Shown here: in pieces, positions 1 through 46,439 of the stretch
Numbering within the stretch: the first letter of the stretch is position 1
How the letters are laid out: each line of letters starts with the position of its first letter
DNA from: Mycobacterium sp.
GTDB lineage: Bacteria; Actinomycetota; Actinomycetes; Mycobacteriales; Mycobacteriaceae
DNA: 46,439 bases
NCBI GenBank assembly: GCA_025965975.1
Contig: JAOPVX010000265.1
Coordinates: forward strand, 1-46,439
Direction: 5' to 3'
Notes under the pieces: generated by a model
Databases searched by the model: none
Seen by the model: only the letters and a program-made list of their open reading frames with translations
What the model was told of the DNA's origin: nothing
Translations under genes and position numbers: made by a program

Positions 1-1001
1 GGTGAATTTTCCACAATCCCTTTAACCCTTAACGTTGATGGTGGTCAATGTTTATGTAGTCGCCTCCGACGCACCCCACCCCGCACGTCCATGCGGAATC
101 TCTGCGGTGTGACGGCGCGACATGCACCGCCAGCTTCATGGATACCATTCGTTATCGATCAACCCCGCCGCTCTTGGTACGCGACAGTTTTCCCACCACG
201 CGACGCGTACGGGACGCGGTCTCCATTACATGGATAATCCGTGAAAACCGCGATACCACCGGGGTGTCGCGTCGTGCATTATCACATTTGAGTTGTGCTC
301 TAGAGCAACGCTTTTAGGACGCCGGTCGCACTCGGTGGCCAGTGCAGGCAGTGCGCTCGATGGCATGGCGCCCGACCGCGCGGCGGGGCGCCGGTGGCGT
401 GACCTCCTGCGAGACAGCTCTGCCCGTGCACTCGTGTCGTGCCTAGCGGCAGTTGTTGTGGTCGTTGTCGGTGGCGGTGCGCGTCGCCCCAGAGCCGCTT
501 GCCGTTGAATGCGCTTCGGCAGCACTCGTCGTTGCCGAAGGATTTCGGCCAGCGCGAACGCTGCGTGCGGGCTCGTTCGGCAAGGCATGGAAGCGCTCGA
601 TCGCCCATCGCAAGGACGGCACCATCAAGTTCTCTGCGACCGGTACGGAATTCGTGTGACTATGTTGATGCATCGCGCATGCGGGCCGCCGCCATCAACA
701 CCCGTCGTAGCCTCAGCGCGCGGTCTGATCATCCTGCGGACTCGCGCTGCCGATCAGACCGTTTCAATAATGTCCGTTGCTACACCGGGGGGTACGCGGG
801 GGGAGGATAGACTCCCCGCAAGATCCAGGCGTACCAGCTGATGCCATATTCAAGCTCATCGCTGGCGTCGTAATCGGGGTTCGGGTCCATGGCCAGATCT
901 CCAATCAGTGGGGGGTGATGCGTTGCCCCATCAAGGCGACGAGATGTCCTACTGCCGCTGGGGTTCCGGATTGCACAGCACTTGAGTTTTCAGGTTGAAC
1001 T
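1..1001. other. about 1 kb without a supportable gene
   Basis: Short open frames occur on both strands, but they overlap one another, have Arg/Pro/Ser-rich low-complexity translations typical of antisense GC-rich DNA, and show no recognisable domain. The only structure I see is a 10-bp inverted repeat (listed separately). Half-sites resembling the operator found elsewhere (near 27-36 and 148-160) are too degenerate to call. The stretch follows the 3' end of the mce operon and may be its trailer plus an intergenic region whose next gene lies outside the window. Confidence 0.5.
721..761. repeat. 10-bp perfect inverted repeat, possible hairpin
   Basis: The arms CGGTCTGATC (721-730) and GATCAGACCG (752-761) are exact reverse complements separated by 21 nt. 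The right arm is followed by a short T-containing run. It could form a stem-loop and act as a terminator in either direction, or be a binding site. The loop is long for an intrinsic terminator, so the role is open. Confidence 0.4.
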
Positions 1002-1706
1002 TCACACCGGCTCGAACTGCGAAATCATCCATCGATCATGAACCTTGTCGAGCGTTACGCGAACGCTTGATGCGCTGTCGGTCGGTGGGTCGCCGCCGAC
1101 CGTGACCGTTTGGTCGACAAAGAGCAGTACGATGGCGTGACTTACGCTCGCCGAGATCGAGCCTGCTGCAACGACATTAGCTCGCGCTGAGATCTGCTTC
1201 TGTTTGGCGCCTGGGATGACGACGTCGTGGATTAGCTTGTTGTAGTCGTTGCGAAATGGCAGCGTCATGAGATTGCTAGCAGCCGTGAGGTCTTTCTCTG
1301 CGGTATCAGGACCGTACGACAGCAGCGCTACCGTGCCCGCTGCGGCGGCTTTGACTGCTTGTAGGCTCGACTCCTGGGTTTGGCGCACCGAACTGTCCTG
1401 CCATTTCAAGAATCCCGCACCCAGTGCGAGCAGCAGCGCCAGCCCAGGCAGAACGCTGTAGGCCACAATGCGTTGCCACGCTATGCCGCCCACACGCTTG
1501 AGCGGGCTCTTGTTTGATTCGGCATCGTTGGCCGTGTCGTTAGCCGCGGCTTCCGCGGGCATTGTCGAATGCTCCTCACGCGAGCTTCCGGTCGCGGTGG
1601 TGTCTTCTTGCGATTGGCGGTGGGCATTGCCGGTGACAGGATCGTCGTTGCCCGATGCCGTGGGCTGCGCTCCGGTCACGGTGATATGCGTATTGGTGGG
1701 CGTCAC
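1002..1706 (-). CDS. Mce-associated membrane protein (second, distal)
   Basis: A 234-residue protein with a long polar, Thr/Ser/Ala-rich N-terminal cytoplasmic stretch, one transmembrane helix (VAYSVLPGLALLLALGAGF, around residue 95), and a C-terminal domain of about 120 residues with the alternating strand pattern of mycobacterial Mam proteins, ending in a WMISQFEPV-type strand. Mam proteins are thought to stabilise or assemble Mce transporters in the cell envelope. I chose the GTG at 1706 because it overlaps the TGA of the upstream gene as GTGA, matching the junction style of this operon; a longer in-frame start at 1775 would overlap the neighbour by about 70 nt. It is the last gene of the mce operon. 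Confidence 0.8.
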   Translation of the reverse strand: MTPTNTHITVTGAQPTASGNDDPVTGNAHRQSQEDTTATGSSREEHSTMPAEAAANDTANDAESNKSPLKRVGGIAWQRIVAYSVLPGLALLLALGAGFLKWQDSSVRQTQESSLQAVKAAAAGTVALLSYGPDTAEKDLTAASNLMTLPFRNDYNKLIHDVVIPGAKQKQISARANVVAAGSISASVSHAIVLLFVDQTVTVGGDPPTDSASSVRVTLDKVHDRWMISQFEPV

Positions 1707-2302
1707 GGCACGAACTCGACGTTGGAGATCTTGGCGCCGTCGGCGATGTTCTGCACGCCGATGCGCATGCGCCACAACCGAGGTGGTTGTTTGGGTGCGC
1801 CAGCGCTCGACGTTGTGACCGAGACCGCGACAATAACGTTGGCTTGATCACCGTGCTCGGATTCGATGCCGGCTGCGGTGACGGTGCCCTGCGATTTCGA
1901 CTGCGCCTGCTTGACTACGTCGATGAACGGCTGTGCCCGTTTCTGGAAGTCGTCATGGAAGGTGCCCGTTGAGGAGTCCACGATGCGTCGCACGTCGGCG
2001 TCGACCGCGGTATAACTGATGGTGGTCAAGTTCAATGCAGCCTGCCGGCCCACTGCAACGAATTGGCTGGATCGCTGTTGGGTGTCGTGTGACCGATAGG
2101 CGCGATAGCCCAGCCAGCCGCACAAACCTCCGATGGCCATCACGAAACCAAGGCTCACGACCAACGCGGTGCGCACGTTCGGATGGGGCCGCGCTGACGT
2201 GGTTTCGGTGCTGGCGGGGGGCTCCTGCTCGGCTTCGTGGCGATCTCCCGCGGTGGACAAATCCGTCAGTGGCCGGTCGGCGAGATCAGCATGCTCTGCC
2301 AT
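1703..2302 (-). CDS. Mce-associated membrane protein (first)
   Basis: A 199-residue protein with about 43 polar N-terminal residues, a single transmembrane helix (TALVVSLGFVMAIGGLCGWL, around residues 45-65), and an extracytoplasmic Mam-type domain ending in a KISNVEFVP strand. It has the same architecture as the next gene, so the two are probably paralogous partners. The ATG at 2302 is preceded by a GAAGGA ribosome binding site about 5 nt away, even though the start lies 37 nt inside mceF, which points to translational coupling. Family knowledge: paired Mam proteins commonly follow mceF in mycobacteria. Inference: accessory subunit of this Mce transporter. Confidence 0.82.
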   Translation of the reverse strand: MAEHADLADRPLTDLSTAGDRHEAEQEPPASTETTSARPHPNVRTALVVSLGFVMAIGGLCGWLGYRAYRSHDTQQRSSQFVAVGRQAALNLTTISYTAVDADVRRIVDSSTGTFHDDFQKRAQPFIDVVKQAQSKSQGTVTAAGIESEHGDQANVIVAVSVTTSSAGAPKQPPRLWRMRIGVQNIADGAKISNVEFVP

Positions 2303-3711
2303 GTTTTTCCTTCGTTGGTCGCGGCCAGATCAGCCTGGGTGTGGACGTGACCGTCAGGCCCGAGGTAGCTGCCGGTCGCCGGGTCGTACTGCGCAGTGGC
2401 GATGGTGGGCGGTGGTGGCGCAGGCGCTGCGGGCGCGCTATCGGGTGGCAGTTGGGGAATGCCCTGACCCGACAGGGTCGCGTTTGGATCGCCCTTCCAG
2501 CTGTAGCCGTCGTTGAGGGGCACGTAATCCTCGTCGCTCTCGCACAGCTTGACGGTCGCGGCGCGCTTCCCCGGCCTGGTTACGCATGGATAGTTACGCG
2601 CACCACGGACATTGAAGGTCGAGTCCTGTGGAATGCGGCAGTACAGGTCACCGGGCGGGCGGTCCGGAGCGTCTTCGAAGGTGGGCGAGCGCACCTGCTG
2701 GGCCGGAAGGTACCCGGTGTTGCACACCGGCGGAAGATTGAGGTTCAGATTGAAGTCCAGATAGGCACCCCGGTAGTCCTGCTTGCTATTCCGATTGGCG
2801 GTGCTGATTGCCTGCATGTTTTCCACACCCTTGGGCAGCAGAACCAGGAGCTGCTCGATGCTGGCGTGATAGGTGACGGCGACCTGACCGACGCTCACCA
2901 AATTCGCCAGCAGTACGGGTAACGTCGGCTGCAGCCGGTCGAACAATGCTCGCGCCTCGTCGGCGGCCGCTGGGCCCTCGTGCAGTATCCCCTGCACCGC
3001 GGAGTCATTGTCCCGCAGTTGCCCGGTGATGACGGCCAAGTGTGCGGCCCAGACCTGCACCGCATCTGATGTATCGGTCTGGGTGTCCAGGATGGGCTTG
3101 GTCTGGTCGATGAGTGTCAGTAGCGGATCGAGATTCGCCCGGGCGTCCTTGGCAAGCGAGGTGGACCCCTTGACCAACCGCGAAAGATCGGGACCAAGGC
3201 CGCCTACGGCGGTGAAGGACTCATCGATGGCGGTTTTGAGGTTGTCGCGTGGAATTGCTTGCAATCCCACGTTTGTCGCGTCAAGTAGTTCGTTGATGTC
3301 CGGCGGCACGGAAGTCCGATTCGCCGGTATCACGTCGCCGTCTTTCAGCGGTGGAGCATCGCCGTTTCGTGGCAATAGTGCGACGTACTGCTCACCGACT
3401 GCCGACTGGCTGTGTACCTGCGCGTCAACGTCTGAGGGAATGTCGATGCCCGACTTGAGCGAAAGTACAGCCGCAACGCCGCTGTCTGTGAGGTCCACGC
3501 TTGTCACCCGCCCGACCTCGGTTCCGAGATAGGTAACGTTTCCGCTCCGGTAGAGGCCGCCAGCCTCGGGCAGTTGCACGGTCACTGTGTAGAAGCCGGC
3601 GCCGATCATGCGCGGCACCCTGATGTAGCCGAAAATCAGTATGGCGCCGGCTATCAGCGCCACCACCACGAGGATCGCCAGTTGGATCCGGATTCGTCTG
3701 GTCAAATGCAT
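2266..3711 (-). CDS. mceF: Mce family protein MceF
   Basis: A 481-residue protein with an N-terminal membrane anchor (residues 8-30), an MCE/MlaD beta-barrel domain (about 37-115, with the GNVTYLGTEVGRV strand pair), a long helical segment (about 130-310) that in Mce proteins builds the lipid tunnel, and a Pro/Ala-rich C-terminal tail. Sixth position in the operon and the lack of a lipobox fit MceF. Four Cys in the region after the helices may form disulfides outside the membrane. It starts 1 nt after the mceE stop. Role by family: one of six subunits of a hetero-hexameric conduit carrying hydrophobic molecules across the periplasm to the YrbE permeases. Confidence 0.9.
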   Translation of the reverse strand: MHLTRRIRIQLAILVVVALIAGAILIFGYIRVPRMIGAGFYTVTVQLPEAGGLYRSGNVTYLGTEVGRVTSVDLTDSGVAAVLSLKSGIDIPSDVDAQVHSQSAVGEQYVALLPRNGDAPPLKDGDVIPANRTSVPPDINELLDATNVGLQAIPRDNLKTAIDESFTAVGGLGPDLSRLVKGSTSLAKDARANLDPLLTLIDQTKPILDTQTDTSDAVQVWAAHLAVITGQLRDNDSAVQGILHEGPAAADEARALFDRLQPTLPVLLANLVSVGQVAVTYHASIEQLLVLLPKGVENMQAISTANRNSKQDYRGAYLDFNLNLNLPPVCNTGYLPAQQVRSPTFEDAPDRPPGDLYCRIPQDSTFNVRGARNYPCVTRPGKRAATVKLCESDEDYVPLNDGYSWKGDPNATLSGQGIPQLPPDSAPAAPAPPPPTIATAQYDPATGSYLGPDGHVHTQADLAATNEGKTWQSMLISPTGH

Positions 3712-3712
3712 G

Positions 3713-4864
3713 TCAGGGCCCTTGGTCCAAACGATAGGGAGCTATCAGCGGGTTGCCGGATGTGTACGGACTGGGCAGCTGACCGATGGTCCTGCCCCAT
3801 TGCATCTCCAATTCCGTGAGATCACCTTCGAATCGAGTCCCGGTGAACAACCCAGAGTCGATCCGGCTCAGTGTCAGATCGATGATGGCGGTCAGGTTGG
3901 CGTAGTCACCGCGAATCCAATTGCCGAGCGTCTCCTTCGGCCAGGGAAAGACCGCCAAGAAGCTCAGGGACCGGGTCAACGCAGGACCGGCGTTGGCCAA
4001 TGACTCCAGCACCGGACCGATATCCTTGAGTTCTTTGACGAGGTTTTCTTTGGTCTGGATCACGGAGTCAGCGGCCAGCGCGCTGAACTTGCCGAGTTGG
4101 TCGAGCGCATCGGCGAGGTTCTGCCGTTGATCCTTGAGGACCGCCAGCCCGTCAGGGATGGTGTGTAGCGCCTTGTCGACGACCGGTTTCTGGTCGGCGA
4201 ACTGGCCGACCAGATTGTTGAGACTCTCGTTGGCGGCGATGATGTCGTCGCTTTGTGTGTTGACATCGCGGATGAACGTGTCCAGCTGTTGGATCAGGCT
4301 TCGCAGGTCGTCTTCACGCCCGGCGAACGCGGTAGCCAGGGCGCGGGTGATGTCCTGAATCTGTCCGATGCCACCGCCGTTGAGTAGTAGTGAAATCGCG
4401 GCCAGCGTCTGTTCGGTTGTCGGATACGCGCCCCCTGACGCCAGCGGGATCAGCGAGCCGTCATGGAGTTTTCCTTGCGGTGCCACGTCGGTGGGGGGCG
4501 CCAATTCGACGTGCAGCGATCCGAGCAGGCTGGTCTGGCCGATCGTCGCGGTGGCGTTGGCTGGCAGGTCAACGTCTCCGTTGATGGTCATGGTCAGCAG
4601 CGCATGCCAGCCCTGCCGCTCGATCTTGGTCACGTTGCCGACCGTGACGTCGCCGGTCCGCACGCGGGAGTTGCGCTCGATATTTTCAACGTCCGGCAGT
4701 TGCGCCTGGATGGTGTATGAACGGGGCCCGCCGCCGGCGGTTCCCGGAAGCGGTATCGAGTTGAGCCCGCGCCATCCACACCCGGCCAGCGAGCTGACCG
4801 CAACCGCCGCGAGCACGCCCGCGCAGACGCGGACCCAGGCTGGGCGCCAACGCTTTCCGGTCAT
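3713..4864 (-). CDS. mceE: Mce family lipoprotein MceE
   Basis: Using the ATG at 4864, which overlaps the mceD stop as ATGA, gives 383 residues. The N-terminus is a lipoprotein signal with lipobox LAGC and Cys29 as the predicted lipidation site, the hallmark of MceE (LprN-like) subunits. An MCE domain follows at about residues 45-125, then a long helical region to the C-terminus. The longer in-frame start at 5161 would lie entirely within mceD and bury the signal peptide, so I reject it. Predicted to be lipid-anchored on the outer face of the inner membrane as part of the Mce hexamer. Confidence 0.9.
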   Translation of the reverse strand: MTGKRWRPAWVRVCAGVLAAVAVSSLAGCGWRGLNSIPLPGTAGGGPRSYTIQAQLPDVENIERNSRVRTGDVTVGNVTKIERQGWHALLTMTINGDVDLPANATATIGQTSLLGSLHVELAPPTDVAPQGKLHDGSLIPLASGGAYPTTEQTLAAISLLLNGGGIGQIQDITRALATAFAGREDDLRSLIQQLDTFIRDVNTQSDDIIAANESLNNLVGQFADQKPVVDKALHTIPDGLAVLKDQRQNLADALDQLGKFSALAADSVIQTKENLVKELKDIGPVLESLANAGPALTRSLSFLAVFPWPKETLGNWIRGDYANLTAIIDLTLSRIDSGLFTGTRFEGDLTELEMQWGRTIGQLPSPYTSGNPLIAPYRLDQGP

Positions 4865-6195
4865 GAACCGGCTCCCGGCGCGACCATCATTCCTTGTAAT
4901 CCGTCGGCTGGGTCGGTTTCCCGCGCTTCCGCGGGAAGCGGGGAGGTATCGGCTGCCGGGGGTGGTCCCGCGGCGGGCTGCGCGTCTGGGGCACCCGGGG
5001 TCGCACCGGCGGGCGGCGGCGGCACGTAGTCCGGACGCAGCCAATCCTCGCTGTAGGTGATCTCGTTGGGACGGGCGGAAGCTCCCACGAACAGGTTCTC
5101 GCCGAGGGGCGGGAAATTGTACTGCCGGTTCTTGATGATGGGCGCCAGGTACTGGACGCACAGCTTCGCGGATTGCTCTGCCCCCAACCGTGACGCCGCC
5201 TGGATGGCCGAACAGAGAAACGCGATCGGGTTGGCGAAGTTGTTGACCGCCAGGACGCCGGTGAGCGCGCCTTGGGCTGGCTGGTAAATGTTCAGGAAGT
5301 TCTGAAATGCGTTCGGCGTGACGTGCAGGGTCTGCTTGATGTCGTCGAGGCTCTGGGTGATAGCGGTGGAGACGGACGCCAGCTTGTCGCTGGTTGTGCC
5401 GACGGCTTCACGGTTGTCGGCCACGAAGCTGCGGACATCACCGACCACATCATTGATGTCGCGCGCTGCGTTGCCGACTTCGTTGGGATCATCGGCCAGC
5501 GCCGCGGTAACCGCGGCCATACTCTGGTTGAGTTCTCGCATGAGGTCGGCACTACCTTGTAGCGCGGAAACCAAGATCGACAGGTTTTTGATTGTGCTGA
5601 AGATGTCACTGCTGTGGTCGCCGAGCGCCGAAAACGCTTGGGACAGTTTGATCAGCGTGTCGCGGATGTTGGCCCCCTGCCCGCGCAGGTTATCGGCGGC
5701 AGTGTTGACGAACTCTCCAAGCGTGCTGGCGCCGCCCGGCTGGGCCGGCTGCAACGCCTCGGTGAGCTTCTGAAGTTGCTGACGGAACTCGTCGAACTCG
5801 ACGGGAACGGCGGTACGCTCCAACGGAATGACCGCGCCGTTGCGCATCTCGGGCCCACCGGTGTAGGGCGGCGTCAGCTGAATGGCCCGCGCCGTCACCA
5901 AAGACGGTGACAGGATGACGGCTTTGGCATCGGCAGGCAATTTCTGTTTGGCGTCGTACCAGAACGTGATCTTGACGCGTTGCGTCTGAGGTTCGATCTT
6001 GAGGATCTCGCCGACGGGTACGCCGAGGATGCGGACTTCGTCGCCGACGAAAACACCGTTGCTGTTGTGGAAGTACCCGACGACAGTGGTGCGGTCAACT
6101 GCGCCGCTCCACCGCAGCACCACCACGAGCCCGGCGATCAGGACGGCCACCAGCGCGGCCGCGAGCGCGAGCCGCGCGCTGCGAAGCTTGTTCAC
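4861..6195 (-). CDS. mceD: Mce family protein MceD
   Basis: A 444-residue protein. GTG start overlapping the mceC stop (GTGA at 6192-6195). N-terminal transmembrane anchor (residues 7-29), MCE domain (about 35-115; VGDEVRILGVPVGEI is the conserved turn), helical tunnel region (about 130-290), the family segment SAIQAASRLGAEQSAKLC, and a Pro/Ala-rich tail. Fourth Mce subunit of the operon. The tail is low-complexity, as is usual for MceC and MceD. Confidence 0.9.
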   Translation of the reverse strand: MNKLRSARLALAAALVAVLIAGLVVVLRWSGAVDRTTVVGYFHNSNGVFVGDEVRILGVPVGEILKIEPQTQRVKITFWYDAKQKLPADAKAVILSPSLVTARAIQLTPPYTGGPEMRNGAVIPLERTAVPVEFDEFRQQLQKLTEALQPAQPGGASTLGEFVNTAADNLRGQGANIRDTLIKLSQAFSALGDHSSDIFSTIKNLSILVSALQGSADLMRELNQSMAAVTAALADDPNEVGNAARDINDVVGDVRSFVADNREAVGTTSDKLASVSTAITQSLDDIKQTLHVTPNAFQNFLNIYQPAQGALTGVLAVNNFANPIAFLCSAIQAASRLGAEQSAKLCVQYLAPIIKNRQYNFPPLGENLFVGASARPNEITYSEDWLRPDYVPPPPAGATPGAPDAQPAAGPPPAADTSPLPAEARETDPADGLQGMMVAPGAGS

Positions 6196-7562
6196 TGGTG
6201 GTTCCCTTCCTGCGGGGGCTGGGCGTCCAGCGGTGGGGCCTCGCCGGGCGCCGGCAGCTGCACCGGGCTAGGCGTGGGTTGCGGCGTCGACTGCTGGTTT
6301 GGGGGCGAGGAGGCTGGCGGTCCCGGTGGTGATCCGCCCGGGGGCGGAGCGGGCAGAGGCTCCCGGTAGGGGTAGCAGCCGGTAGGGCCGGGCAGTGGCA
6401 GGCCGGTCGGGCCACAGCCCTGCTCGCCGGGCTTGCCGGTGATGGCGTCGGGCAGCGTCAGCCGTGGATCGCCGCCCTGTCCGGTCCGCGGGTACGGGAC
6501 CGGCAGCGCGGGCGTTCCTGGCTGACCGACCTGCGGATCACTGAGCTGAGATGGCAGCAACACATGGGGATCCAGTCCGAGGTCGGAGAACGCGGCATCG
6601 ACGAACGGCTGGACGAACTGACCAGGCAGCAGATTAGCGACGTAGGCCTTGAAGAAGGGGCCAGACGACAATGACTCGCCGAGCGACATCGCATAGGCGT
6701 TGAGCTTCTTGATGGACTGCTGCACACGTTCTTTGCGGTTATCAACGATCGTCAGAACCCCATTTAACTTATCCAGCGCGGGCCTCAAGGTTTGACGGTT
6801 CTCGGCGATGAAGCCCTTGATCTGCTGGCTCAGTGCCGAGATGTTCGTTGAGAGCTCGTCGAGTGCACGGCTTTGACTCTCCAACTGGACGAGTAGAGCG
6901 CTCAGGTCGGCGATGATGCTGACGACCTTGTCACTGCGCTCGGATAGCACCGCTGTGGCCTTGTTGGCGTTGGCCAGCAGCTGCCGCAACTGCGCGTCGC
7001 GATCGTTGAGCGTTTGTGAGAACCGCGCGACACCTTGCACCGCGGCCTTGATGTCCGGTGGCGTATCGGAAAACGTATTAGACAGCACAGCAAGAGAATC
7101 CGACAGTTGGTTGGTGTCAAGACCACTGATGGCCACCGAAATGTCGCCCAGCGCGTCGGGCAGCTGGTATGGGGCCTTGGTCCGCTCAGCCGGAATGGTC
7201 TCTACTTGCTGCCCTTCACCTCGCGGCGTGATCTCGAGGAACTTCGCCCCCAATAGGCTTTTGGTCTTGATCGCGGCTTCGGTGCGGTCTCCCAGTGTGA
7301 CCGGCTTGTCGATACTGAACTTGACCAAAACCCGCGGCCCGTTGAGGGTGATGCTGTTCACCTGACCAACCTGGAAGCCCGAAACCTGTACGGGGGCACC
7401 GTTGGTCAAGCCTCCGGCTTCTGTGAAGTACGCCGAGTATTCATGTCGCGAGGCCAAGAAAGGCAAGTCGCGATAGTTCAACGCGCCCAACACCACGCCG
7501 GTGATCAGCGCCACACCGACGGCGCCGACCGAGAACGGATTGCGCTCAGAAAAGAACTTCAT
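6192..7562 (-). CDS. mceC: Mce family protein MceC
   Basis: A 456-residue protein from the ATG at 7562 (ATGA overlap with the mceB stop); an upstream in-frame start at 7652 is rejected because it would add 30 Arg-rich residues before the MKFFSERNPFSVGAVG anchor. The transmembrane segment is at about residues 8-28, the MCE domain at 33-115, and the coiled or helical region at 120-310. The last 130 residues are extremely Pro/Gly-rich with repeated PPG/PAPG. Such tails are known for MceC. Third of the six Mce subunits. Confidence 0.9.
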   Translation of the reverse strand: MKFFSERNPFSVGAVGVALITGVVLGALNYRDLPFLASRHEYSAYFTEAGGLTNGAPVQVSGFQVGQVNSITLNGPRVLVKFSIDKPVTLGDRTEAAIKTKSLLGAKFLEITPRGEGQQVETIPAERTKAPYQLPDALGDISVAISGLDTNQLSDSLAVLSNTFSDTPPDIKAAVQGVARFSQTLNDRDAQLRQLLANANKATAVLSERSDKVVSIIADLSALLVQLESQSRALDELSTNISALSQQIKGFIAENRQTLRPALDKLNGVLTIVDNRKERVQQSIKKLNAYAMSLGESLSSGPFFKAYVANLLPGQFVQPFVDAAFSDLGLDPHVLLPSQLSDPQVGQPGTPALPVPYPRTGQGGDPRLTLPDAITGKPGEQGCGPTGLPLPGPTGCYPYREPLPAPPPGGSPPGPPASSPPNQQSTPQPTPSPVQLPAPGEAPPLDAQPPQEGNHQ

Positions 7563-8587
7563 CGCGGCGCGCACCTTCCGGTGGACTGGCCGGCTACCTT
7601 GACATACACGGGCTGGCCACCCTTTCCGTTGAGCTTCAGCACTGCGTCGCACAGATAGAAGCTGAAGAAATCCCCGTAAAGGCCCTCGCGGGAGAGTTTT
7701 TGGTAAGTGTCGGGCAGCGTGTTGAGAAGGTTGTCGAAGTAGTCGTGGTCGGCCACGACGATTCCGGCGGCGCGGTCGGTTTCATGAACAACTTTTGTCA
7801 GCGGTGGACGGGCCTGGGCGAGCAGATCGGTGATGGAGGCCGCTGATGCGTTGGCGTAGGCGACGGCGTTGCCGATGTCCTGCTTTCGCCCGGCCAGGGT
7901 GGCCACCAACTCAGACAGCGATTCCACACCCTTGGCGAACTGGTTGTTCTGGTCGGCCAGTGAGCCAAGGACAGTGTTGAGGTTGGTGATGACTTGCCCG
8001 ATCAACTGACTGCGGTCGGCCAGTGTGTTGGTCAGTGCTGCGGTCTGTTCGAAGAACGAACTGATCGTCGCGCCCTGCCCCTGGAATGCTTTGATCAATT
8101 GGCCCGACAGCGCGTTGACCTGGTCGGGATCCAACGCATGAAACAACGGCCGGAAGCCGCCGATCAGTGCGTCGAGATCCAACGCCGGGGACGTTCGGGC
8201 CAGCGGAATGGTGTCGCGCGGCCGAAGTTTCTTGGCGTCGCCGGGACCGTCCTCAAGCGCTAGGTAACGGCCGCCGATCAGGTTGTCGTAACGGATGACG
8301 GCCCTGGTTCCCTCTGTCAACACCACCGAGTCATCGGCACTGAATTCGACGACGACAGTGGCGTCACGCTGGATGGAGATGTCCATCACCTTGCCGACCT
8401 CCACACCGGCGATACGCACGAACTGACCTTGTTCCAGCCCGCTGACATTGCTGAACATGGCCTTATAGGACTGCGCTTTGTCGAAACGCAGCTGCGCGAA
8501 AATCGCCAACAAGGCGAACAAGCCCAGGCCACACACCACCAAGAAGACGGCAAGACGCCAAACGGCTGCTCCGACATGGTCCTTCAT
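7559..8587 (-). CDS. mceB: Mce family protein MceB
   Basis: A 342-residue protein with an N-terminal anchor (about 10-32), MCE domain (about 37-115; GQFVRIAGVEVGKV and RYDNLIGGRYLAL are characteristic), a helical region, and the short conserved MceB C-terminus containing GDFFSFYLCDAV and a final Cys (GRCAPR). It has no proline-rich tail, typical of MceB. It starts 43 nt after the mceA stop, the loosest junction inside the operon. Confidence 0.9.
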   Translation of the reverse strand: MKDHVGAAVWRLAVFLVVCGLGLFALLAIFAQLRFDKAQSYKAMFSNVSGLEQGQFVRIAGVEVGKVMDISIQRDATVVVEFSADDSVVLTEGTRAVIRYDNLIGGRYLALEDGPGDAKKLRPRDTIPLARTSPALDLDALIGGFRPLFHALDPDQVNALSGQLIKAFQGQGATISSFFEQTAALTNTLADRSQLIGQVITNLNTVLGSLADQNNQFAKGVESLSELVATLAGRKQDIGNAVAYANASAASITDLLAQARPPLTKVVHETDRAAGIVVADHDYFDNLLNTLPDTYQKLSREGLYGDFFSFYLCDAVLKLNGKGGQPVYVKVAGQSTGRCAPR

Positions 8588-8630
8588 GACTGCGGCCTTT
8601 CAAGGCGTGAATATGGGTAGGTCGAGCCGA

Positions 8631-10082
8631 TCATGGCGAGGGCACCACGGTTGGAGGTATCGGCGGCATCGGGGTCGGCTGCATCTGCGCCGGGTGGGGC
8701 ACCACGAAGGGCTCCGATCCGGGTGGCGGAGGGGCCGGCTCCCTCGGCGCACCCGGAGGTGGCGCCGGCGGTAGTCCCGGGTACAGCGGTGTCCCGTCGG
8801 GGGCATACAGCTGGGCGCCATACGGTGGCGCGCCGGGATATGGGATCGGTCCCGGCGCGGGTCCACCAGGGTTGCGGATGCTCGGAGGTTCGGGAACCGC
8901 GCGCGTGGCCGGGAAGTAGTTGGCATAGCCGGGGAATCCGATGCCAGGGTTTGGTCGCACGTCCAGTCCGGTCCCCCAGCCGGTGTTGGTGACCACGTAT
9001 CGCACCGGCCAGTTGTTGTCGACGATCGGCAGTGATCCGCACCCTGGCCTGCCGCCAGGTCCGCCCTTGGCCCCGACAATGGGCAGGTTGTCCGGATAGC
9101 GGTAGGGGTCATCACCGAGCAGGACGGCGGCATCGACAAGCAGGGTCCTGCCGTTGCCGCCGGCGGCGGCATAGCCGTCGTGATCGAGCAACCATTTCGA
9201 CCCGACCAGCATGCAAGTCAGCTCTGGGTTGTACTTCAACAACAAGCCGGTCGTCGGCTCGAGCACGCTTACAGTGTTGACCAGGTTGTCTTTGCTGGCG
9301 CCGAGAAGATCGACGCCGCTGCGCGAAAACCCGACGACACTGGTTAGCAACGCATCCAACGCCGCGGCATTGCTGCTAATCGTGGTGCTGGTGGTGCTGG
9401 CCGCGTCTAGTACCTTCAAAATGTCTTGAGCCGCAAGCGCGTAGGTGTCGCTGAATCCTTTCAGCGCCTGCCAGTCGGCCCGGATGGTTTCGGCTCGTGG
9501 GTTGATCGCCAGCAGTACCTGGTTTGCGTCGGTGGTCGCTTCGCCGATCGTCAGTCCTTGCCCGCGCAGGGCGTCGGCCAGTGCGGATAGCACGGCGTTG
9601 AGCTTCGCGGGGTCGATCTGACGCAGCACTCCGACCAGGTTCTGGAAGACGGTGTTGACCTCGGTGCTGACGTTTTCCGATTTGATCGTCTGCCCGGCGG
9701 CCAGCCGTTTCGTGCTGGGATCGCTTGGGTAGATCAGATCGACGTATTTGGCACCGAACGCGGTCGTGGCCCGGATCCGTGCCTGCACGTTGGCCGGGAT
9801 GTATCTAATCTGATCGGGGTCGATCTGCAATTGCAGGCTCACGGGGCTGCGGCCACCGACGATCTGGCTGACTCGGCCAACCTGCACGCCGCGCATTTTG
9901 ACTTTGCCGCCGGACTCCATCACTAGGCCCGCCCGGTCCGAGGTCAAGGTTACTGGCACATAGGTTTTCAAGGTCCCGGAGAACAGCATCGCCGTCAGTG
10001 TGGCGATGCTGACGATCAATGCCACCAGGATCAGCGACCACCACCGCGGGTGCAGGCGCTGTACGAAGGAATCCGATGCCAT
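8631..10082 (-). CDS. mceA: Mce family protein MceA
   Basis: A 483-residue protein. Membrane anchor (about 15-35), MCE domain (40-118; GGKVKMRGVQVGRVSQIVGG and TAFGAKYVDLIYP), helical region (about 130-270), then a Cys-containing globular segment and a Pro-rich C-terminal tail of about 120 residues. First Mce subunit, 6 nt after yrbEB. Subunit A proteins are the family members usually named for host-cell entry, but transport of lipids or sterols is the better supported role for environmental mycobacteria. Nothing in the sequence assigns it to a numbered mce locus. Confidence 0.9.
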   Translation of the reverse strand: MASDSFVQRLHPRWWSLILVALIVSIATLTAMLFSGTLKTYVPVTLTSDRAGLVMESGGKVKMRGVQVGRVSQIVGGRSPVSLQLQIDPDQIRYIPANVQARIRATTAFGAKYVDLIYPSDPSTKRLAAGQTIKSENVSTEVNTVFQNLVGVLRQIDPAKLNAVLSALADALRGQGLTIGEATTDANQVLLAINPRAETIRADWQALKGFSDTYALAAQDILKVLDAASTTSTTISSNAAALDALLTSVVGFSRSGVDLLGASKDNLVNTVSVLEPTTGLLLKYNPELTCMLVGSKWLLDHDGYAAAGGNGRTLLVDAAVLLGDDPYRYPDNLPIVGAKGGPGGRPGCGSLPIVDNNWPVRYVVTNTGWGTGLDVRPNPGIGFPGYANYFPATRAVPEPPSIRNPGGPAPGPIPYPGAPPYGAQLYAPDGTPLYPGLPPAPPPGAPREPAPPPPGSEPFVVPHPAQMQPTPMPPIPPTVVPSP

Positions 10083-10088
10083 CGTCGG

Positions 10089-10946
10089 CTACCCGGACAG
10101 ATTGAAGTTGCCGGATTGGCCATACACCGACAACGCGATAGCCAGCACCACGAAGGCCGCAACGATCAGGGACGTACGCACCGCACGGCCGACCGCCTCG
10201 CCGACGCCCGCTGGTCCGCCGGAGGCAGTGAAGCCGTAATAGGTATGAACGAGCATGATGCTCAGCGCCATCGAAATGGCCGTGAAGAACGACCAGATCA
10301 GGTCGGTTGAACTCAAAAACGTGTTGAAGTAATGGTCGTAAACACCCGTGGACTGGCCGTAAATGGCGGTCGTGCCGAGCCGGGCTGCCAGAAACGCCAT
10401 CAGCACCGCTACGCAGTACAGCGGTATTACCACGACCACCCCGGCGATCACTCGGGTGGACGCCAAATAGGCGATCGAACGGATGCCCATTACCTCCAGG
10501 GCGTCGATCTCTTCGGCGATCCTCATCGCACCCAACTGAGCAGTGGCACCCGCGCCGATGGTGGCGGCCAGGCCGATCCCGGCCACGGCTGGGGCGATGA
10601 TCCGCACATTGACATACGCGGAGAGAAACCCCGTAAGGGCCTCCACCCCAATGCCGGATAACTGGTTGTAACCCTGTACGGCGATGATCGCTCCGGTGGA
10701 CAACGTCAGAAATCCGACGATGACTACTGTGCCTCCGATCACCGCCAACGCTCCGCTTCCCAGGCTCATCTGAGCGCTCAGGCGCAGTATCTCCGTGCGG
10801 TAACGGACGAAGGCCACCCGGATCTCACCGATCGTCTGGGCATAGAACGCCATCTGGGCGCCAACTCGATCCCAGCTGTCTGACCAGCCGCGAACATGCT
10901 GAGTGAGCCGCGGAAACCGCTGGCGCACCACCGATCCCGCGCTCAT
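10089..10946 (-). CDS. yrbEB: YrbEB, MlaE-family ABC permease
   Basis: A 285-residue protein from the ATG at 10946 (ATGA overlap with yrbEA); the open frame extends further upstream, but that part is out-of-frame shadow of yrbEA. MlaE/permease domain with about five to six transmembrane helices and the family signature AEEIDALEVMGI around residue 140, which couples to the Mkl-type ATPase encoded elsewhere. C-terminal signature YYGFTASGGPAGVG followed by AVRTSL. Second permease of the Mce transporter. Confidence 0.92.
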   Translation of the reverse strand: MSAGSVVRQRFPRLTQHVRGWSDSWDRVGAQMAFYAQTIGEIRVAFVRYRTEILRLSAQMSLGSGALAVIGGTVVIVGFLTLSTGAIIAVQGYNQLSGIGVEALTGFLSAYVNVRIIAPAVAGIGLAATIGAGATAQLGAMRIAEEIDALEVMGIRSIAYLASTRVIAGVVVVIPLYCVAVLMAFLAARLGTTAIYGQSTGVYDHYFNTFLSSTDLIWSFFTAISMALSIMLVHTYYGFTASGGPAGVGEAVGRAVRTSLIVAAFVVLAIALSVYGQSGNFNLSG

Positions 10947-11716
10947 TTCGGCCCGACGAAGAACACGGCGGTCGCGATGATGTTGATCACGAACAACGCC
11001 ATGAATGAATACACGACAGTCTCGTTGACCGCGTTGCCGACCCCTTGCGGGCCACCTCCGACCGAAATGCCCTTGTAGCAGGCGATCAGGCCTGCCGCCA
11101 TTCCGAACAGCGCCCCCTTGACGACGCCCAAGATCACTTCCGGCAATCCGGTGAGCAGCGTCGTACCCGCAGCAAATGCACCAGGGGTGACATGTTGGAC
11201 GAACACCGAGAAGAAGAACGCACCCGTCAGGCCGACGACCGACACCAGCGACACCAGCGACGCTGCGACGACCGTAGCGGCCAACACCCGTGGAACGACC
11301 AAACTCTGGATCGGATTGATGCCGAGAACCCGCAGTGCGTCGAGTTCCTCGCGAATGGTGCGGGCACCCAGATCCGCGCACATCGCGGTTGCCCCCGCGC
11401 CCGCGACGACGAGAACTGTGACCACCGGCCCGATCTGGGTGATCGCGGCGGTGGCCGCGCCAGTGCCCGAGAGGTCGGCGGCGCCGAATTCGACCAACAA
11501 GATGTTCAGTGTGAAGACCGTCAGCACGGTGAACGGAATCGTCAGCATCAGGGTGGGCACGATAGACACCCGCGCCACAAACCACGTCTGTAGGAGCAAC
11601 TCCCGCCATGCGAAGGGCGGCCGGAACATCAACATGAACGCGTCCAGCGACATCGCGAAGAAGTCGCCGACCGCGCGGACCGGCTTGGTCGCGGAATCAG
11701 CGTTCAATGCCGCCAT
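10943..11716 (-). CDS. yrbEA: YrbEA, MlaE-family ABC permease
   Basis: A 257-residue integral membrane permease, first gene of the mce operon. The MlaE signature REELDALRVLGINP is followed by VVPRV, and the C-terminal motif is YKGISVGGGPQGVG, both diagnostic of YrbEA. It forms the inner-membrane channel with YrbEB. A regulatory palindrome lies about 365 nt upstream at 12082, with another half-site near 11787, suggesting that the TetR-type regulator of this region also controls import. Confidence 0.92.
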   Translation of the reverse strand: MAALNADSATKPVRAVGDFFAMSLDAFMLMFRPPFAWRELLLQTWFVARVSIVPTLMLTIPFTVLTVFTLNILLVEFGAADLSGTGAATAAITQIGPVVTVLVVAGAGATAMCADLGARTIREELDALRVLGINPIQSLVVPRVLAATVVAASLVSLVSVVGLTGAFFFSVFVQHVTPGAFAAGTTLLTGLPEVILGVVKGALFGMAAGLIACYKGISVGGGPQGVGNAVNETVVYSFMALFVINIIATAVFFVGPK

Positions 11717-12351
11717 GTCCTGTGGTCATACACCGAGTACATGTGTGCTGAACCCTCCGTGATCTGCTATCCGAGAATATGTTAGTTAACGCTCCCTCAC
11801 ACTGTGACCGGTGCCACACTAGAGCCATGGGGAGAAAGCGTCAATAGCTCGACCGCTTCTTGTCGCCGCAGGGAGTGCACTGTGCGACACATCACGGACA
11901 TATGTCTTACTATGCGAATCCTCTGGTACGGGAGCATAGGTCAGCGCAGGAAGGCTTTGGACGGAAACTCGAATCGGACAACCGCGGTGGCGTCGAGGCC
12001 TGACAATTTCGCATTGCTAGATTTCGGCACGAAGACAACATCGACTGCCCTAGAAGAGCCGGGTCGCGTCCGTCATATAGTTAACGAGCGTTGCCATCCG
12101 CATGTGCGCGCCGGGCAGAGGTGTCAGGTGCGTCAACGACCGTTAGCATATGTGAGCGGCGCCATGACCTTGGATTGAGGAGGGATAATCGCGGAACAAT
12201 CCCGGTGAATAGCCAGGTCCTGCGACTCGGGACCGCTGGCCGGGGCGTGGTCGGCCGATGCCGACCGTGAGGGATCGTTTACCCATTGCCGTGACGACTT
12301 GTAAAGTCCTGAGTCGACCGCCACGTTCGCACGGCAGGAGTCAGGTACGTC
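11717..12351. other. divergent intergenic region between the mce operon and the CAP/DUF732/kinase operon
   Basis: About 635 nt. A frame of 124 codons (11804-12178) has no recognisable domain and I do not call it a gene. The region carries one good operator palindrome (12082-12093) and a half-site GTTAACGCT around 11785-11793, so it probably contains both divergent promoters. Confidence 0.55.
12082..12093. promoter_or_regulatory. operator palindrome, TAACGAGCGTTG
   Basis: Matches the local consensus TAACGnnCGTTA at 9 of 10 defined positions, flanked as GTTAACGAGCGTTG. It sits between yrbEA and the CAP-domain gene. Inferred binding site of the TetR regulator at 20444-21037. Confidence 0.6.
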
Positions 12352-12855
12352 ATGAGAATCAATGGCAGCATGCGGCACGGCACTGTTGGGGTTCTGACGG
12401 CCGTCATTATCGTAGCCGCCGGCGGCCTCACTCATTCTGCGCCGGCATACGCTGACAACAAGCGCCTCAACGACAGCGTTCTCGCCAATGTCTACACCGT
12501 GCAGCACCGGGCGGGCTGCACCAACGACCTGAAGGTGAGTCCGCAATTGCGGCTCGCAGCGCAGTGGCACGCCGGCGATCTGCTCAGCGATCGCGCCTTG
12601 GACGGTGACGTCGGCTCCGACGGTTCCACCCCTGCGACGCGCGCCACCGCGGCCGGATTCGTCGGCGACGTCGCTGAAACCGTGGCCGGTAATCCGGTGT
12701 TGGCGATCAGCGGTATCGAGCTGATCAACCAGTGGTACTACAACCCCGCGTATCTGGCGATCATGGCGAACTGCTCCTACGCCCAGATCGGAGTGTGGTC
12801 AGAGAACAGCCTCGACCGCACGGTCGTCGTTGCCGTCTATGGTGCGCCTGCGTGA
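12352..12855 (+). CDS. secreted CAP-domain protein
   Basis: A 167-residue protein with a Sec signal peptide (hydrophobic core VGVLTAVIIVAAG, likely cleavage after SAPAYA near residue 34) and a compact CAP/SCP-like domain. Recognisable elements are AAQWHAGDLLSD, the DGSTPATRATAAGF segment, VAETVAG in place of the usual ENIA strand, and INQWYYNPAYLAIMANCSYAQIGV in place of the usual W-S-PGH helix. The second His of the classical CAP tetrad is replaced by Tyr (NPAYLAIM), so a classical metal site is unlikely. First gene of a three-gene operon. Role unknown; extracytoplasmic lipid or sterol binding is a family-based possibility. An alternative start is the ATG at 12370. Confidence 0.75.
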   Translation: MRINGSMRHGTVGVLTAVIIVAAGGLTHSAPAYADNKRLNDSVLANVYTVQHRAGCTNDLKVSPQLRLAAQWHAGDLLSDRALDGDVGSDGSTPATRATAAGFVGDVAETVAGNPVLAISGIELINQWYYNPAYLAIMANCSYAQIGVWSENSLDRTVVVAVYGAPA

Positions 12856-13217
12856 TCATCGGATTCGGTGTAGCGGCTGTCCCACTGGCGGCAGTGGGCG
12901 CCCTTGTCACAACCCTGATTTGCAGCGCGGTCGCGCATGCGGACTCGGTTGCCTATCTGACGAACGTCACCGTCGCACCCGGCTATAACTTTCCCAACGC
13001 TGAGGCTGCCTTGGCGTATGGAAACGCGATCTGCGAGACAGTGGGCATGGGTGCGACGTACGCCGACATCATGGAAGGTGTCCAGCGCGACTTCGCCAGC
13101 TCCGATGAATTTCAACACTCGTACCTCGTCACCCAAGCCGTAGGTGAGTTGTGCCCAGCGCAGATCTGGCGGCTACGGCAGTCGGCGGACGGTTACCGCC
13201 CCGTGTCCGCACCATAG
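12852..13217 (+). CDS. DUF732-domain secreted protein
   Basis: Starting at the GTG at 12852, which overlaps the preceding stop as GTGA, it gives 121 residues; an earlier in-frame start at 12732 lies inside the CAP gene and is rejected. Signal peptide with the core AAVPLAAVGALVTTLICS and likely cleavage after AVAHA. The mature part has the DUF732 pattern: the AEAALAYGNAICETVGMG helix, a spacer, and VTQAVGELCPAQ with two conserved Cys expected to form a disulfide. DUF732 proteins are small exported helical proteins found mainly in mycobacteria, function unknown. Tight coupling to the CAP gene suggests the two act together outside the membrane. Confidence 0.8.
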   Translation: MIIGFGVAAVPLAAVGALVTTLICSAVAHADSVAYLTNVTVAPGYNFPNAEAALAYGNAICETVGMGATYADIMEGVQRDFASSDEFQHSYLVTQAVGELCPAQIWRLRQSADGYRPVSAP

Positions 13218-13226
13218 GCGCCGCAC

Positions 13227-14396
13227 ATGACGAGTTTGGAGTCGCAGAAGGCCATCAGAGAGGACGACGGTACACCAATGAGCCAAAGCGGAAATTCTGG
13301 AGCCGCGTTGATGCTTGCGCGAATTGCCGGCGGCGTAATAGCCGATCGGCTGGGGATCGGCCGGACGTGCGATTCGACGACTCGGATCCCCGCTCGCGCC
13401 GAGGACATAAGCCCTCACTGGTTGACGGAGGCCCTGTGCGCCAGTGTGCTCGGCGCACACGTCGTCGACAGCGAGGTACTGGGAGGTAGCGACGGGACTA
13501 GCTCGCGCCGCGCGATCTCAGTGCGTTACAACCGAATCGGCGTTGACGCCGGACTCCCCACCCGCGTGTTTGCCAAGGCCGCCGTGTCACTCTCGTCGCG
13601 TGCACTGCTCGGACTCACCGGCGTCACGCGGGGTGAGGCAATCTTCTTCAACGAGCTCAGGCCCCACGTCAAACTACGAAGTCCCACCGGGTACTTCGCG
13701 GCAGCCGATCCTAGTAACGGGCGCTCGATCGTGCTGATGGAGGACCTCGCCGTGCAAGGCTGGACCTCCCCGGATCCCATGCAGGACCGCATCGGTGAGC
13801 GGGACGCGATCGACATGACTGAGCAGATGGCGACCTACCACGCCGCTTTCTGGGATGGCAGGCAAGCCGGCACCGCGTTCAAACAGCTGCCGACTCCTCT
13901 GCAATTTCAAAACAACGTCAACCGATTGCCGGGCTTCGTCCGGCAGTTCCACCGCGGCCTGCGGCGGTCCCGAGAGCTGCTGCCTGCGGCACTGTGGGCA
14001 CAACGCGACCGACTCTGGCCGGCGTTCATGCGTTCTCTGGAAATCAGCAGCGCAGGCACCCCCACCCTTCTTCACCAGGATCTGCACCAGGGCAATTGGC
14101 TTCGCGATCCCGATGGCCGGATGGGGCTCTATGACTGGCAGTGCGTTGCTCGCGGTAGCTGTGCCCTCGACATGTCCTATGCCCTGATCGCAACGCTTGA
14201 CACCGAATCGCGGCTCTCGTGGCAACACGATTTGGTCCGGACCTATCTTGACGAGCTTGCCAAGCACGGAGTCACGGACGCACCGACGTTCGATGAGGCA
14301 TGGCTGGACGTCCGGCGCCAGACCCTGCATGCCCTTTGTCTTTGGAATCTGCACAAATGGTCAACTGCGGTTCGCCCCCGAACTGCAACCGCGTGA
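13227..14396 (+). CDS. APH/ecdysteroid-kinase-like phosphotransferase, frameshifted 3' end
   Basis: Reads 389 residues as sequenced. Kinase-like features: N-lobe with VLGGSDGTSSRRAISVRY and FAKAAV, a VLMEDL hinge, the catalytic loop LLHQDLHQGNWL (about residue 280) and LYDWQCVARG, equivalent to the metal-binding DFG. These proteins phosphorylate small hydroxylated substrates and often sit in mycobacterial lipid-catabolic clusters. The last 12 residues of this frame are unrelated to the family. The +1 frame continues with GQLRFAPELQPRDY and ends RAVEDMQTLEALV at 14469, exactly the expected family C-terminus. Removing one A from the AAA at 14355-14357 joins the two into a 413-residue protein. 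Either an indel in the sequence or a real truncating mutation. Confidence 0.8.
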   Translation: MTSLESQKAIREDDGTPMSQSGNSGAALMLARIAGGVIADRLGIGRTCDSTTRIPARAEDISPHWLTEALCASVLGAHVVDSEVLGGSDGTSSRRAISVRYNRIGVDAGLPTRVFAKAAVSLSSRALLGLTGVTRGEAIFFNELRPHVKLRSPTGYFAAADPSNGRSIVLMEDLAVQGWTSPDPMQDRIGERDAIDMTEQMATYHAAFWDGRQAGTAFKQLPTPLQFQNNVNRLPGFVRQFHRGLRRSRELLPAALWAQRDRLWPAFMRSLEISSAGTPTLLHQDLHQGNWLRDPDGRMGLYDWQCVARGSCALDMSYALIATLDTESRLSWQHDLVRTYLDELAKHGVTDAPTFDEAWLDVRRQTLHALCLWNLHKWSTAVRPRTATA

Positions 14397-14469
14397 CTAC
14401 ACGCCGCGGTCAATCGAGCGGATAGGACGTGCGGTCGAGGACATGCAGACGCTCGAGGCGCTCGTGTAA
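14358..14469 (+). pseudogene. out-of-frame C-terminal part of the preceding kinase
   Basis: In the +1 frame relative to 13227-14396 the sequence encodes the conserved tail of the kinase family, ending in a TAA at 14467-14469. It has no start or ribosome binding site of its own. Best read as the displaced end of the kinase gene after a single-base shift at about 14355. Confidence 0.7.
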
Positions 14470-14718
14470 TAACCAGGCGCCACGATGCACGGGCGATTCC
14501 GCTCTAGTGCGAACGGCCTTAGGGCTAGACGATCGCCGGCACTCAAAGAACGTGCCGCCGGTGAGCAGAGTGTCAACTCTATACGTCAAGGGTGCACCAC
14601 CTAAAATCGGAGTCTGCCGCGTCGAGAAGCTGTTGAGCGCAGCCGTTCAAACGGCAAACGAGTCCACTTCGGCCGCGATACGACGCCAAAGTCATTGCTG
14701 GGAATGGGTTTCGGCTGA

Positions 14719-15459
14719 TCAGCACGTATGTTGACGATCGACATCTCCAAAGCGGCTTAGCTCCAATGCTCTTGACCTCCTGTTGATCGAGTTGGTCGTC
14801 ACCACTGTCATCGCGATGATCCAGATCAAGAACACGACGAGGGGCACCCACAGCGCCAGCAGACCATCGAACGCGAAAATCCCACGCTTGAAGAACATAA
14901 TCAGACCCGCCGGAATGGACAGGAAGGCGACCCAAAAGTTGAGATACGCCGCCCAGCGTGGGAGTGCTGGGACGTCGTTGTCGTCAAGAAGGATCGCAGC
15001 GCCGATCACGACGTACCACAGACTGAACGGCGCCCACGTGAAGAGAAACAAGAACCACCCGAAGTCATTGAGCATTCGGGTGATATCTGGTGACGTCTCG
15101 CTGGGCCGAAACGCGGCGACAGCCCACACCATCATGGTGAAGACAGTGACCACTGCGCCGAGGGAGGCGAACGCCACCTGACCATAGGTGAGGATTGGGA
15201 CCGCACCCTCCGATGCCCTGAATTGGACGGCGATCGCGATACCGAACGGGATCACCAGTGGCATAGCGATACTGCTGACGAACAGCCCTAGGCGGATCGT
15301 CGTCGTGTGCATGACATACCAGTCGGCGACCTGCTGTGCGCTGGCGGTGGGTGCGATCGGGGGAAGATACCTTGCCAGCACCACCCATCCGATGAGGAAG
15401 AGCAGAACAGCGAGCGGCCCGCACCCGATGAAGGCTAGTTGCACACGCCTCGTTTGCAT
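14719..15459 (-). CDS. six-helix membrane protein, function unknown
   Basis: A 246-residue polytopic protein with about six predicted transmembrane segments (for example AVLLFLIGWVVLARYL, LGLFVSSIAMPLVIPFGIAIA, LGAVVTVFTMMVWAVAAF, FLFLFTWAPFSLWYVVIGAA, YLNFWVAFLSIPAGLIMFF, LLALWVPLVVFLIWIIAMTVV). I do not recognise a catalytic motif. ATG at 15459 with an AAGGGAA site upstream. Third gene after the oxidase III-like and IV-like genes, so probably part of the same membrane assembly. Confidence 0.75.
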   Translation of the reverse strand: MQTRRVQLAFIGCGPLAVLLFLIGWVVLARYLPPIAPTASAQQVADWYVMHTTTIRLGLFVSSIAMPLVIPFGIAIAVQFRASEGAVPILTYGQVAFASLGAVVTVFTMMVWAVAAFRPSETSPDITRMLNDFGWFLFLFTWAPFSLWYVVIGAAILLDDNDVPALPRWAAYLNFWVAFLSIPAGLIMFFKRGIFAFDGLLALWVPLVVFLIWIIAMTVVTTNSINRRSRALELSRFGDVDRQHTC

Positions 15460-15496
15460 TTGTGGTGTTTCCCTTCTTCATTACCCGTGTGGTCGA

Positions 15497-15763
15497 TCAC
15501 CACATGGTGATTGCAATGACAGCTATTCCTGTGCATGCGCTCCACCCGGCGAACAACAGGCGCAGCACCGCCGGTGCGTCTCTCAGTTCCATGAACTGCC
15601 ACCCGATCGCGGTTACCTTGACGAAGGCGACACCCAGCACAATCGCAGACATGGCCTCGGACTCCTGTAGCCCTCGGCCCGCTCCGAACCCCCACGACAC
15701 AAGGGTCGCCACGACCAGTGCGCTCCACAGCGGGACGTATCGAAGAGTTGCGGATTCCCTCAT
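15497..15763 (-). CDS. small membrane protein, cytochrome oxidase subunit IV-like (COX4_pro/NorF type)
   Basis: An 88-residue protein with three hydrophobic segments, matching the length and pattern of prokaryotic oxidase subunit IV/NorF proteins (VPLWSALVVATLVSW; the central AIVLGVAFVKVTAIGWQFMEL with a Lys and a Glu; LLFAGWSACTGIAVIAITM). The FVK...QFMEL signature resembles that family. I chose the ATG at 15761-15763, 5 nt after the stop of the subunit III-like gene; the longer open frame upstream is antisense-like and overlaps that gene. Confidence 0.7.
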   Translation of the reverse strand: MRESATLRYVPLWSALVVATLVSWGFGAGRGLQESEAMSAIVLGVAFVKVTAIGWQFMELRDAPAVLRLLFAGWSACTGIAVIAITMW

Positions 15764-15768
15764 GCCGG

Positions 15769-16386
15769 TCAACGGACGAGGTAGAGCAGAGGGAACAAGA
15801 CGACCCACAACAAGTCGACCATGTGCCAATAACATCCGGCCCCCTCGATAGCTGCGTATCGGCCTTTCGAAATGTGCGATCGCCGCACTGCCACGATGAC
15901 AAGTCCGAGGAAGACGAGGCCCAGGGTGAGATGAAGAAGGTGGACTCCGGTCAGGATGAAGTAGTACTGCCAGAAGTCGCTGGCCGCCAACGTGACTCCG
16001 CTGGACAAGGCCGTGCTGTATTCGATGTACTTCACTGCGCAGAAACCGATTCCGCATGCGAAGGCGCCGGCGAAAAACCGTCCGGCCAGCGCCCCCGTAG
16101 TCGTGCGCACTGCCCGGACTCCCAGCACGACCAGAAGCGAGCTCGTCAGCAGGAGCACGGTATTGAGGGCACCGAGCGGCTGGCTGAGATGCGATTGCGA
16201 TGCGAGAAATTCCCCGGCGCTGCTCCGCCTGGCGACGGAGTACGCACCGAAGATGAGCGCGAACACGGTCATGTCACCAAGGATGAACACCCACATCCCT
16301 GGCTCGCCGGGTACATGACCCTGGCGATGACTCACGGATATGGGGGGCGGTCGCTCACTGGGGCGTGGCACGACTGTCATGGTCAC
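15769..16386 (-). CDS. cytochrome c oxidase subunit III-like protein (NorE family)
   Basis: A 205-residue protein with about five transmembrane helices. Diagnostic pieces are GMWVFILGDMTVFALIFGAY near the N-terminus, the YYFILTGVHLLHLTLG signature of the subunit III fold (around residue 145), and GCYWHMVDLLWVVLFPLLYL at the end. NorE-type proteins normally accompany haem-copper oxidases or NO reductases, but no catalytic subunit is present in this window. First gene of the trio; the start is GTG 16386 or ATG 16380. A regulatory palindrome lies about 60 nt upstream. Confidence 0.85.
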   Translation of the reverse strand: MTMTVVPRPSERPPPISVSHRQGHVPGEPGMWVFILGDMTVFALIFGAYSVARRSSAGEFLASQSHLSQPLGALNTVLLLTSSLLVVLGVRAVRTTTGALAGRFFAGAFACGIGFCAVKYIEYSTALSSGVTLAASDFWQYYFILTGVHLLHLTLGLVFLGLVIVAVRRSHISKGRYAAIEGAGCYWHMVDLLWVVLFPLLYLVR

Positions 16387-16753
16387 TCGCCGATCAACAT
16401 CGTCGCACCGCCTACCCTTTACCAGACGACATTACTGTCATAGGTTATCGATCGTTAACATCCTCTGTCCAACGTTTCCGGAAACCCACCTGTAGGAATT
16501 GGCGAGTCTCGACCAAGACCTGCGCTCGGTCCGGCCTCGCAGTTGGTTAAACAGTTGCTATTCGGATCCGCGGCGGCCGGGGTGAGCACCCGTGAGCCGC
16601 GGAGCAACCCCGTCGGAGCACCATCATCCGAGTGCGAGCTCCGGAGGCCGGCAGTCCACATTGACAATTAACGATGGTTCACGCATAGTCGGTTTTTACC
16701 AGGCAGCGATGCTCCCCTACCGTGTTGCAGGCATCGCCGAAAGCGAGGGGTCG
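16387..16753. other. divergent intergenic region between oxidase III-like gene and fadD
   Basis: Contains one operator palindrome at 16446-16457 and, if the ligase starts at 16754 as I propose, about 300 nt of upstream sequence. I see no small gene in it. Confidence 0.45.
16446..16457. promoter_or_regulatory. operator palindrome, TATCGATCGTTA
   Basis: Extended form GTTATCGATCGTTAAC matches GTnAACGnnCGTTnAC with one mismatch. It lies between the oxidase III-like gene and the FadD gene, so it could control both. Confidence 0.65.
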
Positions 16754-18409
16754 ATGTTGCGCTTCCCTGTGGACAAGCTTCGCCAAGCTTCGGATCTGGC
16801 GCGGGGCATGACAGTGCTCATGCGCCGCGGAATGGTGGATCCGCGCCGCCCGGACTTGGTGTGGAGGTCGGCCCGCGACATGCGCGCCTATGGCGGCGTC
16901 ACCGCGGCGGTGCTGCAAGGTGTCCGTGACAACGGGCCGGCCACCGCGATCATCGATGAAGTCGGTCCCTTGAGCTTTCAGGAACTCGAGCAGCAGTCCA
17001 ATGCGCTCGCTCGCGGCCTTCTCGCGTCGGGCATCCACGAGGGCGACGTCGTGGCGCTCCTGGCCCGCGACCACCGTGGTCTGGTCTTGTCGATGCTTGC
17101 GACCGGAAAGATCGGCGCTCGATTGCTGTTGATGAACACCGGATTTGCGAAACTGCAGTTCGCTGATGTCGCTGTGCGCGAGAAGGCCACCGTCGTGCTG
17201 CACGACAGCGAATTCATTGACCTACTCGACGTGATACCCGACACGATTCCGCGGATCCTCACCTGGTGTGATGACGACACCGCGCTGAGCCCTGACATGG
17301 TCACGATCGACTCGCTGATCGCGGCACAGCGCACCGACGAGCTGCCACCCCCCGGCCGACCCGGCGGACTGATATTGCTCACCAGCGGCACCACCGGTAC
17401 ACCCAAAGGCGCTCCCCGGGACAACGTTTCACCGATGTTGTCAGCGCAACTGCTCGACAGAGTTCCGACCCCGCAGCGCGAGACGATCGTGGTCGCCGCC
17501 CCCATCTTCCACGGAACCGGACTCGGACAGTTCATCCTCGGCCTCGCGCTGGGAAACACGGTCGTTCTGCAAAGACGCTTCAATCCCGAAGTGACACTGG
17601 CCAATGTGGCCAGCAATCGAGCGAGCTGCCTCGTCGTCGTGCCTACCATGCTGCAGCGGATCATCGACCTGGGACCCGACGTCCTTGCCAAGTACGACAC
17701 CTCGACACTTCGCATCATCTTCGTGGCGGGTTCATCACTGCCGCCAAGCCTGTGCCTGCGTGCGCGCGAAGTCTTCGGCGATGTCCTCTACAACATGTAC
17801 GGATCTACCGAGGTCGCAGTGGCTGCCATCGCAACCCCGCGCGACCTGCGCAAAGCGCCGGGCACCGTGGGGAAGCCGGTTCTGGCATGCAGAGTCGAAC
17901 TCTACGATGCCAACCGAAACAAGATCACCACCCCGAACACGATCGGCACGGTCTTCGTTTCCAGCTCAACGAGTTTCAAGGGCTACACCGATGGTCGTCA
18001 CAAGGAGATCGTCAATGGCCTGCTGTGTAGCAACGACATCGGACACTTCGACGACAGCGGCCTGCTCTTCATCGACGGCCGCGACGACGACATGATCGTC
18101 TCCGGCGGTGAGAACGTGTACCCGCTCGAGGTGGAGAACCTGCTCGCAGCCCGCGACGATGTCTACGAAGCAGCCGTAGTGGGCGTCGACGACGACGACT
18201 TCGGAAAGCGATTACGCGCCTACATTGTTTCTGCGCCGAACGCCGCCCGCGATGCCCAAGAAATCAAGACCTACGTCAAGACCAACCTCGCCAGGTTCAA
18301 AGTTCCCCGCGACGTCTACTTCGTCGAGGAACTCCCCCGCAATACGACAGGCAAGTTACTCCGAAACGCGCTGGACACACTCGATGTGGAGCGCGGCGAC
18401 CGCCCGTAG
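16754..18409 (+). CDS. acyl-CoA synthetase (FadD, AMP-forming ligase)
   Basis: A 551-residue ANL-superfamily enzyme that would activate a carboxylic acid to its CoA thioester via an acyl-adenylate. Motifs: P-loop LTSGTTGTPKG (about residue 209), FHGTGLGQF, YGSTEVAVA (about 390), DGRDDDMIVSGGENVYP (about 470) and the catalytic C-terminal Lys in NTTGKLLRN. The ATG at 16754 has a GAGGGG upstream and gives the usual family length; in-frame starts at 16592 and 16709 would add 54 or 15 atypical residues. It stands alone as a transcription unit opposite the oxidase III-like trio. Probable entry step to CoA chemistry for the substrate of this region. Confidence 0.88.
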   Translation: MLRFPVDKLRQASDLARGMTVLMRRGMVDPRRPDLVWRSARDMRAYGGVTAAVLQGVRDNGPATAIIDEVGPLSFQELEQQSNALARGLLASGIHEGDVVALLARDHRGLVLSMLATGKIGARLLLMNTGFAKLQFADVAVREKATVVLHDSEFIDLLDVIPDTIPRILTWCDDDTALSPDMVTIDSLIAAQRTDELPPPGRPGGLILLTSGTTGTPKGAPRDNVSPMLSAQLLDRVPTPQRETIVVAAPIFHGTGLGQFILGLALGNTVVLQRRFNPEVTLANVASNRASCLVVVPTMLQRIIDLGPDVLAKYDTSTLRIIFVAGSSLPPSLCLRAREVFGDVLYNMYGSTEVAVAAIATPRDLRKAPGTVGKPVLACRVELYDANRNKITTPNTIGTVFVSSSTSFKGYTDGRHKEIVNGLLCSNDIGHFDDSGLLFIDGRDDDMIVSGGENVYPLEVENLLAARDDVYEAAVVGVDDDDFGKRLRAYIVSAPNAARDAQEIKTYVKTNLARFKVPRDVYFVEELPRNTTGKLLRNALDTLDVERGDRP

Positions 18410-18549
18410 TGCTTAGTTGCCGGTACTCCCCCACTGTCGGTCCTCACGTCGCAATGACTCTCCGAACGGTCCCATTACCCAAACTACTGGGGTGAAGCAC
18501 CTTTCATCCTGTCTTTCGTCGCGGAGCTGCCGGCCGCTCGGCTCGTGGT

Positions 18550-19590
18550 TCAGCCAAAAACCAACGTCTCATCGACAATTCGCGACTTCTCAAGGATCTC
18601 CCGAAGCGATGGATAGCGGCCGAAGAGCTCAGCGTGGGCAAGCTGGTAATTCTCGATGAGGCCCCAATTACGCGGCCAGTTCTCGGTATAGTTCCAACTC
18701 TTCACGATCTTCTTGTCCCTGTTGGCGATTGAGGTCACGGTGCCATAAGTATGAAGTGGCCAATCGAAGGAGCCGTGCTGGTCGCAGTGGAGTTCGAATG
18801 TTTTGCCCTGCGTCAGCTTGACGTGCTCCATGGTGCCGTTGTCATTGCGGCTGATTTCCAGCCGTGCATCGGAGCGGGCCTGACTACGTCCGTCGACGAA
18901 GTGGTGCGCGATCGTGTAGTCAGTGGCCGGCTTGCCGCGCATCGCGAATCCGCCCTCCAGTGAGCCGTCGTCGTACTCCACGAGCCAGTCCATCCAGTAT
19001 TCCTCGAGAAGACTCGTGAACTGGATCTCCTGGAATGACTTGTCGGGCTGGCTGTACATGTGACTGTCGTGAAATATCCCCTCCACTGGCTCGCCATCGA
19101 TTGTCCCGGATATCTTCGCCAGGTGATCCCGCAGGATGATGGGATATTCGAAGAGATCCTGTTTGGGCACATACAAGCTGAACGCCTGGCCTAGGCGCTC
19201 GGCCCGTAGATCGATGCGCCCGTTGGCATCACGCCAGTGGTATCCGACTGTGTCCAGCTCGTAGCGGAATGTTTCGCCTTCGTAGACGATGGAGTTCTCG
19301 CCGTAGGTGGACCAAAACGGCTCGACGGCGGGCTGTTCCCGGAAAGGGATCGCTAGCGAGCCAGTGGCGTCGAGTTCATCAGTGCCACGGTACGTGCCGA
19401 AGTTCATCGACGACCGCTTGTCGGGATGGGGTAGGCCGCGCATGAGGTTGTATCGCGCGCCCGACTCACTGGTGAGCAGAGCATAGAAACAGATGTGTAC
19501 CACGCCCATGTTGTCACGCGGCGAGTGATCCAAGCGCAGCGATTCCAGAGTTACTGGTTCCAAGTAGGTGTAGTACTGCATACCGTGCAT
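18550..19590 (-). CDS. beta-rich protein of unknown function, possibly lipocalin/CrtC-like
   Basis: A 346-residue protein from the ATG at 19590, which has a GAGGAAG ribosome binding site 7 nt upstream; an open frame reaching 19695 lacks one. It has no signal peptide or membrane segment. It is rich in Tyr, Trp, Glu and Gly with repeated strand-turn patterns (GTIDGEPVEGIFHDSHMY, WLVEYDDGSLEGGFAM, KTFELHCDQHGSFDWPLHTYG), which suggests a double-lipocalin fold like the hydroxyneurosporene synthase (CrtC)/AttH group; that assignment is tentative. Such proteins bind or hydrate isoprenoid-like ligands. It is divergent from the TetR gene with two palindromes between, so it is probably the most directly controlled target. 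Confidence 0.6.
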   Translation of the reverse strand: MHGMQYYTYLEPVTLESLRLDHSPRDNMGVVHICFYALLTSESGARYNLMRGLPHPDKRSSMNFGTYRGTDELDATGSLAIPFREQPAVEPFWSTYGENSIVYEGETFRYELDTVGYHWRDANGRIDLRAERLGQAFSLYVPKQDLFEYPIILRDHLAKISGTIDGEPVEGIFHDSHMYSQPDKSFQEIQFTSLLEEYWMDWLVEYDDGSLEGGFAMRGKPATDYTIAHHFVDGRSQARSDARLEISRNDNGTMEHVKLTQGKTFELHCDQHGSFDWPLHTYGTVTSIANRDKKIVKSWNYTENWPRNWGLIENYQLAHAELFGRYPSLREILEKSRIVDETLVFG

Positions 19591-19751
19591 AGGTGCTTCC
19601 TCGAGGTAGATGGTGCGCTGACGACTCAAGGCCGGTCGCTGTTGATCGCTGCCCGCGGGGTCAGTGCACCGCCGCCTCCTAGTGCGATCCGGCACCCTGG
19701 TGTTTATGGCGCCCTGAGTTACTCATTCTGCTTCATTCGACATCGATATGT

Positions 19752-19763
19752 CAACGATCGTTA
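19752..19763. promoter_or_regulatory. operator palindrome, CAACGATCGTTA
   Basis: Nine of ten defined positions of TAACGnnCGTTA. It lies about 160 nt upstream of the lipocalin-like gene on its promoter side. Confidence 0.62.
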
Positions 19764-19873
19764 TCGGTTAGGGTGGGTCCTATCCCACAGCGCAGCTCGT
19801 TTGACGGTGAGTGAGAGCCTTTCCACTGGTCACCCCGCCGGACGGCGGTCCAGCAGCCATCTCGCCTGCACGT

Positions 19874-19885
19874 AAACGTTCGTTA
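19874..19885. promoter_or_regulatory. operator palindrome, AAACGTTCGTTA
   Basis: Core AACGTTCGTT is a perfect palindrome. It is the palindrome nearest to the TetR gene and so the likely autoregulatory site. Confidence 0.65.
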
Positions 19886-20443
19886 ATTGCTCCACTCGAC
19901 TCAACTCGCCAGACGGCAAGCGTACTCATCGGAGTCTCTGGGGGACAGAAGGATTCGCGATGCACGCAACGCGTTCGCGGTTGTGGCCCTGGCGTGGCTC
20001 GCGTGCTGCACCGGCGAGGATCCCGCTACCGGTCACGTGAATATCCATTCACGTTTGTCACAACGTGGGTCGCCACTGCACGCGATCAACCCACTGGTCG
20101 CATACCGAGTCAGCGGCGCGCCAAGCGCCCAACATGATGTTGCTGACGCATTCCTGCGGTGGACGGCGGCCAAATGGCCCCGCCGTTGGACCCCTTCTAA
20201 CCGGCTTAGATACTGTTGGGGCGCACCGCTTGACGCACTCGCTTCGCGAAACAGCGTCGGCATTTAATTTGCTAGAGCTGGCGCCATGCCCATCAGCAGC
20301 ATCGCTAAACCCCGGCGGGCCGCGACTAGGCGTCACGCGTTGCCGCTCATGCCCGACGGCTGAGCCGTGTTAGAATGCGTTTGCAATCTGCTGGGTTTCA
20401 CGCGTGCAACGCGGCCAACATGCTGCTGTCGGAGGAGATTTCG

Positions 20444-21037
20444 GTGCCGAGAAAAGCGTCAACACGCGCAGATCAAATACTTGGCGTGGCGACCAATCTG
20501 TTCTTCGAGAAGGGCTACGGGCACGTCGGCGTCGATGAGATCGGTGTCGCCGCAGGACTATCGGGTCCCGCGATCTACCGGCACTTCAAGGGCAAAGGGG
20601 AAATCCTCGCGGCGCTGTTCGACCAGGCGATCGACGGTCTGCTCAGTGTCGTCGGCACGGCGACCGACGACCCACATCTCGACCTTGCACTGCGGGTCCG
20701 CGCGCACGCGGGATACGTACTCACCCAGAGCAAGTTGGCCAGCGTCTGGATTCGGGAGGGTCGCTCGCTGTCGCGAGATCACCGCAACCGTCTGCGTCGC
20801 CGCGAGCGCAACTACATCGACCAGTGGATCGAGCTAATCGGACGGTGTTATCCAGAGTTATCACCTGCGGAGTGCGAGGTGGCTGCCCTCACAGCGTTGG
20901 GGACATTGAACTCACTGCCGACGTGGCCCCGCCAGGCCAGCGCCGAGCAGCTTGAGAATGCATTCACCGAGTTCGTCATCAGTGGTCTGGATCGGCTGGG
21001 GCGCGGCGACTGGGCAGACTCGGCGGTCGCGGTCTAA
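20444..21037 (+). CDS. TetR-family transcriptional regulator
   Basis: A 197-residue protein from the GTG at 20444, fixed by GGAGGAG 6 nt upstream; an ATG at 20375 would add 23 unrelated residues. TetR N-domain: ADQILGVATNLFFEKGYGHVGVDEIGVAAGLSGPAIYRHFKGKGEIL (helix-turn-helix at about 24-45, with recognition helix GPAIYRHF). The C-terminal ligand domain carries no known signature. It is the only DNA-binding regulator gene I can find in 46 kb, and it lies amid 13 copies of a palindrome of the size TetR dimers bind. Inference: local repressor released by a CoA-ester or hydrophobic intermediate. Lack of obvious similarity to KstR or KstR2 outside the helix-turn-helix is my reading by eye. Confidence 0.9.
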   Translation: MPRKASTRADQILGVATNLFFEKGYGHVGVDEIGVAAGLSGPAIYRHFKGKGEILAALFDQAIDGLLSVVGTATDDPHLDLALRVRAHAGYVLTQSKLASVWIREGRSLSRDHRNRLRRRERNYIDQWIELIGRCYPELSPAECEVAALTALGTLNSLPTWPRQASAEQLENAFTEFVISGLDRLGRGDWADSAVAV

Positions 21038-21089
21038 CCACTCCACTCCGGCGCTGCTCGCGGCTTCTTTCGCGGTTGGCCGTCGGCTG

Positions 21090-22100
21090 TCAGTGCCGAT
21101 GAAGGGCTCCGGCGAGGGCCGCGATGTTCTCGGCAGTGGCGGTGTAGCCGGGGAAGTAGACGCACACGCGCTCGGCGACATCACCGAATCGGCGGGCAAT
21201 TTCATCGGCGCACTGCTGCGGCGTGCCCCGCACGGCCAACGTGCTCAGCATTGTGTCGTCGATCAGTTCCGTCATCGCGGCGATGTCCATACGTTTGGAC
21301 AGTTCGTTGAGCTTGGGCTGCAGACCGCCCCACCCCTCGATCTCCAGCACCGACGCATACGCTGGGGTTGAACCATAAAAGCCCAGCAACGCGCGCACCC
21401 CCCAGGTCGCCCCGGCGAGCTCTTGTTCCGTCGTGCCGACGGCGACGATGACCTGCGGCACGATGTCGAACTCGTCACGTGTTCGCCCGCTGCACGCCAA
21501 CCCCTTATCCACTGCCGGCAGTGTCCGCTCCCGGAAGTGGCGCACCGAGTGAAACGGCATCACCAACAGTCCGTCGGCGACCTCGGCGGCGGTGCGCGTC
21601 ATCAGCGGACCTAGTGCACCGAGGTAGATCGGCGGCAGACCGAACGGATGCGGGCCCGGGTTGAAGTTGGGTGTCATCAGTGTGTGGCTGGTGAATTCGC
21701 CCCGGAAGTTCAGCCGGGTGCCGTCCTGCCATGATGTGTAGATGGCCTTGATGGCCAGGATGGTTTCGCGCATCCTGGCTGCAGGATGACTCCACGTGCT
21801 GCCGTAGCGCTTCTCGATATGGGTGCGAACTTGAGAACCCAAACCGAGACGGAAACGGCCGCCGGACATCAGTTGCAGATCGTAAGCCGCATGCGCCAGG
21901 TGCAGCGGGCTTCGCGGCGGCGCGATGGCGACATTGGTCATCAACTCGACCTCGGAGTTTGACGACGCGGTCGCGAGTGGGAGAAACACATCGTGGGGGC
22001 CCTCAAACGTGAACAGGCCGTCCACGCCGCAGCCGGCCAATTCCTGCGCCCGTTGCCCGGCCTGGTCCGGTCGACCGTCGAGTTGGATGTGTATCTGCAT
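21090..22100 (-). CDS. LLM-class F420-dependent oxidoreductase
   Basis: A 336-residue luciferase-like TIM-barrel protein. Features: the N-terminal strand MQIHIQLDG, LMTNVAIAPPRSPLHLAHAAYDL, the cofactor loop SGGRFRLGLGSQ (about 80-91), IYLGALGPLMTRTAAEVADGLL, and a C-terminal AVRGTPQQCADEIARRF typical of mycobacterial F420 oxidoreductases. The likely reaction is a hydride transfer with F420 on a substrate or intermediate. It starts 12 nt after the thiolase stop, with AAAGGAAC upstream, so it shares that transcript. Confidence 0.88.
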   Translation of the reverse strand: MQIHIQLDGRPDQAGQRAQELAGCGVDGLFTFEGPHDVFLPLATASSNSEVELMTNVAIAPPRSPLHLAHAAYDLQLMSGGRFRLGLGSQVRTHIEKRYGSTWSHPAARMRETILAIKAIYTSWQDGTRLNFRGEFTSHTLMTPNFNPGPHPFGLPPIYLGALGPLMTRTAAEVADGLLVMPFHSVRHFRERTLPAVDKGLACSGRTRDEFDIVPQVIVAVGTTEQELAGATWGVRALLGFYGSTPAYASVLEIEGWGGLQPKLNELSKRMDIAAMTELIDDTMLSTLAVRGTPQQCADEIARRFGDVAERVCVYFPGYTATAENIAALAGALHRH

Positions 22101-22112
22101 CTGACGTTCCTT

Positions 22113-23303
22113 TCAGACCCGCTCGATCAACGTGGCGGTGCCCAGTCCTCCGCCACAGCACATGGTGACCAGTCCGCGCTCCAGATCCTGGTCTTCGAGG
22201 ATGTGAAGCAGGGTGGTCATCAGGCGAGCGCCACTGGCGCCGACGGGATGGCCCAGGGCAATCGCACCGCCGCGCACGTTGACCCGGTCGGGATCGACCT
22301 TGTGGGCGCGCTCCCATGCGAGCACTACCGGCGCGAACGCCTCGTTACATTCGAATCGGTCGATATCGTTGATCGACAGGTGGTTTCGTTCCAGGATCTT
22401 CGCGGTGGCCGGGATCGGCCCCTCCAACATCTTGACCGGATCGACGCCAATAGCGACCTGGTCGACAACGCGGGCGCGCACACGAAGGCCGTTGCGTTCG
22501 GCGGTGGCTCGCTCCGCCAGCAGAACGGCGGCGGCGCCGTCGCTGATCTGCGATGAACTACCCGCGGTGATGCGTCCACCGTCGGCCTCGGAACGAAAGA
22601 CCGTCTTGAGCGAACCGAGCGTATCGACGGTCGTGTCGCCGCGGATTCCTTGATCGTGGGCCACATCGAACCGGCTCGATCCGTTCGTACCGGTGATCGG
22701 CACGATTTCCCTCTCAAACTCCCCCGCATCGGTTGCGCGTGCAGCTTTGACGTGAGATCCGGCGGAGAATTCGTCGAGGTCGTGGCGGGTGAGATCCCAG
22801 TCGTCAGCGATCATCTCCGCGCCCTCGCCTTGCCCCACAAACGGATACCGGTCCAGGAATGCCTGCGTGAAGGCCCGACCCCACTGCTGTTGGACCGCCT
22901 CGGCATCGCCGAACGAAATCGCGCTCATCATCTCCACACCCGCGCCGATCCCGATGTCATAGACCCCGGCCGCGATGGCGGCCGCGATCCCGTTGATCGC
23001 CTGCTGGCCGCTGCCACAGGCGCGGTCCACCATGGTCGCCGGTGTCTCCTTGGGAAAGCCATGGGCCAGCCACGCCGTACGCGCGATGTTGTATTGCTGC
23101 ACCCCGAATTGGTGCACACAACCCGAGACCACATCGCCGACGTCGCCGGGGTCGACGCCACTGCGATCGATCAGCGCTGCAAACAAGGCGGCGAGTAGAT
23201 CGGTGGGGTGGTTTTCCCGTAGCCACCCTTTCTCCTTGTGCCCCCGCGCAATTGGCGTGCGCACGGCCTCCACGAGAACGACTTCGCGTCCTGACCTCGT
23301 CAT
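22113..23303 (-). CDS. thiolase (acetyl-CoA acyltransferase)
   Basis: A 396-residue protein from the ATG at 23303. Nucleophilic Cys96 in DRACGSGQQA, the NEAFAPV loop, GGAIALGHPVGASGAR with the catalytic His, and the second Cys in MCCGGGLG near the C-terminus: the full catalytic set of degradative thiolases. It would cleave a 3-ketoacyl-CoA to release acetyl- or propionyl-CoA. An operator palindrome lies 62 nt upstream, between this gene and the preceding thiolase, so it has its own promoter possibility. Confidence 0.9.
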   Translation of the reverse strand: MTRSGREVVLVEAVRTPIARGHKEKGWLRENHPTDLLAALFAALIDRSGVDPGDVGDVVSGCVHQFGVQQYNIARTAWLAHGFPKETPATMVDRACGSGQQAINGIAAAIAAGVYDIGIGAGVEMMSAISFGDAEAVQQQWGRAFTQAFLDRYPFVGQGEGAEMIADDWDLTRHDLDEFSAGSHVKAARATDAGEFEREIVPITGTNGSSRFDVAHDQGIRGDTTVDTLGSLKTVFRSEADGGRITAGSSSQISDGAAAVLLAERATAERNGLRVRARVVDQVAIGVDPVKMLEGPIPATAKILERNHLSINDIDRFECNEAFAPVVLAWERAHKVDPDRVNVRGGAIALGHPVGASGARLMTTLLHILEDQDLERGLVTMCCGGGLGTATLIERV

Positions 23304-23364
23304 TGCCCTGTCTTCCCTTCTCGCTGCGCCCACACCGCGCCGTTTCATTGCGGCCGATCATAGT

Positions 23365-23376
23365 GAACGTTCGTTA
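23365..23376. promoter_or_regulatory. operator palindrome, GAACGTTCGTTA
   Basis: Extended form GTGAACGTTCGTTAAC matches GTnAACGnnCGTTnAC at all defined positions. It lies between two co-directional thiolase genes, upstream of the gene starting at 23303. Confidence 0.68.
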
Positions 23377-23423
23377 ACGCTGCTGGCGACTCTACCAGAC
23401 CGTGAGCGCCCCAATGTCTGTCG

Positions 23424-24647
23424 TCACACGCGCTCGATGATGGTGGCTGTGGCCATGCCTGCGCCCGTGCACATGGTTACCAGCGCGGTCGACAAGTCGC
23501 GGCGCTCCAATTCGTCGAGGACGGTTTGGATCAGGATCGGACCCGAAGCGCCGATCGGATGGCCCAGAGCGATGGCGCCGCCGTTGACGTTAACCCGTTC
23601 GGCGTCCAGCATCAGGTCGCGCTCTGCCTTGAGCACCACCGCGGCGAAGGCCTCGTTGATCTCCCACAGGTCGATGTCGGACACACTCATGCGCGCGGCG
23701 GCGAGGCACTTGCGGGACGCGTCGGCAGGCGCGGTGAGCATGATGACGGGTTCGGCGCCGGCAACCGCGGTCATGACGACCCGCGCACGCGCCGCCAGCT
23801 CCCGGCGCTGCGCGAACTCTGGCGAGGCCAACAACATGGCGGCGGCACCGTCGACCACGCCAGCGGAGTTGCCGGCATGGTGCACATGCCTGATCGGGTC
23901 GGCCTCGGGGTAGCGGCGCCGTGCCATGGCGTCGAAGCTGTCGGGATACCCGTCGGCGGTCACGGCACCTAGCCGCTCGAACGACGGGCGCAGCGCTGCG
24001 AGGTCGGTCAGCGTGGTGTTGGGTCGCAGATGCTCATCGTGGTCGAGCGCGATCTCGTTGTCGGCGTTGACTATTGCGATGATGCTCGCGTCGAACCGGT
24101 CGTCTTTGGCCGCTGCGGCGGCCCGTCGATGACTGCGCAGGGCATATCCGTCGACGTCGTCGCGGCTGTAACCCTCTAGCGTCGCGATCAGATCTGCTGA
24201 GATGCCCTGCGGCACTAGCGGATGCCGAGTCAGAAGGTCGGGGTTGTTGGCGTCGAAACGGGGAACCGTGCCGGTCAGCCTCGACATCGACTCGACTCCG
24301 CCGGCGACAACAGCGTCCTGATGTCCTGCGCTGATCGCGGTGGCTGCGTGGGTGACGGCCTGTTGACCCGAGCCGCAATAGCGGTTGACCGTGACTGCGG
24401 GGACCGACACCGGCCACCCGGCGGCCAGAACAGACAGCCGCCCGATGCACATCCCGTGGTCGCCTTCACCGCTTGCGTTGCCGATCTGCACGTCGTCGAC
24501 GTCGGCGGGGTCGATTCCGACTCGCCGGCACAGGGCATTGAGCACCTGGGCGAGCAGTTCCTGGGGGTGCAGATCGTGCAGCGCCCCCGTCGCCTTGCCC
24601 TTTCCGCGCGGAGAACGAACCGCGTCGATGATCAACGCTTCAGGCAT
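23424..24647 (-). CDS. thiolase (acetyl-CoA acyltransferase, FadA family)
   Basis: A 407-residue thiolase. Cys91 in NRYCGSGQQAV, INEAFAAV, GGAIALGHPIGASGP with the catalytic His, and MCTGAGMATATI with the second Cys. The N-terminus MPEALIIDAVRSPRGKGK resembles mycobacterial FadA6-type enzymes (by eye). It is clearly a different subfamily from the thiolase at 22113. ATG with GGAGAAGG upstream; 33 nt downstream of the ferredoxin gene. Confidence 0.9.
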   Translation of the reverse strand: MPEALIIDAVRSPRGKGKATGALHDLHPQELLAQVLNALCRRVGIDPADVDDVQIGNASGEGDHGMCIGRLSVLAAGWPVSVPAVTVNRYCGSGQQAVTHAATAISAGHQDAVVAGGVESMSRLTGTVPRFDANNPDLLTRHPLVPQGISADLIATLEGYSRDDVDGYALRSHRRAAAAAKDDRFDASIIAIVNADNEIALDHDEHLRPNTTLTDLAALRPSFERLGAVTADGYPDSFDAMARRRYPEADPIRHVHHAGNSAGVVDGAAAMLLASPEFAQRRELAARARVVMTAVAGAEPVIMLTAPADASRKCLAAARMSVSDIDLWEINEAFAAVVLKAERDLMLDAERVNVNGGAIALGHPIGASGPILIQTVLDELERRDLSTALVTMCTGAGMATATIIERV

Positions 24648-24680
24648 CGCAGGCCTTCTCCGTTCAGGTGAGTGTGAGGC

Positions 24681-24872
24681 TTAGTCGGCGACAGTGATGG
24701 CCCGCTCCGGGCAGGTCTGGGCTGCATTGCGGGCGGCCTCGGCGAGGTCGGCTGGCACCTCGGAGACGAGGACGCTGGCGTGGCCGTCGTCAGCGATGTC
24801 GAAGAGGTCTGGGGCGCACACCGTGCACAGGCCATGTCCCTGACAAAGCCCTGGATCTACGCTGACTTTCAC
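24681..24872 (-). CDS. P450-partner ferredoxin (single cluster)
   Basis: A 63-residue ferredoxin. Cluster ligands are Cys10, Cys16 and Cys54, in the pattern C-x2-H-x2-C ... CP, with a His (residue 13) where a fourth Cys would be in a 4Fe-4S protein. Mycobacterial ferredoxins with a non-Cys residue at this position act as electron donors to P450s. An additional Cys at position 19 is seen. It starts with GTG 4 nt after the P450 stop, so the pair is co-translated. Confidence 0.9.
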   Translation of the reverse strand: MKVSVDPGLCQGHGLCTVCAPDLFDIADDGHASVLVSEVPADLAEAARNAAQTCPERAITVAD

Positions 24873-24876
24873 CCCG

Positions 24877-26160
24877 TCACGTCCGGGCGACGCGCAGGCG
24901 GCATGAAAGTCGGCGCACGTTGTGGATGAGATTGCCGGTCACCAGGTCAACTTCACCGGCTTCGAACCGCTCGACCTTGGCGGCGAACTCGGCGAACACG
25001 GCCCGCAGCTGACGACGAGCGATGAAGGCGCCCATACAGAAGTGGGGTCCGCCGCCGCCGAATCCCAGATGCTCGTTGGGTTTACGCGTGATGTCGAACG
25101 TCCACGGGTTTTCGAACACCTCTTCGTCGCGGTTGGCCGACCCGTAGAACATTACGACGCGCTCTCCCGTGTGGATCAGCTGATCGCGGATGTAGGTGTC
25201 CTCGGTAGCGGTCCGCCGAAACAGATGCACTGGCGAGGCCCATCGGATCATTTCTTCGACCGCGGAATCGAGATACTGCCCCGGGTCGGATTTGAGCAGC
25301 TCCCACTGCTCTGGAAAATCGGAGAACGCCTTGATCGCGTGGGTGATGGTGTTGCGCGTGGTGTCGTTGCCCGCGACCGCCAGCAGCGTGAAGAACGAGG
25401 CGATCTCGTTCTCGGTGAGTGACTCGCCATCGACCTCGGCGTGCACCAGCGCGGTCATGAGGTCGTCTGCTGGATGCTCGCGCCGGTCGGCTGCAAGGGT
25501 TTTCGCCATCTCGTGCAGGGTGGCTACCCCGCCCATCAAGACGGTCATGGGTTCGTCTTCGGCTCCGACGAACTCGTCGTCGTTGATGGCGACCAGGAGG
25601 TTGGCCGCCTCATGCATCTTGACACGCTCTTCATCGGGGACACCGACCATCTCTGAGATCGTCCACAGCGGCAGGCGCATCGAAACCTGTCTGACCACTT
25701 CGATGTCGGTCGCGCTCACCGCCTCATCGACGATCCTGACGGCCTGATCCCCGATCTGGCCTTCGATCTTCTTGACCTGCGCTGGAGTGAACGCGCGGCT
25801 GACCAGCCCCCGAAGTCGTGCATGCATCGGCGCGTCGGCGGGCAGGAAACCGGCGACGATCTGGTACAGCTCTGCGGGCGCGTCGTCGAGCACCACGCCT
25901 TGGCCCGAGCAGAACAACTCGGGGTGGCGGCTGACGTGGCGGACGTCCTCGTGCCGCACGATGGCCCAGTATCCCTGCTGCGCGGGCAACAAGGACATCT
26001 CGGGCGGCCGCTGGAAAGTCAGCTGTGTGGACTCGCGCAGGATGCGAAACGACTCGTCACGCTCGCGCTGGGTGCAGGCCCAGAAGGAGCGTGCGGACAG
26101 ATCGGGAAAGCTGTCGCTGCCGGATCGGCCGGGGCGGTCATCAACGTTGGTGTTGCCCAT
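24877..26160 (-). CDS. cytochrome P450 monooxygenase
   Basis: A 427-residue soluble bacterial P450. I-helix AGNDTTRN (acid-Thr pair for oxygen activation), K-helix EEMIRW with the E-x-x-R motif, and haem loop HLGFGGGGPHFCMGAFIARR with the thiolate Cys375. I cannot assign a CYP family number from sequence alone; the haem loop differs from the CYP125 and CYP142 sterol hydroxylases as I remember them. It sits between an SDR (38 nt upstream) and its ferredoxin, suggesting hydroxylation followed by alcohol oxidation. ATG with GAGGAC upstream. Confidence 0.93.
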   Translation of the reverse strand: MGNTNVDDRPGRSGSDSFPDLSARSFWACTQRERDESFRILRESTQLTFQRPPEMSLLPAQQGYWAIVRHEDVRHVSRHPELFCSGQGVVLDDAPAELYQIVAGFLPADAPMHARLRGLVSRAFTPAQVKKIEGQIGDQAVRIVDEAVSATDIEVVRQVSMRLPLWTISEMVGVPDEERVKMHEAANLLVAINDDEFVGAEDEPMTVLMGGVATLHEMAKTLAADRREHPADDLMTALVHAEVDGESLTENEIASFFTLLAVAGNDTTRNTITHAIKAFSDFPEQWELLKSDPGQYLDSAVEEMIRWASPVHLFRRTATEDTYIRDQLIHTGERVVMFYGSANRDEEVFENPWTFDITRKPNEHLGFGGGGPHFCMGAFIARRQLRAVFAEFAAKVERFEAGEVDLVTGNLIHNVRRLSCRLRVART

Positions 26161-26198
26161 CGTGTCCTCAATCGCGTCGTGTCAGAAAGTCCTTGATG

Positions 26199-27104
26199 TC
26201 AGGCCTTGGTCGTCGGCGCATCCACCAGCAAGGCCAATGCCTCCATCGGTGAGGCGGGCATCGCGAAATCATGCAGTGACCGAATTTCGTCGAGCCTGTC
26301 GCCAACAGCCTCGATCGTCAGGTCACCGGCTGTCACACCCAGGGACTCGCCGATGAATGCCCGACCGACGTGGCCGCCGAATGCGGTGAGGGTCTCACCG
26401 TTGAGCTCACAGGACTCATGAGCGAGATAGCCGACGACGGGTGCGACGACATCGGGTGCCATGGCCTGGCCGAGGCCGGCGGGCATGAGGTCTTCGGTCA
26501 TGCGGCTCAGCGCGGCCGGGGCGATCGCGTTGGTCTTGACATTGCGCTTGATGCCCTCGTGCGCCAATGACTTGGCCATCCCGACCAGGGCCAGCTTGGC
26601 TGCCGAATAATTGACCTGACCGAAGTTTCCGTAAAGACCCGCCGCGGAAGTGGTCAGGATGATCCGTCCGTACTGCTGTTCGCGCATATGGACATAGATC
26701 GGCTGCGTGACGTTGAAGGCACCGAACACGTGGACATCCACCACGGCACGGAAGTCGTCGTCGGTCATCTTGTGAAAAGCCTTGTCGCGCAGAATGCCGG
26801 CGTTGTTGATGAGAATGTCGAGGCGGCCGAACTCATCGAGTGCGGTCTGCAATAGGTCCTGGCCCGCGCCACTGGCGGTCACCGACGCGGTGTTGGCTAC
26901 CGCGCGCCCGCCGAGCGCCCGGATCTCCTCGACGACTTGTTGCGCCTTGGCGGCATCCGCTCCGGCCCCAGCCACCGACCCTCCGACGTCGTTGACGACG
27001 ACGGCGGCGCCGCGCCGCGCCAGCAGCAAGGCATACGCTCGTCCCAGACCGCCGCCGGCGCCGGTGACGACAGCAACTCGGCCATCGAAACCCAGTTCGG
27101 TCAC
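26199..27104 (-). CDS. short-chain dehydrogenase, MFE-2/17beta-HSD4-like
   Basis: A 301-residue SDR with NAD(P) motif TGAGGGLGRAYA, the NDVGG loop, NNAGILRDKAF, catalytic Ser in TSAAGLYGNFG and YSAAK (Tyr/Lys). The insert VGGSVAGAGADAAKAQQVV and long C-terminus are typical of (3R)-hydroxyacyl-CoA dehydrogenase domains of multifunctional enzyme type 2. GTG start with GGAGGG 4 nt upstream. First gene of the P450 operon, with a perfect operator palindrome about 50 nt upstream. Confidence 0.88.
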   Translation of the reverse strand: MTELGFDGRVAVVTGAGGGLGRAYALLLARRGAAVVVNDVGGSVAGAGADAAKAQQVVEEIRALGGRAVANTASVTASGAGQDLLQTALDEFGRLDILINNAGILRDKAFHKMTDDDFRAVVDVHVFGAFNVTQPIYVHMREQQYGRIILTTSAAGLYGNFGQVNYSAAKLALVGMAKSLAHEGIKRNVKTNAIAPAALSRMTEDLMPAGLGQAMAPDVVAPVVGYLAHESCELNGETLTAFGGHVGRAFIGESLGVTAGDLTIEAVGDRLDEIRSLHDFAMPASPMEALALLVDAPTTKA

Positions 27105-27495
27105 TTCACCCTCCTTTGGCCTGGCTCAGTTCAGCCACGCCACACATGGCGATAACGCTCGTTAACGTACACCCGGCGCCGGACGCGGGTCAAGGAGCTG
27201 TCGCTGGTGGGCGTCGGTTTGACCGATCAGTCGACGGACCGACACGCCAGATCATCGCGGAAAGTTATTTGTAACCAGCAGCTTTCACACCATGCCCATC
27301 TCCGAACCGGAGCGCAAGAGCGACGATGGTCCCGGGAGCTGGCTTGCCGGAGGGCAGGGGCAGCTGCTAGAACTGGTTCTCGCAGACGGCCAAGGAGCTG
27401 TCCTGAAGCAGCGGCCAGCATCGAGCCACCACTTATTGCGCAGCTCAGTGCGCTTCGGGAGGCCAAGCGACTGCTGGCGCTTGGGAGGAGCGACG
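27105..27495. other. divergent intergenic region between two SDR genes
   Basis: It holds a perfect operator palindrome close to the left gene. The remaining 330 nt are open in several frames, but I see no recognisable protein, and the SDR on the right has a strong ribosome binding site just before 27496. Confidence 0.45.
27153..27164. promoter_or_regulatory. operator palindrome, TAACGCTCGTTA
   Basis: Perfect match at all ten defined positions of TAACGnnCGTTA; flanks GATAACGCTCGTTAAC. It lies about 50 nt upstream of the SDR/P450/ferredoxin/thiolase operon and faces the divergent SDR. Confidence 0.72.
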
Positions 27496-28398
27496 TTGCC
27501 CCACGACTTGCCATCGACGGGAGATCGGCCCGCGCAGCCAATGCCGCGCACGCCGGTGGCCCTCGTCACCGGGGGTGGCCGCGGCATCGGTAAGGCAACC
27601 GCGCAGCGACTGCACCAACACGGATACGCTGTCGCCATCGCCGACCTGGACCAAAAGTCGGCAGAAAGTGTCGCCGTCGACCTAGGGACTCGCGCGATCG
27701 GCCTACGACTCGACGTCGCCGATCGCGGCTCGTTCGAGCAGTGCGTGCGCGAAACCGAACTCGCCCTGGGTCCGATAACGGTGTTGATCAACAACGCCGG
27801 GATCATGCCCTTGCACAAGCTAACCGAGGAAACCGACGACATCGCACGCCATGTGCTCGACGTGAATTGTCACGGAGTGCTGCACGGAATGAAGGTGGCG
27901 CTGCCCCGCATGCTGACCCGCGGCCGTGGTCACATCATCAACGTCGCATCGGTCGCTGGCACCAGCGGATTGCCCGGCGCCGCAACGTACTGCGGCAGTA
28001 AGAGTTTCGTGATCACAGTTTCCGATGCTGTGCGCCTGGAACTTCGCGGCACCGGAGTGAGCGTCTCCTGTGTGCTGCCTGGCATCGTCAACACCGAACT
28101 CGCGGCCGGCCTGCATGGAATCAAAGGCATCCCCACCGCCGAGCCCGCCGACGTCGCCGAGGCAATCGTCAACCTCATCCGGACGCGCCGCCGTGCCGCC
28201 TTTGTGCCCGCCGTATATGCGCCGGTCAGCCGGCTGGTCAACATGCTGCCAGCGCGGGCGAAAGACAAGCTGTCGCAACTGTTGGGCGGATCGGAATTCA
28301 TGCTCGAGGCCGACAGAGTCAGCCGTAGTGACTATGAGCGCCGCGTCGAAGCCACCGCGACCGCTTCCGAACCGGCACCGGTCGAGAACCTGCCCTAA
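27496..28398 (+). CDS. short-chain dehydrogenase/reductase
   Basis: A 300-residue classical SDR: VTGGGRGIGKATA nucleotide motif, NNAGIMPLH, Ser in NVASVAGTSG and YCGSK catalytic Tyr/Lys, then a C-terminal extension of about 60 residues (PVSRLVNMLPARAKDKL) seen in mycobacterial SDRs associated with monooxygenases. I chose TTG 27496 because GGAGGAG lies 5 nt upstream; ATG 27541 at the edge of the Rossmann fold has no comparable site. Upstream codons to 27292 look non-coding. It likely oxidises or reduces a hydroxylated intermediate. Confidence 0.85.
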   Translation: MPHDLPSTGDRPAQPMPRTPVALVTGGGRGIGKATAQRLHQHGYAVAIADLDQKSAESVAVDLGTRAIGLRLDVADRGSFEQCVRETELALGPITVLINNAGIMPLHKLTEETDDIARHVLDVNCHGVLHGMKVALPRMLTRGRGHIINVASVAGTSGLPGAATYCGSKSFVITVSDAVRLELRGTGVSVSCVLPGIVNTELAAGLHGIKGIPTAEPADVAEAIVNLIRTRRRAAFVPAVYAPVSRLVNMLPARAKDKLSQLLGGSEFMLEADRVSRSDYERRVEATATASEPAPVENLP

Positions 28399-28431
28399 CC
28401 CCGGTTGCCGAACAAGCCGCGGAGAGGCGGC

Positions 28432-29526
28432 CTATCCGGTGAGCTCGGCGAGGGCCGCAAAGGTGTCGTTGGCCAACATCTGATCCGCGATGCGCCGAGC
28501 CATGGTAGCGAACATGTCATCGCCTCGCGCGGTGCGTTCCACGCTCAACGATGCCGGGATCGTCAGCACGAGACCATAGATGGCGTGGGCTCGATAAGCC
28601 ATCCAGCACTGATCGATCGAGAACTCACTGACTCCGAAACTCTGCAGCCGACAATGATAGTCGGCGATCAACTCCCGCTCATGGTTGGCGCGGACATCCT
28701 GCGGCAGTGAGGTTCCGAGAAAATAGGACACGTCGATGGGCCCGGGTGCGGTGGAGATCGACTGCCAATCCACCACGGCGACGGGAACTTCACCGTTGCG
28801 CGCCTCAAACAGCAGATTGTCGAGCCGCAAGTCGGCGTGGGCCAATGTGCGGTGCTGCGACAGGGTAGTGAACCAGCGCTGAGCATGGGGTCCGAGCCCT
28901 TCGATGAGCGAAACGTGTTCGGGATCAAGCCGTGTCGCGAACCGCTCAAGCCATACGGGCGCGAGGTGCTGGATCGCGTCGGCCATTGCCTGGCGCTGCG
29001 CCTCAGCGCGCAACCAGGGTTCAGCTTCGATCACCGGATGGCGCCACAGCGGGCCCTGCAACGCTGCCGCCTGACCGAGCGCCAGGGCGGCCTCGTCCGG
29101 GCCGCAGCCCTGCAGCTGGTCAATGATGCGCGCCGGTGCCAGATCTTCCATCAGCACAACGAATCTCAGACGGTCATCGGCGACGGCAGCGTAGTAGCAG
29201 CGGGGGGTGCGCACAGCGGTGTGCTGGTCGAGCCGCTGGTAATACCAAACTTCCCGCTCGTAGGCACCAGTTGCGGCGGCGAGTCGACGGCTGGCTTCAT
29301 CAGCGCTGGGTATCTTGGCGATCACCGATGCCGGACCGGCATCACCGCCGCGACGATAGGACAACTCAAGGCGGTAGGTGCTGGCGAGCTGCCCCATACC
29401 GATGCGAGAACAGGTGAGGTCCGCCACAATCGCCCCGGCCAGTGCGGGCGAGGAGGCCAGCATGAACGTCAGAGCGGCCGGCGTCAGATCGTCGACGCTA
29501 TCTGGGAGCGGCGGCCGGACGCTCAC
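28432..29526 (-). CDS. APH-family phosphotransferase (ecdysteroid-kinase-like)
   Basis: A 364-residue protein from the GTG at 29526, overlapping the upstream ACAD stop as GTGA; longer in-frame starts lie inside that gene. Kinase-like motifs: SVIAKIPSADEASR, VVLMEDLAPARI hinge, catalytic LAHADLRLDNLLF, and AVVDWQSISTAPGPIDVSYFLG. Paralogue of the frameshifted kinase at 13227. Its position directly after a two-subunit ACAD recalls mycobacterial FadE-neighbour phosphotransferases. The substrate (perhaps a hydroxyl or an unknown small molecule) is not deducible. Last gene of a five-gene operon. Confidence 0.85.
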   Translation of the reverse strand: MSVRPPLPDSVDDLTPAALTFMLASSPALAGAIVADLTCSRIGMGQLASTYRLELSYRRGGDAGPASVIAKIPSADEASRRLAAATGAYEREVWYYQRLDQHTAVRTPRCYYAAVADDRLRFVVLMEDLAPARIIDQLQGCGPDEAALALGQAAALQGPLWRHPVIEAEPWLRAEAQRQAMADAIQHLAPVWLERFATRLDPEHVSLIEGLGPHAQRWFTTLSQHRTLAHADLRLDNLLFEARNGEVPVAVVDWQSISTAPGPIDVSYFLGTSLPQDVRANHERELIADYHCRLQSFGVSEFSIDQCWMAYRAHAIYGLVLTIPASLSVERTARGDDMFATMARRIADQMLANDTFAALAELTG

Positions 29527-30533
29527 CCCGTCAGCTCGTCCCACAACACGATCTCGCCCGCCGTTAGGGCATCGCGACCGAGCTCGACCGTGTGAATGCC
29601 CACCGGTTCGTCGGCGTCGCGTCCGGACCACAGTCCACGCGTGTGGCGGTGCAGAGGATACTCGCGCGTCACGCCAATGGCTCCGTGCAGTTGATGTGCT
29701 AATTGCGCTGTGGAGGTTGCCATCTCGGCGGTGATGCACCGGCTCACCGCGGAGGCTCGCCGCTGGGCCTGCGGATCGGCGGTGTCGGACACGTGGATAC
29801 GGGCTGCGCGCTGCAGCGCAGCTTGACCCTGGCGGACGTGGATCGCCATCTGCGCCAATACAGCAGCTACGGCCGGTACGTCAGCCAACGGCGCACCGAA
29901 CTGCTCGCGTTCGCGCACGTAGCGGCGTGTCAGGTCGTAGGCAGCGCGGGCGTGGCCGACAAGTTCCGCCGATCGGCAGATGCCGATCCTTGCCAGGACC
30001 TGCGCGGCATCGACCGACGGTACCGGTGAGCTGACCGCCGTGTGGTCGAACCGCAAGGTGCTTATGGGCCGTCCGGCCAGGTCGACACCATGCTCGTGTG
30101 AGCTGCCCGCCGCGTCGCTGTCGACCACGAGGACGTTGCTGCCCAGCACGATGACTAACCGGGCGGCCAGGGCGCCGTAGCCGACGTTGGCTATCTCGCC
30201 ACTGAGTCGCCGCTCATCCAGGGTGGCGGAAGTCGGCGCAACCGCGACGGTCGCGAAATGTGTTGGCGTAGGCGGTTGTTGTAGCGCCGCGGCTGCGGTG
30301 GCGGCCTCGACGATCGGTGTGGCGATCCCGGCGTATGCCAGCTCGGTGATCACGGTGAGTAGGTCGGTGAAGTGACCACCTGGGCCGCCGCAGTCCTCCG
30401 GCAAACCGACCGCGGCCAATCCGAGGCCACAGACGGTTCCCCACAGTGGGCTGTGTTGGCCGTCGATGGGTTCTGGCTGCCGTGTGGCCAGGTCGGCGAT
30501 GAGGCCGACCAGCTCGCGCTCCAGCTCGCTCAT
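29523..30533 (-). CDS. acyl-CoA dehydrogenase, beta-type subunit
   Basis: 336 residues. ACAD fold with a weakly conserved middle domain (it lacks the T-E-P-x-A-G-S FAD motif) but a standard C-terminal helical domain (RYVREREQFGAPLADVPAVAAVLAQM, LHGAIGVTREYPLHRHTR). This matches the non-catalytic partner of alpha2-beta2 FadE enzymes known from steroid side-chain degradation. It overlaps the catalytic subunit gene by ATGA, strong evidence for a heteromer. No obvious catalytic Glu. Confidence 0.85.
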   Translation of the reverse strand: MSELERELVGLIADLATRQPEPIDGQHSPLWGTVCGLGLAAVGLPEDCGGPGGHFTDLLTVITELAYAGIATPIVEAATAAAALQQPPTPTHFATVAVAPTSATLDERRLSGEIANVGYGALAARLVIVLGSNVLVVDSDAAGSSHEHGVDLAGRPISTLRFDHTAVSSPVPSVDAAQVLARIGICRSAELVGHARAAYDLTRRYVREREQFGAPLADVPAVAAVLAQMAIHVRQGQAALQRAARIHVSDTADPQAQRRASAVSRCITAEMATSTAQLAHQLHGAIGVTREYPLHRHTRGLWSGRDADEPVGIHTVELGRDALTAGEIVLWDELTG

Positions 30534-31642
30534 CGGCGTGCCTCAGCTTTGGCGACGATCGACAGCAGAACATCGGAGGCGCCACCGCGAATACTGAATC
30601 CCGGCGAGGCCAACAGAGCCTGGTCGTAGAGCCCGCGAAACGCGCTGCGCGAGGCTTGGGCCTGCCGTGCGCACTCGATCACGTCGATTTCAAAGCGTGT
30701 GCCCAGCCACTTCAACTCGGCTGCCTGGGTGATCGGTGCTTCTCCCCGGTCGAACGCATCGGCAAGGTCCCAGCACATCTGGCGAAGAGTGGCCAACCGC
30801 GCGACGAGGTGGCCCACCTTCTGTATCAAGTCCTCCGAGCCGGCCTGGCGCGCCAATTCTGTGCAGGCCACCAACAAGGGATAGGTGCTCAGGACACGTT
30901 CGGGACCGCCGCGCTCGAAGGAGAGCTGCTCGATCACCTGACGCCACCCGTTGCCCACGGTGCCGACGACGCGGTGGTCCGGTGTGAACACGTCGGTCAA
31001 TGTCAGCTCGTTGAAGTGGTGTTCACCCGACATGTCCACGATCGGGTTGACCTCGACACCCTCGCTGTTGATGTCGATGACGAACTCGGTCAACCCGTCA
31101 TGCTTGCGTCCGGTCGCGTCGGTGCGCGCGAGCACGTAGGCGTGGGTGGCCAGGTGGGCGTTGCTCGTCCAGGTCTTGCGCCCGGAGATCCGCCAACCGC
31201 CGGGCACCGGTTTGGCGCTGGTGCGCACGGCCGCCAGGTCCGATCCCGCTTCCGGTTCGCTCATCCCCAGGCAGAAGAAGAAATCGGCCGAGGTGATGCC
31301 CGGCAGGATCTCGTCTTGCAACTCGGAGGTGCCGTGACGCAGGATTGCTGGGCCGATCTGGCGGTCGGCGATCCAGTGCGCGGCCACCGGCGCACCGGCT
31401 CGGAGCAGTTCCTCGGTGACCACGAGCCGGGCTTTGGCGTCGAGTTCGGCGCCGCCGAACTGCCGTGGCCACGTCAGGCCGATCAAACCCCTGGTTGCCA
31501 GTTCCTTACTGAATTCGGGGTCGGCCGAGCGCAGCCAGCAGTCACAGCGCGGCGTGTAACGCCCGCTGCTGAGCCAGTCCGCAGTGAGCGCACGCACCGT
31601 GTGCCGCAGGTCATCGAAGTTGCTGTGCTGGCGCGTCACCAC
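30530..31642 (-). CDS. acyl-CoA dehydrogenase, alpha-type subunit
   Basis: 370 residues. FAD/acyl-CoA domain with FCLGMSEPEAGSDLAAVRT and WRISGRKTWTSNAHLATH; the segment LSFERGGPERVL carries the Glu expected as catalytic base in the isovaleryl-CoA dehydrogenase position, while the C-terminus ends IRGGASDVLLSIVA with no Y-E-G motif. GTG start with a GGCAGGAGG site. Pairs with the adjacent beta-type subunit to introduce an alpha,beta double bond in a bulky acyl-CoA (inference from the paired-FadE family). Confidence 0.88.
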   Translation of the reverse strand: MVTRQHSNFDDLRHTVRALTADWLSSGRYTPRCDCWLRSADPEFSKELATRGLIGLTWPRQFGGAELDAKARLVVTEELLRAGAPVAAHWIADRQIGPAILRHGTSELQDEILPGITSADFFFCLGMSEPEAGSDLAAVRTSAKPVPGGWRISGRKTWTSNAHLATHAYVLARTDATGRKHDGLTEFVIDINSEGVEVNPIVDMSGEHHFNELTLTDVFTPDHRVVGTVGNGWRQVIEQLSFERGGPERVLSTYPLLVACTELARQAGSEDLIQKVGHLVARLATLRQMCWDLADAFDRGEAPITQAAELKWLGTRFEIDVIECARQAQASRSAFRGLYDQALLASPGFSIRGGASDVLLSIVAKAEARR

Positions 31643-31679
31643 CGCGGTCCTCCTGCCAGTTGGTCGAGCAGCACTACGG

Positions 31680-32504
31680 TCACTGTCGGTGAAACACCGG
31701 CGCGCGACGCTGTTGAGCTGCCTGCACTCCTTCAGCGAAGTCAGCAGTCAATCGCAGCTGTGCCTGCTCGGCGCGTTCGTGTTCGGTGGCTGCACGCACT
31801 TGCTCGAGCAGGTCCTGGCGCAGGGTGGCGCGGATGCTCTCCACCGCCAACGGCGCCGCGGCGGCGATTTCGGTCGCGAACGCGATGGCGTCGAGGCGAA
31901 GTGTCGCCGGTTCGGCGAGGCGATCGACCAGCCCTATCCGCAACGCCTCGGTAGCGTCAACCGCGCGGCCGCTGATCAGCAGTTCGGCAGCGCGCTGGGC
32001 TCCGATCACCCGCGGCAACGTCACCGATAGGCCGAAGCCGTGGTGAAAGCCCAGCCGGGAGAAGTTGGCCGCCAGCCGCGCCCGAGTGGACGCGACGCGA
32101 AAGTCCGCGGACATCGCAAGGCCGAGTCCGCCCCCGATGGCCGCGCCCTGGATGGCGGCCACCACCGGTTTGCGTACCGCGAACAGCCGCACCGCTGCTG
32201 CATAAAGATCGCGCGCGCCCGCGTCTGCGGAAATCTCGCCCGCCCCGCTCTGGCCGCCAAAGTCAGCTCCGGCGCAGAAGTGCTTCCCGTCAGCGGCCAG
32301 CACGATCGCGCGCACTTCGCGCCGCGAATCGAGATTGCCGTACACCTCGGCCAGATCGGTGATCAGGTCGACGTCGAAGTAATTGTTGGGCGGCCGGCAT
32401 ATCTCGACCACCGCGACGTGCTGATCGACAATGCTCACAGCCAGGTCGCCGAGATGTGTCTGCTCGTTTCCGTATCCGGTTGTCCCCGGAGAGGTTTCGG
32501 TCAT
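31680..32504 (-). CDS. enoyl-CoA hydratase/isomerase (crotonase family)
   Basis: 274 residues from the ATG at 32504, chosen for GGGAAGGG 6 nt upstream; an ATG at 32534 overlapping the ACAD stop would add 10 residues. Crotonase core: HFCAGADFGGQ oxyanion hole strand and AIQGAAIGGGLGLAMSADFRVAS. In the active-site helix (SRLGFHHGFGLSVTLPRVIG) neither of the two hydratase glutamates is obvious, so isomerase or hydrolase chemistry is possible. Located between two ACAD genes. Confidence 0.87.
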   Translation of the reverse strand: MTETSPGTTGYGNEQTHLGDLAVSIVDQHVAVVEICRPPNNYFDVDLITDLAEVYGNLDSRREVRAIVLAADGKHFCAGADFGGQSGAGEISADAGARDLYAAAVRLFAVRKPVVAAIQGAAIGGGLGLAMSADFRVASTRARLAANFSRLGFHHGFGLSVTLPRVIGAQRAAELLISGRAVDATEALRIGLVDRLAEPATLRLDAIAFATEIAAAAPLAVESIRATLRQDLLEQVRAATEHERAEQAQLRLTADFAEGVQAAQQRRAPVFHRQ

Positions 32505-32527
32505 GTATGGCCCTTCCCGTGCGGTGT

Positions 32528-33649
32528 TCACCATCCGCGGTCCTGCGCGATGATGACCTTCATGATTTCGCTGGACCCGCCGAAGATGCGCGTGACCCTG
32601 GCGTCGAGGTGTCCGCGACCAACCAGCGAGGAGGCGCTGCAGTGGCTGACTCCAAGGGCCGATAGGCACCCGTCGAGGACGCGACCCTGCAGCTCCGTGC
32701 AGTACAGCTTGACCGCTGCGGCGTCGGCTCCGCTGAGGGTGCCGGCCACCACGCCCTCGATCGCCTTGTCTGCCAACGCCTGGCCCGCGTCGGTCTCGGC
32801 GGCCAGCGCTGACAATTTGAAGCGCACCGGCTGGGTCAAACGTCGTCCCTCCAAGCACCGCTGGGTTTCGGTCAGCGCGGCCACCGCCGCGGCCTGGGAG
32901 CTGACCGCGATCGACACCCGCTCTTGAGCCAGGTTGGATGTCAGGTAGTCAAATCCCCGGTGTTCTTCACCAAGCAGGTTGTCCACCGGCACCCGCATGT
33001 CGCGGAACGCCAGCTCGGCCAAGTCCTGAGCGTGCAGACCGAGCTTGTCGAGTCGGCGTCCCCGCTCGAATCCCGGCATGTCGGTTTCCACGACGAGCAG
33101 GCTGATTCCGCGGCGGCCTGTGCCCGGGTCCGTCTTGACTGCCAGCACCACAAGATCCGCAGCGGCACCGTTGGAGATGAATGTCTTGGCGCCGTTGACG
33201 ATGAAGTGGCTCCCGTCACGCACCGCGCGGGTGGACATGGCCTTGAGGTCAGATCCTGCCCCTGGTTCTGACAGCGCGAGAGCAACGACCGCGTCGCCGG
33301 CGGTGAGTCGCGGAATCCAGCGCCGCTTCTGACTGTCGGTGCCGAACCGCAAGAAATAGGGCATGCAGATGTCGGTGTGTACCCGAAGTCCGCCCAGCGC
33401 CAAGCCAAGCCGCTGACTTTCCTCGCTCACTACAGCGCTGTGGCGAAAGTCTGAACCCACCATCCCACCGAGGTGCGCGGGAACGCCGATCCCTAATACG
33501 CCCACCTCGGCCGCCCTCTTCCAAAAGCTGCGCGGAGGACGTCCCTCGACTTCCCACGACGAAAACAGCGGTGCGACCTCATTGCTGAAGAACTGGCCGA
33601 CCTCGTCACGAAAGCGGTCGTGCGCCGCAGTGAAGACGGTGCGTCGCAC
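32528..33649 (-). CDS. acyl-CoA dehydrogenase (FadE family)
   Basis: About 373 residues from the GTG at 33649, with CAGGAAGG about 10 nt upstream; upstream frame to 33712 lacks family similarity. FAD motif LALSEPGAGSDLKAM, FIVNGAKTFISNGAAADL, SNLAQERVSIAVS (Glu in the isovaleryl-CoA dehydrogenase-like base position) and RIFGGSSEIMKVIIA at the C-terminus. Full-length homotetramer-type ACAD. First gene of the 33649-28432 operon, downstream of an operator palindrome. Confidence 0.88.
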   Translation of the reverse strand: MRRTVFTAAHDRFRDEVGQFFSNEVAPLFSSWEVEGRPPRSFWKRAAEVGVLGIGVPAHLGGMVGSDFRHSAVVSEESQRLGLALGGLRVHTDICMPYFLRFGTDSQKRRWIPRLTAGDAVVALALSEPGAGSDLKAMSTRAVRDGSHFIVNGAKTFISNGAAADLVVLAVKTDPGTGRRGISLLVVETDMPGFERGRRLDKLGLHAQDLAELAFRDMRVPVDNLLGEEHRGFDYLTSNLAQERVSIAVSSQAAAVAALTETQRCLEGRRLTQPVRFKLSALAAETDAGQALADKAIEGVVAGTLSGADAAAVKLYCTELQGRVLDGCLSALGVSHCSASSLVGRGHLDARVTRIFGGSSEIMKVIIAQDRGW

Positions 33650-33723
33650 GGGTTTGTGCCTTCCTGCTGTGTCACCGGCGTGGTTGCCGCCCCTGCATAA
33701 TAAGCGATGCATCCATCCGATGT

Positions 33724-33735
33724 AAACGATCGTTA
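33724..33735. promoter_or_regulatory. operator palindrome, AAACGATCGTTA
   Basis: Core AACGATCGTT is a perfect palindrome, flanked as GTAAACGATCGTTATAC. It lies about 75 nt upstream of the ACAD operon reading left. Confidence 0.68.
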
Positions 33736-33894
33736 TACATTTGAAGAAACGGTATCATAGCCAACTACTCATCATCCGGGCGCGCCGATTACCCTTGATG
33801 AACAAGCGTAGATACGCATGACGATGGGCATTTACCTGCCTTTGGTGAAGATCTTGCAGCGGCTGGCGCCGCGCCGCGGCTTGCCTCCCAGTGC

Positions 33895-33906
33895 TAACGA
33901 TAGCTA
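33895..33906. promoter_or_regulatory. degenerate operator-like palindrome, TAACGATAGCTA
   Basis: Eight of ten defined consensus positions. It lies about 45 nt upstream of the right-reading crotonase, so it may give that gene its own control. Confidence 0.45.
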
Positions 33907-33948
33907 ACGTTGCTGATCATTCAAGACATCCGACCGGCAGGAGAGTCC

Positions 33949-34752
33949 ATGCCCATTGACGAAGTCACCGCTGCGTTGGAGGTCCGCGTACTGGACGAAC
34001 ACGTCCGTGAGATCGTGCTGACCCGCCCTGAGGTTCTCAACCGGGTCGATGAACAACTTCATCACGAGCTCATCGATGCGTTGAGGGAGGTTTCGAACGA
34101 TCCGACGACACGCGCGGTGGTGTTGTCCTCGCAGGGCCCGGCCTTCTCTGCCGGTGGCGATTTCGAGATGATGCGGAAGGCGCACAGCGACAGCGTGGCC
34201 AGGCGCCAAATCATCGACACGGGAAGAGCACTGGCAACGGCGTTCTTCTCGCTGCCACAGCCCATCATCGCCGCGGTTCAAGGACCGGCGATCGGCCTTG
34301 GGGCCACTCTGGTGCTGTCCTGCGACGCCGTCGTTGCCGCCCGCAGCGCCTCGCTGGCGGATCCTCATGTACGCATGGGCCTGGTCGCCGGCGACGGTGG
34401 ATGCGTGGTCTGGCCGGCCGCGGCGGGCATGTTGCGGGCGCGCCGTCACCTGTTGACCGGCGATGCGCTCTCGGCCGAAACCGCTTACACACTAGGCCTG
34501 GTGACCGATCTCGTCGACGACGCGGCGCAGGTCCGTGACGCCGCACTCGCGATCGCGCGCTCGATCGCGGTGGCGGCCCCCCTGGCGGTGCAGGGCACCA
34601 AACGAGCGCTCAACCGAGTCACCAATCAGCGTGCGGGCGAAGTGCTCGACCTGTCGTTCGCACTCGAAGAGAACACCCTGGCCTCGCCAGACCTCATGGA
34701 GGCGATCGCCGCGTTCCAGGAGAAGAGGACACCGACGTTCCGTGGCCGATGA
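33949..34752 (+). CDS. enoyl-CoA hydratase/isomerase (crotonase family)
   Basis: 267 residues from the ATG at 33949 with GGCAGGAGA upstream; a start at 33910 would add 13 residues without a good site. Crotonase motifs AFSAGGDFEMM and AVQGPAIGLGATLVLSCDAVVAA; the active-site helix HVRMGLVAGDGGCVVWP has Asp in place of the second catalytic Glu and no first Glu, common in dehydratases and isomerases of this family. C-terminal EAIAAFQEKRTPTFRGR. It reads alone, convergent with the ACAD at 34771. Confidence 0.87.
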   Translation: MPIDEVTAALEVRVLDEHVREIVLTRPEVLNRVDEQLHHELIDALREVSNDPTTRAVVLSSQGPAFSAGGDFEMMRKAHSDSVARRQIIDTGRALATAFFSLPQPIIAAVQGPAIGLGATLVLSCDAVVAARSASLADPHVRMGLVAGDGGCVVWPAAAGMLRARRHLLTGDALSAETAYTLGLVTDLVDDAAQVRDAALAIARSIAVAAPLAVQGTKRALNRVTNQRAGEVLDLSFALEENTLASPDLMEAIAAFQEKRTPTFRGR

Positions 34753-34770
34753 CCCGCCTGCAGCCGAGAC

Positions 34771-35811
34771 TCACCACGCACTGGCACGCAGTGTGCGCAG
34801 CATCGTCGCATCTGCGTAGGCTAGCGCGATCGGGTACTCCCGCATGTAGCCGTAGCCACCGTGCAATTGCAGTCCCTCATCCACACTGTGCCAGTGTGCC
34901 TCGGCGGCTGCGTCATTGGCGGCGCGGCAACGTCGCGCCCAGCCGGCACTGATGCCATATGCAGATCGGCAGTCCCGCAGCGAGGCGGCCCCGCGCCCAT
35001 GACCTGACACCATGCGCTGCAGCTGATGACGGGTGTTCTCCAGCTCGATGAGGGGGCGACCGAATACCTTCCTCTGCGCCGTGTATTCCAGTGTCCAACC
35101 GATCGCTGCCCGACAGGCACCGAGGTATGCTGCGGCCCAGGCGAGGTCGTGTAGGGCTTCCAGCGTGTCGGCATCGTCGACGACGGTGCCCTCGCTCGCC
35201 GGGCAGTCGTCGAGTGTCGTTGTCGCCGTGGGTGTTTCTGCCATTCCGAGCGGCGTACACACGCGGCTGACCGAGATGCTGTCACCGGTTCCTGCGATCG
35301 GGGCGATCAGCACCGCTCGGACGGCATCGCGGGTGACCCGTAGCAGGGCCAGATCAGCGTCGGCGCCAATGATCGTGCCACCCCGCCACATCGTGACCGC
35401 GAGCGTGTCAGCGGTGACGAGTCGGCTAAGCCAGCTGTGCTTCTGGGCTGTGGTGCCATGTTGGGTCAGCAACGGGATACACACAGTCGCATGCATTCCG
35501 ATGACGGCCGCGAACCCGAGGCAGCCTTTGGCCGCGGCCTCGTAGATCATCAACAGTCCGAAAGCGGGGTCGGTGACTCCAGCGCCGCCGTATTCCTCAG
35601 GGGCGTACATGCCCAGAAGGCCGAGCTCTGCAGCCTCACAGTAGATTTCACGCGGGATGGATTGCGCATCGCGGAACTCCGAGTAACGCGGCAGCACCTT
35701 CCTCGACAGGAATGCGCTGTAGGCGTCGTGGAACGCCCGTAGCTCCTCGGTGAGCTCGAACAACTCGAGTGGCGGCCCCGCGCCGACCCCGTCAAGGCTG
35801 CAGGTCATCAT
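34771..35811 (-). CDS. acyl-CoA dehydrogenase-like protein, degenerate active site
   Basis: 346 residues with the ACAD fold: N-terminal helices (FHDAYSAFLSRKVLPRYSEFRDA; MYAPEEYGGAGVTDP) and C-terminal helices (EYTAQRKVFGRPLIELENTRHQLQRM; LQLHGGYGYMREYP). The FAD/substrate segment usually reading A-L-T-E-P-x-A-G-S-D is instead LAVTMWRGGTIIGADADL, and the protein stops before any Y-E-G catalytic motif. It is therefore probably a non-catalytic partner. It overlaps the crotonase by ATGA, and the ACAD at 36608 two genes upstream is the natural partner candidate. Confidence 0.82.
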   Translation of the reverse strand: MMTCSLDGVGAGPPLELFELTEELRAFHDAYSAFLSRKVLPRYSEFRDAQSIPREIYCEAAELGLLGMYAPEEYGGAGVTDPAFGLLMIYEAAAKGCLGFAAVIGMHATVCIPLLTQHGTTAQKHSWLSRLVTADTLAVTMWRGGTIIGADADLALLRVTRDAVRAVLIAPIAGTGDSISVSRVCTPLGMAETPTATTTLDDCPASEGTVVDDADTLEALHDLAWAAAYLGACRAAIGWTLEYTAQRKVFGRPLIELENTRHQLQRMVSGHGRGAASLRDCRSAYGISAGWARRCRAANDAAAEAHWHSVDEGLQLHGGYGYMREYPIALAYADATMLRTLRASAW

Positions 35812-36611
35812 GTGTCCGTCCAGTGCGGCTGTCGTTTTTCGACGAATGCCGACGCGCCCTCGCGGGCGTCGCGGGATGCGCGCACCGGATCGCTATATCT
35901 TCTCTGCTCACGAAACGCATCGGCCGCCGTCCAGTCCGCCGAGTCCAACACGATGGCCTTGGCGGCCCGGACCGCCATCGGTGCATTGGCGGCGATGACT
36001 CGCGCTATGTCAATGGCCTCGGCCATGGCGTTGCCTGGAGCGGCGACACGATTGATCAAGCCCAGCTCGAGTGCTTTGTGCGCAGTGATCGGCTCACCGG
36101 TCAAGATCAACTCCATCGCCGCGGCAAAGGGCACGCGGCGCGGGAGGCGGATAGCACCGCCGGCGCTGGCCACAAGTCCGCGTTTGACTTCTGGCAACCC
36201 CAGACGGGCATCGGCGGCGGCCACGATCAGGTCGGCAGCCAGCGCAATTTCGAGTCCGCCGCCTAGCGCGTATCCCTCGATCGCCGCCACGAGTGGCTTG
36301 CCCGGTGGTTTCTCGACGATCCCGAAGGCGCCCCGCGAAGCGGTGATTGGCCGCTCGCCGGTGGCATTGACTGCCTTGAGGTCCATGCCGGCACTGAAGA
36401 AGCGATCGGTGCCGCTCAGTACGATTGCCCGTACCGCGCTGTCTGCCTCGCACTGATCCAGGGCTCGTTCCAGCTGCTGGGCGGTCGCCAGATCGATTGC
36501 ATTGCGTACCTCAGGCCGGTTCAACCTGATCGTCGCGACATGATCGGCGATCGCCAGGGCTACTGCATCGGCGGCGATGTTCGTGTCCTGTCTGCTCTGT
36601 GGGCTGATCAG
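35808..36611 (-). CDS. enoyl-CoA hydratase, probable CTG start overlapping upstream stop
   Basis: A crotonase: FFSAGMDLKAVN, AIEGYALGGGLEIALAADLIVAA, LGLPEVKRGLVASAGGAIRLPRR (one catalytic Glu visible) and EGASAFVEKRQPHW. The conserved N-terminal strand VATIRLNRPEVRNAID is encoded, but its frame has no ATG, GTG or TTG upstream of TTG 36524, which would delete that strand. The frame reaches a CTG at 36609-36611 that overlaps the ACAD stop as CTGA, the same junction geometry as the ATGA/GTGA overlaps elsewhere here. From that codon the protein has 267 residues, the usual length. No ribosome binding site is visible, consistent with termination-coupled initiation. If CTG is not used, the gene may be damaged at its start. 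Confidence 0.72.
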   Translation of the reverse strand: MISPQSRQDTNIAADAVALAIADHVATIRLNRPEVRNAIDLATAQQLERALDQCEADSAVRAIVLSGTDRFFSAGMDLKAVNATGERPITASRGAFGIVEKPPGKPLVAAIEGYALGGGLEIALAADLIVAAADARLGLPEVKRGLVASAGGAIRLPRRVPFAAAMELILTGEPITAHKALELGLINRVAAPGNAMAEAIDIARVIAANAPMAVRAAKAIVLDSADWTAADAFREQRRYSDPVRASRDAREGASAFVEKRQPHWTDT

Positions 36612-37792
36612 TAAGAGCGGGGCAGCTTCAACGAGTGCTCGGCGACGTAGTTGAGCACCATCTCCCGCGAGACGGGCGCCGTCAGCTGAAGACGCGTCAA
36701 GAACCAGAACTGCGCCAACTCATACTCATTGGAATACCCGTTGCCGCCGTGGGTCTGGATCGCGTGATCAAGGCAATGCACGCCGGCTTCGGCCGAGGCG
36801 AGTTTGGCGATATTGGAGACCTCACCGGCGTCAAGGCCGGCGTCGTAGAGGGCTGCGGCCTTCTGGGTCATCAATCGCGCTTGTTCGAGCTTGATCTTGC
36901 CTTCGGCAAGCGGATGCGCGATCGCCTGGTGCGCGCCGATCGGGGTGGACCAGACCTTGCGTGTCCGCGCATAGTCGGCAGCCTTGTTCAGCGCGTAGCG
37001 GGCGATGCCATTGGATACCGCTGCGGACAGAATGCGTTCAGGGTTGAGCCCGTCGAACGCCGCGCGCAGACCCTTGCCCTCCTCGCCTATACGGCAATCC
37101 GCATCGACTTCGACATTGTCGAAGTACAGCGTGAACTGCTTCTCCGGTTCATCGAGCGCGGTCTCGATCGGCTGCTTGGTCAGTCCCGGCGCCTTCGGAT
37201 CCACCATGAGCAAGGTCAGTGCTCCTCGGCCCTTGGCGTCATGACCGGTGCGCGTCACCACCAGCATGTGATCACAGACGTCTACACCCGAGATGTAGTA
37301 CTTCTGCCCGCTGATGAAGTACTTGTCACCTTCTCGGCGCGCGACGGTCGAGATGTTGTGGGAATTGGAACCCGCGTTCGGCTCGGTAAGGGCGAACGAG
37401 AATTTCTGCTCTGCGTTTGCAATCCCGGTGAGCCAGCGCTGTTTCTGCTCGGGTGTGCCGTGGCGGGCCAGGATGGTCCCGATGATGCCCGGCGACACCA
37501 GCAGCTTCAGCAGTGGGCATCCGGCTGCCGCTGTTTCCTCCAGCACGGCGACGAGTTCGAGCAGCCCCTGCCCGCCGCCGCCATACTCCTCAGGTAGGTG
37601 CACCCCGAGAAAACCGTTGGCGCCCAGTGCGCTCCACAGTTCGTCGGGCGGGCGGCCCTCGTCGCTGATCGCCTTGTAGTACTTGGGCCCATACTCGGCG
37701 GCGATGGCAAAGACCGCTTCCCGAAGAGCCCTCTCCTCGGCGCTGGGCAGCAAGGCAAGCGCCGGTTCGGCACCTTGATCGATCGCGGTCAC
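36608..37792 (-). CDS. acyl-CoA dehydrogenase (FadE family)
   Basis: 394 residues from the GTG at 37792 with GGAGGAG about 5 nt upstream; the open frame up to 37855 crosses the operator and is rejected. FAD motif FALTEPNAGSNSHNI, KYFISGQKYYISGVDVCDH, FDGLNPERILSAAVSNG and THGGNGYSNEYELAQFWFL. The C-terminus PVSREMVLNYVAEHSLKLPRSY replaces the usual Y-E-G region. Clear paralogue of the ACAD half of the fusion at 39894. First gene of ACAD-crotonase-ACAD operon. Confidence 0.88.
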   Translation of the reverse strand: MTAIDQGAEPALALLPSAEERALREAVFAIAAEYGPKYYKAISDEGRPPDELWSALGANGFLGVHLPEEYGGGGQGLLELVAVLEETAAAGCPLLKLLVSPGIIGTILARHGTPEQKQRWLTGIANAEQKFSFALTEPNAGSNSHNISTVARREGDKYFISGQKYYISGVDVCDHMLVVTRTGHDAKGRGALTLLMVDPKAPGLTKQPIETALDEPEKQFTLYFDNVEVDADCRIGEEGKGLRAAFDGLNPERILSAAVSNGIARYALNKAADYARTRKVWSTPIGAHQAIAHPLAEGKIKLEQARLMTQKAAALYDAGLDAGEVSNIAKLASAEAGVHCLDHAIQTHGGNGYSNEYELAQFWFLTRLQLTAPVSREMVLNYVAEHSLKLPRSY

Positions 37793-37828
37793 ACGCTCCT
37801 CCGTCCCGGGTTGGCCAGTCACACTATA

Positions 37829-37840
37829 TAACGCTCGTTC
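37829..37840. promoter_or_regulatory. operator palindrome, TAACGCTCGTTC
   Basis: Nine of ten defined positions; flanks TATAACGCTCGTTCAC. Centred about 42 nt upstream of the ACAD start at 37792, where a repressor would block the promoter. Confidence 0.65.
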
Positions 37841-37919
37841 ACATAACGAAACCACGTCGGCTTTCCGTGGTGGACCACTGTTTGTCGGCAGTTAGGCGAC
37901 CCCAGTCGCTGTCCTGCGC

Positions 37920-37931
37920 TAGCGATCGTTC
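37920..37931. promoter_or_regulatory. operator-like palindrome, TAGCGATCGTTC
   Basis: Eight of ten defined positions. It is the second site in the region upstream of the ACAD operon and touches the 3' end of the racemase remnant. Confidence 0.5.
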
Positions 37932-38337
37932 ACACTAATGACGGGGTGCGTCGACGTCTGCCAGAGCGTGGAGCCGTGTCGCAGCGTCGGCGCTGAGGCC
38001 GGCCCCACTGCCGCAAGACTTGGTCTATGCGCGGCGGGGTCGATGACGACTCGATGTCCAACGAGAAGCGCGGAGAGCGGCGCCGGCACAGCTCCCGCTC
38101 GGTTTCATGGAATGCACCCCTGGCCCGGCGGTGTGGATGAAGCGGCGCTTCATCGAGTGTCAGGACCGGGGTGGCGCACGCCTGCGCGCCATCGAAGATA
38201 GCTTCCCACTGCGCCCGCGTCTTGGTGCGAAGTACCGCCGCCAGGCGGTTGGTCAGTTCGGCCAGCGCCGTCGCCGCGAAGGGACCGGGTCCGACCCCGC
38301 CGAACTCCACCACCTTGATACCGCACAGAGGTTGCAC
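37930..38337 (-). pseudogene. internally deleted CoA-transferase family III/alpha-methylacyl-CoA racemase remnant
   Basis: 135 residues. The first 30 residues (GIKVVEFGGVGPGPFAATALAEL) are the intact N-terminus of the CaiB/BaiF/racemase family, with GTG start and AAGGAG upstream. Then the reading jumps directly to the family C-terminus (RLAAVLRTKTRAQWEAIFDGAQACATPVL then LDEAPLHPHRRARGAFHE and PRFSLDIESS). Full enzymes have about 360 residues, so roughly 220 residues, including the catalytic core, are missing by an in-frame deletion. It cannot be a working racemase. The loss implies methyl-branch epimerisation is either supplied elsewhere or no longer needed. Confidence 0.75.
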
Positions 38338-38359
38338 CAGTCTCCTTGAACTGTCAGAG

Positions 38360-38776
38360 CTAGGTCTTGGCTGCGGCGACCATGGCTGCGGTATCGAAAT
38401 AGAACGCTTGAAGTCGGCTGACGCGATCCCCGGCGAACGTCCACCTCTCCAATACCGGCATGGCGGTGCGTCCCAAATTCAGTGATAGGGCGGCGATCAC
38501 GTCCGTCTGCTCATCGGCTGTCGACACCAGGACGCGATCCAGATCTATGGCGGCGCCGCTGGCTGCCGCCGCTCCCACGAACGCGACAATCGCTGGCACA
38601 CCCCGTATCGTTCCGCCGCCCGGCAGTGATCCCGGCCGTATCACCTCGGCGTCGGAGGCGAAGTGATCGCTAACCAGTCGCGCTGCTGCGTCCGCGTCAC
38701 CGCGCGCGAGCGCCTGATAGAACCCGGTCACCAGCGACGCTGGCCCCTGTTTGTCGATATCGGCTTGTTCGCCCAC
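38360..38776 (-). CDS. SnoaL/NTF2-like small enzyme or binding protein
   Basis: 138 residues with the cone-shaped NTF2-like pattern: N-terminal helix SLVTGFYQALARGDADAAARLVSDHF, VIRPGSLPGGGTIRGVPAIVAFV, and C-terminal strands TAMPVLERWTFAGDRVSRLQAFYFD. This fold hosts ketosteroid isomerases, limonene-epoxide hydrolases and polyketide cyclases. I cannot pick a reaction, although isomerase or hydratase chemistry on a cyclic intermediate would fit the neighbourhood. GTG start with AAGGG; 22 nt before the racemase remnant, so the two share a transcript. Confidence 0.75.
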   Translation of the reverse strand: MGEQADIDKQGPASLVTGFYQALARGDADAAARLVSDHFASDAEVIRPGSLPGGGTIRGVPAIVAFVGAAAASGAAIDLDRVLVSTADEQTDVIAALSLNLGRTAMPVLERWTFAGDRVSRLQAFYFDTAAMVAAAKT

Positions 38777-38822
38777 CGCGGCACCCTTCTGTGATCGTCA
38801 GCGTGGATCGGCCGACGTCTGT

Positions 38823-38834
38823 TAACGATCGCTT
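38823..38834. promoter_or_regulatory. operator palindrome, TAACGATCGCTT
   Basis: Extended form GTTAACGATCGCTTAC is a near match to GTnAACGnnCGTTnAC. It is about 50 nt upstream of the SnoaL-like gene. Confidence 0.6.
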
Positions 38835-38966
38835 ACATTAAGTCACAGGAGATATTCTCTGCCAAGTGGGTAGTGATGTCATCGAATCTGCTATTCCATA
38901 AACGGCGTAACACCCAGCGAATTCACATACCGCATCGTCGGTTCATCTTGTTATGAACCGGTGTTA

Positions 38967-39878
38967 CTAATTCTGTCCACCTATGAATCGGCGGAGTTCG
39001 CCGGCGAACTGGGCGGGTACCTCGATCATCGGGCAGTGGCCGGCGTCATCGAAGAGGACCAACTCGGCATTGCGGATTTGTGCAACCAACGAGCGGGCCA
39101 TGCCGACGGTCAGGATGCGATCGCTGGCCCCCCACACAACCAGCGTCGGACAGCCGATCGTTGCGGGATGGACCTCATCGCGCGCTCTGACCGCCGCGCG
39201 CATCGTTGACACGAATCCTGGCGCGCCCATCGCCGGCACAAGGATCGCCGCCAAAGCCGGCGAGACCGACGCCGGGTCGACGACAGCCGAGGCAAAGAAG
39301 TGGCGGTACGCCCATCCGGTGCTTGCGATCCAGCGGCAGATGCGCGGCTGTGACAAGACGGCGTGCGCGAGCCGCATCCCGGCCAAAATCAGGCCCAGCC
39401 GTCCCGGTGCGACTGGTACGGCGCCGCCGTTGACCAATACCAGCCCAGACACACGGTCGGGGTGGTCGGCGGCCACAGTCAGCGCAACCAATCCCCCCAT
39501 CGAGTGCCCCACGACAACGGCCCTCGATTCGCCGAGCTGATCGAGAAGGCCAGTAACAACGGTGATCTGGGCGTAGAAAGCGTCACCCACCGCCACGTGG
39601 GAGGCACCGAACCCGGCGAGGTCGACGGCTATCACTCGTGATGTGCGCGCGAGCTCGGGGATCACCCGCAGCCACCACTGCCAGCAGCCACCCTGTCCGT
39701 GGATGAGCATGACCGCTGGGCCTGAGCCGACGTCGACATAGCGCACGGCGCGACCCGCGATGACGGCATCATGGGTGACCGCCGACCAGTCATAGGACCG
39801 CCACACTGCGTCAGGATCGTCATCGTGCGCGCGGTCGTCGTGGCGGTCCAGCGACTGCGCGTGTACGTCGAGTGCCAT
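38967..39878 (-). CDS. alpha/beta hydrolase
   Basis: 303 residues. Catalytic triad visible: nucleophile Ser126 in VVGHSMGGL, Asp in VWGASDRIL (about 253), His281 in DDAGHCPMIE; oxyanion region LIHGQGGC. ATG with AAAGGAG 5 nt upstream and 15 nt after the membrane-ACAD stop, so it belongs to the BVMO operon. A Baeyer-Villiger oxygenase followed by a hydrolase is a standard ketone-to-ester-to-acid-plus-alcohol module; C-C bond hydrolysis (MhpC-like) is an alternative. Confidence 0.88.
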   Translation of the reverse strand: MALDVHAQSLDRHDDRAHDDDPDAVWRSYDWSAVTHDAVIAGRAVRYVDVGSGPAVMLIHGQGGCWQWWLRVIPELARTSRVIAVDLAGFGASHVAVGDAFYAQITVVTGLLDQLGESRAVVVGHSMGGLVALTVAADHPDRVSGLVLVNGGAVPVAPGRLGLILAGMRLAHAVLSQPRICRWIASTGWAYRHFFASAVVDPASVSPALAAILVPAMGAPGFVSTMRAAVRARDEVHPATIGCPTLVVWGASDRILTVGMARSLVAQIRNAELVLFDDAGHCPMIEVPAQFAGELRRFIGGQN

Positions 39879-39893
39879 GAAGGCTCCTTTGCC

Positions 39894-41831
39894 TCAGTAG
39901 GACCGCGGTAATCCGAGGGAGTGTTCGGCGATGTGGTTGAGCACCATTTCGCGCGACACTGGGGCGATCAGCTGCAGCCGCAGAAGGAACCAGTACGACG
40001 ACAGGTCGCTCTCCAGCGCCATCCCGTTTCCGCCGTGGGTTTGGATCGCTCGGTCCAAGGCGAACACCCCGGCCTCAGCCGAGGCGAGTTTGGCGAAGTT
40101 GCTCAATACACCGGCAGGCAGCCCCGCGTCGTAGAACGCTGCCGCGCGTTGAGTCATCAACCGCGCCTGCTCAAGTCTGAGCTTGGCTTCGGCCAGCGGA
40201 TGTGCGATGGCCTGGTGCGCGCCAATGGGCTGATCCCACACCCGACGGCTGCGGGCGTAGCCACATGCTCTGCCCAGCGCCCAGCGACCCACGCCGGTCG
40301 AGATCGCGGCAGACAAGATGCGTTCGGGATTCATCCCATCGAAGGCGACGCGCAGACCGTTGCCCGGCTCGCCGATCACTCGGTCGGCGCTGACATTCAC
40401 GTTGTCGAAGAACAGCGTGAATTGCTGCTCCGGTTGTTCGGGAGCGGTCGGTATCGGTTGCATCGTCAGACCCGGGCTGTGCGGGTCGACCATCAGCAGG
40501 GTCAACCGACCGCGACCCCGCTCGTCGACGCCGGTGCGGGTGACCAGCAAGAGCTCGTCGCATTCGTTGGCGTGGGAGATGAAGTACTTCTGTCCATTGA
40601 CGATGTAGTCACCGCCGGATTCTTCGGCGGTGGTGGTGATGCGGTGGGAGTTGGATCCGGCGTCTGGCTCTGTCAGCGCAAACGCGAAAGTCAGCTCGCC
40701 GCTCGCACATCCGGGCAACCAGCGGTTCTTCTGCTCGTCGCTACCGTGCCGGGCCAGAATCGTGCCGGTGATGCCAGGGGATAGCAGCATCAGCAGTAGC
40801 GGGCAGCCCGCGGCACCGGTTTCTTCGAACACCGCGGTGAGTTCCTGCAGTCCCAGCCCACCCCCGCCGTACTCCTCTGGCAGGTGCACACTGAGGTAGC
40901 CGCTTTCACCCAGCGCATGCCACAGTTCGGCCGCTGGTTCGCCGTTGGCGCACACCTTGCGGTAGTAGCTTGGGCCGAACGACGCGGCGATGTCGAACAC
41001 CGCCTTGCGCAGCATCTGTTCCTCGTCGGTGGCATCAGCGGACAACCTCATCGGGGCACTCATGGAAACCTCTCGTGCGAAACTTGATTCAGTCAACGGC
41101 GGCGCGCCGGCTAACGTTTGCGGTTCGTGCCGCTCCGGCGCCGCCTGCGCGCGGCGGTATCGCGCCAACAAGATGATGTAGGCCAGCGAGACCACAACCT
41201 GCACCGCGACTACGGCGTAGTAGATGGCGCTGCCAAAGGATGGAAGCAGCGCCGGCAGCAGCAGCATCCCGACCGAACCGGGACCGATCAACCCCGCGAC
41301 GGCGAAGACCATGGACTGACCCGACGCATTGCCGCGACTGATGATCCACGGCACCAGTGGCACCACCGTGACGATCGAGGTGGCGGCCAAGGTCACCAGA
41401 GTCAACGGATCATCTAGGACGGATTGAATCCACCACAAAAGCACGAATGTGGCCACCTGCATCAGAAGGTAGGCCGCGACGAACGTAGCTCGGGTCAGAC
41501 GGGGCGCGATGTGTCGATGGCCGTAGCGGAGGAACTGCACGATCAGCACGACCTCGATGCACACTGCGCCGAGCATGCCCACCCAGAAGACCTTGAAGTA
41601 CCAGTGGTCAACCACCTCAAACCATCTGGAGTAGCGCAACGCGAAAGTGAGATCGTGGGCAAACAGGAATGCTGTCGTCACTGCGGGTACGGCTGGGACG
41701 CGGTCACGGTGACCGAGCCGAACGGCCTCGACAATCTGCACAAATCCGGTCGTCCAGGCGAATGCGGTCAGCGTCATCACCCACGGAAGATGCGCATCGA
41801 TCCGGGAGAGAACATCGCCGACGTCGTACAT
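39894..41831 (-). CDS. fusion: seven-helix membrane domain plus acyl-CoA dehydrogenase
   Basis: 645 residues in one open frame. Residues 1-232 contain seven predicted transmembrane helices (about 14-36, 44-64, 73-99, 111-134, 140-162, 170-195, 199-222); 233-256 are a polar linker; 257-645 are a complete ACAD with FALTEPDAGSNSHRI, YIVNGQKYFISHANECDE, FDGMNPERILSAAIS and the C-terminus PVSREMVLNHIAEHSLGLPRSY. The ATG at 41831 overlaps the BVMO stop as ATGA. An internal ATG at 41063 (residue 257) has GAGAGG 5 nt upstream and could also yield the soluble ACAD alone. The membrane half resembles in size and helix count the Pyr4-type terpene cyclases, but that link is speculative. Paralogue of the ACAD at 36608. 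Confidence 0.85.
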   Translation of the reverse strand: MYDVGDVLSRIDAHLPWVMTLTAFAWTTGFVQIVEAVRLGHRDRVPAVPAVTTAFLFAHDLTFALRYSRWFEVVDHWYFKVFWVGMLGAVCIEVVLIVQFLRYGHRHIAPRLTRATFVAAYLLMQVATFVLLWWIQSVLDDPLTLVTLAATSIVTVVPLVPWIISRGNASGQSMVFAVAGLIGPGSVGMLLLPALLPSFGSAIYYAVVAVQVVVSLAYIILLARYRRAQAAPERHEPQTLAGAPPLTESSFAREVSMSAPMRLSADATDEEQMLRKAVFDIAASFGPSYYRKVCANGEPAAELWHALGESGYLSVHLPEEYGGGGLGLQELTAVFEETGAAGCPLLLMLLSPGITGTILARHGSDEQKNRWLPGCASGELTFAFALTEPDAGSNSHRITTTAEESGGDYIVNGQKYFISHANECDELLLVTRTGVDERGRGRLTLLMVDPHSPGLTMQPIPTAPEQPEQQFTLFFDNVNVSADRVIGEPGNGLRVAFDGMNPERILSAAISTGVGRWALGRACGYARSRRVWDQPIGAHQAIAHPLAEAKLRLEQARLMTQRAAAFYDAGLPAGVLSNFAKLASAEAGVFALDRAIQTHGGNGMALESDLSSYWFLLRLQLIAPVSREMVLNHIAEHSLGLPRSY

Positions 41832-43795
41832 CAGCCCGCACCTCGTCGAGCAGCCTCCGACGCCGCGACCAGACCTGTGCTACCGCTGCGGATGTCAAAA
41901 TCAGCCAGATCGAACATTAATGTCTTGCGCCAGTACTCAATGTAGGGCCACGGGTTGGTGATGACGATGCGGCCCGCGTCGTTGCGGTAGTAGGTGGTCA
42001 TGCCGGGGTGAGACCACACGGTGTGCGACAGCGCCTCGTCGAGTGCTTCGTTGTAGGCCGCGTAGCGCTCCTGCTTCGCCTCGATGTCGGTGACGTCGTG
42101 CAGCAGAAGGTGTTTGAGCGCTTGCATCACGTAGCGAACTTGGAACTCGGTGCCGTGGATCGCGCTACCACCATGCCCGGCATTGGTATTGGGGCCGTTA
42201 ATGATGAAGAAGTTCGGGTAGTCGGGAACCGTGATGCCTAAGAACGCGCGCGCGTCATCGGCGCCCCAAGTCTGACCGCGCAACGTGCGCCCCGAGCGTC
42301 CACGGATGTCCATCGGGTAGAGCATCTGAAGGACCTTGAAACCGGTGGCCATGACGATGACGTCGACCGGGTATTCGCGGCCGGAGGCGGTGACGATACT
42401 CGTGTCGGTGACCGCGCTGACTGACTCGGTGACCAGTTCGACATCGTCGCGCCCAAGCATCTTGTACCAGCCGTTGTCAATCAGCGGCCGCTTACCGTAG
42501 GGGGGGTAGTCCGGCAGGCAGGCGTCGAGTAGGTCGCTGCGGTCCCCGAGCTGCTCGGTGATGTACTTGGTGAGGAACACCCGATGCCGTTCGTTGGTGG
42601 CGTTGATCGAACGATCCTGGTGTGGCCAGTCGGGGTCGATCTGCAGTCCGGCGTGCAAGCGGTCGCTGAAATTCCAGAAGCTGCGCAGGCGATACCACGA
42701 CAAATAGAACGGAACTTGGTCGAACAGGATGTGCACTCGATCTGATACCGCACGGTGATAGTTGGGATGCGGTAGCGCCCATTGTTTGGAGCGCTGGAAC
42801 ACGATGGTGTGTGCCGCCCGGTAGAGGATGCTGGGCACCAATTGCATGGCACTGGCACCGGTACCCACGACCCCCACGCGCTGACCTTCTAAAGCGACGT
42901 CGCCGCGCCACTGCGCGGTGTGCAGAATCGGCCCCGCAAAGCGGTCGAGTCCGTCGATTGGTGGTAGCGAGGGGCGGTTGACCATGCCGACCGCCGAGAT
43001 AAGCACGTGTGCGGCCAGCGTTTCGGTGCTGCCGTCGCCGTGGCGGACGTGAACCATCCAGTGGCTGGTGGCGTCGTCCCACTCAGCGCGCTCGACTTCG
43101 GTCTGGAATCTGATGTGGCGGCGGAGGTCGTGAATTCTTGTCAGCTCGTCGAGGTAGGCGAAGACCTCACCGCCCTTGGCGAAATACTGCGACCACTGAC
43201 TGTTCATCGCGAAGGTGAAGCTATACAGGTGGCTGGGCGTGTCTACACCTACGCCGGGATAGGTGTTCTCATACCACGTCCCGCCGATGTCGCTGTTCTT
43301 CTCCACGACGGTGAAGTCGATACCGGCGGCTTTCAGCTTGATGGCCGCACACAGCCCCGACAGTCCGCTGCCGATCACGATCGCTGATAGACGTCCGGGA
43401 TTCTCGATCTGGGAAAAGTCCACGTCGCGGGTCATCAGCCCGAGTTCCTCGGACAACAGTTCACCGTAGGCGGGCGGCACGTCCTCGGCCAGTGCGACAC
43501 CGAGCATCCGGGCGACCTGTTCGGGCGCGAGGTCGTGCGGTACGAGTTGTCCTGCGTGGTACAGCATCACAGCGTCGAATGCCGCGGCGCGCACCTGGCT
43601 CTGCAGCTCGTCGTCGAGCCCCCCCGTGTCGTTGTCATCCAGGCCGACCGCATGGCGCGGGGTGAAGGGCGGATTCAGCCATCGTTGATGATCGCCGGTG
43701 AGCTGGACCAGCACCATGAGAAGGGTCGGAATGTTGGCCTCGCGCAGCGCGTCGGCCAGCACGGCCGGATCGATCGGCGTGCCGTCGGGATCCAT
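41831..43795 (-). CDS. Baeyer-Villiger/flavin monooxygenase (HAPMO-like)
   Basis: 654 residues: an N-terminal helical extension of about 130 residues as in 4-hydroxyacetophenone monooxygenases, the FAD fold IVIGSGLSGLCAA (142-147), GGTWYENTYPGVGVDTPSHLY, BVMO fingerprint FAGPILHTAQW (286-296, with Arg where Pro or Asp often follows), and the NADPH fold VVGTGASAMQ (310-318). ATATGFKVLQ near the end is typical in type (MATGF). ATG with AGGAGG 6 nt upstream. It would insert oxygen next to a ketone, forming an ester or lactone, and heads the operon with the membrane-ACAD fusion and a hydrolase. Confidence 0.9.
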   Translation of the reverse strand: MDPDGTPIDPAVLADALREANIPTLLMVLVQLTGDHQRWLNPPFTPRHAVGLDDNDTGGLDDELQSQVRAAAFDAVMLYHAGQLVPHDLAPEQVARMLGVALAEDVPPAYGELLSEELGLMTRDVDFSQIENPGRLSAIVIGSGLSGLCAAIKLKAAGIDFTVVEKNSDIGGTWYENTYPGVGVDTPSHLYSFTFAMNSQWSQYFAKGGEVFAYLDELTRIHDLRRHIRFQTEVERAEWDDATSHWMVHVRHGDGSTETLAAHVLISAVGMVNRPSLPPIDGLDRFAGPILHTAQWRGDVALEGQRVGVVGTGASAMQLVPSILYRAAHTIVFQRSKQWALPHPNYHRAVSDRVHILFDQVPFYLSWYRLRSFWNFSDRLHAGLQIDPDWPHQDRSINATNERHRVFLTKYITEQLGDRSDLLDACLPDYPPYGKRPLIDNGWYKMLGRDDVELVTESVSAVTDTSIVTASGREYPVDVIVMATGFKVLQMLYPMDIRGRSGRTLRGQTWGADDARAFLGITVPDYPNFFIINGPNTNAGHGGSAIHGTEFQVRYVMQALKHLLLHDVTDIEAKQERYAAYNEALDEALSHTVWSHPGMTTYYRNDAGRIVITNPWPYIEYWRKTLMFDLADFDIRSGSTGLVAASEAARRGAG

Positions 43796-43868
43796 GTAGC
43801 GTCCTCCTGGTTTCGCCCGCGGCCACCTCTGACAGGCGCCGCAGATTGCGGTCAGCCTCCGGCAGTGT

Positions 43869-43880
43869 TAACTGACGTTA
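43869..43880. promoter_or_regulatory. operator-like palindrome, TAACTGACGTTA
   Basis: Nine of ten defined positions, flanks GTTAACTGACGTTATC. It lies about 75 nt upstream of the BVMO start. Confidence 0.55.
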
Positions 43881-43957
43881 TCAACTGAACAACGGAATGG
43901 CAAAGGTTCGATTGATGCTTCAACACTTGTTATATGCGCCAGCGACGGGGACGTGAC

Positions 43958-43969
43958 GAACGAGCGTTA
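43958..43969. promoter_or_regulatory. operator palindrome, GAACGAGCGTTA
   Basis: Nine of ten defined positions, right flank GTTAACAC. Second site upstream of the BVMO operon, 89 nt from the first, close to the 3' end of the next hydrolase gene. Confidence 0.6.
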
Positions 43970-44001
43970 ACACCGTGGCGTTTGAAAGCGACGCGGGCCC
44001 G

Positions 44002-44808
44002 TTACGCGGTCCCGACGAAGTTCATGAGCAGCTCGTCGAAGCGATCGCCGGCTTCCAGCATTGGGTAGTGCCCGCAGTCGTCGAGGACTTCCAGACGGGC
44101 GTGGGGCAGCTGCTGCTGAAGCCAGTTGGCCCCTTTGACGGAGTGGACCGGGTCGGCGTTGCCGATGATCTGCAGCACCGGCATGGTGATCGACCCGATG
44201 TCGTCGATGAGGTCGGTGTTGAGCATCGAGTGATAACAGGCAACCGCCGACCACGACGGCATCTGCAGCGAGCACCTCAAGAGCCACTCAAGCGCATCGT
44301 CGCTGAGGGGCCGGTGGGCCGCCGAGCGCAGCGCCTCGCGTCGCGCGGCGATGCGATCGGCGATTTCCGCCTCGATCAGTGGTGCTTCGAGGTCTTCGGC
44401 TACCCGGCCGAACGGAAAGCGGTCGCTGCGAGTTGCGCGGACTCCGTTGGATCCCACGATGACCAGCCGTTGGACGCGTGCCTCACCGCTTGCAGCGGCG
44501 GCCTTGAACGCGACTTGTCCGCCGAACGACCAGCCGGCCAGAGTGCAGGTCTGCACCTCGAGAGCATCGAGCACCGACAGCAGATCATCGGCCAGCCGCG
44601 GAATGTCGTAGCCGGTGTAGGGCTTCGACGAGGCGCCGTGGCCGCGTTGGTCGATACAAATGACGCGGTGGTGCGCCGCGAGTATCCGGACTTCGCGATC
44701 CCATACCTCATGTGTCAGTCCGAATCCCGCGATCAGAACGACCGCAGGGCCCTGTCCGACGTCCTGCACGAACAACTTCACCCCGCACTCGACGGGGACC
44801 AGCGTCAT
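44002..44808 (-). CDS. alpha/beta hydrolase
   Basis: 268 residues. Triad: Ser94 in LAGWSFGGQ, Asp in IGNADPVHS (about 217), His247 in DDCGHYPMLE; DQRGHGAS segment as in the epoxide hydrolase/MhpC group. ATGA overlap with the SDR upstream. Sequence differs substantially from the hydrolase at 38967, so it probably acts on another intermediate. Confidence 0.88.
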   Translation of the reverse strand: MTLVPVECGVKLFVQDVGQGPAVVLIAGFGLTHEVWDREVRILAAHHRVICIDQRGHGASSKPYTGYDIPRLADDLLSVLDALEVQTCTLAGWSFGGQVAFKAAAASGEARVQRLVIVGSNGVRATRSDRFPFGRVAEDLEAPLIEAEIADRIAARREALRSAAHRPLSDDALEWLLRCSLQMPSWSAVACYHSMLNTDLIDDIGSITMPVLQIIGNADPVHSVKGANWLQQQLPHARLEVLDDCGHYPMLEAGDRFDELLMNFVGTA

Positions 44809-45572
44809 CGCGGAGCCATGCGGATCGCGCCGTCCAGCCGAATGGTCTCGCCGTTGAGCATGCCGTTATCGATGATCGCCAACGCCATCCTCGCGAATTC
44901 GTCGGGGACACCCAGGCGGCTGGGATGGGGAACCATCGACGCCAGCGACTCGCGAACCTCGGTCGATAGCCGAGCCAGCAGCGGCGTGTCGAACGTGCCC
45001 GGCGCGATCGTGCAGACGCGGATTGCCTTGCCGGCCAGGTCGCGCGCGGCCACCAGAGTCATTCCAACGATGCCGGCCTTTGACGACGCGTAGGGGATCT
45101 GGCCGATCTGACCCTCGAAGGCCGCGACCGAGGCGGTCAGCACGGCAACACCGCGGTCGCCGTCGAGTGGTTCGTTGCGGGCCATCCGCGCCGAGGCCAG
45201 GCGCAAGACGTTGAACGTTCCCACGAGATTGGTTTCGACGATCTCGGCGAACAGCTCGAGTGACCCGGGTTCGTTGTCCTTGCCGACAAGCCGCACCGGG
45301 CCGCCTCTTCCCGCGCAGTGCACCACCGCGCGCAGTGGGCCGGTCTGCTCGGCGCGGTCGAAGGCCGTGCTCATCTCCTCGGCCGACCGTACGTCTGCCG
45401 GGCTGAAATGGGCTCGGTCGCCCAGCTTTTCGGCGATCGCTTCGCCTTCGGAGCCGGGCAGGTCCACGATCACCACCGAGGTCGCGCCACCGTCGAGCAA
45501 CCGCTTGGCGGTGGCCAGGCCCAGCCCGGACGCGGCGCCGGTCACGACGGCGGAGATGTCAGTGATGTTCAT
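44805..45572 (-). CDS. SDR, 3-hydroxyacyl-CoA dehydrogenase type II-like (17beta-HSD10-like)
   Basis: 255 residues. NAD motif VTGAASGLGLATA, the VVHCAGRGGPVR loop (HCAG in place of NNAG), TASVAAFEGQIGQIPYASSK catalytic segment, PGTFDTPLL and a C-terminal GETIRLDGAIRM. The long loop after HCAG with LVGKDNEPGSLELF and the Q-I-P-Y-A-S-S-K block are typical of type II HADH. ATG with GGGAGA upstream, 25 nt after the thiolase stop. It would oxidise a 3-hydroxyacyl-CoA before thiolysis. Confidence 0.9.
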   Translation of the reverse strand: MNITDISAVVTGAASGLGLATAKRLLDGGATSVVIVDLPGSEGEAIAEKLGDRAHFSPADVRSAEEMSTAFDRAEQTGPLRAVVHCAGRGGPVRLVGKDNEPGSLELFAEIVETNLVGTFNVLRLASARMARNEPLDGDRGVAVLTASVAAFEGQIGQIPYASSKAGIVGMTLVAARDLAGKAIRVCTIAPGTFDTPLLARLSTEVRESLASMVPHPSRLGVPDEFARMALAIIDNGMLNGETIRLDGAIRMAPR

Positions 45573-45597
45573 GCGGTTCTCCCAAAGACGTTCGTGA

Positions 45598-46439
45598 CTA
45601 AACCAACTCGATCAACGTGGCGTTGGCCATTCCGCCGGCCTCACACATCGACTGCAGGCCGTAGCGCTCGCCCGAATGCAGCATCCGGTGCAGCATCGTC
45701 GTCGCGAGCCGGGCGCCGGATGCGCCCAACGGATGGCCCAGCGCGATAGCTCCCCCGCAGGGATTGAGTCGTTCGAGCGGCGCGTCGAAGTGCTTGCGCC
45801 AGGCCAGTGGCACGGGTGCGAAGGCCTCATTGATCTCGTAGTGTCCGATGTCGGTGATCGACAGTCCGGTCTTCTTCAACAACTTCTCGGTTGCCGGAAT
45901 TGGCGCAGTCAGCATGTCGACGGGGTTGTCGGCGGCGAGCGCGAACCCGGTGATCCGCGCCAACGGCCTGATACCCAGGCTGCGTGCACGGTCTTCGTTC
46001 ATCACCATGACCGCGGCAGCGCCGTCGGCCAGCTGTGAGGAGTTGCCCGCCGTCACCGACCAGGAGATCTGGGGAAACCTTGTTGAATACTCCAGAGTTT
46101 CGAAGACGACTGGCAGTGCGGATAGCGTGTCGGCGGTGGTCTGGGGACGGATCGTCTCGTCGGTACACACCGTTGTTGTGGTCTCGCCAGAGTCGACGCT
46201 GATCGCGATCAGCTCGGCACCGAAGTCAGCGGCGGCGGCCAGTTGGTGCGACCGCGCCGAGTATTCGTCGAGTTCGGCACGTCCAAGCTGCCATCGCGCC
46301 GCCACCAGCTCCGCGGCGACTCCTTGCGGGACCAGACCCGGCGCGTAACGCTCGGCGACCGACGGGCCGAACGGGTCCTGATCGAGCCGCGCGGTGAACA
46401 TGGGGATTCGGCTCATCGACTCGACACCGGATGCGACAA
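45598..46439 (-). CDS. thiolase (acetyl-CoA acyltransferase), 5' end outside the window
   Basis: Partial: the frame is open at the window edge (...ASGVESMSRIPMF), so the N-terminal part with the nucleophilic Cys is not visible. Visible are VTAGNSSQLADGAAAV, YEINEAFAPVPLAW, GGAIALGHPLGASGAR with the catalytic His, and the second Cys in QSMCEAGGMANATL. Third thiolase of the region. It is co-transcribed with the SDR and hydrolase on its 3' side. Confidence 0.9.
   Translation of the reverse strand, partial: VASGVESMSRIPMFTARLDQDPFGPSVAERYAPGLVPQGVAAELVAARWQLGRAELDEYSARSHQLAAAADFGAELIAISVDSGETTTTVCTDETIRPQTTADTLSALPVVFETLEYSTRFPQISWSVTAGNSSQLADGAAAVMVMNEDRARSLGIRPLARITGFALAADNPVDMLTAPIPATEKLLKKTGLSITDIGHYEINEAFAPVPLAWRKHFDAPLERLNPCGGAIALGHPLGASGARLATTMLHRMLHSGERYGLQSMCEAGGMANATLIELV

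Follow-up and report, generated by a model that had tools for sequence, protein, structure and literature searches.

A candidate TetR operator recurring across a lipid-catabolic locus of Mycobacterium sp.

Gene content of the locus and the recurring palindrome

The stretch of DNA analysed here (46,439 nt of Mycobacterium sp.; hereafter, the window) encodes a yrbE/mce import operon, a FadD acyl-CoA ligase, several oxygenation and beta-oxidation operons and a TetR-family regulator (Table 1), with 5.06 kb of intergenic and about 41 kb of coding DNA. Since the gene boundaries come from a simple in-house gene caller, gene starts are approximate. In the yrbE/mce operon, the first yrbE is set off from the remainder by 89 bp, and the ORF at 1002-1775 gave no domain match in the scan. 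Of the three ORFs of the COX3-like trio (14719-15444, 15497-15763 and 15769-16296), the domain scan covered the first and third, and returned no match at gathering level for 14719-15444. The product of 18550-19629 matched no Pfam family at 0.5 and, in its 381-aa form, no NCBIfam family at 0.001.

One short palindromic site recurs at nearly all operons of these roughly 46,000 bases, its best consensus being the 16-bp palindrome GTnAACGnnCGTTnAC. All 13 copies listed by an earlier sequence-only reading are present, each within two mismatches of TAACGnnCGTTA (none at 27153, one at nine copies, two at 33895, 37920 and 38823), and a further copy at 12134, overlooked in that reading, carries one mismatch. 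TAACGnnCGTTA is matched exactly only once (27153) and its outer T/A is not conserved, the conserved part being AACGnnCGTT within a GT..AC frame.

At up to two mismatches, TAACGnnCGTTA has 24 matches in the whole window, whereas 100 shuffles averaged 8.8 and never exceeded 16. In a motif-free ranking of intergenic palindromes (half-sites of 4-5 bp, spacers of 0-8), AACG-2-CGTT came first, with 9 observed and 0.066 expected. The 16-mer at up to two mismatches yields 15 intergenic and 2 coding matches (reversed pattern: 0 and 1). Position 37920 is just past the point where a CoA-transferase III (racemase-type) fragment ends, and its 16-mer overlaps that end. The copy at 33895 differs from the 16-mer at three positions and hence falls outside these 15. 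Intergenic pieces of at least 30 bp hold 14 sites, whereas 1000 dinucleotide shuffles averaged 0.23 and never gave more than 3.

This placement supports the proposal of a single regulon across nearly all transcription units of the locus. Assignment of sites to units flags 12370-13217 and omits the kinase gene that follows, because a doubtful 20-aa call intervenes. The sites at 19752 and 19874, described earlier as flanking the TetR gene, are both upstream of it.

Table 1. Features of the window. All units apart from the TetR gene are proposed targets; mismatches are counted against the 16-mer.
Feature	Position	Strand	Basis or context
yrbE/mce import operon	1002..11716	-	MlaE, MlaD, Mce4_CUP1 in 4 of 5 ORFs scanned
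Small proteins (one DUF732) and EcKL/APH kinase-like gene	12370..14396	+	Domain scan
COX3-like trio	14719..16296	-	COX3 9.7e-15 for 15769-16296
FadD acyl-CoA ligase	16592..18409	+	AMP-binding 3.7e-57; gene caller start 16661
359-aa protein, no family match	18550..19629	-	Pfam/NCBIfam scans
TetR-family regulator, proposed repressor on the palindrome, GTG start	20444..21037	+	TetR_N, TetR_C_24, fold neighbours
F420 LLM oxidoreductase and thiolase	21090..23348	-	Domain/NCBIfam scans
Thiolase, CYP268/CYP124-like P450, SDR	23424..27104	-	Domain scan
SDR	27292..28398	+	Site 382 bp upstream of caller's start 27541, closer to longer ORF's start
Kinase-like, three ACAD genes, one ECH gene	28432..33712	-	Domain scan
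Enoyl-CoA hydratase	33949..34752	+	Domain scan of ORF from 33910
ACAD-ECH-ACAD operon	34771..37855	-	Domain scan
CoA-transferase III fragment and SnoaL-like gene	37930..38776	-	Domain scan
Hydrolase, 645-aa ACAD with N-terminal extension, BVMO	38967..43795	-	Domain scan
Weaker site, 2 mismatches	11785..11800		77 bp upstream of yrbE
Site GTTAACGAGCGTTGCC	12080..12095		Between yrbE/mce operon and 12370+
Site GTCAACGACCGTTAGC	12132..12147		Overlooked by earlier reading
Weaker site, 2 mismatches	12267..12282		95 bp upstream of 12370+
Site	16444..16459		Between COX3-like trio and fadD
Site	19750..19765		129 bp upstream of 18550-19629 (-)
Site	19872..19887		251 bp upstream of 18550-19629 (-); starts 572 bp ahead of TetR start 20444
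Site, complete match	23363..23378		Upstream of thiolase/LLM oxidoreductase operon
Site	27151..27166		Between SDR-P450-thiolase operon and divergent SDR
Site	33722..33737		Between ACAD operon and divergent enoyl-CoA hydratase
Weak site, 3 mismatches	33893..33908		Upstream of enoyl-CoA hydratase
Site	37827..37842		43 bp upstream of ACAD-ECH-ACAD operon
Site	37918..37933		134 bp upstream of ACAD-ECH-ACAD operon; overlaps CoA-transferase fragment end
Site	38821..38836		53 bp upstream of SnoaL-like gene
Site	43867..43882		80 bp upstream of BVMO operon
Site	43956..43971		169 bp upstream of BVMO operon

Distribution of the site in the genome and beside TetR relatives

The sites, their intergenic placement, their local enrichment and their association with a TetR subfamily across Actinobacteria were computed directly. 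Genome-wide, AACGnnCGTT occurs 94 times (77 for the reversed control), nine of them in the window, and the 16-mer at up to two mismatches shows little excess (171 against 155). At up to one mismatch, the counts are 22 and 3, with eight of the 22 in the window and three on contig C305. The enrichment is local, since the genome-wide excess at up to two mismatches is small and the sites are concentrated in the window; the scan did not find the motif equally common elsewhere in the genome, an outcome that the sequence-only reading had named as counting against its regulon.

Contig C305 bears more of the window's gene set and encodes a carotenoid/lignostilbene-type oxygenase, and the regulon seems to extend onto it. 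A further 11 sites with no more than one mismatch fall on other parts of the genome, seven within genes and four intergenic by the in-house caller. Of the intergenic four, one lies on C169, 353 bp ahead of a YrbE gene; one on C321, separating a TetR_C_16 regulator from an FAD monooxygenase; one on C241, 45 bp ahead of an ammonium-transporter gene; and one on C128, 84 bp ahead of a small gene without family. Most of these 11 are taken as chance occurrences.

Among 79 other relatives of the window TetR, 60 carry a site no more than 300 bp from the TetR gene or operon start, and 19 lack one by this rule; scrambled palindromes (n = 47) averaged 1.8 and reached at most 11 of 79, and the reversed pattern reached 1. 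By component, 45 relatives have a site near the TetR and 59 near the operon start; 19 of the 60 pass otherwise than by nearness at the TetR start, part of these via the operon start. From -200 to +10 bp around the TetR match start, 63 sites fall in 44 of the 79 loci, while the 47 scrambled palindromes averaged 0.55 loci (maximum 4). Nine mycobacterial regions with a TetR relative hold 40 intergenic and 31 coding matches (reversed control: 0 and 7). Coding matches are frequent in some relatives (six in G159, eight in G045), and only two intergenic sites were counted in each of G172, G018 and G183. In M. hodleri, source of the nearest relative of the window TetR (60%), no site was found in the 300 bp upstream of that TetR gene; one lies past it, before the oxygenase gene.

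In a survey of the genus, the 12 genomes with a TetR of the window's subfamily had a median of 10.5 sites, compared with 5 for the 178 genomes that lack a match (P = 2.7e-5; 9.8e-5 minus the window genome), and one genome (G115) has 25 sites despite having no TetR match at 1e-30. With the TetR tree labelled by the 300-bp rule, the label required 16 changes, whereas shuffled labels averaged 18.0 (57 of 500 shuffles equally low), with no clear clustering of the site. When the most palindromic 16-mer ahead of each of the 79 relatives was sought without reference to the motif, GC-rich chance palindromes scored as high and an in-gene control was similar; the association is accordingly judged by the scrambled-palindrome controls.

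That a single compound is both imported and degraded is less well supported, the mce link being mostly not conserved. Sites are present at the mce operon here; five relatives have a close yrbE in the vicinity of their TetR cluster, and just one of these five has a site upstream of it, a weak one, while none of 18 other yrbE loci has a site within 600 bp.

The resident TetR regulator and alternative explanations

The window TetR is a 197-aa protein with a single TetR domain (TetR_N 1.8e-13 and TetR_C_24 3.7e-10 in a scan of the longer ORF 20375-21037), and has the N-terminal helix-turn-helix and TetR C-terminal fold of the family (structure model pLDDT 90.6). Its closest solved folds are BkaR 6yj2 and 4g12; AibR-isovaleryl-CoA, FasR and FadR are within the top 50 structural neighbours, and KstR2, whose operator is AnCAAGnnCTTGnT, is a neighbour as well. 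The best NCBIfam match is the SACE_7040 family (NF050111); at 115.5 bits against a curated cut-off of 250, membership was rejected. This TetR is the sole close member of its subfamily found in its own genome (next match, 33% identity), and its relatives carry the site beside themselves or their operon, which upholds the earlier suggestion that it is the likely regulator. No site lies within 300 bp upstream of its gene, a position usual but not required for TetR proteins; the nearest upstream site (Table 1) is closer to the divergent gene.

BkaR (Rv2506 / MSMEG_4718), the nearest fold, shares 27-28% identity with the window TetR in structural alignment, and 4g12 is the second-best PDB sequence match, behind Mce3R. 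The available part of PMC3920632 describes BkaR control of CoA-ester catabolism through a regulon that comprises 10 genes in M. smegmatis and a predicted 12 or more in M. tuberculosis. The window, by comparison, has some 13 units. Its operator is, like the window site, a 16-bp palindrome beginning with GT and ending with AC, and reads GTTA-N-T-N4-A-N-TAAC where the window has GTNAACGNNCGTTNAC (PMC3920632, in part). The operator published there, GTTANTNNNNANTAAC, was ruled out as the identity of the site, as positions 6 and 11 differ; among the 19 window and C305 sites, position 6 is C in 18 and position 11 is G in 18. Neither is the window TetR the Rv2506 orthologue: its genome encodes another protein that matches 4g12 more closely (L049 on C363; judged by eye), and this BkaR-like protein groups apart from it in the tree.

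Real operators could nevertheless be read by another TetR (the BkaR-like protein on C363 or a paralogue unseen in an assembly gap) or by several. The window TetR lacks a nearby site, genome completeness stands at 93.4%, and Mycobacterium triplex, M. pinniadriaticum, M. rhodesiae and M. vinylchloridicum each have two TetR relatives in site-bearing loci, so that one motif need not imply one regulator; however, a second close relative was not found in the window's genome and the BkaR operator, as published in part, differs as above, and this alternative is considered unlikely. About as improbable is a role of the window TetR as activator, or together with a second factor. FasR, an activator by its NCBIfam name, is both a structural neighbour and a weak sequence match (49.3 bits against a cut-off of 330), whereas BkaR and Mce3R, the solved proteins more closely related, act as repressors according to the available parts of their reports, and many sites lie 43 to 170 bp ahead of called starts.

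KstR, another TetR repressor, governs a large regulon for lipid degradation in mycobacteria and is highly conserved among them (PMC1995591, in part), whereas the window subfamily is present in 12 of 198 sampled genomes. Assigning the sites to the cholesterol regulon of KstR, or to some other steroid regulon already described, would suit the gene content (mce, ACADs, thiolases and a CYP125/CYP124-related P450), but is very improbable, as the published KstR operator TnnAACnnGTTnnA is ruled out by half-site spacing (AAC and GTT are two bases apart there and four here). Mce3R, which gives the best PDB sequence match through both of its halves (1.7e-25), controls an mce operon, as is proposed here for the window TetR; it is a double TetR protein on asymmetric 25-bp sites (PMC11667970, in part), unlike the single-domain window TetR and its palindrome, and an Mce3R-type identity was rejected. 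KstR3 of M. neoaurum is a TetR repressor of a sterol side-chain operon of aldolase, DUF35 and reductase genes (PMC10398937); it was set apart by gene content rather than by KstR3 sequence, and the terms 'motif' and 'palindrom' are absent from the available part of that text. Finally, a repeated structural or mobile element, as multiple copies within one locus might suggest, is scarcely credible and was set aside, since the copies share just the 16-bp core, their flanks differ, and they stand at promoters and beside TetR genes across many genera.

Proposed regulon and pathway

With a probability of roughly 85%, GTnAACGnnCGTTnAC is the operator of the BkaR-like TetR repressor 20444-21037 over about 13 units of the window and several on C305. 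We infer that a TetR dimer binds each site and represses, rather than activates, these units until a pathway intermediate, most likely an acyl-CoA, binds the repressor and releases it from DNA. Release would jointly induce uptake (mce), activation (FadD), oxygenation (the P450, the BVMO and the carotenoid/lignostilbene-type oxygenase of C305) and beta-oxidation (ACAD, ECH and thiolase), and the compound taken up and oxidised may be isoprenoid- or stilbene-like and hydrophobic. More tentatively, and with the odds somewhat against it, the TetR subfamily would have kept GTnAACGnnCGTTnAC across Actinobacteria and as far as two contigs of an Acetobacteraceae bin, mycobacterial paralogues would share the operator and thereby cross-wire catabolic islands, and the site would here govern an undescribed degradation of plant- or carotenoid-derived isoprenoid or stilbene-like compounds through a lignostilbene/carotenoid-type oxygenase, a CYP268-like P450 and a Baeyer-Villiger monooxygenase.

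A candidate operator sequence is thus provided for a TetR subfamily found in many soil Actinobacteria, and from it testable target lists can be drawn. Furthermore, orphan P450, BVMO, cleavage-oxygenase and beta-oxidation genes are joined in one proposed pathway, the inducer of which could lead to its substrate, while operators common to paralogous repressors, if true, would bear on the partitioning of mycobacterial lipid-catabolism clusters.

The kind of system is known from KstR- and BkaR-type regulons; the site and the pathway look undescribed. AACGnnCGTT was not found in the literature searched as text, a search beyond which image-only motif logos (PMC4482099, Table 2) lie. No motif text was found in the available part of PMC11752888, on JTY_0672 of M. 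bovis BCG. JTY_0672 is a TetR and, going by locus numbers, the neighbour of a carotenoid cleavage oxygenase gene.

Palindromic sites and transcription units in the window

The palindrome TAACGnnCGTTA, for which the sequence-only reading had claimed 13 intergenic copies, is present at all 13 places (one exact, nine with one mismatch and three with two), and an additional site, absent from that list, was found. The conserved core of the sites is AACGnnCGTT, framed by GT..AC. Base counts per position were taken from 19 sites in intergenic pieces 30 bp or longer, 14 in the window and five on C305, a second contig of the same genome with more of the same gene set; position 4 is A and position 13 is T in 19/19 sites, while position 6 is C and position 11 is G in 18/19. 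AACG-2-CGTT was also the top over-represented intergenic palindrome when no motif was supplied (9 vs 0.066 expected). The 16-mer at up to two mismatches occurs 15 times in intergenic and twice in coding DNA of the window (reversed pattern: 0 and 1). The palindrome is a real, conserved predicted operator with a predicted regulon, a further case among the TetR lipid regulons.

Of the units lying within 1002-43795, 13 show one or more sites in the span reaching from 450 bp upstream to 60 bp downstream of the first gene's called start; gene coordinates come from a simple purpose-written caller, and the starts are approximate. Two joins were made by hand, for genes that a 90-bp rule left apart from their neighbours. 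The exceptions among the units are the TetR gene and the operon at the right end. The sequence-only reading had proposed one TetR regulon for import and catabolism of one compound; the regulon is supported, and the mce link is weak among relatives, which counts against the reading. One protein of 359 aa with two sites upstream has no match in Pfam or NCBIfam.

Coordinates of the features discussed (window positions unless a contig is named)
Feature	Position	Remark
mce genes	1002-10853	joined by hand, 89 bp behind first yrbE
Additional site	12134	
Kinase gene	13227-14396	joined by hand, after a doubtful 20-aa call
359-aa protein	18550-19629	
TetR gene	20444-21037	product 197 aa; closest site starts 572 bp ahead of 20444
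Acyl-CoA dehydrogenase	36608-37792	
Acyl-CoA dehydrogenase, longer	39894-41831	
Right-end operon	44002-46416	start falls outside the window
C305		22.5 kb, read as L001 and L002
Two TniQ-domain genes	L001 (C305) 2877-7263	adjoin site-bearing genes
Site near YrbE/MlaE gene	L139 (C169) 2478	1 mismatch, 353 bp upstream
Similar palindrome	L143 (C321) 2755	between TetR_C_16 regulator and FAD monooxygenase

Sites in the rest of the genome and beside TetR relatives

Across the window genome (7.44 Mb, 449 contigs), exact AACGnnCGTT occurs 94 times, nine of them in the window, vs 77 for the reversed control. The 16-mer at up to one mismatch gives 22 sites vs three (window 8, C305 3 and 11 singles on other contigs); at up to two mismatches the counts are 171 vs 155, hence no overall excess is seen. 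C305 holds genes of the following kinds: kinase-like, FadD, ACAD, thioesterase, aldehyde dehydrogenase, MaoC hydratase, hydrolase and RPE65-family oxygenase. At its right end a thiolase gene is present by its first part, and at the right end of the window a thiolase gene by its later part, both matching the same thiolases of relatives, which suggests that the two contigs may be neighbours. The TniQ-domain genes on C305 suggest a mobile element close to the island. The YrbE/MlaE gene on C169 possibly marks another mce operon that shares this control, and the palindrome on C321 is possibly the operator of the TetR_C_16 regulator.

Of 198 genomes sampled from the genus, 20 (window genome included) gave a match to the TetR at 1e-30, and these were split by protein type into 12 of the window subfamily and eight of a more distant type. 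This split was drawn after the sites at those loci had been looked at; it does not strictly follow them, since G031 in the first group lacks a site (in a 3.5-kb locus) and G071 in the second has two. Median sites per genome (up to one mismatch) were 10.5 in the subfamily genomes (Mann-Whitney P 2.7e-5; 9.8e-5 with the window genome left out), 6.5 in the distant type (P 0.15) and 5 in the 178 genomes without a match, although one of the latter, G115, has 25. Nine regions of 20-60 kb around relatives held 40 intergenic and 31 coding matches (reversed control 0 and 7); the frequency of coding matches in some relatives counts against the operator reading.

A scan of named genomes gave at least 79 relative loci, and the matches listed include Mycobacterium, Rhodococcus, Nocardia, Pseudonocardia, Amycolatopsis, Geodermatophilaceae, Acidimicrobiales, Patulibacter and two contigs of one Acetobacteraceae bin, among others. 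Among the matches listed, 63 sites spread over 44/79 loci fall in the stretch that runs from 200 bp ahead of the match start to 10 bp past it, while 47 scrambled palindromes with the CG count kept equal average 0.55 loci and reach 4 at most. Likewise among these matches, a site is found 300 bp or less from the TetR or operon start in 60/79 loci (scrambled mean 1.8, maximum 11; reversed pattern 1); the TetR start suffices in 45 and the operon start in 59. The 19/79 loci that show no site under this rule count against the operator reading. A second, different cluster of Mycobacterium triplex, with AveC-like, amine-oxidase-like and DUF1295 genes and a paralogous TetR, carries eight intergenic copies of the site.

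A 92-row tree joins the window TetR to its counterparts from M. hodleri and G172 (100/95), and this group is nested in a larger one of 51 rows (98/95). A site accompanies 30/42 rows of the larger group labelled by rule (counted by hand); the remaining nine, window TetR included, were hand-labelled as site-bearing, some against the 300-bp rule. Under rule-only labelling (81 rows, window TetR scored as without a site), 16 changes were needed vs a shuffled mean of 18.0, and 57/500 shuffles were as low; hence the site label shows no clear clustering on the tree.

The proposed regulator, known systems and possible substrate

The structure model of the TetR (pLDDT 90.6) is closest in fold to BkaR (6yj2; TMq 0.78-0.80), while the best PDB sequence match is Mce3R (both halves), followed by 4g12, titled Fad35R. 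The next match within the window genome, at 33% identity, looks like the BkaR orthologue from alignments compared by eye. The 300 bp upstream of the window TetR are free of sites, as are those of its nearest relative, from M. hodleri, which counts against the operator reading. KstR, BkaR and Mce3R are the closest described regulons considered, and the operators given for them in the published passages differ from the palindrome; the searched literature text, which leaves out motif images and most subscription papers, yielded no assignment of it to any regulator.

Combinations of TetR with cleavage oxygenase, ACAD, BVMO and SDR recur in Mycobacterium, Nocardia, Amycolatopsis, Sciscionella and Aeromicrobium. 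Cleavage oxygenase identity is 72-82% in most mycobacterial loci showing one, in some cases over fragments, and G039 has another copy at 64%; the values are 72-75% for Amycolatopsis and Sciscionella and 69% over a fragment for Aeromicrobium, and none was seen in the Nocardia locus. Of the solved chains, the oxygenase comes closest to 6xm6 (6.2e-63), which bears only the name dioxygenase, and to lignostilbene dioxygenase isozyme I (7e-58), with apocarotenoid oxygenase a weaker match (3.8e-26); the NCBIfam lignostilbene model scores 280 bits, under its cut-off of 800. For the P450 the nearest match is CYP268A2, followed by chains of CYP125 and CYP124 type; for the BVMO it is steroid monooxygenase, and for the aldehyde dehydrogenase the benzaldehyde type, under that model's cut-off. 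These nearest matches suggest an isoprenoid- or stilbene-like compound as the substrate, though they do not fix it. The longer acyl-CoA dehydrogenase has an N-terminal part of ~265 residues without a Pfam match, and is 68% identical to the shorter one over the shared part.
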